This document shows positions 1 through 64,000 of a stretch of DNA of 64,000 nt, piece after piece. The DNA comes from Scenedesmus sp. ARA3. Its lineage: Eukaryota; Chlorophyta; Chlorophyceae; Sphaeropleales; Scenedesmaceae. The notes under the pieces are model-generated. The model saw nothing but the letters and a program-made list of their open reading frames with translations. It made no database searches and was not told where the DNA came from. Location: assembly GCA_004335835.1 (NCBI GenBank), contig RWJK01001941.1, positions 27,026 through 91,025 on the forward strand, written 5' to 3'. Both the position numbers and the translations under genes were made by a program. The number at the start of each line of letters is the position of its first letter. Within the stretch, counting starts at the first letter, position 1.

Positions 1-2129
1 TTAACGTAACGATGCACTGGCAGCATCCTGGTGCAGCCCCCGCAGCCGCCGTCGCCGCCGCTGCTGCTGTTGCTGCTGCATGCATCACTGCTGTCTGGAA
101 CGGCAGTTCCAAACGTCTCTGAACAGGTCACCAGGACGGAGGCAAACCGCTGCACAAACACCTCGTGCATATGCATGTTGCGTGGTGCCGCTACATGCAT
201 GTGATCTTGTGTGCGCTCCCGGCCTCCTCGTCACCCAGAACACGCCATCCGCCCCAACAGCAACACCATTGGGAGACATCAAACTCCCACCCCATGTGCT
301 CAGCAGTTTGCCGGCACTGTCATACTTCTGAAGCTTGCCGTATTTGTTGTCCAACAGAAAGATGTATCCGGCAGCGTCCACTGCCACTCCCGTAAGCGCG
401 GACGGCTCGTACCCAGTGATGAAGGCCGCATTGTGCACTTGACTATAATCAGCGGAGTCAAAGGACACCACAGCTCCATTGATTTGGTCTGTGACGTACA
501 CTTTGCCGTTCTTCCTGTCTGCAGCGACATCCAACGGCGTGAATGCCAGCGCAGTGCTGCCCAAGATACTAAGGCTAGCAGCCACTCGCGCGCGCGTCAG
601 TGTTTTGCTAGCACCAGCGCCAGCGCGTAGCACTGTGCCCTGGGCATCAACTGCCAAGCCTCGGAAGTTCTTTCCCATTCCCCAGCCCGCAGCTGTGGTG
701 GATGGGTTGACAGCGGTCGGGTCAATGTCAGCGAGTGAGCTTGAAAAATAATCAGACACAAACACATGGCCAGCTGCACCAGGTGCCTGCGCAAGGAAGG
801 TTGGGTTGATCAAAATGAAGCTGTCTTTTCATTCTGTCAGGTAGCTGAGGTCCTTTGCTGAGTACACCGCAATCCTGCTGTTCATGGGGTCAGCCACAAG
901 GGCGTATTTGCCGTCATTGGTCGGGAGCACTCCCATTTTGACTGCGCCAGTTTCACCTTGACTTGTAGCCGCGCCGGCAGGTGCAAAGGTTTCAGCGGCC
1001 GCACACACTGCAGGCAGCAACGTGCATAGCGGGTAGCACCAACACGTAGGCCAGGGGTTCCCATATCATAAACACTTGCCAAATCTGGTGAGAGCATGAG
1101 TGTTCGAAGGTGTAAAGCACAACAGTAGGTTCATTAGAGCTTCTTGCAAAGGAACCAATCACGATGGGGCAGCTGACATCACCAATAGAGAACATCACAT
1201 GTTGACAGCTAGCAGTGCCTGCATAATCAATGATCAATGATCAACTTGCTGATGTGGCTTGCTCACCTTTGCATCCACCACCTGACTTCACCGTCCACTG
1301 ACCAGCCTGCCACAGCGCTGAGTAGCCTTCACCAATGTTGGAATATATCTTGTCACATGCAGCCTTGCAGCTCTCTCCATCAGCCTTCCCCGCACAGTCA
1401 GCAGGCCAGCCAGCAGTGCCAGATGGTGCATTGCCACCAGGCGGGGACTTGCATGGGATCGGAATGTAGATTGGCTTGTCTGGTGATATCTCAGAGCAGT
1501 TGCTGGCTGCCACCTGCCAGCCAGCAATGGTGCAGTCCGCTGCATATCCTGAGCCCTGCTGGCCGCTGGGGCATGCTGCGGTGCACTGGGAGCCCACGGT
1601 CATGAAGGCGCAGCTGCTGCCAGCCCACTCTGGGCCAGGGCTGCCACTGCAAGCCCCTGCGGCAGCATAACCACAGGAAGTGGACAGCAGCGCCAGTGAC
1701 CAGTAGCCAGCACCTCATAAAGACTCTTTGCCGCCATTCTTGTCTTGCTGGTGGCGATGCTCAAGACCGGGTTTTTGGTGCGAGCATGCTAAGCATGTTG
1801 CAAGCAATCTTACAATGAACCTGGCAGGCTCACATACAGGAGTAGCATACAGCTTCACACTGAACGTCCGCATCTGTCGCAAGACAATTTCTTTTCCCAA
1901 TTCTTTCACAACATAAAATGACTCGACCTACTTGGGAAGCAGAAGCCGCCTGGTCCGCTCCAGCTGCCATCAGGCAGGCAGGTCACGTAGTAGCCACTGC
2001 CGCTGAAGGCCGGCCAGTTGCAATAGGTGAGGCACTGCTGGCCAACAGCTGATGCAGCGCAAGCAGCAGCATTCCAGGGCCATCCTCCCTCAGGGGGTGA
2101 GTCAGTTGGGCCAGATGCACACCCTGCAA

Positions 2130-2170
<41 letters not shown>

Positions 2171-5100
2171 TGTTCGGTTTCAGCAGAATGACAGCCTGGT
2201 CCACAATGATGATTTGCTTCACGCCATGAACGGTTGCAGCCATCATGATATGCATGCCAATGTGTGAACACATGTCATCGCTGCGTTGCTGCGCAAGCCT
2301 GTGTCTGTGGCACCAAAGCTGACATTGTGTTTGGTTTTTGTCGAATGAATGTAGTTGCACGCACCTGGCAGCAGCTCCAGTTGTGCCGCTGCACCAGTCG
2401 TCCTGTTGCCAGCGCCCACCACAGCAGTGAAGCGCAGCTTGCCTGGGCTGCTGCTGAGGCTGCTCATCTGAGGGCCCGGCAGGGTCAGGCTGGCTGAGTA
2501 GATGCTGCCACCAGCAGCAGCTGGCTGCATGTCTGTCAGGTACTGCAGTGTGTCACCAGCAGCGTTGCAGGTGAAGAGCTTCACAGTACCAGCTGTTGCT
2601 GACAGACTGACATTAAACTTAGGGTGAACTTGATCTGTGCATCAGACTTCACGATGATGTTCGCAGGAGTGACTGACATCGTGCCACTCTCTCTGCATCT
2701 GTGACACACCGGAAACAACATTATCGCAAATTTGCGCTTTGAAAAGGGGGCAGGCCGCTACTCATTTGCAAGTCAGACCAGGGTTGTCTCCGATGCTCTT
2801 GTTTTAGAAACGCGATATGGCACGCGGTATGGGACAGGCCAACAGTACCAGTGCCTCGCGCAACACAAGCCTTGATCACATTCGATTCGCATGAACTGCA
2901 GCTGCACGTCAGAACTAGCAACTGCCATGTATGCATGTCATACGCCTGGCCGCACACCATCACCACAGCCTGCCGTTATGGTGGGCAGGTTGAAGCTGAC
3001 AAGGCTCGCTAGTCACCCACCGGGCTGCTTTGCGATGCAGTTCTGCTTGGGCGGCAGCCAGCGCTTGTTCGTGCCGCAGAGCTCAGTGACGGTGCCAGTC
3101 CAGTTGCCTAAGCACTCTGCAGTGCAGGAGGCTGATCCCTTGCACTCTGAGGGCCAGGCAGCGATGCCAGGCAGGCTAGGCGGCAGGCTGGTGCAGACTG
3201 CGTACAGGCGTGGTGGCAGCGCAGCATGCATTGATGTGAGTTGGTACACGTGCGAGTTGGTACAGGTGCAGCTATACAGATTGTGCACTGAGTGTCACTA
3301 GCATGCGACCTGTACCAGCATTGGCAGCGGCTATTGACGTGCTGCCCAAAGGGCTTGCTGCAATGGCTGCAGCAAAGGTGTACGCGTCTTGACATTAGAT
3401 GTAGGCTAATAACAGCATACACAAGGCCCTGGGGGAGGTGTCAGTCCTACCCACAGTTGCTGTATCGCTCACAGCTGCTGTACAGGAGTATTGTGAGCTC
3501 TCTGCTTGTTACAATCCACATGCTTGCCAAAATGCATGCTTGCAAACAGCACTGTGAGTAACGGGCTAGTAGGTGTCTGTACTACAGACTCTGTACAGTC
3601 CGCACAATGATGTTCGCTACAGCCCCCTATGCTTACCTGCAGGGATGCACTGTGCAGCCGCAGTCGCCCCCGCGGCAGCTGTTGTGAAGCCCTCATCACA
3701 CTTCCTGCAGGCCTGGGTGGTGTTGCCCTCACTGTAGGAGCCGACAGGGCACTTCCTGCAGGCAATGCACGTGTGATGCCATGTTGAAGGAAAGTTGGAT
3801 ATCCTTGTGGGGCTAAGCCAAGAAAATTGATACTATAGCACATCTCTACAGGTGTATACATGCTGTTCCCATCAGACACCACACTGCGCCTCATTCTGGC
3901 ATGGGCAGCCTAAAACCAGGCATACTTGCAACGGCAAGCAGCTGACCAACATGGCTTCTATCGCAACCTGGTTTGCCTTGTTGCAGGTCACTCACTTGGT
4001 GCAGGCCCACACCGGCTGCCCAAAAGCAGATGGTGGCACACCATAGCCAGCGCTGCACACTGCAGCAGCAGTCCAACTCAATGATGTTTTCAGAGGTGCA
4101 TGTTGCATATATGCTGAGCGAGGCCCTTGTTTGCTGCCGCTGTTGCTTCTGCCTGCGGGTTCCACTGCACTATACATGCCGCGCCTCAGCACGACCAACA
4201 GGCTCAGCTGCTGCAAGCAGTGTTGGTTGTTGAGTAAAGCTGTCGTGTTCAACACGGTGTGCAACATGAGAAGTATCGTCAAAGACGATCACTACCTAAT
4301 GATTATTGTATTCTAAAAAAAGTTCTGTGAGGCGATAGTCATGCCATGCAGCAGATTCACAACCCACCGTTGCAGGCAATGCTTGCGTTTGAAAAGGTGG
4401 AGTAGCCAGTGCGGCACTGCTGGCACACATTCCACCCGTTCCCTGCGTAGCTGCCAACAGGGCACGCCTCGCAGCTCTTGTTGCCCACCAGCCGCTGCCC
4501 CTGCCAGCAGCAGGCACACATCTCAACCGTGCGTGCCCTGTCCCAGCAGGAGTACATGCAGCCGGGTATGGTCACAGCAGCCATGTTGCAGACCTCAGAG
4601 GAGTTGGCTCTTGCAGGAATGCGGACGCAAGCGCCTGCCTGCCTGCGACCTACACCACTTGAGTAAGGTGGGTTGGCTAGCGGACCCAATACATGGTGCT
4701 GGCTTGGCACCGGACATGGAGAGGAGCAATGCTGCTGCTTGCAGCATGTCGGTGTTGGCCGGCTGGGATAGAGTGGATGGTGTCTCACTTCCAGGCGCAG
4801 AGCGTGCTGCTGCTGCTGGCAGCACCACAAGTGCGGCAAGTGACAGCAGCAAACACACCGCCTGCAGCAGAGCAGCAACAAACAGCAACAAAAGCAAGTG
4901 TTATGCGTAGTGGAACGTTATGTGCGATGCACAAGCAGCTTTTAAGATGTGGTGCTCGAATGCACTTGCCGCAGATGCGGAGCATACGTAGCTGACAGTG
5001 TCCAAACGGGTTGCACTGGCTGAGTGACATACATGGCCATGCTTGCATTCGTACAGGCTTTGCTGCAACAAGGACATCACTCTCCTGCAAGACCACACCC

Positions 5101-5393
5101 ATACAGCTGGAGTGTCATGCAGATCAGCGCCGTCTGCCGCTGAGATTAGCAGGACAGAATTTGTGCAGCTGGTCTTTTCAACATGAGCTGCCCCTGGTAG
5201 CAAATCACTCTGCGCGTCTTCAGCAAGAGGCGCGCAAACAGCTTGGTTAGGCTCGGCTGATGGGATCCATGCTGCCCCCTGCTGTCAAAGCAGACTGTCA
5301 CAACAGACATCCAATGCGCAGCACACCCACACTCACCAGCAATCTGGCTGTGCAACCTGACGGCGCCGGAAGTTTCACCAGCAACATTGCAGA
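1..5393 (-). CDS. Modular Cys-rich secreted protein with GCC2/GCC3-like, sushi-like and NHL-like modules (partial, multi-exon)
   Basis: The gene reads right to left and leaves the window at base 1. Exon-like blocks in order are about 5346-5393, 4370-4600 (CEACPVGSYAGNGWNVCQQC), 3996-4059 (CSAGYGVPPSAFGQPVWAC, donor GTGAGT), 3637-3755 (CPVGSYSEGNTTQACRKC), 3021-3197 (TAECLGNWTGTVTELC), about 2370-2584, 1925-2080, 1241-1700, 829-1010 and 235-786. The phases of the 3996/3755 and 3637/3197 junctions agree. CPxGxY...CxxC modules are typical of GCC2/GCC3 (ephrin-receptor-like) repeats. The C-WxG-C modules resemble sushi domains. The last blocks (VFVSDYFSSSLADID, GVAVDAAGYIFLLDNKYG, SPNGVAVGADGVFW) resemble NHL beta-propeller repeats. 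The combination suggests an extracellular adhesion or receptor-like protein. I found no sure start codon or signal peptide; the leucine-rich frame near 4897 begins with TTG directly after a stop. The exon after 235 (about 1-150) is tentative. Confidence 0.6.
2131..2169 (-). repeat. (CTG)n tract directly before an acceptor in the modular gene
   Basis: About twelve CAG units on the + strand, which is CTG in the sense of the minus-strand gene. The tract runs into CTGCCTTGCAG, the likely acceptor of the exon starting near 2125. Confidence 0.8.
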
Positions 5394-5608
5394 CCTGTAG
5401 TGCTTGGTTTGATTTGGTTGGTAAGAGCTGTGGGATGAGTCAGGGAAGCAGCGTCACACTTGCAGGTCCCTGCAGGGCATATCACAGCAGCAACCCACAG
5501 CAGGAGTGAAAGATCATAACACCGGATGAAGCAGTGTGAAAATCAAATATGTCCAATGCAGTGCACAGCACTGTCAGCTTTCTGAGGTGCAGCCGCCATG
5601 TGATGGAT

Positions 5609-5611
5609 CTT

Positions 5612-5660
<49 letters not shown>

Positions 5661-5713
5661 CGCCGGCGTAGTGGCGCTGTAGTGGCGCCACTACAGGCAT
5701 ATCGCGTCAACAT

Positions 5714-5752
<39 letters not shown>

Positions 5753-5763
5753 GCCAGCAGCAG
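5609..5763 (-). repeat. Two (CTG)n tracts flanking a 20-nt palindrome
   Basis: CAG tracts on the + strand at about 5611-5659 and 5720-5762 enclose a GC-rich stretch. That stretch holds the perfect 20-nt palindrome CTGTAGTGGCGCCACTACAG at 5677-5696. The right-hand tract ends in CTGCTCCACAG when read on the minus strand, an acceptor-like end, so this may be a 5' intron of the modular gene. Confidence 0.7.
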
Positions 5764-6724
5764 TGCACGTACACATCTGCACGTGAGCTATCACTGAATC
5801 AGGGTGGCCCTGAACAGCTGAACAACAACACCGTGAGGCTCAGAACAGTACTGCTGACAGCCTGTCATTGGGTGTAGGAGTGGCGATTCCCGGAGTCGAC
5901 AACAGTTGCTCCATGGACATATCTGCTGCTTGCTATGAACTGAGGACCGGAACGTAAACCTTCGCTTTTACGCTACTGTACAGTGGAACGTGTTTCGATC
6001 GGCTCGCGAGCCCCTTCGCTGATCCGGGGCGAAGTCAAGCATTCAACACAACAGTGCTCATACAATTTACATCAAAAAAGGGTAGCGGTTTACACAGCTA
6101 TTTTGCATGCACAAGTGAAGCGTTGCGTATTTCTGCAAAGTTCAATCCGAACAGATGACCTTGTTTCCGACACACACCTGTGTTACGCCAGAGAAATATG
6201 TGGTATAAAGACCTCAGGTGTCTACACAACAATGGAGCATTCAAGCCTGTCTCGGTGTCTTCCGATGGCGTGCAGTGGCTTTCTCAGTAAAGTTGGGATA
6301 ATGCTGCACCAGCTGCCCTGCTTCACCACTTATGTCAAAGCAAAGCCTGAAACATCACTTCTTATGTTGTCTGTGATCACGCGGACCGCGACCCGGGCGA
6401 TTGTTTATTGCTGATTTGTTGCACTGGCAGCAATAAATGAAACGCAGTTTGGGCATATGTGCACACCTCCGCGTCCACATATTAAATTTAAGATTGTTTT
6501 TGAGAGCTTTGGAGACATACGAAACACAACCACGGCTGCGTAATGCTTCCGTGAAATATTTGTTATCGTTTGAAAGTTTCTTGCAGCGGCTGTAGCTTGA
6601 AGTCGCCCGTCATTCATTGATTAGGTTCAAGCTGCAAGTTCGTCAGCTGCTGCAGAGATAGCCATGTCTTGCCGACGGCAAGTTGCCGTCACAGGCTCAC
6701 GTGAACTTCACAGCGCCATTTCTC

Positions 6725-7260
6725 CCCAGCATTCTCAGGAAGTTCTCCCTGCATGCGAAACGCAAACCTTGCAACCATGGTTTGCCTTCATGCACTGTAG
6801 TATTCGAACCATGTAGAATTAACACGATGTATGCAGGATGAACCTGCGGTGCAGAAAGGGATGTCAGGACCAGCACTTGCACGACAAGCAGCAACCTGCT
6901 GCTAGCACTCTGCAGCCATGGCATTCCCTTCCCCGCGATTCTTTACAGCTAAGAGACCAAAGCTGTTACCCGTGTAATGAAACCGCCGATTCACTTATTT
7001 AATTTATTCCTTGGGCTGCGATCGCAGCAAAAATCACCATGGAATTGGAAATAACATTACAAACCCATTGCCGTTGAAAAAACGTGCGTGCGCCTTGATT
7101 TCGCTCCGTAATTACCATGTTACCCACTCTACTATTACCCGTTTTCCCTTAGCTGAAGCTGTAGACTTTCGCTGCAGAGCTACTTGCTGCCGCAATGGCG
7201 GTCACTGTGCTGTTCTGTACCCTGAACCCTGCTTTGGATGCATCGATGCGCGCACCATGC
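6725..7260 (+). repeat. Dispersed repeat, copy 1 (inverted copy at 53520-53835)
   Basis: Two blocks match the reverse complement of 53520-53835 in the same order. About 50 bp around CGCAAACCTTGCAACCATGG (6728-6778) and about 65 bp around GTTCTGTACCCTGAACCCTG (7190-7255) match almost exactly, with patchy similarity between them (for example CACTTGCACGACAA). Spacing differs by some 200 bp. I see no terminal repeats and no coding frame, so it looks like a decayed non-autonomous element. Confidence 0.65.
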
Positions 7261-7542
7261 TTACAGATTGTGCGGTACATGCAATGCATATGTAAGCTCT
7301 TTGCAAACATGCACTGCATGCGTCTTGGCGGAAAAGCTACATGATGCCTTGGCGGAACAGCTGCTGCAGCGGCCCGCATTTCGGTCCAGAGAAAGTGACA
7401 GAGCCAAGCAGAGTGCATGCTGTGCCAGCGTGCCATGGCATGTGTACCACGTTGATCTGGTGCAAATTTTGTTGGCCCACCGTTGCGACAGTTGCTGCAA
7501 CAGTCAACTACACTATTAGCACTGTACATGACAACTCTCCCT

Positions 7543-7547
7543 TTACA
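7543..7547 (-). terminator. TGTAA polyadenylation-like signal for the hexose-transporter gene
   Basis: TTACA on the + strand is TGTAA in the sense of the transporter gene, about 290 nt past its stop codon. TGTAA is the usual signal in chlorophycean algae. A second TGTAA lies at 7261-7265. Confidence 0.35.
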
Positions 7548-7836
7548 GCACGCATGCAACCAAGGCAAATGGTGGGACGGGGTGCACAGATGGAATCTGT
7601 TGACCCACAGATCACACATTGCTGCACAAAGGCTACACCAAGCTGGCCGGGAGGTGAATGTTCCACGGTCTCCATCGTGTTCTGCGTATCTAGTGCCATG
7701 TTGTTCTTCGCTTGCTGCATCTACTGAATTGATCAGCTGCCACGTGCCAGGACCGGCAGCTTCTTTTGCTTTCCTCAGCTGCACTGCTTGTCACGCAACG
7801 CTGATGCTGCTGCTGCTGCTCCCGCTGCTGCCGCTG

Positions 7837-10800
7837 TCAGCCATGCTCCAGCGTGTTTGGTGGCCGATTCAAATGCAGGTAAGCCAGCTGCTGCAGCATC
7901 TGCTCTGATGTTGCAGGGCCAGCAGCAGCACCACCAGCAGCAGCACTGCTGCTGGCAGCAGCACCGCCAGCAGCAGCAGCAGCAGCAGCAGCGCGGCTGC
8001 TCTTTGTTGAGAGCTGCACACTAGCACAGCCTCCGCTAAACGGCACACTGTGAACCCCTTGGTGCATGGCAGCAGCAGCAGCTGCTGCTGCATTGCTGCT
8101 GCTATTGCCGCTGCTGCTGCAGAAGCGGCACCAGAACCAGTGCTGGGCCCATGAGGCATCAAGCAGCTCCAATGGCAGGCCGGTGCAGCGCACCATGAAC
8201 AGCCATGCAGCAGCCTGTGATTGAATTCGAGTGTGCAAAAAGGGCAGCAAGCACCGTAAGAAAGGCCGTCATCGCAGACACAATGCCACGCACAAGCACC
8301 TGCAGGCGTGGACTGTACATGCAGCTTCATTAGCGCATGAGAGCTTGCTGTTGCAGCTGCTGCTCTGTTTATCACGCCGCAAGATGTAAACCGCAAGGAG
8401 CTTGCAGCCGCTGGCTTCTGAAACGGCATGTAACTATAGTTGCACATGGCTCTTATCAAATCGTCGCATCAGAAGCTAGGGTTGCAACATTACATGTCAC
8501 TGCTGCACTCACCGCTGTCGCTACGCTGGCCGTGGTGAACAGCAGGAACAGGCCCCATCCCCTCAGGTGGCACAGCAGCGGCAGCGTGGCAAGCGTCCAC
8601 GCAAACGCCTGCAGCAGGGGCAGCAGCGCTCCAACTTGTGTCATGCACACCCCGTCGCCAAGTGGCAGCAGTGAGACAGGTTATAGGAGTGTGCAGCAGT
8701 AGCACAGCAGCTGCGTGCCTGCAGAACTGCATGCTGCTCCACAGTTTACGCCATGTGGTTACCAAATGTGATATGCACGCGGGCATGTGCAGCATGGAGC
8801 AATGCGCCAGCCATGACGGCCGTGCAAGCAAGACGCATGACTCTGTCAGAAACAGCACAGCGGCTGTAGCCCTTGAGGCCAATTTGAATGCAAAGCATGC
8901 CGCATCGCTTGCAGAGACTGCCACACGATTTTCCCAGTGCTGGGACAAAGCATGAAGCATGCAGCAAGAAGCCTGCAGCATTGCTATGCATCATGGCGTC
9001 ACCTGCAGCGACTTCCAGCATACAATTATGCCAGTGGCCAGGGACACCAAGCCTGGAGCGTGCGGCATGCGGCATGCAGCATGCAGCATGAAGCATGAAG
9101 AAAGAAGCACGGAGCATGAAGCATGCAGCCCGACGCCTGCACCAAACATACTGAAGCCCAAAACATGCAGACTGAAGCCTGAAGCAAGCAAGCTCTCCAC
9201 ATCACCTGCAGCGACTGCCAGCACACGGTCATGCCTGTGGCCTGTGGCACCAAGCATGGAGCATCAAGTATGCAGCATGCAGCAAGAAGCATGCAGCAAT
9301 TCATGCATCATGGCATCACCTGCAGCTACTGCCAGCACACCATCATGCCAGTGGCCAGGGAAATCAAACCTGTCAGCATGCAGCATGCAGCACGCAGCAC
9401 GGAGCATGCAGCCCGACGCCTCAACACAACAGACTGAAGCCCGAAACATGCGACTGAAGCCAGACGCAAGCAAGCTCTCCGCATCACCTGCAGCGACTGC
9501 CAGCACACAGCCATGCCTGTGGCCTGTGGCACCAAGCATGGAGCATCAAGTATGCAGCATGCAGCAAGAAGCATGCAGCATTGCAATGCATCCTGGCATC
9601 ACCTGCAGCGACTGCCAGCATACAATCATGCCTGTGGCCAGGGAGCGCGTGGGCAGTGGCTGCACCTCAAACGCGTGGATCCACAGCAGCTCGTTGGCAG
9701 CGTAGTCCAGACCCTGCAGGGGCACAGCAGCAAGAAAAACAATAATCAGGGACACATCAGCGGCTGCACCTCAAAGGCGTGGATCCACAGCAGCTCGTTG
9801 GCAGCGTAGTCCAGGCCCTGCAGGGACACAGCAGCAGTGAGGTACACAGCAGTGAGGTACACAGCAAGTAAGAGGCATAACAGCGGCTGCACCTTGAAGG
9901 CTTGGATCCACAGCGGCTCATTGGCAGCGTAGTCCAGGCCCTGCAGGGACACCGACAGGGACAGGGACAGGGACACAGCAATGTAAGGACAGGAACACAG
10001 CAACGAGGAGCACAACCAGTCAGGGACACATCAGCGGCTGCACATCGAATCGCGTGGATCCACAGCAGCTCGTTGGCAGCGTAATCCAGGTCCTGCAAGG
10101 ACACAGCAGCAGATGCTGTTTGCACTTGATTGCATCATCACTGCAGTGTGTCCTATAGCTAGAGCGTTACAAGGGTGCAGGCCACATGCACTTGGCTTGT
10201 ACGTTTACTGCAGTTGCCCAGCAACAATGCTTGACACCAATCCATTGGCAGGCACAGCGGCGCTACTCACGCAAGCGAGGCTCAGCAAAGCCGCTACTGC
10301 CCAAGCCCATGTGATGGGCAGCTGGTTGGTCCTGCCGGCTTGATAGTACACCAGATGGATGATCAGTGCCACGGCAATGTAGCAGGCTGCAGACGCCAGG
10401 CAGCCTGCCGCAGTGCCGCCTCGGCGGCCGACGCTGTCTGCTGCTGCGACGGCCAGCACGCCACCTGGGCAGCAAAAACATCAGGTGGTGCACAGATGCA
10501 GCAGGTCATGGATGCAAAATGACGTGTCTAAGCACATCCCCTGACCCAGACTTTGCTGACACTCGTGTAAGGCGAGCCGCTCACTCATCCGTGTAAGCGG
10601 CAGTGCATTGACTGGACGCTTCACTGCCGTGCACATTGCCGTTTCAATCCTACGTTGTCGCCTCACGTCAAAGCACTTACAACACAACCGCATGACTTGA
10701 GCACCATCGCATTGGACTGACCCATTGAAGTCCTGGAAGAGCTTCTGCAGGGGTGCAGCGCCAAACTCCCATCCCCTCACTCACCCACCACGCATCCGAA

Positions 10801-11989
10801 TGAAATGAACACCATGCTCATTGCATAGCCCTTCAGGCGGCCATACCCCAGCTCCTAAAACACCACGTTCTGCGCTCCAAGCAAGCAAGCAAGCCAGAGA
10901 GCGAGGCAGTGTGGCGGCTGCCGCAGTGATGGCTTGCCCAGCGCTGTGAAGCAGAGGAACATGGCGCTGCCGCTCACCTACAACGCAGCCGAACGAGATG
11001 AGCACCATACTCATTGCATAGCCCTTCAGGCGGCCATACCCCAGCGCGTAAAACACAGGGAAGGCGCTCGTGCTCAGCAGCGCGCCGCCTGTCGCACTGG
11101 CGACAGTCACGAGGCCCAAGCCTGCAAACAGGGCCAGCTGCGCCTCGCGCTGCTGCTTCAGGGCTTGAAACTGCGTGCGGGCCTGCATATGCATACAGAA
11201 AAGGCACGGCGGTGGGGCTGAGCAGCGCGCCGCCTGCTGCACGTGCGACAGTGATTCGTAACGTTACATTCAACAACAAAGGAGTGAAAGCCTCAATGAG
11301 GAGCAACGAGAGGCTCATAGAAGGAGGATATTTCAGTGACCAGGCCCAGGCCTGCATAGAACGCCAGCTGTGCTTCGCGCTGCTGTTTGAGGGCTTGGTG
11401 AATGTGTGCGAGCCTGCATATGCATACAGAAAAGGCAAGGCGCTGTCATGCAGGCGCCGACAGGATACAGTCAGGGATTGCGGGGTGTGCAATCTTCACA
11501 GCACAACAGCTTGCCACGTGCATTTTAAATGACTACAACTCAATCCATATTAACTCACCGAGGTGAGCAGCTGTGAGGCAGCCAGGAGCTCCCCAAACTC
11601 CTGCTCAGTGCTCTGCAGCATGCCGCGCAGCCCTGCTGCTGCTGCTGCTGACACACATAAGCTCGCACACTCACCGAGGTCAGCAGCTGTGAGGCCGCCA
11701 GGATTTCTGCAAACTCCTGCTCAGTCCTCTGCAGCATGCCAACCAGCCGCCACAGCTGTGTCCTGCTGCTGCTGCTGCTGCTGCTGACACACTTAAGCTC
11801 GCACACTCACCGAAGTCAGCAGCTGTGAGGCCGCCAGGATTTCTGCAAACTCCTGCTCAGTGCTCTGCAGCATGCCGCGCAGCCGCTGCAGGGCCAGCCG
11901 AGCCTCTGGCAGCTTGCCCCGCTGCAGCAGGCTGCTGGGCGTTTCTGGCAGCCACAGCAGCAGCAGCACGGTCACTAGCGCAGGCCTGC

Positions 11990-12032
<43 letters not shown>

Positions 12033-12191
12033 GATGGCACCTCTAGTCAGCTTGCCTGCTGCAGCAGGTTATATGTTCAAACCTATCTGCTGTCACTAAC
12101 ATTCGGCCTGCCACCACAGTGCCACTGCTGGCCGTCAACATGCCGCTGCTCACACGTCATCAGCAATGTGTATCCCTTCTCTTCCTCCTCC

Positions 12192-12222
<31 letters not shown>

Positions 12223-15143
12223 ACTGCTGCTGCTGCTGCTCACCATATGCCAAAGACAGGCACCAGCCGCCACTGCCAGCTGCGCTGCTCCAGCGCCAGG
12301 CCAAACGTGAGCAGCGCAGAGCACATGAAGCCCACAGCCCGGCCCATGGCCTGACAGGCTGCTAGCGTGCCTCGCCGGTTGAAGGGAACAACTTCTAGAA
12401 CTTCAAGCAACGGGGCCTGCGAAGTTTGGGGTTGAGGTTCAAACCACCAGCAGCAGCAGCAGCAGCAGGGCACACTGGCTTAGGGTTTTCATGCAGAATG
12501 CCATGCAAGGTGTGCTGGCACAGCGCACATAAAGCCCACAGCCCGGCCCATGGCCTGACAGGCTGCTAGGGTGCCTCGCCGGTTGAAGGGCACCACTTCC
12601 AGAACTTCAAGCAGCGGGGCCTGCAGTGTATGTGTGTTGGGGTTGAGATTTCATGGTTTAGGTTTGATTATTTGAGACGATGCCTTGAAGCATCGGACAG
12701 GTGCGGTGCGGGCGTGCTGCAGTAGAAAAAGCAATGCATTGGGCTGCACAACCTGACCTGAAACAAAGATAACAGTAACACTAACAGCTATCACACCTGA
12801 TGTAACAGCCCTACAGAGAAGCCTGTGACAGCGCGGGCGATCCAGGCCTGAGCTGCGCTGTAGGCAGTCACCAGCAGCACCTGCAGCATCGAAAAAGATT
12901 AGCAGCGGGACACACCTTCAGGCCAGCAAGCACCTTTGACGTAGCCAGTAGCGGGACATTGTAGGCGGTCACCAGCACCACCTGCAGCAGCGTAAGAGGT
13001 AGGTTCAAACAGGCACCAGCTCAGAACGGCGAGCCGGGTGTTTGTGTCGGGTGTCTGAAGCACCTGGCTTGTGCTTTACTACTACTGTTGCAGCATAACA
13101 GCCATTTGTATGACTAGAAGCGTCACACCACACTTTTGCGCTCACCTTCGCCAGCACAGACATTGCCCAGCGCACCCAGGTGTGCAGCGCCAGTAGCAGA
13201 AACACGAGCCATTGCAGCGGTAATGAACCTAAGGGCATGCATCGCCAGCCCACCTTTGCCAGCACAAACATGGCACAGCCGCGTGCCACGCTCGGCTTGC
13301 GGCCCTTGCGATGCTGTCAGGCAGCATGACTCACCAGCTGTAGACAGTCATGCATTGTCACCCTACCTTTGCCAGCACACACATGGCGCAGCCAAGGGCC
13401 ACGCTCAGCTTGCGGCCCTGCCGTTGCGACATACACATGCGCCTGACGCTGCGCAGTCCATAGTGACAGCACATGTCCGCCGGGTAATCTGTATGGTGGA
13501 CTGCCAAACGACCTACACATATCACGGATAAATACGGACATCATCTCGTAGCACTGCCTGCAGCAGCACCAGCTGAGCAGTCACCAACAATGGCCGACTC
13601 AACAAACTTTGCCAATGCACCAACCTTTGCCAGCACAAACATGGCGCAGCCCAGCGCCACGCTTGGCTTACGGCCCCGCCGGTGTGATAGATGTGCTGCC
13701 GTCAGTGCGCCCAGCGCAGCAGCAGCATGCGGCAGCGCCAGGTACAGCTGCACATCGGCCCTGTGGAAGGTGCAGAAGGGGCGGAAGCCTGTGATGTGGC
13801 GGGCCTCTGGATTCCCGAGTCCCAGGCCCGTCTGGATCTGCAGGGGTGCATGGATATGGATCCGGTTTCAGACTTTAAGCTCTTATTCGGAAAATGGCAA
13901 GCAGGAAGTCCTGCATGTGGCTTTTGCAATTAGATTGGCAAACACAGGACGTTAGTGCGCCAAGCGGCAGCAGCAGCAGCTGCATGCGGCAGCGCCAGGT
14001 ACAGCTGCACATCGGCCCGGTGGAAGGTGCAGAAGGGGCGGAAGCCTGTGACGTGCCGGTCTTCTGGATTGCCTAGTCCCAGGCCTGTCTGGATCTGCAT
14101 CACAGGTGAGTGAGTGAGTGAGTGAGTGAGTGAGTGAGTGAGTGAGTGAGTGAGTGAGTGAGTGAGTGAGCGACTACCCAGGCAGCTCTGCAGCTCCTGA
14201 GTGAGTTGAGGCTAAGAAATGGTGTGTGTGGCCAGGGGCATCGCCCCTGGCTCACACCCTCTACCTGTCTGCTTGCGCCCTAGGCACAAGCGTGGCGGTG
14301 CATCACAGGTTTGATGAGGACAATACAGGGTCATGCGGCAGAGGTGTGGAAGGGCATGCGAGGAAGGAAGGCTGGTGGCAGGTGCACGTCAGGTTTTATG
14401 GAAAGTGCAGAAGGGCCGGAAGCCTGTCACATGCTGATCGTGCGGGTTGCCCAGCCCCTCGCCGGTCTGCATCTGCAGGGATATGTGCGTTTGAATTTCA
14501 TTTGGACTTTGAGTCTTAGTTTGAGGGTTCAATGTCTAATTTTGAGCACATGCACTAAGGGGTTTGGCGTTGATTTTGATGTGCGGGCGGGCTCAAACCT
14601 CGGCGGACCCCAGTTCTTCTGGATGTGCAAGCCGGAGGTCAGTCTGAAGCTGCTTGTTGGTTCAAGACAAAATTCAAAGCAGCAGATGTGTACAAGGATG
14701 TAGGCAAGCACAGCAACACAACATCAACAAGTGCTAGCAACCAAGCTAGGAGCTGTTTCTCAGCACCAGCGCGGCGTATGGTGAGTGCCCTTTTGATGCT
14801 GCCGGGTGTCACTCGTGTGTCACTGCTGCTGCTGGGTGTCACTCGTGTGTCACTGCTGCTGCTGGCTGTCGCTCGTGTGTCACTGCTGCTGGTGGGTGTC
14901 ACTCGTGTGTCACTGCTGCTGCTGGGTGTCACTCGTGTGTCACTGCTGCTGCTGCTGCTGCTGGGTGTCACTAGTACTACTGCCCTGCCTGCCCACCTGA
15001 GGGAAGAAGCTGTCCCTAAAGCCCTGGATGAACAGCGCTGAGTCACCATCAGTAAACCCTACCAGCCAGCCTGCCGACATGGCAACCCACACAACCATCC
15101 AGATGAATGGAGTCACTGCAGGCGGGCGCCGCTGCTGCGCCAT
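7837..15143 (-). CDS. MFS sugar/H+ symporter homologue of the HUP/STP hexose transporter family
   Basis: Ten exons join in frame to 591 aa: 15143-14997, 13837-13625, 12880-12797, 12416-12244, 11985-11811, 11182-10978, 10464-10271, 9713-9603, 8608-8513, 8214-7837. Family landmarks in order are TPFIWMVVWVAMSAGWLVGF (TM1), FCTFHRADVQLYLALP and HRRGRKPS (TM2-3 loop), VTGFSVGLLHQ, FNRRGTL, WLPETPSSLLQRGKLPEARL (sugar-transporter signature), DSVGRRGG (after TM8), NELLWIHAFEVQPLPTRS (TM10-11) and CTGLPLELLDASWAQHWFW (C-terminus). The last matches the STP end pattern with its HWFW. Twelve membrane spans are expected in the plasma or another membrane. The TM7 QQxTGIN sugar-binding motif and the TM1 GYDxGxxGG motif are missing, so the substrate is uncertain. 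The C-terminal tail is Ala/Ser-rich. Nearly every intron carries partial exon copies (listed separately). Confidence 0.85.
8990..9530 (-). repeat. Four donor-side copies of transporter exon 8
   Basis: Segments near 8998-9035, 9203-9240, 9315-9352 and 9483-9522 repeat the exon end ATGMxVCWQSLQ followed by a GTGATG donor. All lie downstream of the intact exon (9713-9603). The spacers are rich in GCATGCAGCA, and the unit 9203-9480 is repeated at 9483 with a period of 280 bp. Confidence 0.85.
9766..10098 (-). repeat. Three acceptor-side copies of transporter exon 8
   Basis: Segments near 9766-9828, 9893-9952 and 10040-10096 repeat CCCTGCAG followed by GLDYAANELLWIHAFEVQPL. All lie upstream of the intact exon. 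Each loses similarity after QPL, before the PTRS half. The outermost copy has a one-base frameshift after WIHA, and the middle copy has substitutions (NEPLWIQAFKV). Confidence 0.9.
10790..10866 (-). repeat. Donor-side copy of transporter exon 6
   Basis: It repeats LGYGRLKGYAMSMVFISFGC and its GTGAGT donor. It lies downstream of the intact exon 11182-10978. Confidence 0.85.
11330..11427 (-). repeat. Acceptor-side copy of transporter exon 6
   Basis: It repeats the acceptor and the exon start, read as HQALKQQREAQLAFYAGLGL. It lies upstream of the intact exon. A further fragment of exon interior (GGALLS-like) lies at about 11190-11260. Confidence 0.85.
11555..11770 (-). repeat. Two donor-side copies of transporter exon 5
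   Basis: Both copies (near 11561-11640 and 11688-11760) encode GMLQxTEQEFxExLAASQLL and keep the donor with its trailing CAG units. Both lie downstream of the intact exon 11985-11811. Confidence 0.9.
12530..12617 (-). repeat. Acceptor-side copy of transporter exon 4
   Basis: It repeats PLLEVLEVVPFNRRGTLAAC almost exactly. It lies upstream of the intact exon 12416-12244. Confidence 0.9.
12940..12985 (-). repeat. Acceptor-side copy of transporter exon 3
   Basis: CTGCAG is followed by VVLVTAYN, matching VLLVTAYS of the intact exon 12880-12797. The copy lies upstream of it. Confidence 0.7.
13143..13430 (-). repeat. Three donor-side copies of transporter exon 2
   Basis: GRKLSVALGCAMCVLAK (about 13370-13425), GRKPSVARGCAMFVLAK (about 13250-13305) and RWAMSVLAK (about 13143-13200) repeat the end of the intact exon 13837-13625, each with a GT donor. 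Divergence rises with distance from the exon. Confidence 0.9.
13955..14472 (-). repeat. Two acceptor-side copies of transporter exon 2
   Basis: About 13955-14094 and 14390-14472 repeat the exon start, which is IQTGLGLGNPE followed by VTGFRPFCTFH. The nearer copy runs on to YLALPHAAAA. Both lie upstream of the intact exon. Confidence 0.9.
14106..14170. repeat. (GAGT)n microsatellite
   Basis: About sixteen GAGT units inside transporter intron 1, between the two acceptor-side copies of exon 2. Confidence 0.95.
14805..14968. repeat. 30-bp minisatellite in transporter intron 1
   Basis: Five to six units of about 30 bp, GGTGTCACTCGTGTGTCACT followed by GCTGCTGCTG. They lie just downstream of exon 1 and its donor in the sense direction. 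In the sense strand they carry CAG units. Confidence 0.9.
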
Positions 15144-15154
15144 GCTGCTGCTGG

Positions 15155-15181
15155 TTCAGCTTGAGCTGCTGCTGCTGCTGC

Positions 15182-15238
<57 letters not shown>

Positions 15239-15240
15239 GG
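15155..15240. repeat. (CTG)n tract upstream of the transporter start
   Basis: About 23 CTG units on the + strand, just 5' of the ATG at 15143 in the transporter sense. It is probably in the 5' UTR, where it would read CAG. Confidence 0.9.
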
Positions 15241-15259
15241 TTACTTGGCAAAATGTTGT

Positions 15260-18200
15260 GAAGCTGCTCTGTTGGCGTTGCTACATTTAACTATTGGAAC
15301 GTCGCAGTCGCTACTGGTTTGCGGAAGCTACATGTCTGGTGACATCTTCATCATGCTGCTGCTTCTGCTGCTGCTGGTCCAGTCGGGTGGCTTCAGGCTG
15401 TCGCCCAGCTACCGTTGTTGGTTAAATAAGCCATTTATGGTTGCGAAAGCAAGCAGGCTTTAGCGAAGAATAGAATTTCGTATGAGCAAATCTGCCTGTA
15501 TTCGATGCTGCGAAATCCGGACGTGCAGCTATGACCACGGTTGCACCTGCGCTTTTGTACATAGCCAGATATTGCATGGCATTCACGGCGCTCAGACACG
15601 GACAGCTTTTTGCAGTGGACCCAAAACACGCCAAACCCCAGCCTGAGGTACTTGTGCCTGTGACACCACCACGGTGCACGCAGCAACACGTCATGTCTCT
15701 TGCTGTTGCCATTTGCTGTTGCCCTTTGACAGTCTGCTTTTGAGCGAACTAGTTAAGCAGGAAGCAGTTCTCATGTCACTGCATTGGCCGCAGGCAGTGC
15801 TCAGCACTGGTAAAAATCCTGCTGAAGCTGCAGCTACTCCGCTGTTCACTAGTTCAGCTCCCGCAAGCATGTTTGGAAAGCGAGCCAGGGACCCGGCCAG
15901 GGGAAGTGGATAAACGGTCAGATTTGCTGAATAAAAGGTCAGATATATGAATTGTTACACCAGACAGATATGCTGAAAAAGCTTGCCAGCGCCGTGGCAG
16001 ACAACTATGCCAAACCGTGCTGTCCCTGCAAGCCAGCTGCCGCACACTGCCAGTGTTCGCGGCACCTGCTGCCCTGAATGCTTCTCACAACAAAGCAGTT
16101 CTTTTGCAGCGTATGGTTGTTACTGCACACCACAGAGCGTGCCTCACACAGCTGTCACCCAAGAGTGAGCTGCTGCAGCGTACCCTAACCAACAAGAGAT
16201 ATGTGGTGGTGTGTGCTGCTTGTTGATCGCCGCTTGCTGCACCCAGCATGCCGGCAGAACCGACCTGAACCCACCCTACCCCTGAACCCAGACACACAAT
16301 GAAAGAGATGCTGCAAACCCTTAGGCTGGACCCCACAGGGCGACCCGCCCCTGCCATGCTCACCAAAAGAAGCCGACAGGAAGCATGGAGTGTGCAAGTT
16401 GTTATAACCGCGTCACAACGCACGACGCCATGCCACATTAGCCAAAACCCAGATCTCTGTCGGCTGGACAACCCCCATAACCTTAAGACACCCGTCCTGG
16501 CCTTGCATGATCCACTCCCAGTGCAGCCACCCATAAACTCGCAGCCCAACCCCACTTGCCCGACCAAGCCTTCATACAGCACCACAGCCATGGGGCCCGC
16601 CCTTTGTACACACAACCTTGCTCCTCCCTTTGCCAAAATAGCCTGTGGAGCCTGCCTGCCAAAAAAGTGCTGCCTATCCAAGAGGAGGGGACAGCAAGGT
16701 ACATGCCGCTCCTCAGCTGCCTGGTCAACGCTGGTCAAGCCTGGTCAAGCCTGGTCAAATGCACACAAATCTTTACACCCACAAGCCTCCCTGGAAAAGC
16801 TCTTTTCCTGCAAGCTGTATGTAGGCTGCTCGGGTGCCCGCTGGGACGCTCTGCGGTGCAATCCTGTTTTGAGCGAGGGCAGCTGAGCGAGTCTGTGCCT
16901 CTCCTGCACACGCTGCACGCTGCTCGGCACACTGATGCTGGCGCATGCGCCACACAGAGCAGCATGTAATGATGGCCTCACATGCAGACACACACACACA
17001 CAGCCACAAGCCAGCTGCACCATACCATGCATATGATATGTACATATGATGCTGCTCCCACAAAAAGCTAAGCCAGGCGATGCAGCGATGGCTGCCGCAA
17101 CCAACACAACTGCCACAAGATGCACATAGACAAGCTGTATGGTCTCTACAAATGCTCTTCAAAGTGACAAGCCAAGGTAGACTAGAGGCTGGCAGAGCCA
17201 CATGATGTCTGCTGAGTCTGCTGCTCTGCAAGAACATTCAGCAACAGCAGCAGCCACACGCGCTCTGGCCAGCATCATCAAACTACACAACTTCCTACAA
17301 GGCAGCACTCCAAGCGAAGCTGGCTAGGCATCAAAGTGACGCCTTGTGGCTGAGCGACAGTCCCTGCAGGAGACGCTCAGGATGCACCAAAGACGGACCC
17401 AAGCTGAGCAGCAGTTTGAGAACCTCCCGACAGAAAGACAGCATGAACTCAAGTCTTGCAGAGTGCACCAGAGAAGTGCGCACATGCTGTTATGTGTTGC
17501 GGTTGCTGCTTTGATGACGCCACAGAGCATGGGTTGCTCGTTCCGTGCTGCAAGCTCTCTCGTGCCAGCAGCACACACACACAGCCATCTGCTCAGCTCT
17601 CTCTCCAAACCACAGGCATCAGCTCACAGCATGCCTCATCACGGATGTTGGCAAAGGCACATGGGGCATGGGTGGTGCAGTGGTGACCAGCTGCAAGGCT
17701 GGCAGGAACAAGCAAGCACAGGCTGGGGCAAAGACAGCAACCAAAAAGGGAGCAGCAAGTGAGGACAGCAAAAGGTCTCTGGCATGCTCGGACATCTGGG
17801 AACTGGCAGAAGCACGCAACACGCTGCGGCCACTACGGTACTCTGCCGCATCGCTCTCATCACATACTGCTCCACACGCGCTCAAATCATACAGCCAGTC
17901 TGCATGCAGCTGTGAAGCGGGGGCTTGCAGGCTTATGGTTTGAGTGTGTTGTCAAACCCTAAACCAGCAGGCCCCTCGCCTTTGCATGGTCGCTGCCAGG
18001 GGGTCTGTCTCACACCACTGCCACGCACAAAACACACACCAACATAATGCATCGTACTCCCGTCACCCGCTAGCAACAGTACTATTGCGAGCCAGCCAGC
18101 AGCCAGGCCCTTGTAAGGCAGCCTATGCCATCCCTTCAAACAACAATGTGGCAATCAACATGCAAGTGAAATAACACAGCACGCAGGCACGCCTCAAGCA

Positions 18201-21200
18201 TGCAACCCGCCTCTGTCCAGGGACAACGCTTTGCGCCGGCTGACCAGGAACACATACAACACACAGGCACCGCCCTAGACCCTCTCAGCCAGCCAACCCT
18301 AAAACACACCCCGTAAACCCCGTCGCATACACCTCCCCAAACGGTTCCGTCCCGTCAGTCTGTCTCACAAGTTGGTGCTTGGTGCTGCTGCCGCGGATCG
18401 CCCCAAAACAGGTCAGGGGCTGATGTGGTATTGCGGCTACCAGCGCTCTCTGCTCCAGCCACTCTCCTACGCGATGAAACAAAGCACACACAGGCACGCC
18501 TAGCCACACAGCCGCTGCGCGAAAGGCTCAGCACTGCATGACACAGCCACACACGCAGCAAGCTGCCACTGCCAGGCAGGCACTGCTCGGCCCTTGAAAA
18601 CGGGTTCAGAAGCCAGCGTTGCACACACGGACACTCATGTAGACTCATGATGGTACAATGCAACCTAGCCAGGGCACCACAGCAGCCAGCTCAAGTTCAT
18701 GTAGCAGCGAACAAGAGCTGTGCCGGCAAGTGGTGACCTGGCTTTGCAGCATTTAGTGGGTGTCCGTCACACCCCGTCCTCCACCCTGTGAATGCTCTGT
18801 GAAAGCTCTGAAAGTAAAAGCGCTCAGCCACATGCCCTGCCGTCGCCATCCATCCATCCATCCATCCATCCAGCCAGCCAGGGACCAGCCTAACGCCATC
18901 CAACAGCCAAAATAAACACAAGTTGTGGGATGTGTGCCGGACTGCAGGATCAGGCGGCCATTTGCCGCCAACTTCGCTGCTGCTGCGGTTACGCAATGTG
19001 CATGCATGCCGGCTGCAGCTGAAACAGATCAGAGCCATAAGAACGCGCTAAAGGGGAAAAGCCCAGCCAACCCTATGCTCCTGCAACAGTCCACACACAC
19101 AGCAAAGAGACACACACGCGCGCGCACACTGGACACACACACTACAGAAGAACAGTCTGCTCAGCCGTCACACACGCTAGCCCATGGCATGAATCAAGAG
19201 AATGAATGCTTGCTGCACTCGATAAACAACGTATAGATAGGACAAGCCGCAGCTGCCAGCATGCAACGCCCACATGCGGGCAATGCAGCAACTGCCAGCG
19301 CACCGCAGCCTGCTGCTATTCGCAGATGCCTGCTACACACACTGCACCAACGGCAATCAAAAACGGTGCACAGCGCTCGCACTCAAAGCTAGTAGACATC
19401 AGCATACCATAACAACCGGAGCGCCCTCGGGTCCATACAGCTCCCCACACACAAGCTGGCAGAGCACCGCGCCGGGGCGTGCGCTGCAGCAGCAGCAGCA
19501 GCAGCTGGGGATGGCTGGGTGACAGGAGGCATGCAAAACTGCAGCACAGCCAAGTGGAACTGTACTGCTAGCCTCTTGCTGCAGCCAGCCCCCGCAGCGC
19601 ACGCATGCGGGTTAAGGGAAGCCAGCTGCCAAGGTGGTGAGGGGTGCGGGTGCTGCACAATGTGTGCGGCAACCGCGGCGACGCACGCACACGATGCACA
19701 AGGCGCGCTGGCACATGAATCGCCAGCGCGCCGGATGTGCTTTGATTATATATGATGCATGCGCAGCTACAGCATCTGGCGGCTTCCTCTCGCCCTCCAG
19801 AGCCGGACAAAACCTGCATGCACGCACACTCCCAGCAAAACAGCAAGCATAGTAGCTGCTGCACTGTGCCACAACAGCACTCAAATCGCCTGCCGATGCA
19901 CTTTTGACCAAGGTACCTTCATTCCGGCCCTCAATCTGGTGTACAACAGGCATGGCATGCAAAAAACCATTACAATTCATTGACGCATTGATTTTGGGGA
20001 ATGGCGGCAGCAGCACTCCTGACAGTAGCCTGGTTCAAAGCCTGGCTGCTGCATCGCAGCCAAGTGAGACCAAGCCAGCAGCAAAGAACAGCATGCATGC
20101 ATGGTCCAGTCCAGCAACGCAGCAGCAGCATTGACTGCAGGTGCTTGGATACTGAAGCTGCATTTGCCACTGCCAAGGCCGCAGCAGCTTTTGTTTTGAA
20201 GGCAAATGATTGTAGGTAGGCGCCTAGACCTGTCGAGCATGTGACCAGCCACAGCTGCCCCGACCTTCCCCTGCACAGTAATCCCAGACTGCAGGTTCTG
20301 GCAGATGACAACCGCCCGCTCCTCTGCCCTCCACCCAGGCCGACAAACACATTGCTGCAAGCCCTACAGTGCAGACCGCCCCGCAAAAAGAAGACAGGCG
20401 CAGCGCTGAGCGCTTCGTACATCGCTGGATGCAGCAGTATACCTGGCTGTGTGAAAGCCACGTCCATCCGTCAGGCCTGCTGATTTGTGCTGCAGAATCG
20501 TCCGCTGCAGCACACAAACATTGGCGGTGGTTGCCGAGCAGGCAGCGCACACACCAAGGGCGCACAAGCGTGCACCAGGCAAGCCAGACAGGGCACAGCT
20601 GACCAACAAAATGCCACGGCCAGCACCCAGCTCCTGCCCAGGACTGGACAGCCAGCAGCCAGACTGAGGCAGCTACACACATTGCTCAAACCCAATCAAC
20701 CGAGGTTCAGCAGCCAGGGCCTTGCCTGCAGCAGCTCAGCGCTTGCGCAGGCCATCTGGGCCGCATAAAAAGACAAGCCATCCAAAGAAGGGGCCACCAC
20801 TGGTGATCCATACCCCTCCGTCATCACGGTTGCGTTCCAAGCAAAAACTCCCAAGGCGGCCTCACAGGACAAAACAGCACGCAGGGCTGCTGCACACACA
20901 TACATCAGCAGCCGATGAAGACTGCTGCTGCCAGCGCGCAGGCTTTGTTTTTGTACTCGAGGTGAAAAGAATGCACCTACAGCTCACATGGCCTCCTCAC
21001 CACTGCCACGCTGCTCCACAACACAGCATCGAAACACAAGAGCAGTACAACGTGCGGTGTGCCGCATACAGGTTCGGCACAAACAGAGCAGCAGCCGCAG
21101 CACACGCCCTTGCCAGGTGACGGGGCGTACAGGTCCATGCATTGCGGCGCGAAAAACTGCAGATTCAAAAATTTGACGTGTGCACCCACGCACGATGCGG

Positions 21201-21640
21201 CTGACGGCACCTGCCGTGAGCGCGGGCAGCAAGCAGCATGTGCACCATGGCAAAAGTCAAGCAGGCAAGCGACCCAAGCACTGACTAGGCAAAAGCAAGA
21301 ACACGCTCCAGTGCACACCCTGGCTATGCACTCGAGCTCTTGAACTTAAGGGCCCCAGCGCACGCTGCCCCAGACCCAGCTCAAGAGCTTGCAGTCAAAC
21401 AGTCCGCCACATCACAGCTGCGCAGCAAACACAAGAGATTGAACAGCTGCTGCATGTCATACCATAACAAGCTGGCGCAGGAACAAACAAGCTTGTCTCC
21501 CCCGCGTGGTTGCGCCATGCCATCAGCATGCAACTCTGCTTGCACGACAGCTCAGCCACTCGGCTGTCAGCTGCTCCTGCAAGCACACGCAACCTTCAAA
21601 GTCAAAGCCACCAAATGCGGAATAAAAGACAAGTTTCTGT
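15260..21640. other. Long stretch without a recognisable gene; CA-rich on the + strand
   Basis: I find no exon with a known motif here. From about 16.2 to 21.6 kb the + strand is rich in CA, CACA and CCAGC runs, so transcripts of the minus strand would be U/G-rich. The armadillo gene ends at 21663 and reads into this stretch, so part may be its 3' UTR; TGTAA in that sense occurs near 19970 and 15955. Scattered CCCTAAA-like heptamers occur near 17957 and 18298. Confidence 0.4.
18848..18876. repeat. (CATC)n microsatellite
   Basis: Seven tandem CATC units on the + strand. Confidence 0.9.
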
Positions 21641-21662
21641 GGTTGTAAGCTGCACTTATGGC

Positions 21663-24419
21663 TCAGTACTGCGCGCGGGCGCCCATAGCGGCGCCAGCAG
21701 CAATCACAGATGCATGCTGGCGCTGCTGGAAGTACTGCTGATGCTGGTGCTGCGGCGCTGCGTACGCATTGATGTGCAGCACATTGCTGCCGCCATACTG
21801 CTGCTGCTGCTGCGCGCCGCACTGCTGCGCGCTGCTGTGCCCCTTGTCGCTGCTCCTGCGAGGCCGCACCACAACCGGTGTTCCCAACAGCTGCAGCAGG
21901 CCTGCTGCTGCATGCCGCACATCGCTGTCGTGCACCTCCCGAAGCAGCGACACCACAGCCGGCACCGCACACTGCGCCTTCAGCACAGCCACGCAGCGCG
22001 GCACAGCTGCAGCCAGCCGCCGCAGCATGTGCACGGCAGCCAGCCTCACATCAACACTCTTGCCGCTATCAGATAGCACGCGCAGCAGCGCAGCAAGCGC
22101 AGGCTCCTGGCACAGCCGCTCCTGTGCTGCTGCTGTGTCCACGATACCCGTGAGGATGCACGCTGCCTGCAGGCTCTGCTCGCTGCTGCCTTCCAGCACC
22201 TGCGCAAGCAGCGGCGGCAGGCAGCCGGAGATGCATACTGCTGCATGCAGCTGCGGGTGCTGCTCTGTCAGCACCACCAGCAGCTCCAGTGCTGCATTCA
22301 GCACCATAGGCCCCTGGCGGCGGTGTGTGGGGATGAGCAGCGGCATCAGCGCAAACAGCACCTGGTGCCAGCCCGCCGCCATGCTGCGCTGCTGCTGCTG
22401 CTGCTCGCCTGCATCGCTGCTGCTGCCAGGGCTGGGGCTCAAAGGGGGCGCTGGCAGCTCCGACTCGATGCTGGCTGCTGCCTTGCTGAGCAGCCGCAGC
22501 GCTGACAACAGCACTGGGGCATCTGCTGCAGGGTGCAGGGCTTCAGCCAGTGCCGGGATCAGTGCCGGCTCCAACAGCACGTTTGCGCCGCTGCAGCTGC
22601 TGCTGCTGCTGCTGTCTGCGCTGCTGAAGGGGCCGCTGCTGACGCTGTCGAAGACGCTGCTGCTGCTGCCGCCGCACATCGCGCTCGCGCAGTTGCTGCC
22701 GCTGCTGCTGCTGTCGCAGGACCAGCCGAGCTGGCCGGCTGCCATGTGTGCTGCCTTCACCTCCGGGCTGATGCGCCTGCTGCGCAGCAGCTGCAGCAGC
22801 ACAGCACTGTCCGGGTTGTCCCAGAGCTGCTGCTTCAGCGCATCATACTTGCAGATGGCAGACAGCGCACCCAGCACTGCAACTGACACCTCGGGTGCTG
22901 GCTTCGCTGCTTTCTGCAGCTTGCTGAGCAGCAGCTCCACAGCGCCCAGGTCGATCAGCGCCATGCGGTTGCTGTCATCCATGCTGAGGTACTTGACTGT
23001 GTCGATGCAGTCAACCACCTTCTGCACACGCGCAGTGTGCTGCCGGGCCTGCTTTGCCGCCAGCAGCTCTGCATGTGCGCTGCCGCATGCATCATCAAAG
23101 AGGTCTGGCCCCTCCTCATGCAGCGTAGGCGGGATGCTGCAGCAGCCATCATCCGGCTGGCCGCTGCTGCTGCAGCGCGCGAGGCGGCTCGCGGCTGTGC
23201 TGCCGCAGGCGAAGCCGCAGCCGCTGCTGGTGCTGCTGCAGCTGCTGCTGGTGCTGCAGGAGGAGGCTGCCTCGCTGAAGGAGCTGCGCCTGCTGACGCA
23301 GCCGTTCTGGCGGATGATGCTGAGCAGCGGCGACAGCACGCCTGTGTCGCAGGTTGCAGGAGAGTAGTCCCGCAGCCCGTGGCTTCCTGGCATACTGTTG
23401 ATAGCCTCTGCCAGCACCTGCTTTGCCTTGCTGATGCTGCCGCGGTACAGCGAAGCGCTGCCGCGGGTGGGGCTGCTGGTCAAACCTAGCGCTGCGATCG
23501 ACTTGAGCATTGAGCCGCCGCTCCTGCTGCTGTAGCTGCTCCATGCGTTGCCATTGTCCTGCGAAGGGCGCCGCAGGTCATGGCTGGTCCTGTTGCGGTG
23601 CGGCAGGCAGCGCTGGCGGCTGCCACCCGCTGCGAGCAGCTGCTGCTGCATGCCACTGCTGCTGCTGCTGTGCGTGTCGGTGCTGCGGCGCTGCTGCGTG
23701 AGCTGCTGGCGCTGCTTGCTGAAGACCAGGGCATGCAGCTGGATGCCCATGCTGTTGTCAGCGCCGCCTGGGGTGCTGCAGGCTGAGCGAGGGGATACCA
23801 GCGGGCTGCTGGCATCATCTGCAGCAGCAGTGCAGAAGAGCAGAAGTGCAGCGAGAGGTGCATGTGGTTGAGTACAGCAGTGCAGGAACATGGTCAAACA
23901 TGGCTGTTGACCGATGACGGTGGAGCAGCAACTAGCAGCACACACGCTAGCAAACTTTATGTGATGTCGACTGTGGCATCTTATATGGTGTGTGGGACAC
24001 GCAAACAGTTACCGTAGTGCTTGTTGCCCTGTTGTTGCCATGCAAGCACCACCATGCGCAGCCGCTGCTCACAGAGTCTGTGCAGCTGCTTGCCATGGGA
24101 CACATCACTGCTCACCTTGCTGCTGCCTGCTCTGCGCCTGCTGCCTGTTGCAGTCTTGTGAACTGCGCAGGGCGTGGCCGTGCACCCTGGGCGTGCTGGA
24201 TCGTGAATCTGCAGGTGAGCCAGGCTGGCCAGCGGCATCGACCTGTGGAGCCCGCTGCCTGGCCAGCGAGTTGACTGCCACGCTCTTCGGCAGCTCCAGC
24301 ACAGGCATGCCTGAATTGATCATATCTCGGACGTCCTCTAAGTGTGCAAAGCGTGGCCTGCAGCAGCGCAAATTAAGATGCCAACACAGATGCGCACAGC
24401 AGGTCGATCGCAGTCCCAT
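21663..24419 (-). CDS. Armadillo-repeat protein
   Basis: Two exons are supported: 24116 and upstream, and 23818-21663. The donor CAAG|GTGAGC (24116) and acceptor GCTGCAG|ATGATG (23818) join in phase to read QQQDDASSP. The large exon encodes 718 aa. Its first ~180 residues are Ser/Arg-rich and low-complexity. ARM-like helices follow: VDCIDTVKYLSMDDSNRMAL, LGAVELLLSKLQ, VSVAVLGALSAICKYD, MVLNAALELLVVLTEQHP and VRLAAVHMLRRLAAAVPRC. The tail is Q/H-rich and ends in GARAQY. The 5' end is uncertain: an in-frame ATG lies at 24419, but a good acceptor (GCTGCAG) at 24357 may mean a further upstream exon. Plant ARM proteins act in protein interaction, often as scaffolds or U-box ligases; no U-box is seen. 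There are no exon-edge copies beside this gene. Confidence 0.75.
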
Positions 24420-25708
24420 TGCGGCCAAGCTACAAACTGAAGCAAATAAATCATCATGTCAGACAGCCCATGTCCGCTGAAAGCGCTCACACAGCCCGGC
24501 TGTGCTGCTTGAAGAACACAATACTCCGCAGGACGACACCCAATCCTCAGAAAGGTTGCTAATGCTCAAAAGATGCTGAGAAGCAACCGAATCCAGTTCT
24601 AAAATGCCAGCAGCTGCATCCCTGGGGTGTTCCACGGCCCACCAACAAGACGCCTGTGTGGCCCCTTCTCACCTTGTCGGCCCACACATGATCTTAGTGC
24701 TCCTACTCAACTACGTCTCCTTTGCTGCAGGGCCGTAGCTCTACAAGAGAATGGTATAAAAAAATTGCGCACTCGCATCACATACTCGCGAATTTCATTT
24801 GTCTGACTAAATTAACAAATCGTTACCAAACGTGACGCAAGTTGATCAACGCGATAGGGCGATATAGGACGTCGTTGGAGGATGAGAGAGTGCTAGGTGA
24901 TTATGAGGTTTTGTGCGTTGTCTGAGTGATAATAGCATCATCGTTTCTGATCATTATCAAAGGTTGTGAACAAACGAACGTGCTTGAAGGTATTTAGGGT
25001 TGGCCGCTGGCAAGGCTCAACAGAGTGCCACGTCAGGGCGGGGCGCGGCATGGCCCTGTTCCCTCCTCGGCAAGCCACTGTCGCTTCTCAAAAATCGATC
25101 CAGCGTGCTTGAAGCATCACGATGAAGCCTGTGAAGAGAATCCAGCGTCAGCATGTCTGTTGTACAGCGTGGCATGCTGTGATCAGGAGCTGGCTGAACA
25201 TGAAGCCTCAGGCCAGGCTTGCACTGTCAGCATGCATGCCATATGGCCTGCTGTCAGCCTCCGGGGGGCCGGATCAGCAGCAGCAGCCTTGACAGCAACC
25301 CTTAGTTGTTTATTCAGCTGCATACGGGTGTCTTGTATGCTGGTTGAGAGCAAACCCGCAACCTGGCCTTTTCACAAACCAAGCATGCGGCATGCACATG
25401 CTGCAACGTGTGTCCATCAACCATCATGATGATCTTGCTTTGTCTTTTGCACCACGTGGCTAGTGAAGTTCGTTGCACAAATGTGTGATGTCAAGCATGG
25501 GGCGCAGCAGAAACAGCATAAAGGCAGCTAGACTCAGTCTAGCAGGGTGCTGCCTGATCAACGCCAGAGGCTAATAATAATAATAATGATAATAGTCTTC
25601 TTGTAAGCCATACCTTGTCATCGGCATCGGCAACCGCGCCCCGTACGGAGCGGAAACTACGACTATTATCTTGCCTCTCTATTGGTGAGGGGTAGACCAC
25701 CCAGAGGC

Positions 25709-26074
25709 TGTAAAATGACGAATTCTAGACAAAGGGAGGATGCCGAACGGCACGCTGGTCATGCACAGCTGCGCACCTTCAAGCAATGCTGAGCCAGACG
25801 ACCCCCGCCAAAGTCTCCTGGCACTCCGAGTGGTGAGCTGCTCATGTAGGCAAGGCTGCCCGGCACCATAGCATCATGCGAAGTTCTCACCTGTAGGCAC
25901 AGAGAAGGTTACAGGGCAGGGTCGATAGGGGTCCAATGGCGGGACCACCTGTGACCCCTGCCCCCCTGGCCCCCGCACGCTGTTGACACAGCCATTACAT
26001 ACACGGGTAACAAACAAATTACATACACAGCCATTACATGCATCCCGGCTTTGTCTAGAATTCGTCATTTTACA
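25709..26074. mobile_element. 366-bp element bounded by 26-bp perfect inverted repeats (MITE-like)
   Basis: Bases 25709-25734 (starting TGTAAAATGACGAATTC) are the exact reverse complement of 26049-26074. The inside has no coding frame. Near the right end CAGCCATTACAT occurs twice, and a GC-rich imperfect hairpin lies at about 25911-25980. I see no target-site duplication in the flanks, so an old insertion or a simple foldback are both possible. Confidence 0.6.
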
Positions 26075-26292
26075 TGTGGATTCGTTCTTAGACATGTGAC
26101 GCTCACACAAGGGTTGCTTTTAACAAATCACACTTTGCTTGCAAGCTTGCAATCAAAGCGATTGGATCGGTCTGTGTACATAGTTGCACTGCCGGGAAGC
26201 ACACTTTGCAGCACTGCTGCTGGCCACTGCGACAGCAGGCCTGCATAGCTGCTTTACGCACCCAGTTAGGCAGGGTCTTGTCAGTTGGCATA

Positions 26293-26430
<138 letters not shown>

Positions 26431-26886
26431 TGACGTTGTTACAGTTGTCGCCTGGCTCAGCCTCTGCTGCTCATCAGAAGCATGCCCAACACCAGAACTA
26501 TAGGTGCGTGACCAGTCCACAGACACCAACCTGCACAGCTGGCCATGTGCTGGGCATATCCCAAACTGTATGATCAGCATGCGACCACAACTTATGAACA
26601 ACATCAACAGCAACAGCAACGTGGGGGGACACTCTACCACTGCACCCTGCTGGGGCCAAGCGGCTACTGCGCAACGCAGCTCAACAATGTGACTCTTCAA
26701 AATTCAGTGATTCCTGCAGCAGGGCACGCACACGCAATCTGTGCTGCATATGCATGCGCCTGCTGGGCAGGTCAGGAAAAGCAGAGCCCTCTGTGGCAGC
26801 CTACAGCACTCACTGCCATGCAAAGGCAGGCAGGAAAACTGCAAGGCGCCAACCGGCATGTGTTAATATTCAAACATGCACCTGTA

Positions 26887-26911
26887 TGTGTGTGTGTGTG
26901 TGTGTGTGTGT
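26887..26911. repeat. (GT)n microsatellite
   Basis: About twelve GT units. Confidence 0.95.
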
Positions 26912-27048
26912 AGCCACACACGAGAGCTGGTGCCGTCAACTATTCAACTTGCCCTCAACAGAGCTGGGCATGAATCGTCCCAGGCTAAAGCTGATCTGAT
27001 AACAACCACCGCCAACACGGCTAGCTAGGGTGTACCTGTGATATCATC

Positions 27049-27234
27049 ATGCCATATCATATTGTATCATTTGTATGGCTGCGGCGGCACCGCAACAAGC
27101 GGGCGGCCTCAGCCAGAATAAGTAAGGCAACTCTAATGACCATCGCGCTATGCATGGTGACTATGCAAGCAATAACATGCAACGCGTACAACATACCGCC
27201 TGAATTTCTATTCGAACCTATGCACGAAGATTAG
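27049..27234 (+). CDS. Possible 61-aa small secreted or membrane peptide
   Basis: An ATG-started frame contains a hydrophobic stretch (MTIALCMVTMQAITCNA) followed by a short polar tail (YNIPPEFLFEPMHED), which looks like a signal peptide. There is no homology I recognise, and a chance frame is quite possible. Confidence 0.15.
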   Translation: MPYHIVSFVWLRRHRNKRAASARISKATLMTIALCMVTMQAITCNAYNIPPEFLFEPMHED

Positions 27235-27281
27235 TGTACAAAAAGCGGTATACAGCCCCCGGGCAGTCGCCAGCCGGGGTG

Positions 27282-29100
27282 TTAGGCGCCATCCCTACCC
27301 CCGACAACAACTGAGATCATGCGGCCGTATAGTCCCCCTAACGCCTCTGCAGCACTGGCCAGCCGGCAAGCAGCAGCCGCAACCCAGCAACACCATGCAC
27401 GATGTTGCGGCTGCTGCACAACACCACCAGCCACAACTGCGCAGCATATGGATGCTGCTGCTGCTGCTGCTGCACACACCAAAAACGCCTCATGAGGGCA
27501 GAAGCTGTGCTGCACGCGTCTCCTGCAAGCAGCCGGCCAGGGCATCTGCTCTGTTTGCACCAGGGCAGCAGCTCCACTAAGCCAGCACTGCAGGGCTGCT
27601 GCACCGTGCATTGCAGCGGCAAGCAAGTCAGGGTTGTGGGGCGCCACTGAGGCACCTGTTGTTGTTCTCGCCACTGCACCACCTGCTGTGACGTGCGCAT
27701 GCCAAGCAGCCATGCAGGCCAGCCGCAGCGCACTTTGCCTGCACACCGCCGAGTCAAACTGTGCAATGTATCTGAGAACTCGACTGCCTGACACACTCAC
27801 GGAAAACTTGGCAGCCCCAAATCTGCCCGCACAGCATCATGCGGCGGCGGCTCACGGCATGATGTTGTAACATGTAACATGTAACATGCCGGCCGCACGC
27901 CTGAATGGTGATGGAAATGTTGCGTCATTTGGTGTGCGGTACGCGCTGCTGCAGTGCATGGACAACCGGCACACGGAAGTTCTGGGGAGCTAGCTGCAAA
28001 AACCCCGGCAGGGCCTGACAAATCAGGCCGACAATCAATGTGTACCAGTAATAAACGCACAGGACGCCTCCTCCTTGCGGCGCAATCAGCCAAAGGCTGT
28101 CCACCACATGCACATGCACCTGCTGTGCATGCAAGCACAGGCTGATACTGTGCTGCCTGCATGCACCGATGCCGCCAACCAAGCACACACAGAAACACAC
28201 GCGCACATCACAACCAGCAACAAGAGTTGACTGTAACAGCTAGCCTCATCACACACGAGTGACGCCAAGACGCCCTGCAGAATGAGCAGGTGCGAGCTGG
28301 CTTTTGCTGCAGGACAATACGCAGCAGATGCACAGGAGCGCTCTTTGCAAACCGAAACTACTACACGCAACACAACCCGACATGTCACATGACAAACGCC
28401 GTGTGTCAGAAGACATCCAGCGGCGCCAGCTACTGCCAACTTCCAACTGAGAATAAGGCAACATACCTACCAAACTACTACTACTGCAAAGGGCTCCTCT
28501 GCGAGTGCAGCAGTCCTGCTGCTCGTTCTGCAAACCCTGAACCCTGCCCATCACTTGTGCACACACTCGCAATGGGGACATGCTGGCTCACACCAGACAT
28601 GGAGACGGCGCCAGCTGCCAGCTTTCTCAGCAATGGAAGTTGTGTTGTGGTGAAGCGGAGCAGCTGTTGCAGCTGGACTCCCCTACGTGCACACATGACC
28701 AACACAGACCGCTCTCTGAAACCAGCCACTGCTGCCAAGTGCTGCTGCACGGTACAAAGCGCAGCGGAGGTTCTCAACAAGGTGCAGGCACGTCCTAATG
28801 CTTTGGGCAATTGCCCGACTGCAACAGGGGTGCATGGCCCAGCGGAAAACTCACTGCAACGCCGCACGGCTCGCTGCAGCGATCAACTTGATGGTTGTCG
28901 CCCAGTGCAGCAGCACGCAGCAACAGCAGCTGTGCAAGCACCATCATCTCTGCTCTCGTGCCCTCGCCTAGGCTGTATGCTCGCACCACCAGCACAACCA
29001 GAGGATGGTGCATCAGACCACGCCAGACCGCATGCATCACTGCTGTTGCTGTTCTGATAGAACCGCCCCGGCCCCCTAACCCAGTCACCCCTTCAAGCAT
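27282..29100 (-). CDS. Unassigned multi-exon gene with hydrophobic segments
   Basis: Exon-like blocks on the minus strand start at an ATG (29100). 29100-28855 contains LVVLVVRAYSLGEGTRAEMM and MVLAQLLLLRAAALG, with donor GTGAGT. 28756-28605 contains RERSVLVMCARRGVQLQQLL, with acceptor CCGTGCAG and donor GTGTGAG. About 28250-28300 contains SSHLLILQGVLASL. About 27930-28070 contains VYYWYTLIVGLICQALPGFL. A block at 27282-27790 is Ala-rich and hydrophobic and ends GRMISVVVGGRDGA. Several segments could span a membrane. I recognise no family. The exact splicing is not resolved, and this could be two genes. Confidence 0.3.
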
Positions 29101-29624
29101 CTGCTGCTGTTATGTCAGTATGCACACTAACTGTCTGCTTTGTCAAAGAACGCAGCCACCAAAACACAGAACGGTCAAGCCCCAGCCCTTACTCATCCTT
29201 CCTCAGCAGCAGCACCATGCATGCGCACACAGAGCAGCAGCACAGCGTACGAGTGCTAGCAGCAGCAGCAGCAGCACTGTGCACAGGCATCTTTCAAACC
29301 TGTTTGAATTCGCCATCAAGGCATAAACCGCAGCAACACAATGCAGGCAGGCATGCGCCAAAAACCTGCGACGATCGAATGCGCTCACTTGCTGCCGTTT
29401 TGCAATCAGCAGAATACCGCCAGGAAGAGCAGCACTGTGCATACAACACCAGCAGCAGCAGCAGCTTCATTGCCCAGCCTGCTTGGCTGCGACACACATT
29501 GCAGGCGCGCTGTAGCTGCTGCTGCACACACCAATGCACTGCAAATCAGCAGCCATCAACCAGCCCAGAGCTGCTGCCGATTTCCGGCCTGCTGAGCCCT
29601 GCAGTCCGGGCATCTGCCGCTGCC

Positions 29625-32600
29625 TCACCGCATGGCTGTGACTGTCGCAGCCTCCATGCTGCTGCTGCTGCTGCCAGTGCCCAGGCTCGCTGTCAGTGCT
29701 GCCAGCCGCCGGTCAGCCGCCAGCATCCTCGGATCAGTCGGATCTTCCACCCAGTGATCCATCTCAGAAGAGTGAGCCAGCGCCGCCATCACACTTTGCA
29801 GCGCCTGCCAGCGTGCATACTCCTCTGGGCCGGCCCCAGCACGAGGAGGCGGCACATACACTTGCGGCTGCGGCGGCTCCTGCTGCTGCTGCTGCTGCTC
29901 CTGCTGGCCTCCAGACCATGGGTCCTGGTGGGCTTGATGCTGCTGCCCTGATGAGGGAGAGAAGCGAGGCTTGTCTGTCCAGTGCTGCATCACACTAGGA
30001 TCATGCTGCTGCACGCTCGGATCGCGGATGCTGGCAGCAGCCTCCCTGCTGCTGCTGAGGTCCATGCTGCTGCTGCTGCTGCCCTGCTGCTCCATCATGC
30101 TGTAGTAGCTGCGGGCCGCCATTGCCGAGGATGCATTGTCGATATCATCCGCGCTGCTGCTGCTGCCGCCAAACCTCGGGCTATCTGTGTGCACCGCCAC
30201 GCCAGTTGCACCAGCAGGCACCGAGGAATAGGGAGTGCTGCGCCAGCTAGCGCCTCTGCCGTAAGGTGCCTTAGACTTGGTGGTCCTCTTGACAGCCTTG
30301 CTCCAGGTGTCAAGTACCAGCACGCCGCGGCGGCGGCCGTTGTTGCCCTGCGCCACTGGCACCTCCATTCCCAGGTTGTCTCCTGGCTGCCACTTGTCAA
30401 CTGAGGTGTCGCTGTTGCGCACCACGTACTTGTACTCGACCAGCTCCCTGCAGGATATGACAGTTACAGTAACAGCCGGCAAGTCAGTAATGTAACAGTC
30501 ACCTGGCCACAGGGGTGTCGCCATTTGCACGGCGTTCAACTACTCATCAAGCTGCCTGAGAGGAAGCAATATGACGGACAGCAAGCTGCTGGCAGTTGCA
30601 GTGAGCCCGCGGGCAGCTTCATGTCGGCCTCTTACGTGCATTATACATTGCAGGAACAAAAAAACAAACAGTCAAACTGCACTAAAGGTCAGAAAGCCAA
30701 CTCACCCTGCGGGCAGCTCCACGCTGGCCTCCCACACGTTGCCCTCCTGCCACGTCAGGCGCTGCCACAAACTCTACCCGAGCCACATGCCCACCTAGAC
30801 CACACATTTAAACCCAAATTACCAACTCACCCTGCAGGCAGCTCCACGCTGGCCTCCCACACGTTGCCCTCCTGCCACGTCAGCCGCACCGCATTGTGCA
30901 AACATAAGCAGACACAACACAAGATACCAAAAAACATCGCAAACCAGGCTCACCCTGCAGGCAGCTCCACGCTGGCCTCCCACACGTTGCCCTCCTGCCA
31001 GGTCAGCCGCACCGCATTGTCCACGTTCCAGGCCCCCAGGCTGGCACAGCTGCCCACTACCAGCAGGTGCTGGCCCCACTCCACCTGGAGACGGATGTTG
31101 AAGCGCACAGGCGTGCCAGCAGCCAGGATGCGCTTGACCTGCGGCAAGTGAGGCAGCACGTGACAAAGCAGTGTGTCAGTGATGGTAGGCAGAGTCTTTG
31201 GTTGCTGTTGAAGTGCACGGGCGAGCCGCCAGCAACGATGCGCTTGACCTGTAACAATCTGCAGCCTTCACACCTGCTTGCTCTTGTTCCAGGAATCCTC
31301 CACATCCAGGGCCAGGGCCTCAGCACAGCCCCCGGGCGGCTCCAGGCTCATATTACTACAAACCATCCATCTCGAAGCGCTGCAAACACCTGTCACATAG
31401 ACATATAAAAAGAACAGCTGTCACACAGACATGATCATAAAAAGAAGAACAAAAACCCACCTGCTTGCTCTTGTTCCAGCTGTCCTCCACGTCAAGGGCC
31501 AGGGCCTCAGCAGGGCCCCCGGGCAGCTCCAGGGACACGTTGTCTCCCTCCTGCCAGCGCACCACGCTGCCATCCGCGTTGCGCACCACATACTTGTACT
31601 GGATGTGCGCGCTGCACGTGGCAACAGTATGGCAACAGATGTTGTCAGAAAGAAAAGCGGAGAAGCGGAGACGTGGGGTAGCTGTGCGTGCTGTGATGAG
31701 GCAGAAACTAAAAATGCATGCTGCACATATGCAGCAGCACCCGTGAACGCCAATGAATCAGCCCACGCAGCCGGCCAGATGCCAGTCACAAAACAAAGCC
31801 ACTCGTGCTACATGTATGCACCAATTGTTGCTGAGGCTTGATCAGTGTTCTGATGATGACGATTGCAAAACATTGGCAGCTCACCCTGCAGGCAGCTCCA
31901 CGGACCCCTGCCAGATGTGCCCGGGGCTCCATGCCAGGCGTACACCAGCCAGCACGTCCCAGTCACCCCAAACTCAAATGCGCACGCAGTGCAACTCCAC
32001 AACACAGCTGTCGTGCTGCGCCTCACTCCGCGATCAGCTCCTCGAGCCTTATCAGATGCAACACACCAACATGCAGCCAGCCCGTCATCCTGCAAATGCA
32101 CACAAATTGCGTTTGAATGGGTGCAATGAGAAACTCACCCTGCAGGCAGCTCCACTGATCCCTGCCAGATGTGTCCTGGGGACCATGCCAGACGTACACC
32201 AGCCAGCACATCCCAGTCGCCCAGCGCTGCGCAGTTTCCCACCAGGTACACCTCCTGGCCCCAGTCGGTCTTGTAGCGCACATGGAACTGCAGCAGGTTC
32301 AGGAGCACAGGGTGGCATGTGGTTTAGAAGGTTGGCACAGCGAATGCACCGGGCGGTGACGGCTGCGATAGAACAGTCTGAGTTGTCTTGCAAGCTGTGA
32401 GTTTGCAGGAGAGTGGCTCAGCGCTCTGCTGCAGGCTGCCCTGCATGCAAGTATATGTGTGCTGGTATTGTATGCATACGTGCATTGTGCATTATGCGCA
32501 ATGCGTGGCTGCTGCCGCCGCACCTTGACTGAGCGTGTGCTAGAGTAGAGGCTCCTGCCACTCTTCAGCTTGAACCGCTTCAGCCCTGCGTCAGCTAAAA

Positions 32601-32972
32601 CCTACGCGTCAGCTTTGTGCCTAAAGATTGCGGCTTTTTAGGGTTATTTTGCTGCAATGCGGCTGCACAGGTGCGGCAGGCAGTGCCGGCTGCCACCCTG
32701 CGCTGCCGTTGTTGACATAACTCAGAGCAACTTGGCAAGGCAGGCCTGCCTGCTTGGTTTGCACTTTCAGCTGCTAATGAGGCGGGCGTATCAGCAGGCA
32801 TGCTGATGGTGCGGTACCCGCGCAGTGCTGCTGAATTGCTAGCTGCTGCTGGCTGTCCTGCAAGCACTGCGCCCCACCTGCTGCTGCAGCGCTGTGGCCG
32901 TTGCCGTTGTGGCGTGACTGCTGCTCCTGCTGCTGCTGAGTCTTCTGCAGGGCATAAATCAGGTCCCAGCAC
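29625..32972 (-). CDS. Protein with two tandem CBM20 starch-binding domains
   Basis: Exons 32603-32528, 32287-32139, 31611-31461, 31138-30954 and 30447-29625 join in phase. CBM20-1 spans FHVRYKTDWGQEVYLVGNC, LGDWDV, WSPGHIWQGSVELPAG and HIQYKYVVRNADGSVVRW. CBM20-2 spans VRFNIRLQVEWGQHLLVVGS, LGAWNV, WQEGNVWEASVELPAG and VEYKYVVRNSDTSVDKW. These follow the family pattern WGQ, LG-W, W-G--W---V-LP-G, -EYKYV, with the sugar-binding Trp residues kept. A 270-aa Ser/Gln-rich, probably disordered C-terminus follows the second domain. Two tandem CBM20s occur in DPE2, but its GH77 domain is absent here. A role at starch granules is inferred. The first exon is unresolved: an open frame at 32595-32972 has a Ser/Ala/Arg-rich, transit-like composition, with an in-frame Met near 32802. 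Confidence 0.8.
30603..30900 (-). repeat. Three donor-side copies of CBM20 exon 5
   Basis: Copies near 30835-30895, 30706-30770 and 30603-30640 repeat RLTWQEGNVWEASVELPAG and the GTGAG donor. They become shorter and more diverged with distance from the intact exon (31138-30954). All lie downstream of it. Confidence 0.9.
31205..31352 (-). repeat. Acceptor-side copy of CBM20 exon 5 and donor-side copy of exon 4
   Basis: 31205-31249 repeats the exon-5 start (VKRIVAGGSPVHFN) and lies upstream of exon 5. 31270-31352 repeats the exon-4 end (AEALALDVEDSWNKSKQ with donor) and lies downstream of exon 4 (31611-31461). Both sit in the same intron, each next to its parent side. Confidence 0.9.
31885..31968 (-). 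repeat. Donor-side copy of CBM20 exon 3
   Basis: It repeats DWDVLAGVRLAWSPGHIWQG to the GGGTGAG donor. It lies downstream of the intact exon 32287-32139. Confidence 0.9.
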
Positions 32973-32999
32973 GGCCTTAGCAGAAGATCAGCGGGCTAT

Positions 33000-35190
33000 G
33001 TGGGCGACACAGTGTCCACTGCTTGCAACCCTCACACGGCCTGCACATGTCCACACAACGGCACTGCTGTAGCCCCGCCGCACCTGGTAGCGCGGCATCG
33101 TGTTTGGTCCTCGTCGATAGTAGGCAGAGATCGCTACGCTCCTCCTGCCAGCAGGCAACGTGACAGCCATTTTCGGAGCAGGCCCATGAGGAGCACGGAG
33201 CCTGCTGAAGGTCTGCATCCTTGAAAGAGCTAATGATGGATCGGATTATGTTTGGATGTGGCGGACAGCGACAAGGACTGGAGTTTTCGGGTGTTCGCTT
33301 GGCCGAGACGTCGGAGAACTTCACATGCAGCAGTACAGATCACAGCACGCATTCGCGCACTTGATGATACCCTATTTCGGCTTCCTCATCCTGAAACTAG
33401 TTGGCCCCTGAGCGATCTGTAGGAGGTGCGTAGGAGGGATAACCAATCGTCTCCTACAATCACACCCGGTCGCACTTGCAGCTCAACTGAGATTACAGCT
33501 CCACAAAACAACATTTACAGGTGATCAAAGGTTCTTATGCGGTTTAAGTGGCTCCCTGACGTGTTGAAGGCGATGCGAGGATCATGCGTCCGCCGCAGAT
33601 GGGTGGGACCAGCGTAGTACGCAGTCGAACCTTATAAGTGTATTGCAATATAGTGTTGATAGGGGATGCTGTTCCTCAGGGTGGCTATGTCTGCTGGTCA
33701 CCTGCATTCCCAGGCCTATCAGCTGTGCCAGCTCAGCTGCAAGCAGTCAGGCATGGCCTTTCACTCCACGATGCATCATTGACAGTCCTCGATTACATTA
33801 GATTAAATGCTTGTCAGCCAGGTTCGAGGCCCTCAGCTGTGCATAAGCTACCTGCTATGCCAGCCTGGCAGGGCAGCAGCACTGCGTAGCTGAGCTAAGC
33901 AGCATGCACACTACTACAGTTTCCTTGCAGCAGCGGCGAGAGGACACACACTTGGAGGCATTTAAACACCAGAGCCTAACATGCATCTGCGAGCAATGCC
34001 GTTGTGGCAGACTTGTACCAGTGCAAGCCGCAAGTGAGACTCTCACCGGCCGGTGCGCCGGGCGCAGCTACTAGCTGTAGTGATAGCCGCTACTAGCTGC
34101 TGCCCAGGTCCCACTCTGCAAGTCACAATAAAGAGAGGCCATGGCATTGAAGAAAGCTGCATGCCATGTGCGCGCTGCTGCCACCAGGTGCACACAGACT
34201 GCTGCAGCTATCCATCAGCATGCTCGATGCTCAGTAACCAGGTTGTGACAACACGTCCCCATCATGCACAGCACGTGGCACCATGCCAGTGCCTGCTGGC
34301 CTGCAGTGCCTGCAGTGCTCACATTCAACATGCCTGCTCGACTCTGATTACGATCGCATACGCCGTGCACCAGCACCCAGCATCACTGCTGCAACAACTG
34401 CTGCAAAACAGTACACTGGAAGCAATACAGCGCTGCGCCGTCGGCCTGCATTGAACAGGTGCCGCATGTTGCCAGCCAGGGCTGCTGCTGCTGACAAGCT
34501 GCAGGGAAAAGAGATGCTGAGTACGAAGCTGAACCAACGAAATCTAACGATGGCAGCACCTGCAAACCAAGAGCCTTCAGGCATCAACTGCTCTGTCTGC
34601 ACAGCTGCTGCAAACACTTCTCACAACACAGAGCCGACGAATTCCTTTCGCGTGTACCAACATTGCCTAAGCCCACTGAACCCCAACCAGCTGCTACCCT
34701 ACCACTGCTGCATGCTGCTGCATGCTGCTTTAGTGCAAAGAAAGAGAAGTCCTGCGGCACAGCCCGCAGTTCACGCCTTGTGCGCTGCTGCAAACTGTGT
34801 GGCCACCGACTGGTCTGGTGTGCTGCTGCTGTCGCGCGGCAGCAGCTCGCATTGCGCGTAGTGCTGCAGGGGTCAAGCAGACAGGCAGCAGCAGGCAGTG
34901 CAGCACAGAGAAGGGCATCTCTCAATTCAGTTGCAAAGCCTGTGGAGGCTACCATGGGCAGACAAGTGATGCTGAACAGCGTGCAGCTGCTGCACCTCGA
35001 CCCTTCTTCCTATCCATCCTGCATGCCGTGTTGCGCCTCAAACTGCTCCCTGTTTGACCCTGCTTGAACCTGTTAGTTTGCCTGTCTGCACCGCAGCCAG
35101 GTTCATGCTGCATCTGTAACAATCACAAGGTCATGCTGCATCTGTACAATCACAAGGTGCTGCACAACCTCATTCGCCCTACTATGCTAG
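33000..35190. other. Region between the CBM20 gene start and the chorismate synthase end
   Basis: I see no exon I can defend. The right half is Cys/Ala-codon-rich noise in all frames. The left part (33000-33650) is plausibly the CBM20 promoter and 5' UTR. Confidence 0.4.
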
Positions 35191-35195
35191 AATGC

Positions 35196-35200
35196 TTACA
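35196..35200 (-). terminator. TGTAA polyadenylation-like signal for chorismate synthase
   Basis: TGTAA in the gene's sense, 135 nt past the read-through stop at 35335. It supports the gene ending here rather than continuing to a further exon. Confidence 0.45.
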
Positions 35201-35236
35201 TACATATGTAATCACTGTGATATCAACCCCGCACCT

Positions 35237-35290
35237 GCAGCAGCTGGTCGGCCAGCACCAGTGCCAACATGCTCACCCCCACACAGGCAC
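35237..35290 (-). repeat. Donor-side copy of chorismate synthase exon 6
   Basis: It repeats [13 protein letters not shown] (intact: [13 protein letters not shown]) and lies downstream of the intact exon. It may sit in the 3' UTR. Confidence 0.85.
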
Positions 35291-35334
35291 CGCAACCCTG
35301 AGGATCCACATCTATTTCAAACATTATATTTCAT

Positions 35335-35833
35335 TTATACTGTTATTTTACTGTTGCAATTACGATCATTGATACTAGCATCACACACCTGCAGCAGCTG
35401 GTCGGCCAGCACCAGCGCCACCATGCTTTCCACCATTGGAACAGCGCGCGGCACCACACACGGGTCGTGGCGGCCGCGCGCACGCAGCTCCGTCTCCTCG
35501 CCTGCACACGTTGGGCACATCACGGGCGCCAGCATACACAGAAACACTAGGTCAGCATACGCAGAAACACTAGGCTGGTAGTCTCAGAAACAATGCTGGA
35601 TGACTGCTGCTCGCGCGCCTGCCGCCAGAAACTACGTGACAGCTGACGGGCGCTGCTCACGCAGTGGTGCTGCACCTGCCCCTACAGCACTGACGTACGT
35701 ACATATGCGCTGGCTGTGCAGCAGAGGTTTGACCCACCTTCGCGCGTGACTGTCTGCTGCTTGATGCCGATGGTTGAGGTGGGCTTGAAGGCCACCTTGA
35801 TCACGATGTCCTCGCCATTGCTGATGCCGCCCT

Positions 35834-35875
<42 letters not shown>

Positions 35876-37448
35876 GTTAGGAACAAGACAGTGGTGGGCT
35901 TGAAGGCCACCTTGATGACGATGTCCTCGCCATTGCTGATGCCACCCTGCAGCAGCAGCAGCAGCAGCAGCAGCAGGGTCAGCAGGTGTAACGCCCGCAG
36001 CAGTTGCAAAAGTGCGCAATACAGCAGCACCAACAGCACCATGATCACTGTCCTAGATGTGCTGCAAGCAAACCAACACCATAGAAAGGCATCAACAGCA
36101 GTTGCCCACTCATCCAGATCTAAAGCTCTGTGTAGATGCAGCTAGCTAGACTACAGCTCTGTGTAACACGTTCCTGTGATAAAGTACTGCATTTGCACAT
36201 GACACCAGCTGTGACACGACTTCAAAAGTATGCCTGCAGTGCATGCAGTCGCATACATCTGGTCACCATACCTGGATGCCGCCAGATCGGTTGGTGCGTG
36301 TGCGCACTGCGGCGATCTCCATGTAGAAGGCAGTCGCATACATGTGGCAAAATTTTATTCATTTTTTAGCCTTAATTTTGAATATCAATAACTTAATAAT
36401 AATTGATTTGAATTGTAATCGTAATTTTACCTGGATGCCGCCAGAGCGGTTGGTGCGTGTGCGCACTGCGCCGTCCTCCATGTAGAAGGCGTCGTTGTGT
36501 GCGCTGCCGGTCATACGCGAGCCGCTGAAGCCGCTGCCGATCTCAAAGCCCTGCAGATTATAACAGCACAGCAGCAGCAGCAGCGCATGCGTCAGCAAAT
36601 GACATGTTTGAGGCGCAACCGGTCATGCATGAGCCGCTGAAGCCGCTGCTGACCTCAAAGCCCTGCAGCAGCAGCACACCAAGAACAGAAGATGCAAGAC
36701 TGATCACACTGGTGCTGGAGCAGCTGCACCACAATAGGCACATGGTCGTTGTAAAACACGGACACAGCTCAGCGCAGGCTCTGCAGCAGGTCACAGATCT
36801 GTTGAGTTGCCCAACATCTAACCCTGACTGGCTCAGCAACTCTCCAAAACCCTCACACCTTTGTGGCTGGCAGGCTCAGCATGGCTTTCGCAAGCTCTGC
36901 TTCCAGCTTGTCAAACACAGGGGTGCCCAGGCCCTTGGGGCAGCTGCGCACCACGCATGTGACGACGCCACCGCAGCTCTCACCACGCACACGCACGTCA
37001 TTGATCACTGCGGGCGGCACAAAGGGAGCATGCAGCGCAGTGCAACAGTCAGTACAACGCACCACAGTCAGGCATTGCCTGCCGACCTTATGCCGGGGCA
37101 GATGGTTCTGTGCAAGACTGCAGCACCTGGTGCCTGTGTTGCTCTGCTGCTGCTGCCGGCTGCTACGTCTGTATGCTAGCGGCTGCTAGAGCTTGCTGAA
37201 CCTGCAGGTTGGTTTCATGGGACGGCGCGAACAGCCTGCTGCTTTCAGCACGGAAGCGAATCGCGAGATGCCTCCATCACAACAGCAAGAACACAGCTGC
37301 TGCTCTGCCGCTCCCAGGGCAGCTCTTGCCGCTGCTGCTGCTGCTGCCGCTGCCGCTGCCGCGCAGCACTGTTGCACCAGCCTCCGCCTGCCGGAACTGC
37401 TGCTGCTGCTAGTGCAGACAACCAATTGTGCTGTTGAACTGTTTGTTA

Positions 37449-37479
<31 letters not shown>

Positions 37480-38926
37480 GCACCGTCGATCATCTTCTGC
37501 GCGGCCTCCTGGTCTGGGCAGCGCACGATGTTGCTTTCAACGTCCTCCATGGTGAACGCTGCATGGTCCACGTTGCTCTCCACGTCCAGCACGCCGCTCA
37601 CATACGCCAGGATCTGTGTCAGATCATGAGGAGAGGAAGAAGCAGATGAGCACAGCACATTGCATGCATGGTAAATGAGGCATGTTCCACGTTGCTTGTC
37701 ACGTCCAGCACGCGGCTCACATACGCCACGAATTGCAGCATGTGATGGAGAGAGACAACAGCCTGTGAGCACAGCGCAGCACATTGCATGCATGGTGAAC
37801 GCTGTGATCGCGTTGCTGTCTAAGTGCAACACGCCGCTGACATACGCCAGGATCTGCAGCATACAACGCGTTGATTACGTTGTGACACACCATCATGTAT
37901 ATATGCGATATACGAAGCATGAGATGGATTTCAATGACCGCCAACACGTGCAGGTATGCTGCACAAAGCCATGGCTGATGTCGAGGCAGTTGCGGCACGA
38001 GATGCTAGGTGACAAGCAAGCTGTGCTGATGCATGCTGCTTATGTGTGGACCAGAAGTTGACATAAACATGTGCGCTGTGATGCATGCACTTTGCATTGA
38101 TCATGAGCCAATATAGGAACACCAGTTCACCCTGAAATGCAGCATGCTCTGGCCGTTGCCATGTCGACACAGCAGCAGCTGCTGCAGACGTATACCAGCC
38201 TTGACTGCGTTTGACTGATGGCCATTTGCTTGCGTGGATGTTTACATATCTACAACTGCCCAGCAGCAACGCATGCAAGCGGCTGCACTCCTGCAAGCAG
38301 CTTGCTGCTGCAGCAGCTGCTGCCTGGTCAGCTGTGGCTGTGCCATTCCTCATGCCTGCATGCCCTGCTGTGCCTCATTGACCTGCAGCACCTACCTCTG
38401 TGCCTCCAACAACCTTCAGCAGCTTCTTTGCTACCGCTCCTGCAGCCACTCGGCCAATAGTCTCCCGAGCAGAAGACCTGCCGCCCCCTGCTACTGCCCT
38501 GATGCCATACTTGAAGTCGTAGGTGGCATCCGCATGTGATGGCCGGTATGCCACTGACATTTCTGAGTAATCGCCGCTGCGCTGGTCCTTGTTGCGCACG
38601 AGCACGGCAATGGGGGTGCCTAGCGAGACACCATCGAACACGCCCGAGAGGATTTCGCAGGTGTCCTCCTCCTTGCGCGGAGTCGTGATAATGCTTTGAC
38701 CTGGCCTCCTTCTGTCTAATTCAAACTGGATCTCCTCAGTGGTGATGGGCAGCCGTGGTGGCACGCCATCAATTACACAACCGACGCCCTTGCCATGAGA
38801 TTCGCCAAACGTAGTGACTCGAAAGTTGTTTCCATAAGTGCTGCCTGCAGCCTGCACTCGCAGGGCGCGCCTGCTGGCACGGCCAGTCACTGCAGGCCGC
38901 TGCTGCTGCAGCTGTTGGAGCATCAT
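35335..38926 (-). CDS. Chorismate synthase, plastid-targeted type
   Basis: The enzyme converts 5-enolpyruvylshikimate-3-phosphate to chorismate with reduced FMN, the last shikimate step. Exons 38926-38396, 37613-37484, 37007-36859, 36550-36431, 35831-35738 and 35501-35335 join in phase to about 396 aa. The start is the first of two ATGs. Residues 1-28 are Gln/Arg/Ala-rich and transit-peptide-like. All three family signatures are present: [10 protein letters not shown] (near 40), [15 protein letters not shown] (near 160) and [19 protein letters not shown] near the end. [54 protein letters not shown] and [18 protein letters not shown] lie between. The C-terminus is uncertain: read-through after DQLLQ gives a stop at 35335, but GTGTGTGA there could be a donor. 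The gene is tandem to HAKAI, whose stop lies 419 bp upstream. Confidence 0.93.
35838..35978 (-). repeat. Acceptor-side copy of chorismate synthase exon 5, with (CTG)n tracts
   Basis: 35890-35948 repeats [19 protein letters not shown] upstream of the intact exon (35831-35738). Both the copy and the exon are preceded by CTG tracts in sense (about 35952-35978 and 35838-35874) that end in the CTGCAG acceptor. The duplicated unit therefore includes the repeat. Confidence 0.9.
36271..36664 (-). repeat. Both edges of chorismate synthase exon 4 duplicated
   Basis: About 36605-36664 repeats the exon start ([15 protein letters not shown]) upstream of the intact exon 36550-36431. About 36271-36343 repeats the exon end ([20 protein letters not shown] with a GTATGG donor) downstream. 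Confidence 0.9.
37449..37483 (-). repeat. (CAG)n tract directly after the chorismate synthase exon 2 donor
   Basis: In the gene's sense the donor reads GTGCGCAGCAGCAG and continues for about eleven CAG units. Confidence 0.9.
37665..37862 (-). repeat. Two acceptor-side copies of chorismate synthase exon 2
   Basis: Copies near 37790-37860 ([15 protein letters not shown]) and 37665-37738 ([14 protein letters not shown]) repeat the start of the intact exon ([15 protein letters not shown], from 37613). Both lie upstream and share the extra tail ACCATGCATGCAATG. Confidence 0.9.
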
Positions 38927-39345
38927 ACTGGCTGGCTGTGTGAGCAGCAGGCGTCCAAATAGCCTTGCATGGACAGCTCAACAGCCAATTGCAACCGCTA
39001 TATTGACCCTAGCAGCTGCTTGAGTCCCTGTCACTGTCATTGCCACACTTTCGTGCTGAGCCCTCAACCCCAGCGTGGTCAATATGGTCAAGGTCACACG
39101 GCAGTGTCACACACATCATTTGCCCTCCCCTGTAACAAGTCTTCTTCTTGTCACAAATCGCCAGTGCTGTTGACTGGTTGCAGGAGCATCCGGGCTATCG
39201 GTTACGCCCAATGAATGCACATCCTGTTGTCCTGTGAGACAGACAAGGACTGCAACCGCACTGCCACCCGCGGCAGCAGCAGATCTGTGCATATATTAAT
39301 CTTCTATCAGCTGCTGCAGCTCCCTGAACGTGCGGCCATCTACTG

Positions 39346-40039
39346 CTACTGCTGCTGTCGACTTCCTGCCCAGCCCGGCCCAGCCGCAGCTCCTGCTGCA
39401 ACGCCTGCCTGTAATGCTGCGGCTGCTCCTGGCTGCTGCTGCTGCTGCTGCTGCTGTTGATGCTGCACTCCAAACAAAGGCGCCTTACTGAGATGCTTGT
39501 ACAGCTGCGCTGTGTGGCGAGCCAGAAGCTCCTCAGCTGCAGCAGTACAGTGGCCATACAGCAGCACATCAGCAGCAGCACCGCAGCATATACTGATAGT
39601 ACAGCAGCAGTGAAGCAGCAGTGAAGCAGCAGGGTCCCCATGGCGCGGTCTACCAGTGGCAAAGCTCGGGGTGTGCTGCTGTGCAGGTGAACAGAGTGTG
39701 GCAGCTGCATATTCTGTCCCGCAACAGTCTGAACCACACCCTCATGCAAAATGCAGGCTCAGTGGAACTAATTAGAGACTATTCTAGTGGTGTGGGCGTG
39801 CATGCAGCAGCAATGCACACATGTGTAGCTCGATGTAATGGTCATGCTGTGGGCATGCACAGCACCCTGCCCCAACGCGGTTTTGCGTGGCTCAGGGCTG
39901 CTACATTGCGCCTGCATAACTGCAGCGTGCTGCACTTACAGTTGAAGCTTTGGAGTGTGGCTGCTGATATGAACAGCGGATGCGTCACGCGCTCCATGCG
40001 GTTGATGTCTGCCAGGCAGCTGCAGCAGCAGCAGCAGCG

Positions 40040-40077
<38 letters not shown>

Positions 40078-40733
40078 CAGGCAGGCAGGCAGGCAGGCAT
40101 GGGCGGCCGGTTGCAGTTGAGTTGTGCATTGCCCGCAGCTGCTTTCTTACAGAACCGCGCATATGACGTAGTACTGCTACCGCAAGTTGAGGCCTGAGGA
40201 AATGCTTCTTTGTTGGCTCTCAGGAAGATGATGTGCATTCGTTAACGTAAGCGCATGTGATGAGTGCAGATTAACTGGCACCACACTGGAGCACCATGCT
40301 GCGCTGTTGCTGCTGCTGTGAGGACAGAAGATGATGCTGGCAGGTGCCGTTCTACTAGCAGCAATGACACTGCTTGCTTCAACAGAGCGGCTTGCTGCCA
40401 GCATCACTTGGTGAAGCCCGCCGTAAAAGCGCAGCTGTGCTGCCATAGGGCCAATTCCAACGCAGCATTGCGTCTACACAGCTGGCATGCATTGCTGCTA
40501 GCTTCCCAAGTGTGTTTCAATGGCCGTCTCACACATTCTCAGCAGTCAAAGCAGCACTGTGCCACTCACATTAAGCACTTTGGCATGTCTGACGCGCACG
40601 TCAGGCAGAAGGCATGGAAGCAGGGCAGCAGCCGGCCATATACAGCGATTGGTGCCTGGCACACAATGCAGAAGTGCACCTTGTCGCCTGGCCGCCGCTG
40701 GTGAAGATAGCCTGCATATTGCTGCTGCAGCGG

Positions 40734-40770
<37 letters not shown>

Positions 40771-40835
40771 TGGAGCTGTTGCTGAGGCAGGGCCTGCTGC
40801 TGCAACACTTGCTGCTGTATCTGCGGCTGCTGCAT
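39346..40835 (-). CDS. HAKAI-type RING-finger protein (CBLL1 homologue)
   Basis: Three exons (40835-40570, 40019-39940, 39536-39346) join in phase to 178 aa from the first in-frame ATG. After a Gln-rich N-terminus comes a complete RING: C56-x2-C59, C72-x-H74, C77-x2-C80 and C87-x2-C90. The last pair spans the exon 1/2 junction, which confirms the splice. VHFCIVCQAPIAVYGRLLPC and HAFCLTCA match plant and animal HAKAI closely. ICLADINRMERVTHPLFIS matches the segment just after the RING, and ARHTAQLYKHLS could correspond to its zinc-finger end, though the usual Cys residues there are not seen. In other eukaryotes HAKAI belongs to the m6A mRNA-methylation writer complex and is an E3 ubiquitin ligase. 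The exon 2 acceptor is preceded directly by a long CTG tract. Confidence 0.85.
40021..40100 (-). repeat. (CTG)n and (CCTG)n tracts before HAKAI exon 2
   Basis: CAG units on + (40021-40076) and GGCA units (40077-40099). In sense they read CCTG repeats, then CTG repeats ending in CTGCAG, the acceptor. Confidence 0.9.
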
Positions 40836-41299
40836 GGCTATCAGCTGGTGCAGCTTGTATGAGCCCGAGCTCACGGCTGTGTGGTGCAAGTGTTGAGAGA
40901 CTCAAGGCGTGCTGCTGTCAGGTATGGTGTGCATGTACACTGTTCAGATCAGCTTTAGTGTTCGTTATTTAATGCTTACGAACCAATCAACGTTTCAGCG
41001 TAATGGCAGGCACAAGTGCGGTGGACACGGACGCACACCATTGTCACCGGGCGCGGCAAACCCTTCTTCAAACACTCACGTCACTCCCGCTGCAAGCGAA
41101 CGCCTACATTAAGTCGAAATTCAATGCAATCTGTTCGTTTCAAGCAAATTGCTGAACTTTCGTAGCCCACTAACAGCCTGCTGCGTGCTGTGAGCCACGA
41201 AGGTAATGCTATGCTGCCCAGCCATGTGTAAACAGTAACGAATTGGGCAGGACTGCACGACGAACTGTCTGCAGCAGCTGCACCTGCATCCCCACGAAC
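40836..41299. promoter_or_regulatory. Likely bidirectional promoter between HAKAI and XPF
   Basis: 464 bp separate the two divergent start codons. The middle (about 40930-41010) is AT-rich, and CCAAT occurs at 40983-40987. No TATA box is clear. Confidence 0.45.
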
Positions 41300-42259
41300 A
41301 TGTCAGCAAGTGGTGCAGATGGTGCTGCTGCGGCAGCAGGAGCAACAGCAGCAGGGGCAGCAGCAGCTACAGGAGGCAGTAGCAGTGCTGCTGCTGCTGC
41401 TGCTTCAAATTACCAGCTGTTGGGTTACGAGCAGCAGATAGTGCAAGAGATGCTAGAGCAAGATGCTCTGTGCATAATGGGAGCCGGCTTGGGCTGGCAG
41501 CGCGTGGTTGCTGCAATGCTGCGGATGCATGACAGCACAGCAAACGGTGAGTGCAGCTGTCGCACTGCATAAGTTATCTCGCGGTGTGCGTGTTACCCTT
41601 CTGCAATGATGCATCCTGCGTTCAGCTACTCTGCAGTCATTGTGCTGGTCTCTGTAGTTGACTGCTGTTGCAATGTGCCAATCAGCCTGCTACACCACTG
41701 TCTACTTCACCACCAGCACAACACCAACTGCCTGCATCCTTGAGCTGAGACGTCATGCATCTTCAGGTCAACCTCACCTCTGTTGAAATCATCATTTTGC
41801 TGCTCAAGTGCAAGTGCTATGTTCTGCCGCATGCATTCCTGCAAGTGCAGCAGTGGTGCTCATCCTGGGTGCAACAGCATGGCAGCAGCAGCTGCTGCTT
41901 GCTGAGCTGGCCACAATTTTTGGCACTTCCACGCTTGTTACAAGTCTCCAACTCGCATGTTGCAGCTTTTGGTCATACTGTATGCTGCCGCATGCATACC
42001 TGCACATGCAGGAGTGATGCTCATTTTGGGTGCCACAGCATGGCAGCGGCAGCTGCTGCTGGCTGAGCTGGCCAGGGCAGACCCTACTCTGAAGCCCCCT
42101 GCCGACATCAACAATGAAGTGCCAGCATGGCAGCGGCTGCAGCTGTATGGAGTAGCTCCCACTGCTGCTGCTGCTGCTGCGGGTGGCGGTGGTGGCGGCA
42201 ATACGCTTGCAGCCGCGGCGGCGGCAGCAGCAGCAGGTGTTGGTGCTGAAAGCTCAGCT

Positions 42260-42303
<44 letters not shown>

Positions 42304-42802
42304 TGTTGGTGCTAGAAGCTCAGCTGCATCAGCAGCATCAGCAGCAGCAGCAGCAGATGATGTTGAAGATGACGGCTCGGCTGCAGGTGGTGCTGCTGCA
42401 GCTGGCAGTAGTCATGCCGAACCAGCAGCAGCGGCGCCCTCCGCAGCAGCAGCTGCTGCTGGCAGCAGCAGCAGCAGCAGCAGGCGCTGTGCTGCATGCT
42501 TTGTCACAACGCGCATCCTGGTGGTGGATATTTTGAGCCACAGAATACGACCCCAGCAGATCGCTGGTGGGTTTGAAGGTTGGGGCTTAGGGCTTTGAGG
42601 GCTTAGGCTCAAGGCGTTGGGGGCTTAGGGCTCAAGGATCTGGCGGCGTAGGGCTCAGCGCTCGGGGCTTTCCTACAGTGCCCTGTCGCAGCCGGATTGG
42701 CGGCAGGTTTCAGGTTGTGCATGATGATGACCATGCATGCATCTGCTAATGCCACTAGCTTCCTGGGTGGCATGCTTGTCTTCCAGCGTATGATGTACAC
42801 CC

Positions 42803-42865
<63 letters not shown>

Positions 42866-43693
42866 CATGATCATCCTCAACGCTCACAAGGTCACCGACA
42901 GCAGCGGCGAGGGTTTTGCGGTGCGGCTGTACCGCCAGGGCACAGGCCAGGGCTTAAGCCTGCCTGGGCCGTTAGGGGGCGGCGGCAATGCTGCGGGGTT
43001 CCTGCGGGCGTTCAGTGACAGTGCGAATGCCTTTGCTGCTGGATTCAATAGGGTGGAAAAGGTACGTGGCGTTGGATGATGTCATCATCTGCATCCTCTG
43101 TGATAGTACAAAGAATTTCAGTCTCAGGTTAATCCTTGCTGGGCCTTGTTGTGGTTGTTTGTGGTGCATATCATGCCTCAGTACTTGGTTCCAGCGTCAC
43201 TGCTTGCATCCCCTGCACATGCTGCACTATGCTTGTCACAATTCGGCTGCTACATTTGTCGATGCTGTTGTGGTGGTGTTGTGCCGCAGGTCATGAAGGC
43301 GCTTGGCGTGCGGCGGCTGCTGCTGTTCCCGCGCTTCCATGCCAGTGTAAAGGACAGTCTGGAGTCGCACCCGCCAGAGGTGCGTTACTTTTAATGTTAC
43401 GAATGCATCTGTGCTGCCAATGCCAACACATGTCATTCATTTCATCCGCGTCCACCGGCCCAACAGCTGTCCTCTCTGCTGTGCAGTGCTTGTTCTCAAG
43501 TCGCGCCTCTGGCCAGTACTGCAGTGCCTGTGTGTGCTCTGGCAGTGCCAGCTGCCATTTGGTGTCAACAGCAGGTCAACCGTTGAGCTGCGTGTAATGC
43601 CTGCAGCTGCCGCTCTGCTGCTGCCGCTGTTGCTGCTCATGTTGCTGCTGCCGCTGTTGCTGCTCCTGCTGCTGCTGCCGCTGCTGCTGCTGC

Positions 43694-43728
<35 letters not shown>

Positions 43729-43789
43729 NNNNNNNNNNNNNNNNNNNNNNNNNNNNNNNNNNNNNNNNNNNNNNNNNNNNNNNNNNNNN

Positions 43790-43847
<58 letters not shown>

Positions 43848-46689
43848 AAACTACTTGAACGTAACCTTTGCGTCTGCGTCTGCTGCTGCTGCTGCAGCTT
43901 GAGGAGTGGGAGGCTGACGCGTCACCTGGGCAGCTGTCGCTGCTGGAGGCGGTGAGGGAGGTGCTGGCGGCACTGCTCAAGGACCTGGGCAGGTGGGCAA
44001 CATGTTGTTTTTGTTATCCTTCAGGCAGGGCCGTGATAGTTTTCAAATAGAATCCAGCAAATGTCACAACTGAGGGAGTTGGGCAGGTGAGCAACCCGGG
44101 CGTCAGATTCATGCCTTTCCTGTCTGTTTGAAAGTATGAAAGTATGAAAGCTTGGAGCTCAAAGATGTTGGCGTGCATGCTGTTTTAGTCATAGCTATGT
44201 AGCGCCTGTGGCCATGGACGCTCTGTCAGCCTTACCGCCATGCACCAAGCACATGTGCGTCGCGCGCCAAGCTTGGCTGGCAGCAGCAACAGTGCTTAGT
44301 GCAGTTGATTACTGTGGATCTGCTGTTTCAGGCCCAGCTGTCATGTGTTTTCAACTGCACGCCGGTCAAACGCCAAGCTTGACCTGGCTGACTTGGCAGC
44401 AGCAACAGTGCTATGCACAGACTTTCTCTCTGCTGTCTTGCATGTATGTGTCAAACATACACAGGCCAAATGGCAAGCCAGACCTGCCTTTGCTGATGCC
44501 TCCATGTGGTTGTTATTTTCAACATGCAGGTCAAACGCCAAGTTTGACCTGGCTGACCTGGGAGCAGCAACAGCGCCTAGTGCACGCTTGGCATGTCTGC
44601 TATCTCAACTCCAGCTGTCGTGGTGATTTAAAAAACAACGCAGGTCCAACGCCAAGCTTGATCTGGCTGACCTGGGAGCAGCAACAGCGCTCAGTGCAGG
44701 GCTTGTTGTGCTGCTCTTTGAGGCTCAGCTGTCATTTGAATGAATTTCATGCAGGTCAAACGCCAAGCTGGACCTGGCTGACCTGGCAGCAGCAACAGCA
44801 CGTGGCAGCGACCCGTCAGCCCTGCTGCGACCGCTGGACAGGGCGGTGCGGCAGCAGCTGGAGCCTCTGTGGCACACCCTCAACTGGCGCAGCAGGTGAG
44901 GATAGCAGAATGTAGAGTTCAGTGTGTCTCGCTTGGTCATCTGAGGGTGTAAGCATGTCACATGAGTGACTTTACAACTGATGTTGATACCACCACATGA
45001 TGCTGTGGAGGCTAGTGCTGCTGGGTGAAAGCAGTCCGCACAAAGACAAATCAGATTAACCATTGACTACCCAATGGGCTGCCTGCCTCCTGACGCCGCC
45101 CTGCTGCAGGACTGCGGTGCGCGACCTGGCCATTGTGCAGAGCTTCTCTGCTTGAAGAGAAACCAGACAATGTCATGCACCAATCAGTGCTGCCTGCTAT
45201 GTCATGTTGGCTGCCCTGCAGGACTGCTGTGCGTGACCTGGCCAGTGTGCAGAGCCTGTCGTCGGCGCTGATGGGTTACGATGCCATCACTTTCCTGCAG
45301 CACCTGGAGGGCCTGCGGCTGAGTGAGGGCGGCAGCAGCATATGGCTGTACCACGAGGCGACGCACGTCATCTACGAGCAGGTACATATGTGTATGGATC
45401 TGTGTTTGCAGTTGCCTGTTTGGAAATGCTAGCTAGCCTGTGCCATCAGGCGACGCGCGTCATGTTTGCACAGGTATGCTGCGCTTGTTGTCACCATGTG
45501 GGGTAACCATGCACGCTTGTCTGTGACACAGTGAGGGCAGCAGCAGCATATGGCTGTACCACGAGGCAACACATGTCATCTACGAGCGGGTATGACACAT
45601 GATATGTAGCACAATGTGCTGTTGAAGGTGTTACGACATGCAAAGTCAGGTGCCTGACATGTTGCAGCAGCATCAGGCTGTACCACGAGGCGACATACGA
45701 GCAGGTATGACAATCCAACACGCTGTAACACATTACAATGGTCTTTCCATCTCTGGTGCGTTGACTCTCAGTAGGATGGGGATGGTGTTGCTGATGCAGG
45801 TCAACTTGTCTGTGTTGTGAGTGAGCATGGGTCATGATTGGTGCATCGTTCACAAGCGAATGTTGTGCTAAAGGACGTGCTTCCTATGCAGCTTGGGCAG
45901 CAGCATCTGGCTACACTACGAGGCAACGCACGACTCATATGAGCAGGTGCGCCACATGCAACATGTTACATAATCTACAAGCACGTACGAGCTTCATGCG
46001 CTTACTCTGCAGGTACGAAGTGCATGACCTGTTGACTTGGATGAGTGAAGGTTGCAGTTTTGCATGTTGCCTGCTGACCACCTCAAAATGTTACCCTGCC
46101 GCCCTGCGCCTGCTGCTGCCGCTGCTGCATGCAGGCTCGGAGGCGTGTCTACAAGATTGTGTACCCCTCACATGGTGCAGCCGGAATCTCAGCAGCAGCA
46201 GCAGCTGCTGCTGCTGGCAAGCAACGAGGCGGACAGAAGCGTGGCAGAGCTGCTGCCAGTGCTGCTGCTGCTGCTACTGCTGTTGATGAAGTTGCTGGCA
46301 GAGCAGCTAAGGCAGCACGCAGCAGCAGCGACAGCACGGCACCTGCTGCAGCGGCAGCAGCAGCAGCGACAGCCAGGATTGAGCCTGTGCTTGAGTGGCC
46401 TCCCAAGTGGGAGCTGCTGCAGCAGCTGCTGGATGAGGTGCAGCAGGTGCAGCAGCAGATGCAGCAGCAGGCGCAGATCGCTGTTGTGGTGCCAGAGGGA
46501 GAGGAGGACGAGGAACAGCAGCAGCAGCAGCAGCAGCAGCAGCCAAATCAGCAGCAGCGGCAGCAGCAGCAGCAGCAGCCAAATCAACAGCAGCAGCAGG
46601 GGCAGCAGCAGCGGCAGCCGCCAGGGGTAGAAGTAGTTGAGCTGCTGGACTCATCAGAGGAAGGTGATGAGGCAGCTGAACAGCTAACA

Positions 46690-46737
<48 letters not shown>

Positions 46738-47565
46738 CCTCCTGGGCCGAAGCGGCTCACTGCTGCTGGCGTGGCGGCACTGCTTGCTGCTGCTGCTGCC
46801 CCTGTGCTGATAGTCTGCAAGGAGCTGCATACGCTGCATCAGCTGCAGCAGGTTGTGGCAGATGGCCCTGCAGCAGTGATGCAGCAGCAGTTCAACGCAT
46901 ACTTGCGTACGCAGCTGCCGGCAGCAGCGGCAGGCAGTGGCAGCAGAGGTAGAGGCGGCAGAAGCAGCAGCAGGCGGGGCGGGAGGGGCCGGGGCAGGGC
47001 AGCTGGCAGAGCAGCAGGCAGTGAGCAGCAGCAGCCACAGCAGCAGCAGCAGCCTGATGCTGCACTGCAGCAGCAGCAGCAGTTTGGGGGCGGGTTGGGG
47101 GCTGGGAGAGGCGGCAGCAGCAGCAGGGGTCGAGGCAGGGGCAGGAGAGGCGGCAGCAGCAGCAGCAACAGGTGAGGTGGGGCAGGGCATGCATCGAACG
47201 CAGATGCAGCGCTACTATTTGCAGCACATCAACCTTGTCATCCACTTATGGTGCTTGTGCTGTGCCTATTGCGTGTGGGCTGTGGGTTCAGGGTCTTTTA
47301 GGAGGAACAGCATTGCAATGCTGCAGCTGCTGCGCCCGCTGCATGCATTGCGCGCATCATCAGTTGCTGCTGCAGTACCAAGGGTGGCATGTGAACAGCA
47401 TGCCTGTACCTGTTGGCCGCTGTGGTGTGTTGAAGTTGCTTGCGTTTCTGCCACTGCTGCAGTGGGCGCGGCTACCGTGAGATCATCTGGGCGGGCCGGG
47501 GCCCCTCAGTGGCAGCAGCAGAGCAGCAGGCACTGGCAGCAGCAGCACGGGAGCTGCAGCAGCAA

Positions 47566-47600
<35 letters not shown>

Positions 47601-47768
47601 GCCGCCGCTAGCAGCAGTGGTGAACCCTGCGGAAGGTGCATCAGCTGTCGGCCAGGTTGCTGCGGTTGCTGCTGGTAGGGGCAGGGGAAGGGGCAGGGCT
47701 AGGGGTGGTGCACGTGGTAGGGGCGGCAGTAGCAGCAGCAGGGGCGGAGGCAGGGGCGCTAGCAGGCA

Positions 47769-47814
<46 letters not shown>

Positions 47815-48241
47815 GCTGCTGATGTCAGCGATGACAGCTGGGGCTCATCCTCTGAGGATGAGGCAGCAGCACCAGCAGCACGCACCACCAGGCAACAGCC
47901 CCAGCAGCAGCAGCAACAGCCTCAGCCTCAGCAGCAGCAGCCTCAGCAGCAGCAGCAGCAGCAGCGCCGCATCCACTTCTATGCATTTGACTCCCAGGAC
48001 CCTGCGGTGCTGTGGCGGGTGGCGCCTGGCTTTGTGGTGGTGTACGATGCTGACCTGGCATTCCTGCGGCAGCTGGAGATCTACCAGGTAGAGTAACATG
48101 TTACTTGTTATGTTAATTTGAATGCTCCAGTAAAAACCAACAACATATTGTCACCCTGTCTGCCTGCTTCTGTCTGTTGCTTATCTTGTGTGGCAGCCGC
48201 ATGCATGCGCTACTCGATCTGTCTCCATGAGCGACTGTTGC

Positions 48242-48292
<51 letters not shown>

Positions 48293-51200
48293 GTTTACCA
48301 TGACGCTGTTGTAACAGGCGGAGCGCAGTGCCGCCAACGCGCTGCTGCCAGCAGTGCACGTGTACCAGGCCTACTATGCAGCTTCACCTGAGCAGGCTGC
48401 CTTTCAAGCTGCAGTGGCGCGTGAGAGCAGCATGTTTGGGGACCTCATCCGCGCAAAGCAGCACCTGGTGCTTCCTCTGGACATGGGCCAGGACAGCCTG
48501 AAGCAGGTGGGGTTCAGGGTGTTACAAATGAGCAGTAGATTTCAGGTTTCAGGGCTTTGGATGGCGGCAATGTTCTCAGCATCCAGGTAGCAGTGGGCCT
48601 GCTGTCGGTGTCTGTTTGGCGGTGTGTCTGTGCGACACAAACTATCATAGTGCAGAACAGGTGTACAGGTGCGTCCTTCCCTAAAACTGCTGCCTGCCTG
48701 CCTGCCTGCCTGCCTACCTGCCTTCCTGCCCGCCTGCTCGCGCCTGCCGCCCGCCGTTACGCGCAGCTGCTGCCGCCGCTAGCAGAGCAGACCCAAGCGC
48801 TGCAGCTGCAGCAGCGCAACACCGGCCGCAGCGCACTCGCCCAGGGCCCCCACGCCCCAAACCCCAATGACCTGTGGCTCGACGTCTACTCAGCAAATGC
48901 ACTGAGCAGGGTCGGGGGTTTAGGGAGGCGGCTAAAACCCGTGCCGTGCCGTCTGGTGGTGGATGTGCGCGAGTTCATGTCAGGTCTGCCTGCAGTGCTG
49001 CACCAGCAGGGCTTCCGGCTGACACCCATCACCCTGGAGGTATGTGTGTTATACTAATTTTGTCTGTTTTGGGGTTCTACTTGTGCTGCTTGTAGCGGCG
49101 ATGTCAGTTTTCTGTTGCCAGCGTGTTATGATACCAATTCTCCCAGCAGGGTTGGTGTGGTGGATGTGCATGAATTCATGTCGGCGCTGCCTGCGGTGCT
49201 GCACCAGCAAGGCTTGCGGTTGACACCCATAACCCTGGAGGTACGGTTCTGTGGTTGTTAATATGACTCTTGGCGCTTTTATTGGTTTGAACTGCTTGCT
49301 AGTAGCAGAGGTCTTCTTGAGAAGTGGGTTTTGCAGTATGTGGTAAAAATGTCTGCTGTTGCGTGCAAGTGAATTGCTCTGTGGTCAGCTTGGGTCGTGG
49401 TGGTTTTAGGTGCAAGTTCATGTCAGGGCTGCCTGTGGTACTGGTGACCTTTCATAACAGACTGTGGCTCCTAAACCCTGCCCCCCTGCTTCTTAAACCC
49501 TAAACCCAGGTCGGTGACTACGTGCTAAGCCCCGAGGTGGTGGTGAAGCACAAGGCCCTGCCCGACCTTTTCCGACAAACCCTGCCATCTGTGCCTGTTG
49601 AACTTTAATCCCAGGTCGGGGACTACGTGCTAAGCCCTGAGGTGGTGGTTGAGCGCAAGGCCCTGCCCGACCTGTTCGCCTCGTTGGGCAGTGGCCGGCT
49701 GTACCACCAGGCTGAGGCGATGGTGAAGGGCTACAAGACACCCATGCTGCTCATCGAGTTTGACGGCGATAAGGTAAGAAAGCAGTGTGAAGCACAGTAG
49801 CAAAATGACATAGCACTGGCTGCTTGTACGTGAGATGCTGTTCATTGAATTTTGTGGGTCAAATCTGCCGCTCCAATGACTGTGGGCGGCAATTGGAAAG
49901 GTGGCTGTACCACCAGGCTGAGGCGATGATCAACGGCTACAAGACACCCATGCTGGTCATCGAGTTTGACGGCGATAAGGTGAGCAATGGGGTTGAGTTG
50001 ACATTGGCGACAGTAACACAGCACTGGCTGCATGCTCCTGAGATGCTGCTCAGTGAGTTGATGTGAAGAATGTGATAAGTAGGTAGGCTTCACCTATTGT
50101 CTACGCAGCAGCGCTGCACAGCCCTCACAGGGTGACTGTCATGGTCAGGATGACAACCTTTTCTGACACATTCACCTCTACAATGCCTGATCGACTCTGC
50201 AGGCCTTTTGCCTGACCCACCCCTCGGAGGTGGCCGGCTGCGCTTGCTTGTCACTGGTGTCCAAACTCACGGATTTTAGTACAGGTACATCGCAGCATGC
50301 AATGACATTGCTGCCATCTGTACTGCTGCCCTCCCGCCCTCAGGCCTTCTGCCTGACTGGCGCCTCGGAGGTGGCTGACTGCACTTATTTGTCACTGGTG
50401 TCCAAGACCCTGATGCTTTGTTTCCAAAAGTGAATGACACTGCAGCTGCTGCCCTGCTGCTCCTCTGCAGGCCTTCTGCCTGACCGGCCCCTCAGAGGTG
50501 GCTGACTGCTTGGACAGCACAAGCCAACAGGCACGGCTAGTCACATGCGCTTCTGACACCGCTGCCCCTGGCACTGCTTTCCGCATCCAACTGACCTGCA
50601 GGCAGGGTGTCTGACATGCCCAGTCTCTGCATCTCATGCACAGTTCGTGACTTTAGCATGTGCCCCTTGCCCTGCCCCACTGCTGACCTGGCACACTCGT
50701 TGCTGCAGGCCTTCTGCCTGACCGGCCCCTCAGAGGTGGCTGACTGCCTAGACAGCAGCAGGAGCCCACAGGCACGTCTGGTCACATGCCCTGCTGATAC
50801 AGCTGCCCCTGACACTGCATTCCCGCATGCAACTGCCCTGCAGGCAGAGTGTCCGACATGTGGGACTGATGCCCGTTCTCTGCATCTCATGCACAGCTGG
50901 TGACTTCAGCACGTGCCTCTTGCCCTCCTTCACTGCCCAACTGGCGCACTCGTTGCTGCAGGCCTTCTGCCTGACAGGCCCCTCAGAGGTGGCTGACTGC
51001 CTTGACAGCAGGAGCCCACAGGCGCGGCTGGTCACATGCCCTGCTGATACAGCTGCCCCTGGCACTGCCTTCCCGCATCCCGCTGCCCTGCAGGCAGAGT
51101 ATCCAACATGTGGGACTGATGCCCGTTGTCTGCACCTCATGCACAGCTAGTGACTTCAGCACGTGCCTCTAAGAGGCAAAATTACCCTGCCCCACTGCTG

Positions 51201-52433
51201 ACCTGGCACACTCGTTGCTGCAGGCCTTCTGCCTTACGGGCCCCTCAGAGGTGGCTGACTGCCTTGACAGCAGGAGCCCACAGGCGCGGCTGGTGCTGCT
51301 GCTGCTGCACTTCCCAAAGCTGAGGTGAGCCCGCCATTGTGTATGATGCATTGACGTTTTGACGTCACTGTATTGTTATGCAAATCTAATCTCTTGCCAA
51401 CTTGTGTCACATTTTGTTGGCAGCTGGGCGCCGGTGGCGGTCTCCTTTTGGAGGCGATGCCAATAACTGCATGCAAAATGATGGCTGATGCATTCGACAC
51501 ACCGCGACAAAGAACAGCTGGTGTGCACTCACAAGCTTTGGATCTGTGTGCGCATGTGGGCTGCTGATGTAGCCATCCGCCCTTGCTGTCTGTTGCGTCT
51601 GCTCGCAGGCTGCTGTGGTCCCGCAGCCAGCACGCTACAGGGGAGCTGTTCCGGCCTGTTCTGCACACCTTGTCATCTTGATGTCTGTTCACTGCCTTGT
51701 TGTTTGTTGCTTCTGCTCGCAGGCTGCTGTGGTCCCGCAGCCAGCATGCCACAGGGGAGCTGTTCCTAGCACTGAAAAGGAGCAACCAGCAGCCTTTAAC
51801 CTGCCTGCGCACCTGCCTGCACAACCTTCTGCTGTCTGTTGCACCTTCACTCAGGCTGCTGTGGTCCCGCAATTAGCGCGCCACTGGGGAGCTGTTTCTG
51901 GCCTGTTCTGAACACCTTGTTATTTTCTGTTTTCTGCCGCCTTGCTGTCTGTTGCGTCACCAGAGGGGAGCCGTTCCTGTCCCTGTGCTGGCTCTGCTCC
52001 TGGCTCTGTCACCCTCCTGCACAACCTTCTGCTGTCTGTTGCGTCTTCACTCAGGCTGCTGTGGTCCCACAGCCAGCACGCCACCGGGGAGCTGTTCCTG
52101 GCATGTTCTGCACACATTGTCATCTTTACTTATGTTCACTGCCTTGTTGTCTATTGCTTCTGCTCACAGGTTGCTATGGTTCCGCAGCCAGCATGCAACC
52201 AGGGAGCTGTTCCTGGCCTGTTCGGCACACTTTGTTGGGGGCCTTGTGGCTATTTATTTATCCGCCGCCTTGCTGTCTGTTGCGTGGCCACGCAGGCTAT
52301 TGTGGTCCCGCAGCCAGCACGCCACAGGGGAGCTGTTCCTGGCGCTGAAGCGCAACCAGGAGGAGCCGGAGCCAGCAGCAGCAGCACTCGTGGGCCTGCC
52401 AGCCGGCACAGCAGCAGCAGCAGGGGCTGGCGA

Positions 52434-52468
<35 letters not shown>

Positions 52469-52831
52469 ATGGTGATGCTGGCGGCAGCACTATCAGCAGT
52501 GCTATGGTGTCAGGCTCAGCTGCTGCTGCATCCTTAGTAGCTCATCAAGCACAGGTACGCATGAGTTTCCTGCCGCGGTGCATCACTGTTACCCTGGTTG
52601 AAGGCGACATCTGTGTGCATTGCAAAAGACGCACAGACACATCAATGTGCTCTATTTGAACCATGCATACAGCAAGCAGCAACAAACGCAGGCAGTGCTG
52701 CACCTGCTGTGCTGCAAACACATTCTGCAACGTCATTCGTTCACTTGAGCAGCTCTGATGCTGCTGTTGCTGCTGCTGTTGCTGCTGATACCATAACAAT
52801 GTGCTGGATGATACATCGCATGTTTCCACCG

Positions 52832-52925
<94 letters not shown>

Positions 52926-53176
52926 AGGTTGCGGAGCGCCAGGAGTCTGTTGTGAACCAGGCCGCACTGGACCTGCTGCTGCGGCTGCCTGGCGTGACTG
53001 ACTCAAACTGGCGCTCCATTGTGAATGGCTGCAGCAGCTTGCAGCAGCTGACACAACTAAATGTGCAGCAGTTAGAGGAGCTGATGGGCAGCAGCAGAGG
53101 GGCCCGCATGCTGCACGACTTCCTGCAAGCACCCTGCCCTGTAGCACAGACGATTGGGCCGCTTGGGGGCGGCTGA
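41300..53176 (+). CDS. XPF/ERCC4/Rad1 structure-specific DNA repair endonuclease subunit
   Basis: Fifteen exons close in phase to 1458 aa: 41300-41546, 42012-42566, 42865-43061, 43290-43379, 43898-43992, 44755-44895, 45222-45381, 46135-47171, 47463-48087, 48318-48506, 48767-49039, 49615-49773, 51224-51324, 52296-52554, 52928-53176. XPF landmarks are LLGYEQQIVQEMLEQDAL, CFVTTRILVVDILSHRI, GMIILNAHKV, FLRAFSDSANAF, RRLLLFPRFHASV, YDAITFLQHLEGLR, FVVVYDADLAFLRQLEIY, VVDVREFMSGLPAVLHQQG and the nuclease motif GDYVLSPEVVVERKALPD (E1216, R1217, K1218, D1222). RLLWSRSQHATGELF and a C-terminal helix-hairpin-helix (LLLRLPGVTDSNW) follow. With ERCC1/Rad10 it would cut 5' of lesions in nucleotide excision and interstrand-crosslink repair. 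At 1458 aa it is about 500 aa longer than human XPF, through polyQ, polyA and RGG-rich insertions in exons 2, 8 and 9. Confidence 0.95.
41851..41930 (+). repeat. Acceptor-side copy of XPF exon 2
   Basis: It repeats VVLILGATAWQQQLLLAELA in the right phase after an AAGTGCAG acceptor. It lies upstream of the intact exon (42012). Confidence 0.9.
42567..42660 (+). repeat. G-rich telomere-like imperfect repeat at the start of XPF intron 2
   Basis: GGGCTTAGGG, GAGGGCTTAGG and GGGGCTTAGGGCTCAAGG recur directly after the donor, giving a clustered G-run region. Confidence 0.6.
42812..42860 (+). repeat. (CTG)n tract directly before the XPF exon 3 acceptor
   Basis: About 16 units ending in CTGCCAG, the acceptor. 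Confidence 0.95.
43640..43850 (+). repeat. (CTG)n tract with assembly gap before XPF exon 5
   Basis: CTG/CCG units run to 43728. A gap of 61 N (43729-43789) follows, and CTG resumes to 43846. The tract is therefore probably longer than shown. Confidence 0.95.
43729..43789. other. Assembly gap (61 N)
   Basis: A run of N inside a triplet repeat in XPF intron 4. It does not touch an exon. Confidence 1.
44255..44705 (+). repeat. Acceptor-side copies of XPF exon 6 (three clear, two decayed)
   Basis: Copies near 44350-44415, 44521-44585 and 44638-44700 repeat the acceptor and the frame NAKLDLADLAAAT of the intact exon (44755). Weaker remnants lie near 44260-44300 and 44461-44500. All are upstream. 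Confidence 0.9.
45110..45172 (+). repeat. Acceptor-side copy of XPF exon 7
   Basis: CTGCTGCAG is followed by TAVRDLAIVQSFSA. It lies upstream of the intact exon (TAVRDLASVQSLSS, 45222). Confidence 0.9.
45440..45950 (+). repeat. Four donor-side copies of XPF exon 7
   Basis: Copies near 45445-45475, 45530-45592, 45660-45706 and 45893-45948 repeat SIWLYHEATHVIYEQ variants and a GT donor. All lie downstream of the intact exon (ends 45381). Confidence 0.9.
48240..48292 (+). repeat. (CTG)n tract near the XPF exon 10 acceptor
   Basis: About 16 units, 25 nt before the TTGTAACAG acceptor. Confidence 0.95.
49147..49440 (+). repeat. Donor-side copies of XPF exon 11
   Basis: 49147-49240 repeats VVDVHEFMSALPAVLHQQGL through LTPITLE and the GTACGG donor. 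A shorter remnant (KFMSGLPVVL-like) lies near 49405-49440. Both lie downstream of the intact exon. Confidence 0.9.
49511..49605 (+). repeat. Acceptor-side copy of XPF exon 12 with a broken active site
   Basis: It repeats the acceptor and GDYVLSPEVVVKHKALPDLF. The catalytic ERK is changed to KHK. It lies upstream of the intact exon (49615). Confidence 0.95.
49896..49980 (+). repeat. Donor-side copy of XPF exon 12
   Basis: It repeats LYHQAEAMINGYKTPMLVIE to FDGDK plus the GTGAGC donor. It lies downstream of the intact exon. Confidence 0.95.
50200..51085 (+). repeat. Five acceptor-side copies of XPF exon 13
   Basis: Copies begin near 50203, 50343, 50470, 50709 and 50962. Each repeats the intron tail (GTTGCTGCAG or similar), AFCLTGPSEVADC and, in the nearer ones, SPQARLV. 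All are upstream of the intact exon (51224). Copies closer to it are more similar. Confidence 0.95.
51605..52225 (+). repeat. Four to five acceptor-side copies of XPF exon 14
   Basis: Copies near 51609, 51720, 51855, 52055 and 52169 repeat GCTGCTGTGGTCCCGCAGCC variants (WSRSQHATGELFL in frame) after CTCGCAG or CTCAG acceptors. A fragment lies near 51960. All are upstream of the intact exon (52296). Confidence 0.9.
52845..52926 (+). repeat. (CTG)n tract forming the XPF exon 15 acceptor
   Basis: About 27 units run without a break into CTGCAG, so the repeat itself makes the polypyrimidine-like 3' splice site. Confidence 0.98.
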
Positions 53177-53519
53177 TTTGGCGGGGTGTGGCAGTGAGAG
53201 GGTGATATATGAATGAATGAGCTACGCGTGGTGTGTTCACACTTAACGCCCGCGATGGCGACGTTGCTATGGCTTAAATGGTAACATGATGATGACTTCA
53301 CGCCCGCGTACTACTTAGTAAGTCAAGGAAGGGGCCGTGTGTGGCGATGAGGATGCCTCATGCGCCTCCACCCCTCTACCATAGAGGGTGATATGGCAAA
53401 TGCCATGCATGCCGAATTGATACTGGTAATAAGACAGCCCGCTCAGCAGCTTTGCGGCCAATACATGCATGTACAGCATCATGACATGATGGCATGTACA
53501 GCACTATGAGCGCACTTGA

Positions 53520-53835
53520 TGCATGCAAAGCAGGGTTCAGGGTACAGAACAGCCTCAGTGACTGTCGCTGCGGCCACATCCGGCCCTGCAGCCGCTGCGG
53601 CAGCAGGCTGCTGTAATGAATGCTTGTAATGAATGCAATCGGCAAATGTCTTTATAAGGCTGCTGCTTGCAAGCAGCACAATTGTCGTGCAAGTGCTTGT
53701 GCTGACAGTTGCCTGATTGCGCCGCGCATCCTGCATACGTTTTATACAATGTGCACGTGCTAACGTTTACCGTGCACGAGGGCAAACCATGGTTGCAAGG
53801 TTTGCGTGTTGCATGCAGGGAGAACTTCCTGTGAC
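53520..53835 (-). repeat. Dispersed repeat, copy 2 (inverted relative to 6725-7260)
   Basis: The reverse complement matches the copy at 6725-7260 in two blocks in the same order, with weaker similarity between. It holds the two TGTAA motifs downstream of XPF. Confidence 0.65.
53612..53629 (+). terminator. Two TGTAA polyadenylation-like signals downstream of XPF
   Basis: TGTAA at 53612-53616 and 53625-53629, about 440 nt past the XPF stop. Because they lie inside a dispersed repeat, their use is uncertain. Confidence 0.35.
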
Positions 53836-53935
53836 GAAATGAAGCTGTATCCAAGCAGTGCCAGTTACGGCCGGTAACGGTTACGCATGGCGGCGGCGGC
53901 GGCCGGTAACGGGCAGTAACGGTTACGGGTGCAGC
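53835..53935. repeat. GGTAACGG-type repeat, copy 1
   Basis: About 100 bp nearly identical to 55806-55908, including GAAGCTGTATCCAAGCAGTG, CGGTAACGGTTACGCATGGC and a GCG run. It is cut by the N gap at 53936. Confidence 0.9.
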
Positions 53936-53985
53936 NNNNNNNNNNNNNNNNNNNNNNNNNNNNNNNNNNNNNNNNNNNNNNNNNN
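53936..53985. other. Assembly gap (50 N)
   Basis: A run of N directly after the GGTAACGG-type repeat. Confidence 1.
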
Positions 53986-54215
53986 GCCCCCCCTGCTGGC
54001 CTGCTGCCATCAAGCGCTGTGACCTTTCACACTTGCTGTGCATATACATTGACTTAAAATCCAGAATAACAAATCGGGCTTTACCCTTTTTGCCAAATCT
54101 GTTGCTAAAACTGCTATTTTGCTGCTTTGCGTATGTATGGCACCTTCTTGTTGTGATGTTGCATTGCTGCATTTAATCTTAGGATACTCATGATTGACAC
54201 ACACTCTGCATGCAG

Positions 54216-57200
54216 AAACTTGAACTTCAACATGTTGGGTGGCAATCTGGTGCTGTTGGCAAAGCTTCCAGACATATTTCCCAACCTCCGTCACCTGGGG
54301 TGGGTGCTGTGCAGGCAGTTTTTGTGATGGCCTAGGCAGCGGGGCATGTGGCAGCGGAACAGCCCAAAAGCGGCCCTTAGGTCAGCAAGCATAACACCTT
54401 GCAGTCGCACGCAGAATGTGGTTGCCTTGCACAACAGGCACGCAGCAGGCATGTCAAGACATGCCCTGGTCTCGTTCACAGTGTGTGATGAAGTGCAGGT
54501 ATTGCATTGCTTACACTGCCTCATAATGTGCTGCGTGTAGGCTGGCGCACTGCAGTGCTGGCAAATATGCCAAAGAATATGCTTGGCAGCAGACCGAGCC
54601 AGAATTTTGCATGGATGGCAACATCAGCAGTGCATGCTTCTGCCCTGAGGATTCGTGGTACAATATGAGTGTCATCCCCAGTGCAGGGGATGCCCTGCAT
54701 GCTTTTCAAACAACTGGCGATTTGCGAGCGTCAATGGTGCATGGCATCACGAGGATGATGTATGGAACGATCCCAAGCAGCTGGGGTTTCAAATCAAGCG
54801 GACAACCTGCAGCGTGGCACAACACTCTGACAAGCGTGTAAGTAGGTGCTGGTACATGATTTAACTGAGAGAGGATAGTTCCATACATAGTATGCTGAAG
54901 AACTACAGCTGGGCAACGGCAACACTCACACGCACACACAACACAATACAACACAACAACGCAACATACATTTGACTCATACCTGTGGCCACCAACCTAA
55001 TTGAGTTGTACCATTTTTTTTTTGTTATGCATACTTGAGTCGAATGTGCCTGTTGCCTTGTAGGAGTGGCATAGCCACAGAACACAGCTAGCTTAACTCG
55101 GAGTTTAGGCTAAGGATATTCTGAATACCACCTAAATACAAATGCCTAATGCCCTGAAACCCTTTTAAAGCATGCCCCACCTTTTCGGACTTTTTGACTT
55201 TTTGCAGAATAAACTACTAAATAACATTTTGCAGTTGCGCCTGCTGTGGGGCCGTTTGCATGGGTTTGCAGTTTTAGACTGTTGGTGGTCAACACTAGGG
55301 TTCAGCACGTCACAACTTGCAGCCCTAAACCCTCCCCAGTGCAGCGCAGTTGCGCCATGCAGATCATGTGCGTAAACGTAGCATAGCCACGCTGGGCAGC
55401 TGCCCAGCTGGCACTGTCTGTTGTCTGGGTGGCGCAGCCTACAAGCATGAGCATGGATGTGCGCTTTGTGCGCTGCTGTCACTGCAAGAGAAACTGGGAG
55501 TTCAGCCTGATGCACTCTGCAGTGAGCAGCTGCTGCAAGACTCCCGGCTAATAACTATCGAATCCGATTCGATGATCGAAGTCGTGATGCGTAGTCGTTG
55601 CCATCCTGCGATACGGGGACATGGCGTGCCAGAACCAGCGAAACAGATCGACACTACCACCACCCATCACAACTGGCGACTTGCTGTGCTGCAACATCCT
55701 AAGCTAGCCGACTCGGATACCGCTCAATACCCTTGAATGTGTTTGTATGGAACGTTGTTGCTGTGCTTGTCGACACTCCGCTGTTGTGTATCGTCAGCGA
55801 TGACGGGATGAAGCTGTATCCAAGCAGTGCCGGTTACGGCCGGTAACGGTTACGCATGGCGGCGGCGGCGGCGGCCGGTAACGGGCAGTAACGGTTACGG
55901 GTGCAGCGGTTGGCAGCAGCCGGTAACGGCCGGTAACGGCGGCGGCAGCGGTAGGCGGCACTTTCCGCAGCCGCCGCTAGCGGCACCGTAGTGCATGTAA
56001 CTACAGTCGCCCAAACCGTAACACCGACATGCCGCCGACGTGGCTTACACTGCAGTTACAACTAGCGCGAGCACCGCTCAATGCACCGCACAGCCGCACA
56101 GCCGCACAGTCGCCAGCATCAGTAACGGCTGGTAATGGTTACGGGTTGTGGGGGCACAGCGGCAGCCGGTCACGGCCGGTAACGGTTACGCACACGCCGC
56201 CCGGCGGCCGGTTACGGCCGGTAACGGTTACGGTGGTAACAGGTTCTTCCTGTCACAGCGAATGCCCAGCACACGAGGTTGCACTTTGTCGAGAGTTGCA
56301 GCAGAATATGATACTGGGCGACACGGAGCAGCACAAAAATTTATGCGTTCACGTGTGTTCGCGACAACCTATGGTTAGCTGCTGACACGCAGCTGACAGC
56401 TGACGCATGAAAACGTGCCAAGGTTTCCTGGAACACCACTAACAACCTCAACTTTCTTAGCATGCAACTCGTCCAGCATCACGATGCACTTTGACAGTAA
56501 GCAGGGCACCCAAGGCCTTAGCTTCAGCAACCTGGCTTTTCGAGCTTTTTGGCACTTTTTTGCATTTGGACGGCACTGCACAGCGCAGGCGCACCAGCCG
56601 CCGCTGCTGCAGCGCAGACAGCTGGCCCCCAACCCACGTGGGGTGCACCCCACCCGCACGCATTGTGAACGCCACAGTATAAAGCCTCGCAGCGACGAAC
56701 AGGGACGCAAGCCCGCAAAATGTTTGCATGGTCCGTACGGAAGAGTATCATTGCGGTCAGGACGCTCCTGGGTTGAGCTTTATGCTTTGATTTGCTTCAA
56801 TAGACACCAACAACTTGTCGCACCTCGCCAAAGTCTGAGCTTGAATCACCGTCTTGTCTGCTGACTGTGTTGCGTAATCTGCTGCCTTGTAACAGCAATC
56901 TGGCTGGTCATGCGATGCTGTACGGGGACATTCCTGCTGCATGGTACAATCAATCGGCATTTCCACAGCTGTACTACGTGAAGTTAAAGGGCACAAATAT
57001 CAGGCCAGACACCAGGAAGCTGAGCTGGGTCAACCGTAAGTACTGTCGCAGAATTAGTTGTGGTTGCAACCTCATCTCATCTGTCAGCCAAGACCTCACA
57101 CGCCTGCTTTACAATAAGTGCATCAAACGATGTGGTTTGCCAGCATATCTTGGGCATGTAGCGACGTGCAAGATGTTGTGCTGGTGTTGTGTTGCAGCTG

Positions 57201-60200
57201 CTCCTTGCAACCTCGTCACCTGGGGCCTTCGCGACAGTGGTGAAAGTGCGACGTCAATCACAAGTTGGCTCAAGAACTGCTCCCAGGACGGCAATGATGC
57301 TCTGGCATGCATCAAATGTGATTGGTGGCCGGCCAGATCTTCAGCACCCTGGTATCATGACATACTTGATGCTAGCGTGACATGTGGCAACTACTTTTCT
57401 CAAGATGGCGCTCGTTTGTTCAACAATGGCAGTTCAGCGTACCCTTGCAGCCAGCATCCAGGGTATGTGCTGAACAGTACAGCAGTGAATGAAACCCTGG
57501 TCTACTCGTCAGCATCCCCACTAGACCTTTGCTGCTTCTTTCAAGCAACATGTGGTCTTGCGTATGAAAATGGGTTGCCCTATCAGTGCAATGCTGCTGC
57601 TGGGAGGACTTCTGATGTCGCAAAAGCTGCTGCTGTCAACCCAACTGAAGAAACCTGCTGCAAAGTGTTTGTGGCAACCTGTGCAGCTGCGTTCATAAAT
57701 GGCACGGCCCATCAATGCCCCACTGTAGGCATGTACCAGTTGGTGAATCTTGCCTCGACTACTGTGAATGACTTTACATGTTGCCAATTCGCGCCAACAT
57801 GTGGAACTGCATACAGAAGTGGTGCTTCTTACCAATGTCCAGTTGGCTACACACCACGCAGCAGTCAATCAAGATGGAGCCCGCCAAGTACAACAACATG
57901 CTGCCAGCCAGACATAATTACAGCTGACGTGCTGTGTATAAATAGCACCCAGGATCAGCCAGCCTTAGCGCCTTTGGGCGACTGCCCTGATCCTGATGGG
58001 CAGTGCTGTTACCAGTCGTCTTGTGGCGCCGTGATATTGTTCAACAGAAGCAGCCTTGTCATCACTGGTGTTGCCCCGTATGCGTGCCCGGGAGGGATGG
58101 TGCGAAATGCCAGCACTGACAACATTGCCAATGTGACAGCAGGAGACTGCGGTTGCTATTCAGTCACCTGTGGGAGTTATTTCCCTGATGGCACCGCCTT
58201 TACTTGCTCTGCTGGGTATCAATACAACCCTGCAATGAGCAATGAAACAGCGCTGTATGGTGACGATTCATGCTGCGTAAGTGTATTTGACACGGCTTCG
58301 TGCGCTGCAGCAGCGTCTTGCACGTGTCAATCAACCATTGTCAAGATGTCAAATACCAAACTCAGCATCATAGCATCATCAGTGTGGTCGTGAGTTTGGT
58401 GCAGACTTTACTTCATCTATGCATGTGAGCCCACAGACGCTCTGTCATCAACCCATCTTTCATTAGAGGCTCGGGTGAAACACATCACTTGCTGCTGCTG
58501 ACTGCAGACAAGACTGCTGCCTGATGTGGTTGTTAGCCAGACCCTGTGGCCTGCAGACGGCAAGTTGATGATGGGTGACACATGCAACATCACTGTTACG
58601 GTGATAAACATGGGGCAATGGCAGGCGACCAATGCAGTTGTTTCGCACACACTGCCAATGGGGCTGCAACCAACTGCACCTATCCCACATGGTGAGCCTC
58701 GTGTGCGCTCAACTGCCAACTCACAGACAGCTGCAGCATGACAGCAGTATTTGGATGAGAGTTCATGATGACATTGGCATGTCTGTCGGCATTGTATCTT
58801 GCTGCCACTGCTGCCATGGCTGATCATGCGATTTGACTTGATGCAGGCTGCGTTGCGGCTGGCCAAACTGTCACATGTGGCCCATTAGACACGTTGGCTG
58901 TTGGCGGCAACAGTGCAACGACGTATAGCATTTTGGTAAAAGGCAATGGTGCCACAGACGTTTCCGGGCAGCCCGTGACAACATTTGTCGACATTTTGGC
59001 TGGTGCACCTGACGCCAACATCACCAATAGTGCAGCAGTGTCGTATGTTAGCCTTAACCGCACTTGCGGCCGGTACAATCCTGATGGCAGCCCTTTCAGC
59101 GACTGCCGCTTTGCCAATTGTACCTACAATAGCGCCGCTGCCACCAACAACAGCCCAAGCCAGGACGCTTGCTGTGTGAGTGTCAGCCTTGCTTGCCCTT
59201 GTACCCTGCAACTTTGTGTTATGCAAAGTAATGTATGCTGTAGTAAGGACAAACACAGTAATGGCAGGTATGCTGTTCTAAAGAGTCAGCATCTGGTTCA
59301 CATTCATATCATGCTGAGTAGCCTTGGAGCAGAAATATACGCTACATTGATGCAGCGGGTCGTGGGACCATGCATTGACTTCCCATCACCTGCTGTCATG
59401 CAGGTTGAAGTTTTTCCAGATGTGGTCGTTACCCAAGCCCTGACCCCTGCTGATGGGCAATTGCTCATAGGTGATACAGTGACAGCAACCTTCAACCTCA
59501 CTAACCAAGGCTCTGGCACAGGGTTGGATGTATACGTTGCACAAAAGCTGTCACCAGGGATGCAGTTTGTGGCTGTTCCCAATGGTGAGAATTGCGTACA
59601 CATTTGCCTGGACAATAAAGCAAACATTTGCATAGACTGCCATCTGTCTGTCCATGAGCAGGTTGTGTGTAAGCCTTGACTTTTCTGGGGTACCACTGTT
59701 ACAGCTGTCCTGACGTCACAAGTCAACACAGCATAAGTTGTGGAACTTTGCCTCACCAAATCTCTGCAGGTTGCTCTGTGCTGGGGCAGCAGCTGACTTG
59801 TGGGCCCATACCTACGCTAACTATTGGGAGCAGCATCACACACACCGCGACTGTGGCTGTGAACGCCACAGGTAGCTTTCACATAAACACCACTGCAGAG
59901 TGCTCAAGGGACATTGACAACACAAACAACCAAGCTCATTCGGCTGTCTCTGCCTACAGCACATGTGACCACTACAACTCTGATGGCAGCTCCTTTTGGT
60001 GCAATGTAAACTACAAGTTTGATGCAGCTGCAGCCGCACATCCTGCTCCATCCCAAGAAGTGTGCTGCTTGGTACGCAGTAGCAAGAAATCAGCACACCG
60101 CTCCTCGCCTTGACCTGTACTCTATTGTCAGCTTTCAGCAGCTAACTCTTTTGCCAGTGCAGTCATACTCTCACTCACTTGATGCCCTTGGTTATCGGCA

Positions 60201-63200
60201 CTACTATCATGCATATTATTATGTGACTCTGGCAACTCACAGCAAACTATGGTTTCTGCTGCAGTTTGTGCCCAGCTGTGGAGTATTTTCGGAAAACGGC
60301 ACCAGCTATCAGTGTCCCGCAGGTTATGTATCCAACGCAACAGCTGGGAGCGCCATCAGCCCTAGTGTGGAAGTTTGCTGCACAGGTGGGTGCATGTTGG
60401 GCACACTGTTGATGACAGTGTAGCCTGATGTACGGGATGTGTTTTGAGGATCGAGCAGGAAACAAAACGGAAGAGGAGATCGAGAGAGAAGGGAACAGAG
60501 GGTGAGAGAGCGAGGGAGAGAGAGAAAGAGGGAAGATGATGATGAAGAAGAAGAGGAGCAGGGGGAGGGGGAAGGGGGGGGGAACACACAGAGATATAGA
60601 GACAGGAAGACACATGTGGGTCCAGTCGATGTCTTGATCGGATGGTGTGCATGTGGTTACTAGGTTGAAGTGTTACGTGCTTGCTGACAGGCAGCGGCAG
60701 CAGCAGCAGCAGCAGCACACAAACTGGGAGTTAATCTCTGTAGTTCTGCGAGAGCGTGATGACCAAAACAGCAGCAGCAGCCCTGCTCACAATCACAAGC
60801 CCGAGCAAAAGGAAATGTATCTGCAATGCTGCACGTGTGACTGCTTTTCAGATGCGGATGGGTGCCAAAACCAGCCCTGCAACAGCACGGCGAATGCTGT
60901 CAACGGCAGCTGTGTTGACGTGCCAGCACCAGGGGTCGGCTACACCTGCAGCTGCAGCCAGGGATACGCCTGGGACAACAGCACGGCACAGTGCACTGGT
61001 GAGGGCTGGGGCTGAGCTGCTGAGCTCTCTGCCCAAATAAAACATTTATGCATGCTCCAGGGTTACCACTCTGAACGCTATGCATGCTGATGATAGTACA
61101 GTGGGGGTTGCTGTATTTGAAGTGCTGGCATGCTGCTGAAGGGCTGCTGATGAGTGTTTGTTTGATCTGCAGATTTTAATGCTTGCAATGGGAACCTTTG
61201 CGACAGCGTGAGCAATGCAGTGAACGGCACATGTGTGGACGTGGCAGCGCCTGGCACTGGCTTCACCTGCAACTGCACAGCTGGCTTTGCCTGGAACAGC
61301 AGCACTCTGCAGTGCGCAGGTGAGAGCGACTGCAGCACATGCCCTGGTAGCCTGAGAAGTACACAACTGTGCCCTGGTTGCCTGGCATTAAAAGCACATA
61401 CAAGGCTGTAAACAACAGCTGCCATATTGTGTGGACCGCAGAGGGTGGTGTACATCTTCATATCTGGTCAACATACACTTATGTCTGGCACAAGCTGACA
61501 ACATGCAAGTGCCATGACCGCAAAGCAGCTGTGAAATGCATCAGATTCCAGTTGGTTCAAGGCTTTATCAGTGCACCTGCAATTTCAAAACCAAACCGTC
61601 GTGTTCATTGTGTGGCTGACAGTGGCGGGAATGCCGACAACGCTGGAATGCGGCCATTTCCTTTCGTGCTGCTGCCTTTCTCTTGCTGCAGATTTTGACG
61701 CCTGCAGCAGCGCCCCCTGCGGCGGCACGCCTAATGCTGTGAGCAGCTCCTGCATGGACAGGCCCCCTCCGGCTGCTGACTACAGCTGCAGCTGCTCCTC
61801 CGGCTGGAGCTGGGATCAAGCCAGCTTGAGCTGCATCGGTGAGGGCTGGCAGCGCTGATGATTTTACGTCACCCACATCACTGCGGCACATGATTTGTGA
61901 CTAGCACAGCCGCATGACGCACTACGTGTCAGCGTCAATGCACTGCTGCATCTGTCAGCGGATGCACGGAACAGACACGCCACACTGTGTGCTGGAACTT
62001 AGCGGTATTGAAAGCACAGCAGGGTCCTTCCACACAGAGGTGATCCCAATAACAAGAGTGTGTAGGCATATGCTCAATGCTGTGGCTCTGGGTGTAGCTA
62101 TGCCAAAGCAGAGTAGGCGTTGTGATGGGTGTAGGCATGTGTCACTCGGCGTGCTATATGAGCCTCCAGCTGTCTAACTGCTGCAGCCAACCCAGAATAG
62201 GTAGGAGTCCAGCGAAAACAGTTTGCACAGCTGTATTCCGTTCATTCGCTGCCAGGCGCTAAAGCATGACCAGCTTTTTGTCTGTCATGTCCGTGTCTGC
62301 TCCCACCTGCAGACTTCAATGCCTGCCAAAGCAGCCCCTGCAACACCACACCTAACGCGGTCGCTGGCTCATGTGCAGACCTGCCACCGGCAAGTTTGGG
62401 TTACACCTGCTCCTGCACCCCCGGCTTCTCATGGCGGCAGGCTGACCTCAGCTGCACTGGTGAGCGCCGGCACTCCTCAACAGCACGACTTGTGCTTGCT
62501 GCACTGTTTGGCCCATGCAGCCAATGCCGTCACAGGCTGCTGCAGCCGGACTGATCCCTGTAGTTGCGCAGTGCATCGCAAGTTGTGTCTCACACCGTCA
62601 TTGACTTTGTCATTGACAGTGCCTGCTGCACATGTGAGTACCACGCATCGACCAGGGCTCCACTAGTGCCATGGCAATGCATGTGCATCAGTTTCTGCTG
62701 AGGCATCGTGTCGCTGCAGGCAGGCATCTGGCGCGTGCAGATGCATCCGCTGTGCTGTGTGTGGCACGCTGCAGCCCTGCTGTCAACTGGGCAGGCGCTT
62801 AGCAGCTGCTGGTCTATGAATGATGGTACAAACCATTGGTCTGTCAGCTACCATAGGATCATCTGCAGCTGCAAGTTGCTCCAGCAGAACCAGCCGTGCG
62901 TAACACTCCAAAACAATATTGCGAAGCATCAAACACGCTCTTTCATTACAGCTAAGACTTTGCCGGCTGCTCTGCAGATAATAACGGGTGCCTAGGCGAC
63001 CCCTGCAACACAACAGCACAGGCTTTGCCTGGCAGTTGTGCTGATGTAGCCGCACCTGCTGACAACTACACCTGCAGCTGTAGCACGGGGTACACGTGGC
63101 AGCAGAGCAGCCTCAGCTGTGTAGGTGGGTGCACTTCTCATGTCTGCGTGTGCACAAGGTGCTCAGGACTGCAGGGGCAGGTGTAATGTCACACAAACGG

Positions 63201-64000
63201 TGTACTGCATCATCATGAATATGGTCACCTCAGTTCAGCCTTCCAGCAGAACATTCTCCATGCTGTGCTGCTGGTGTGAATCAGCACCAGCGGTGCATGT
63301 CCTCGGAGTGGTGGCAATTTGCGCGCTTAAGCATTTATGCACGAAGACAACTCAAGAGGTTGCTGAGTGGAGGTGCTGTTGCTCACCTAATCACCAAACG
63401 GTGCACTCTGACCTGAACACTCGTATCGCTGTGATTGGCTTTCATTGTGCCTCGTAGACCTGGATGCCTGCCTGGGCAGCCCCTGCAACAGCCAAGCCAA
63501 TGCTGTGAGCGGGTCGTGCACGGACCTGCCGCCACCCTCCCTGGGGTATGCCTGCAACTGCTCCAGTGGCTGGCAGTGGGACAGCAGCAGCGGCAGCTGT
63601 GCAGGTACGTGTTCTGCAATTGGAAATATACAAATCGTCAAGCGTGCAGCAACCTGATGCGTCTGGGCAAACACAAGCATGACAGCCGTTCTGTTACAGC
63701 TGCTGTTGTAAAGAAGGAGCAAGACTTTTGCTGCTGGCCTTGTCGGGTCGTCGCTGCCGCCGCCGCCGCAGCAGCAGCAGCAGCAGCAGCATGCTGCAAG
63801 CTCATACCGCCTCAGCTGCTGGCAACTAGCGGCTTATGCTACCTTGTAACTTTGCATCAAAATTTTGCATTCTTCAATGGCAACGGTGCTCGCATTTGAA
63901 GCGACCCACTGAGCTTTGACACAATCATGTGCATGTGTGCAGACATGGACGCCTGCCAGCCGCACAACTGCTCCAGCACGCCAAACGCTGTCAACAACTC
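54216..64000 (+). CDS. Mosaic glycoprotein: LRR, CC-motif repeats, DUF11-like domains and EGF-like array (partial)
   Basis: Exons join in phase: 54216-54299, 54541-54837, 56896-57035, 57198-58276, 58508-58691, 58847-59175, 59404-59584, 59770-60071, 60265-60385, then seven EGF exons to the window end. The start lies upstream and is not found. Leucine-rich segments (DIFPNLRHLGLAHCSAGKY, MYGTIPSSWGF, LTSVNLAGHAMLYGDIPAAW) come first. A Cys-rich part follows with repeats of the form CGxAYxxGxxYQCPxG...CC (for example CGTAYRSGASYQCPVGY). Two DUF11-like segments (PDVVVSQTLWPADGKLMMGD and PDVVVTQALTPADGQLLIGD) alternate with more CC repeats. N-x-S/T sites are abundant. A secreted or wall-bound protein is inferred from composition. 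The 2.06-kb intron 54838-56895 holds the GGTAACGG repeats. LRR phases fit exactly, so the early exons are well supported. Confidence 0.8.
55806..56245. repeat. GGTAACGG/CCGTTACC repeat cluster in an intron of the mosaic gene
   Basis: The block 55806-55908 copies 53833-53935. Further CGGCCGGTAACGGTTACG motifs occur near 55918-55945, 56122-56145 and 56165-56240. The motif GGCCGGTAACGGTTACGG is partly self-complementary. Confidence 0.9.
60852..64000 (+). repeat. Array of seven EGF-like exons, six complete ones exactly 147 bp each
   Basis: Exons 60852-60998, 61173-61319, 61692-61838, 62313-62459, 62978-63124, 63458-63604 and 63943 onward (cut by the window). Each is symmetric phase 1 and encodes 49 aa of the form D-x-x-x-C-x4-C-N...NAV-x-G-S/T-C-x-D...Y-T/S-C-x-C-S-x-G-x-x-W...C-x-G. 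Six Cys per unit follow the EGF spacing. The introns between them (174-484 bp) show no exon-edge copies. Confidence 0.95.

What the first reader, a model, noticed from the sequence alone, without database searches (positions are those of the whole stretch)
8990..52225. Systematic partial exon duplications across splice junctions in four unrelated genes
About 50 degenerate exon fragments lie in the introns of the hexose transporter, CBM20, chorismate synthase and XPF genes. They follow one rule: acceptor-side fragments (intron tail plus exon start) lie only upstream of the intact exon, and donor-side fragments (exon end plus intron head) lie only downstream. That is what repeated tandem duplication of short segments spanning a splice site would leave, with the spliceosome still able to use one intact exon. 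Similarity falls with distance in the best arrays (XPF exon 13, CBM20 exon 5, transporter exon 2), so the process is recurrent. I know of no description of introns growing genome-wide by this route. It could also feed alternative splicing or exon creation.
Basis: partly seen in the sequence, partly recalled or inferred. Interest (0 to 1): 0.92.

Follow-up and report, generated by a model that had tools for sequence, protein, structure and literature searches.

The report
Introns built from duplicated exon edges
In this green-alga-like genome many long introns carry tandem arrays of partial copies of their own neighbouring exons, nearly always on the side where one exon stays intact, which points to introns growing by repeated duplication across splice junctions.

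Summary
The copies are real and occur well beyond the window. In the four window genes I find 38 exon-fragment matches (17 exons tested), 33 on the predicted side. In sampled genes of four other families of the same genome, 139 copies form 68 arrays; 67 of 68 arrays obey the rule (start-of-exon copies upstream, end-of-exon copies downstream) and all 139 are in sense orientation. Tandem duplication of segments spanning a splice site, mostly 97-175 nt, explains the geometry. The spliced XPF model matches XPF in the PDB over 146 residues without a gap, so it needs no copy.

New points: in 41 introns with predicted splice sites, 21 of 22 repeat families touch a junction. Units hold at least about 42 intron bases. 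Most copied splice sites survive. The trait varies by gene: CCT 34 of 56 exons, kinesins 2 of 38.

Weak: a general fall of similarity with distance (pairs 57 for, 55 against; arrays 20 for, 11 against).

A single junction-crossing duplication is published (potato RdRp). Ten searches found no such systematic arrays. Best reading: junction-spanning tandem duplication, tolerated through exon definition (inferred), then near-neutral decay.

The parts
9003..9524 (-). Transporter exon 2 donor-type array: four copies of the exon end (9488-9524, 9320-9361, 9206-9242, 9003-9044)
   Evidence: 90-93% identity to exon positions 70 or 75 to 111, all downstream
9603..9713 (-). Transporter (Sugar_tr) intact exon anchor
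   Evidence: acceptor ctgcag before it, gtgatg after it; Sugar_tr match of the joined model
9758..10089 (-). Transporter exon 2 acceptor-type array: three copies of the exon start
   Evidence: 95, 86.7 and 91.4% within exon positions 1-60
10674..11367 (-). Transporter exon 10970-11137 with two upstream (start-side) and two downstream (end-side) fragments
   Evidence: 75.8-89.3%
11553..11930 (-). Transporter exon 11802-11930 with two donor-type copies (11666-11755, 11553-11626)
   Evidence: 92.2 and 90.5%
12312..12602 (-). Transporter exon 12312-12398 with one upstream copy at 12518-12602
   Evidence: 91.8% over anchor positions 1-85 of 87
30705..31108 (-). CBM20 exon 30953-31108 with two donor-type copies (30830-30900, 30705-30762)
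   Evidence: 97.2 and 94.8%; CBM_20 match
31274..31598 (-). CBM20 exon 31461-31598 with one donor-type copy
   Evidence: 89.0%
31884..32281 (-). CBM20 exon 32138-32281 with one near-whole downstream copy (anchor positions 3-144 of 144)
   Evidence: 75.4%
37482..37853 (-). Chorismate synthase exon 37482-37613 with two acceptor-type copies (37667-37731, 37791-37853)
   Evidence: 84.6 and 83.3%; Chorismate_synt match
36501..36659 (-). Chorismate synthase: repeated exon start; my anchor 36606-36659 is probably the copy and 36501-36547 the start of the intact exon
   Evidence: assignment by inspection
48950..49443 (+). XPF exon ending at 49039 with donor-type copies at 49157-49240 and 49397-49443
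49510..49981 (+). XPF exon 49615-49776: one acceptor-type copy (49510-49572) and one donor-type copy (49903-49981)
   Evidence: 90.5 and 94.9%
50203..51325 (+). XPF exon 12 acceptor-type array: five copies upstream of intact exon 51224-51325, inner units about 250 nt
   Evidence: TRF 50465-51294 period 250
51604..52356 (+). XPF exon 13 acceptor-type array: six copies upstream of the intact exon start near 52291
48950..52398 (+). Four XPF exons (ERCC4 nuclease domain) that, joined at GT/AG sites I chose, give a gap-free match to XPF in the PDB
13236..14518 (-). Further tandem-repeat cluster near the 5' side of the transporter gene, exons not resolved
44277..45974 (+). Two further tandem-repeat clusters upstream of the resolved XPF exons, exons not resolved
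   Evidence: TRF 44521-44799 period 114

Best explanation
Recurrent tandem duplication of short DNA segments (mostly 97-175 nt) that straddle a splice junction has enlarged many introns of this genome. A unit across an acceptor carries at least about 42 nt of intron tail plus the first 20-100 nt of exon; a unit across a donor carries the last 20-100 nt of exon plus at least about 60 nt of intron head. After duplication only the unit joined to the rest of the exon is functional, so fragments pile up upstream (acceptor) or downstream (donor). Units then multiply as tandem arrays. Shown in the sample: the geometry, sense orientation, shared breakpoints, a higher-order repeat, concentration at junctions, a minimum intron part, survival of most copied splice sites, and strong differences between genes. 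Inferred: splicing ignores the decoys because exon definition pairs the closest acceptor and donor around the real exon. A unit lacking a complete acceptor (branch point, pyrimidine tract, AG), or with donors too close together, would mis-splice and be lost, which would set the minimum. The copies decay nearly neutrally, perhaps with occasional exchange with the live exon. Not known: what makes the duplications and why some genes have many and others none.
For: Side rule: 137 of 139 copies and 67 of 68 arrays in sampled CCT, kinesin, aminoacyl-tRNA synthetase and proteasome genes, all in sense orientation. No upstream copy comes within 10 nt of the end of the exon hit; one of the downstream copies comes within 10 nt of its start. 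Copies within an array share breakpoints (L037 exon 8864: copy starts 67, 65, 65, 66, 66; L042 exon 8668: 75, 75, 75, 75, 76, 76), and L045 exon 5784 alternates ends 46/76/46/76/47, a two-unit repeat. Two L042 copies are identical over a whole 107-nt unit. In 41 introns with predicted splice sites, 21 of 22 repeat families touch a junction; they cover 6123 of 12183 nt of the 15 introns that have them, and one 941-nt intron is covered end to end. Under random placement of a 125-nt duplication in a 270-nt intron, corrected for detection and with the 42-nt minimum, P = 1e-4 (1e-5 with a 56-nt minimum). Intron part 56-163 nt in the 22 nearest CCT/kinesin units and 42, 44, 53 and 201 nt in four window units with exact acceptors; for all 26, P = 3e-6 under uniform placement. 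Identity stays high through the exon and the splice motif and falls beyond -5 and beyond about +7, as expected if only the live copy is constrained. XPF alignment without insertion. Pooled pN/pS 0.30 with 6 stops in 2675 codons, far looser than expected between functional CCT genes (recalled, not tested).
Against: Pure neutral decay does not fit fully: pN/pS 0.30 (0.24-0.37) against 0.36-0.48 simulated with mutation bias and 0.49-0.65 without; 4 stops in the CCT copies against 8.5-22.9 simulated. The departure from the most biased neutral simulation is marginal: 4.5% of bootstraps reach 0.36. Exon parts diverge less than fixed 50-nt intron parts even between copies (0.17 against 0.36 in 11 arrays), though well-aligned intron parts differ by only 16%. 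The placement test depends on assumed ancestral intron length and unit length: P ranges from 3e-8 to 0.26 with the 42-nt minimum. Exon parts were measured from BLAST ends and within 120 nt of exon, so unit parts are approximate; near-whole copies also occur (L046 10-160 of 162, L057 15-147 of 147, CBM20 3-144 of 144). One CCT array (L040) breaks the rule with two weak matches (72 and 71%). Exon definition rests on no RNA data. Intron length and copy presence are partly circular.
Confidence: 0.8

Rival explanations
1. Ordinary random tandem duplication of non-coding DNA; the junction bias is only because exon-bearing copies stay recognisable longer.
For: The exon part is conserved on one branch, so old junction copies remain detectable; 8 of 22 arrays become undetectable once exon parts are blanked. 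For long units in short introns random placement is not rejected (P up to 0.26).
Against: After that correction random placement gives P = 1e-4 for typical values. The 26 introns without junction families contain no repeat at E 1e-3 in 7321 nt. Window clusters fall in the interval 8900-52500 in 17 of 19 cases, only mild evidence because that interval is 68% of the window (P = 0.03).
Confidence: 0.22
2. The copies are maintained by selection or are used: alternative exon edges, or decoy splice sites that help exon definition.
For: pN/pS 0.30, fewer stops and gaps than neutral expectation, most splice sites intact (AG 17 of 19, GT 23 of 23 in copies of at least 75% identity).
Against: Splice motifs are not clearly more conserved than the adjacent exon part. 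Unit length is a multiple of three in 5 of 22, so inclusion would usually break the frame. The joined XPF model needs no copy. Fragment ends showed no donor in the two gene stretches I read by eye.
Confidence: 0.12
3. Live exon and copies exchange places: unequal crossing-over inside the exon parts lets a copy become functional, which filters copies retroactively. This would add to, not replace, the best explanation.
For: Star-like divergence (copy-copy pS 0.237 against exon-copy 0.223), nearest and farther copies equally similar (89.0 and 88.8%), constraint intermediate between neutral and coding.
Against: No mosaic copies were demonstrated. Almost no exon-copy pair is near identity: at most 97.8% among 112 CCT copies; one synthetase copy is 100% over 31 nt.
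Confidence: 0.35
4. Assembly artefact: fragments of other haplotypes or strains inserted next to the exon.
For: Draft genome of 1567 contigs; unit size near short-read length; broadly similar pS in the well-sampled genes (0.15-0.25).
Against: Shared breakpoints and a higher-order repeat; copies carry stops and many amino-acid changes; contig C1417 holds a kinesin gene without copies and a proteasome gene with five; no copy of 139 lies within 200 nt of an N run.
Confidence: 0.05

Closest known systems
Potato RdRp gene PGSC0003DMG402000361, tandem duplication across an intron-exon boundary (PMC4974935; passages read)
   Different: One event in one gene, and it created a new intron; here there are many genes, both donor and acceptor sides, arrays of up to seven copies, and the copies appear to stay inside the intron.
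[quoted passage not shown] review PMC3443670, passages read)
   Same: Tandem duplication near splice signals, coding sequence left unchanged.
   Different: That model duplicates exon sequence and makes a new intron; here existing introns grow.
Novel intron positions in Drosophila by sliding or tandem duplication (PMC2891723; passages read)
   Same: Tandem duplications in genes rescued by splicing.
   Different: Duplication lies within the open reading frame, and the authors say their cases are not supported by remaining sequence conservation.
Solea senegalensis dmrt1 intragenic duplication with a partial non-functional exon (PMC7605655; passages read)
   Different: A single ~5-kb duplication with whole exons included.
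Introner elements (recalled)
   Same: Recurrent change of intron content in some algae.
   Different: Introners are similar sequences at unrelated sites; the one array tested, the 830-bp XPF array, matches only its own neighbourhood.

Membership tests
Tandem duplication spanning a splice junction (potato RdRp type) | Copy contains intron tail plus exon start, or exon end plus intron head, contiguous and in sense orientation | tested here: met
   in about half of the units the intron part is too diverged to align beyond the splice motif
Tandem duplication spanning a splice junction (potato RdRp type) | Head-to-tail arrangement next to the source | tested here: met
   successive spacings 80-241 nt
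Tandem duplication spanning a splice junction (potato RdRp type) | Creates a new intron or exon in the mRNA | tested here: inconclusive
   The XPF model needs none, but there are no RNA data
Intron gain by AGGT tandem duplication | New intron inside a formerly continuous exon | tested here: inconclusive
   Copies lie in introns between exons with contiguous profile positions, so the copies themselves split no exon; how those introns first arose cannot be seen without relatives
Tandem whole-exon duplication / mutually exclusive exons | Copy is a complete exon with both splice sites | tested here: not met
   0 upstream copies reach the exon end; 1 downstream copy reaches near the exon start, at 74% identity; one more in the window (CBM20, 75%)
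Introner elements | Homologous intron sequence at many unrelated loci | tested here: not met
   one array only: three matches, all in its own neighbourhood
Minisatellite in an intron | Tandem array placed without regard to exon boundaries | tested here: not met
   21 of 22 families touch a junction

The most novel reading that the evidence does not exclude
A junction-targeted duplication process, guided by something at exon-intron boundaries (chromatin, transcription or splicing), is a main route of intron growth in this lineage. It leaves introns tiled, some end to end, by splice-competent copies of their own exon edges, which the cell ignores by exon definition and which keep trading places with the live exon.
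Probability: 0.32. Interest if true: 0.88.

Novelty: new variant of a known kind. Interest (0 to 1): 0.77.

Why it matters
How introns lengthen is usually answered with transposons or unspecified drift. Here intron growth is written out unit by unit, with a clear side rule and a minimum intron part. The arrays are natural tests of splice-site choice: several similar donors or acceptors in a row, apparently only one usable. Comparing genes with and without copies could show which introns are recognised by exon definition, and the arrays could be dated in sister strains. They also warn annotators: gene finders that use homology will be misled by such exon fragments, as the out-of-order profile hits show.

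Tried and rejected
A first idea of strong purifying selection on copies (third-position mismatches 143 of 226, no stops in 42 copies) was weakened: copies of one array share exon-lineage changes, a singleton count gave 38/41/78 by codon position with 4 stop changes, and simulations with transition and GC-to-AT bias bring the neutral ratio down to 0.36-0.48. The large exon-intron divergence contrast is partly inflated by forced alignment of repeat-rich intron flanks. A first claim of a 56-nt minimum intron part was corrected to about 42 nt when window units with exact acceptors were added; this made the placement test weaker, and I lowered the novel-case odds from 0.35 to 0.32 and raised the random-placement rival from 0.20 to 0.22 for it. 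The idea that copies come from diverged functional alleles was set aside because pN/pS looks too high for CCT proteins (expected value recalled) and breakpoints are shared. Two-organism contamination was set aside because C1417 carries both kinds of gene. Direct use of copies by read-through was judged unlikely from unit lengths. Related algae could not be searched: says the genome has no relatives here. The first Pfam scan of the transporter peptides gave nothing (protein 3); a longer model matched Sugar_tr. Dropped before counts: 3 of 59 CCT hits as partial copies; 3 synthetase hits on C1400 as copies or frame-broken; 6 of 47 resolved introns below score 9, and 5 adjacent hit pairs that gave no intron; 4 of 23 acceptor and 3 of 26 donor copies below 75% identity. 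Only parts of the families were fetched: 10 kinesin regions (38 of 130 hits), 2 synthetase contigs (14 of 37 hits), 7 proteasome regions (16 of 26 hits); the DEAD family was searched but not analysed.

Full report
WHAT WAS CHECKED. The window is part of a draft genome of 87.3 Mb in 1567 contigs. Codon and splice style (GTGAGT/GTGCGT donors, CTGCAG acceptors, CAG repeats) look like a chlorophyte green alga; that label is from general knowledge, not from a search.

THE OBSERVATION IN THE WINDOW. Seventeen distinct exon anchors, read from the translations, were compared with their flanks up to 2500 nt or the next anchor. There are 38 matches in 14 exons; 19 upstream matches cover the exon start and 14 sense downstream matches cover the exon end. 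The five exceptions are one antisense match and four cases that I explain by short or misassigned anchors or decay, after seeing them. Independent self-comparison finds 19 clusters of tandem-like repeats in the whole window, 17 of them between 8900 and 52500, an interval that is 68% of the window. Four XPF exons, joined at GT/AG sites that I chose with consistent phase, match XPF in the PDB (9qec chain A, residues 703-848; human by recall) without a gap although the introns between them hold 15 of the listed copies. So that model needs no copy; it does not show what is spliced in the cell.

GENOME TEST. CCT/Cpn60: 59 hits, 56 tested, 112 copies in 34 exons: 48 upstream/start, 62 downstream/end, 2 exceptions in one gene. 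Kinesin: 38 of 130 hits tested, 2 copies, both on the right side. Aminoacyl-tRNA synthetases: 14 hits of two contigs, 9 copies, 9 right. Proteasome: 16 hits, 16 copies, 16 right. Together 46 of 124 exon hits have copies, 67 of 68 arrays obey, 139 of 139 copies are in sense orientation. Four arbitrary 3-kb stretches hold one tandem-like pair, 122 nt apart. The trait differs between genes rather than contigs: permutation of copy labels over genes never reached the observed unevenness in 5000 trials (108 exons, before the proteasome set), and contig C1417 carries a kinesin gene without copies and a proteasome gene with five.

ANATOMY. For 41 introns both splice sites could be predicted from contiguous profile positions, phase and consensus (score 9 or more). 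Fifteen carry junction-type families: 12 acceptor, 8 donor, 1 both; one further family is internal. Nearest units are 97-241 nt, 20 of 22 between 97 and 175; the exon part is 22-98 nt and the intron part 56-163 nt. Four window units with exact acceptors have intron parts of 42, 44, 53 and 201 nt, so the minimum is nearer 42 than 56. A minimum of 42 in 26 of 26 units is unlikely under uniform placement (P = 3e-6). Introns with families have a median length of 765 nt, those without 270 nt; 12 of 15 introns of 400 nt or more have them, against 3 of 26 shorter ones; the copies contribute to that length. One 941-nt intron is a run of donor copies followed by a run of acceptor copies. Copies in an array share breakpoints, and one array alternates long and short units. 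Exon-part identity in copies of at least 75% is 0.88 (acceptor) and 0.93 (donor); identity stays high through the TGCAG or GTGCG motif and falls beyond -5 and beyond about +7.

PLACEMENT. With units of 125 nt, an ancestral intron of 270 nt and the 42-nt minimum, random placement would give 58% junction-spanning families after correction for detection; 21 of 22 has P = 1e-4. The result is weaker for long units in short introns (P up to 0.26) and stronger otherwise (down to 3e-8). I take targeting, or selection favouring junction-spanning units, as likely but not proven.

FATE OF THE COPIES. Exon-copy pairs have pS 0.224 and pN 0.067, ratio 0.30 (0.24-0.37 over arrays), with 6 stops in 2675 codons (the window set alone gives 0.25 with 3 stops in 703 codons). 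Simulated neutral copies beside a constrained exon give 0.36-0.65 and mostly more stops; against the most biased simulation the difference is marginal (4.5% of bootstraps reach 0.36). So the copies decay nearly neutrally, with a mild deficit of damaging changes. Exchange between copy and live exon would explain this deficit, the equal similarity of nearest and farther copies (89.0 and 88.8%) and the star-like divergence; selection on copies would too. Most copied splice sites are intact (AG 17 of 19, GT 23 of 23 in copies of at least 75% identity), so the cell must choose among good sites. Exon definition, which pairs the closest acceptor and donor around an exon, would choose the intact exon and would explain why the copies are tolerated. 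This is inference.

The claimed fall of similarity with distance holds in some arrays (XPF exon 12) and fails in others (XPF exon 13). Pairs: 57 for and 55 against in the genome set, 21 to 18 in the window. The side rule alone is nearly forced by geometry. The stronger evidence is junction concentration, shared breakpoints and the intron-part minimum.

PRIOR WORK. Ten full-text searches listed no paper that, from title or abstract start, describes systematic junction-spanning arrays. The nearest is one acceptor-spanning duplication in potato RdRp that made a new intron (PMC4974935; passages). The review PMC3443670 lists tandem genomic duplication as a route of intron gain (passages). Subscription papers are mostly not in that library, so absence from print is not shown.

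Noticed in passing
window 53832-53985 and 55801-55907: A 94% repeat, 2 kb apart, whose first copy ends exactly at a 50-N gap (53936-53985); the gap may be a repeat-caused scaffold join.
   Followed up: no
window 43729-43789: 61 N inside a CTG/GCT repeat run, a small assembly gap.
   Followed up: no
window 26290-26429: (ATA)n microsatellite, 46.7 units, 97% matches.
   Followed up: no
window 14797-14972: 30-nt minisatellite (5.3 copies, 94%) nested in a 90-nt unit, close to a perfect (GTGA)16 run at 14106-14170.
   Followed up: no
window 6733-7265 and 53495-53834: Inverted repeat pairs at 73-79% identity, 46 kb apart, possibly old transposon sequence.
   Followed up: no
window 60835-63606: Dispersed direct repeats at 62-69% identity, perhaps a repeat domain of a coding gene.
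   Followed up: no
L069 2056-2231 (contig C1184): A 91% tandem pair 122 nt apart in an arbitrarily chosen stretch, the same unit size as the junction arrays.
   Followed up: no
L036 (C837), L040 (C1552), L044 (C1260): CCT/Cpn60-family genes with few or no copies (0 of 6, 1 of 3, 1 of 4 exon hits), while other members of the family are full of them.
   Followed up: partly
L040 5712-6220: Two weak upstream matches to the exon end (72 and 71%), the only exceptions to the side rule in the genome test.
   Followed up: no
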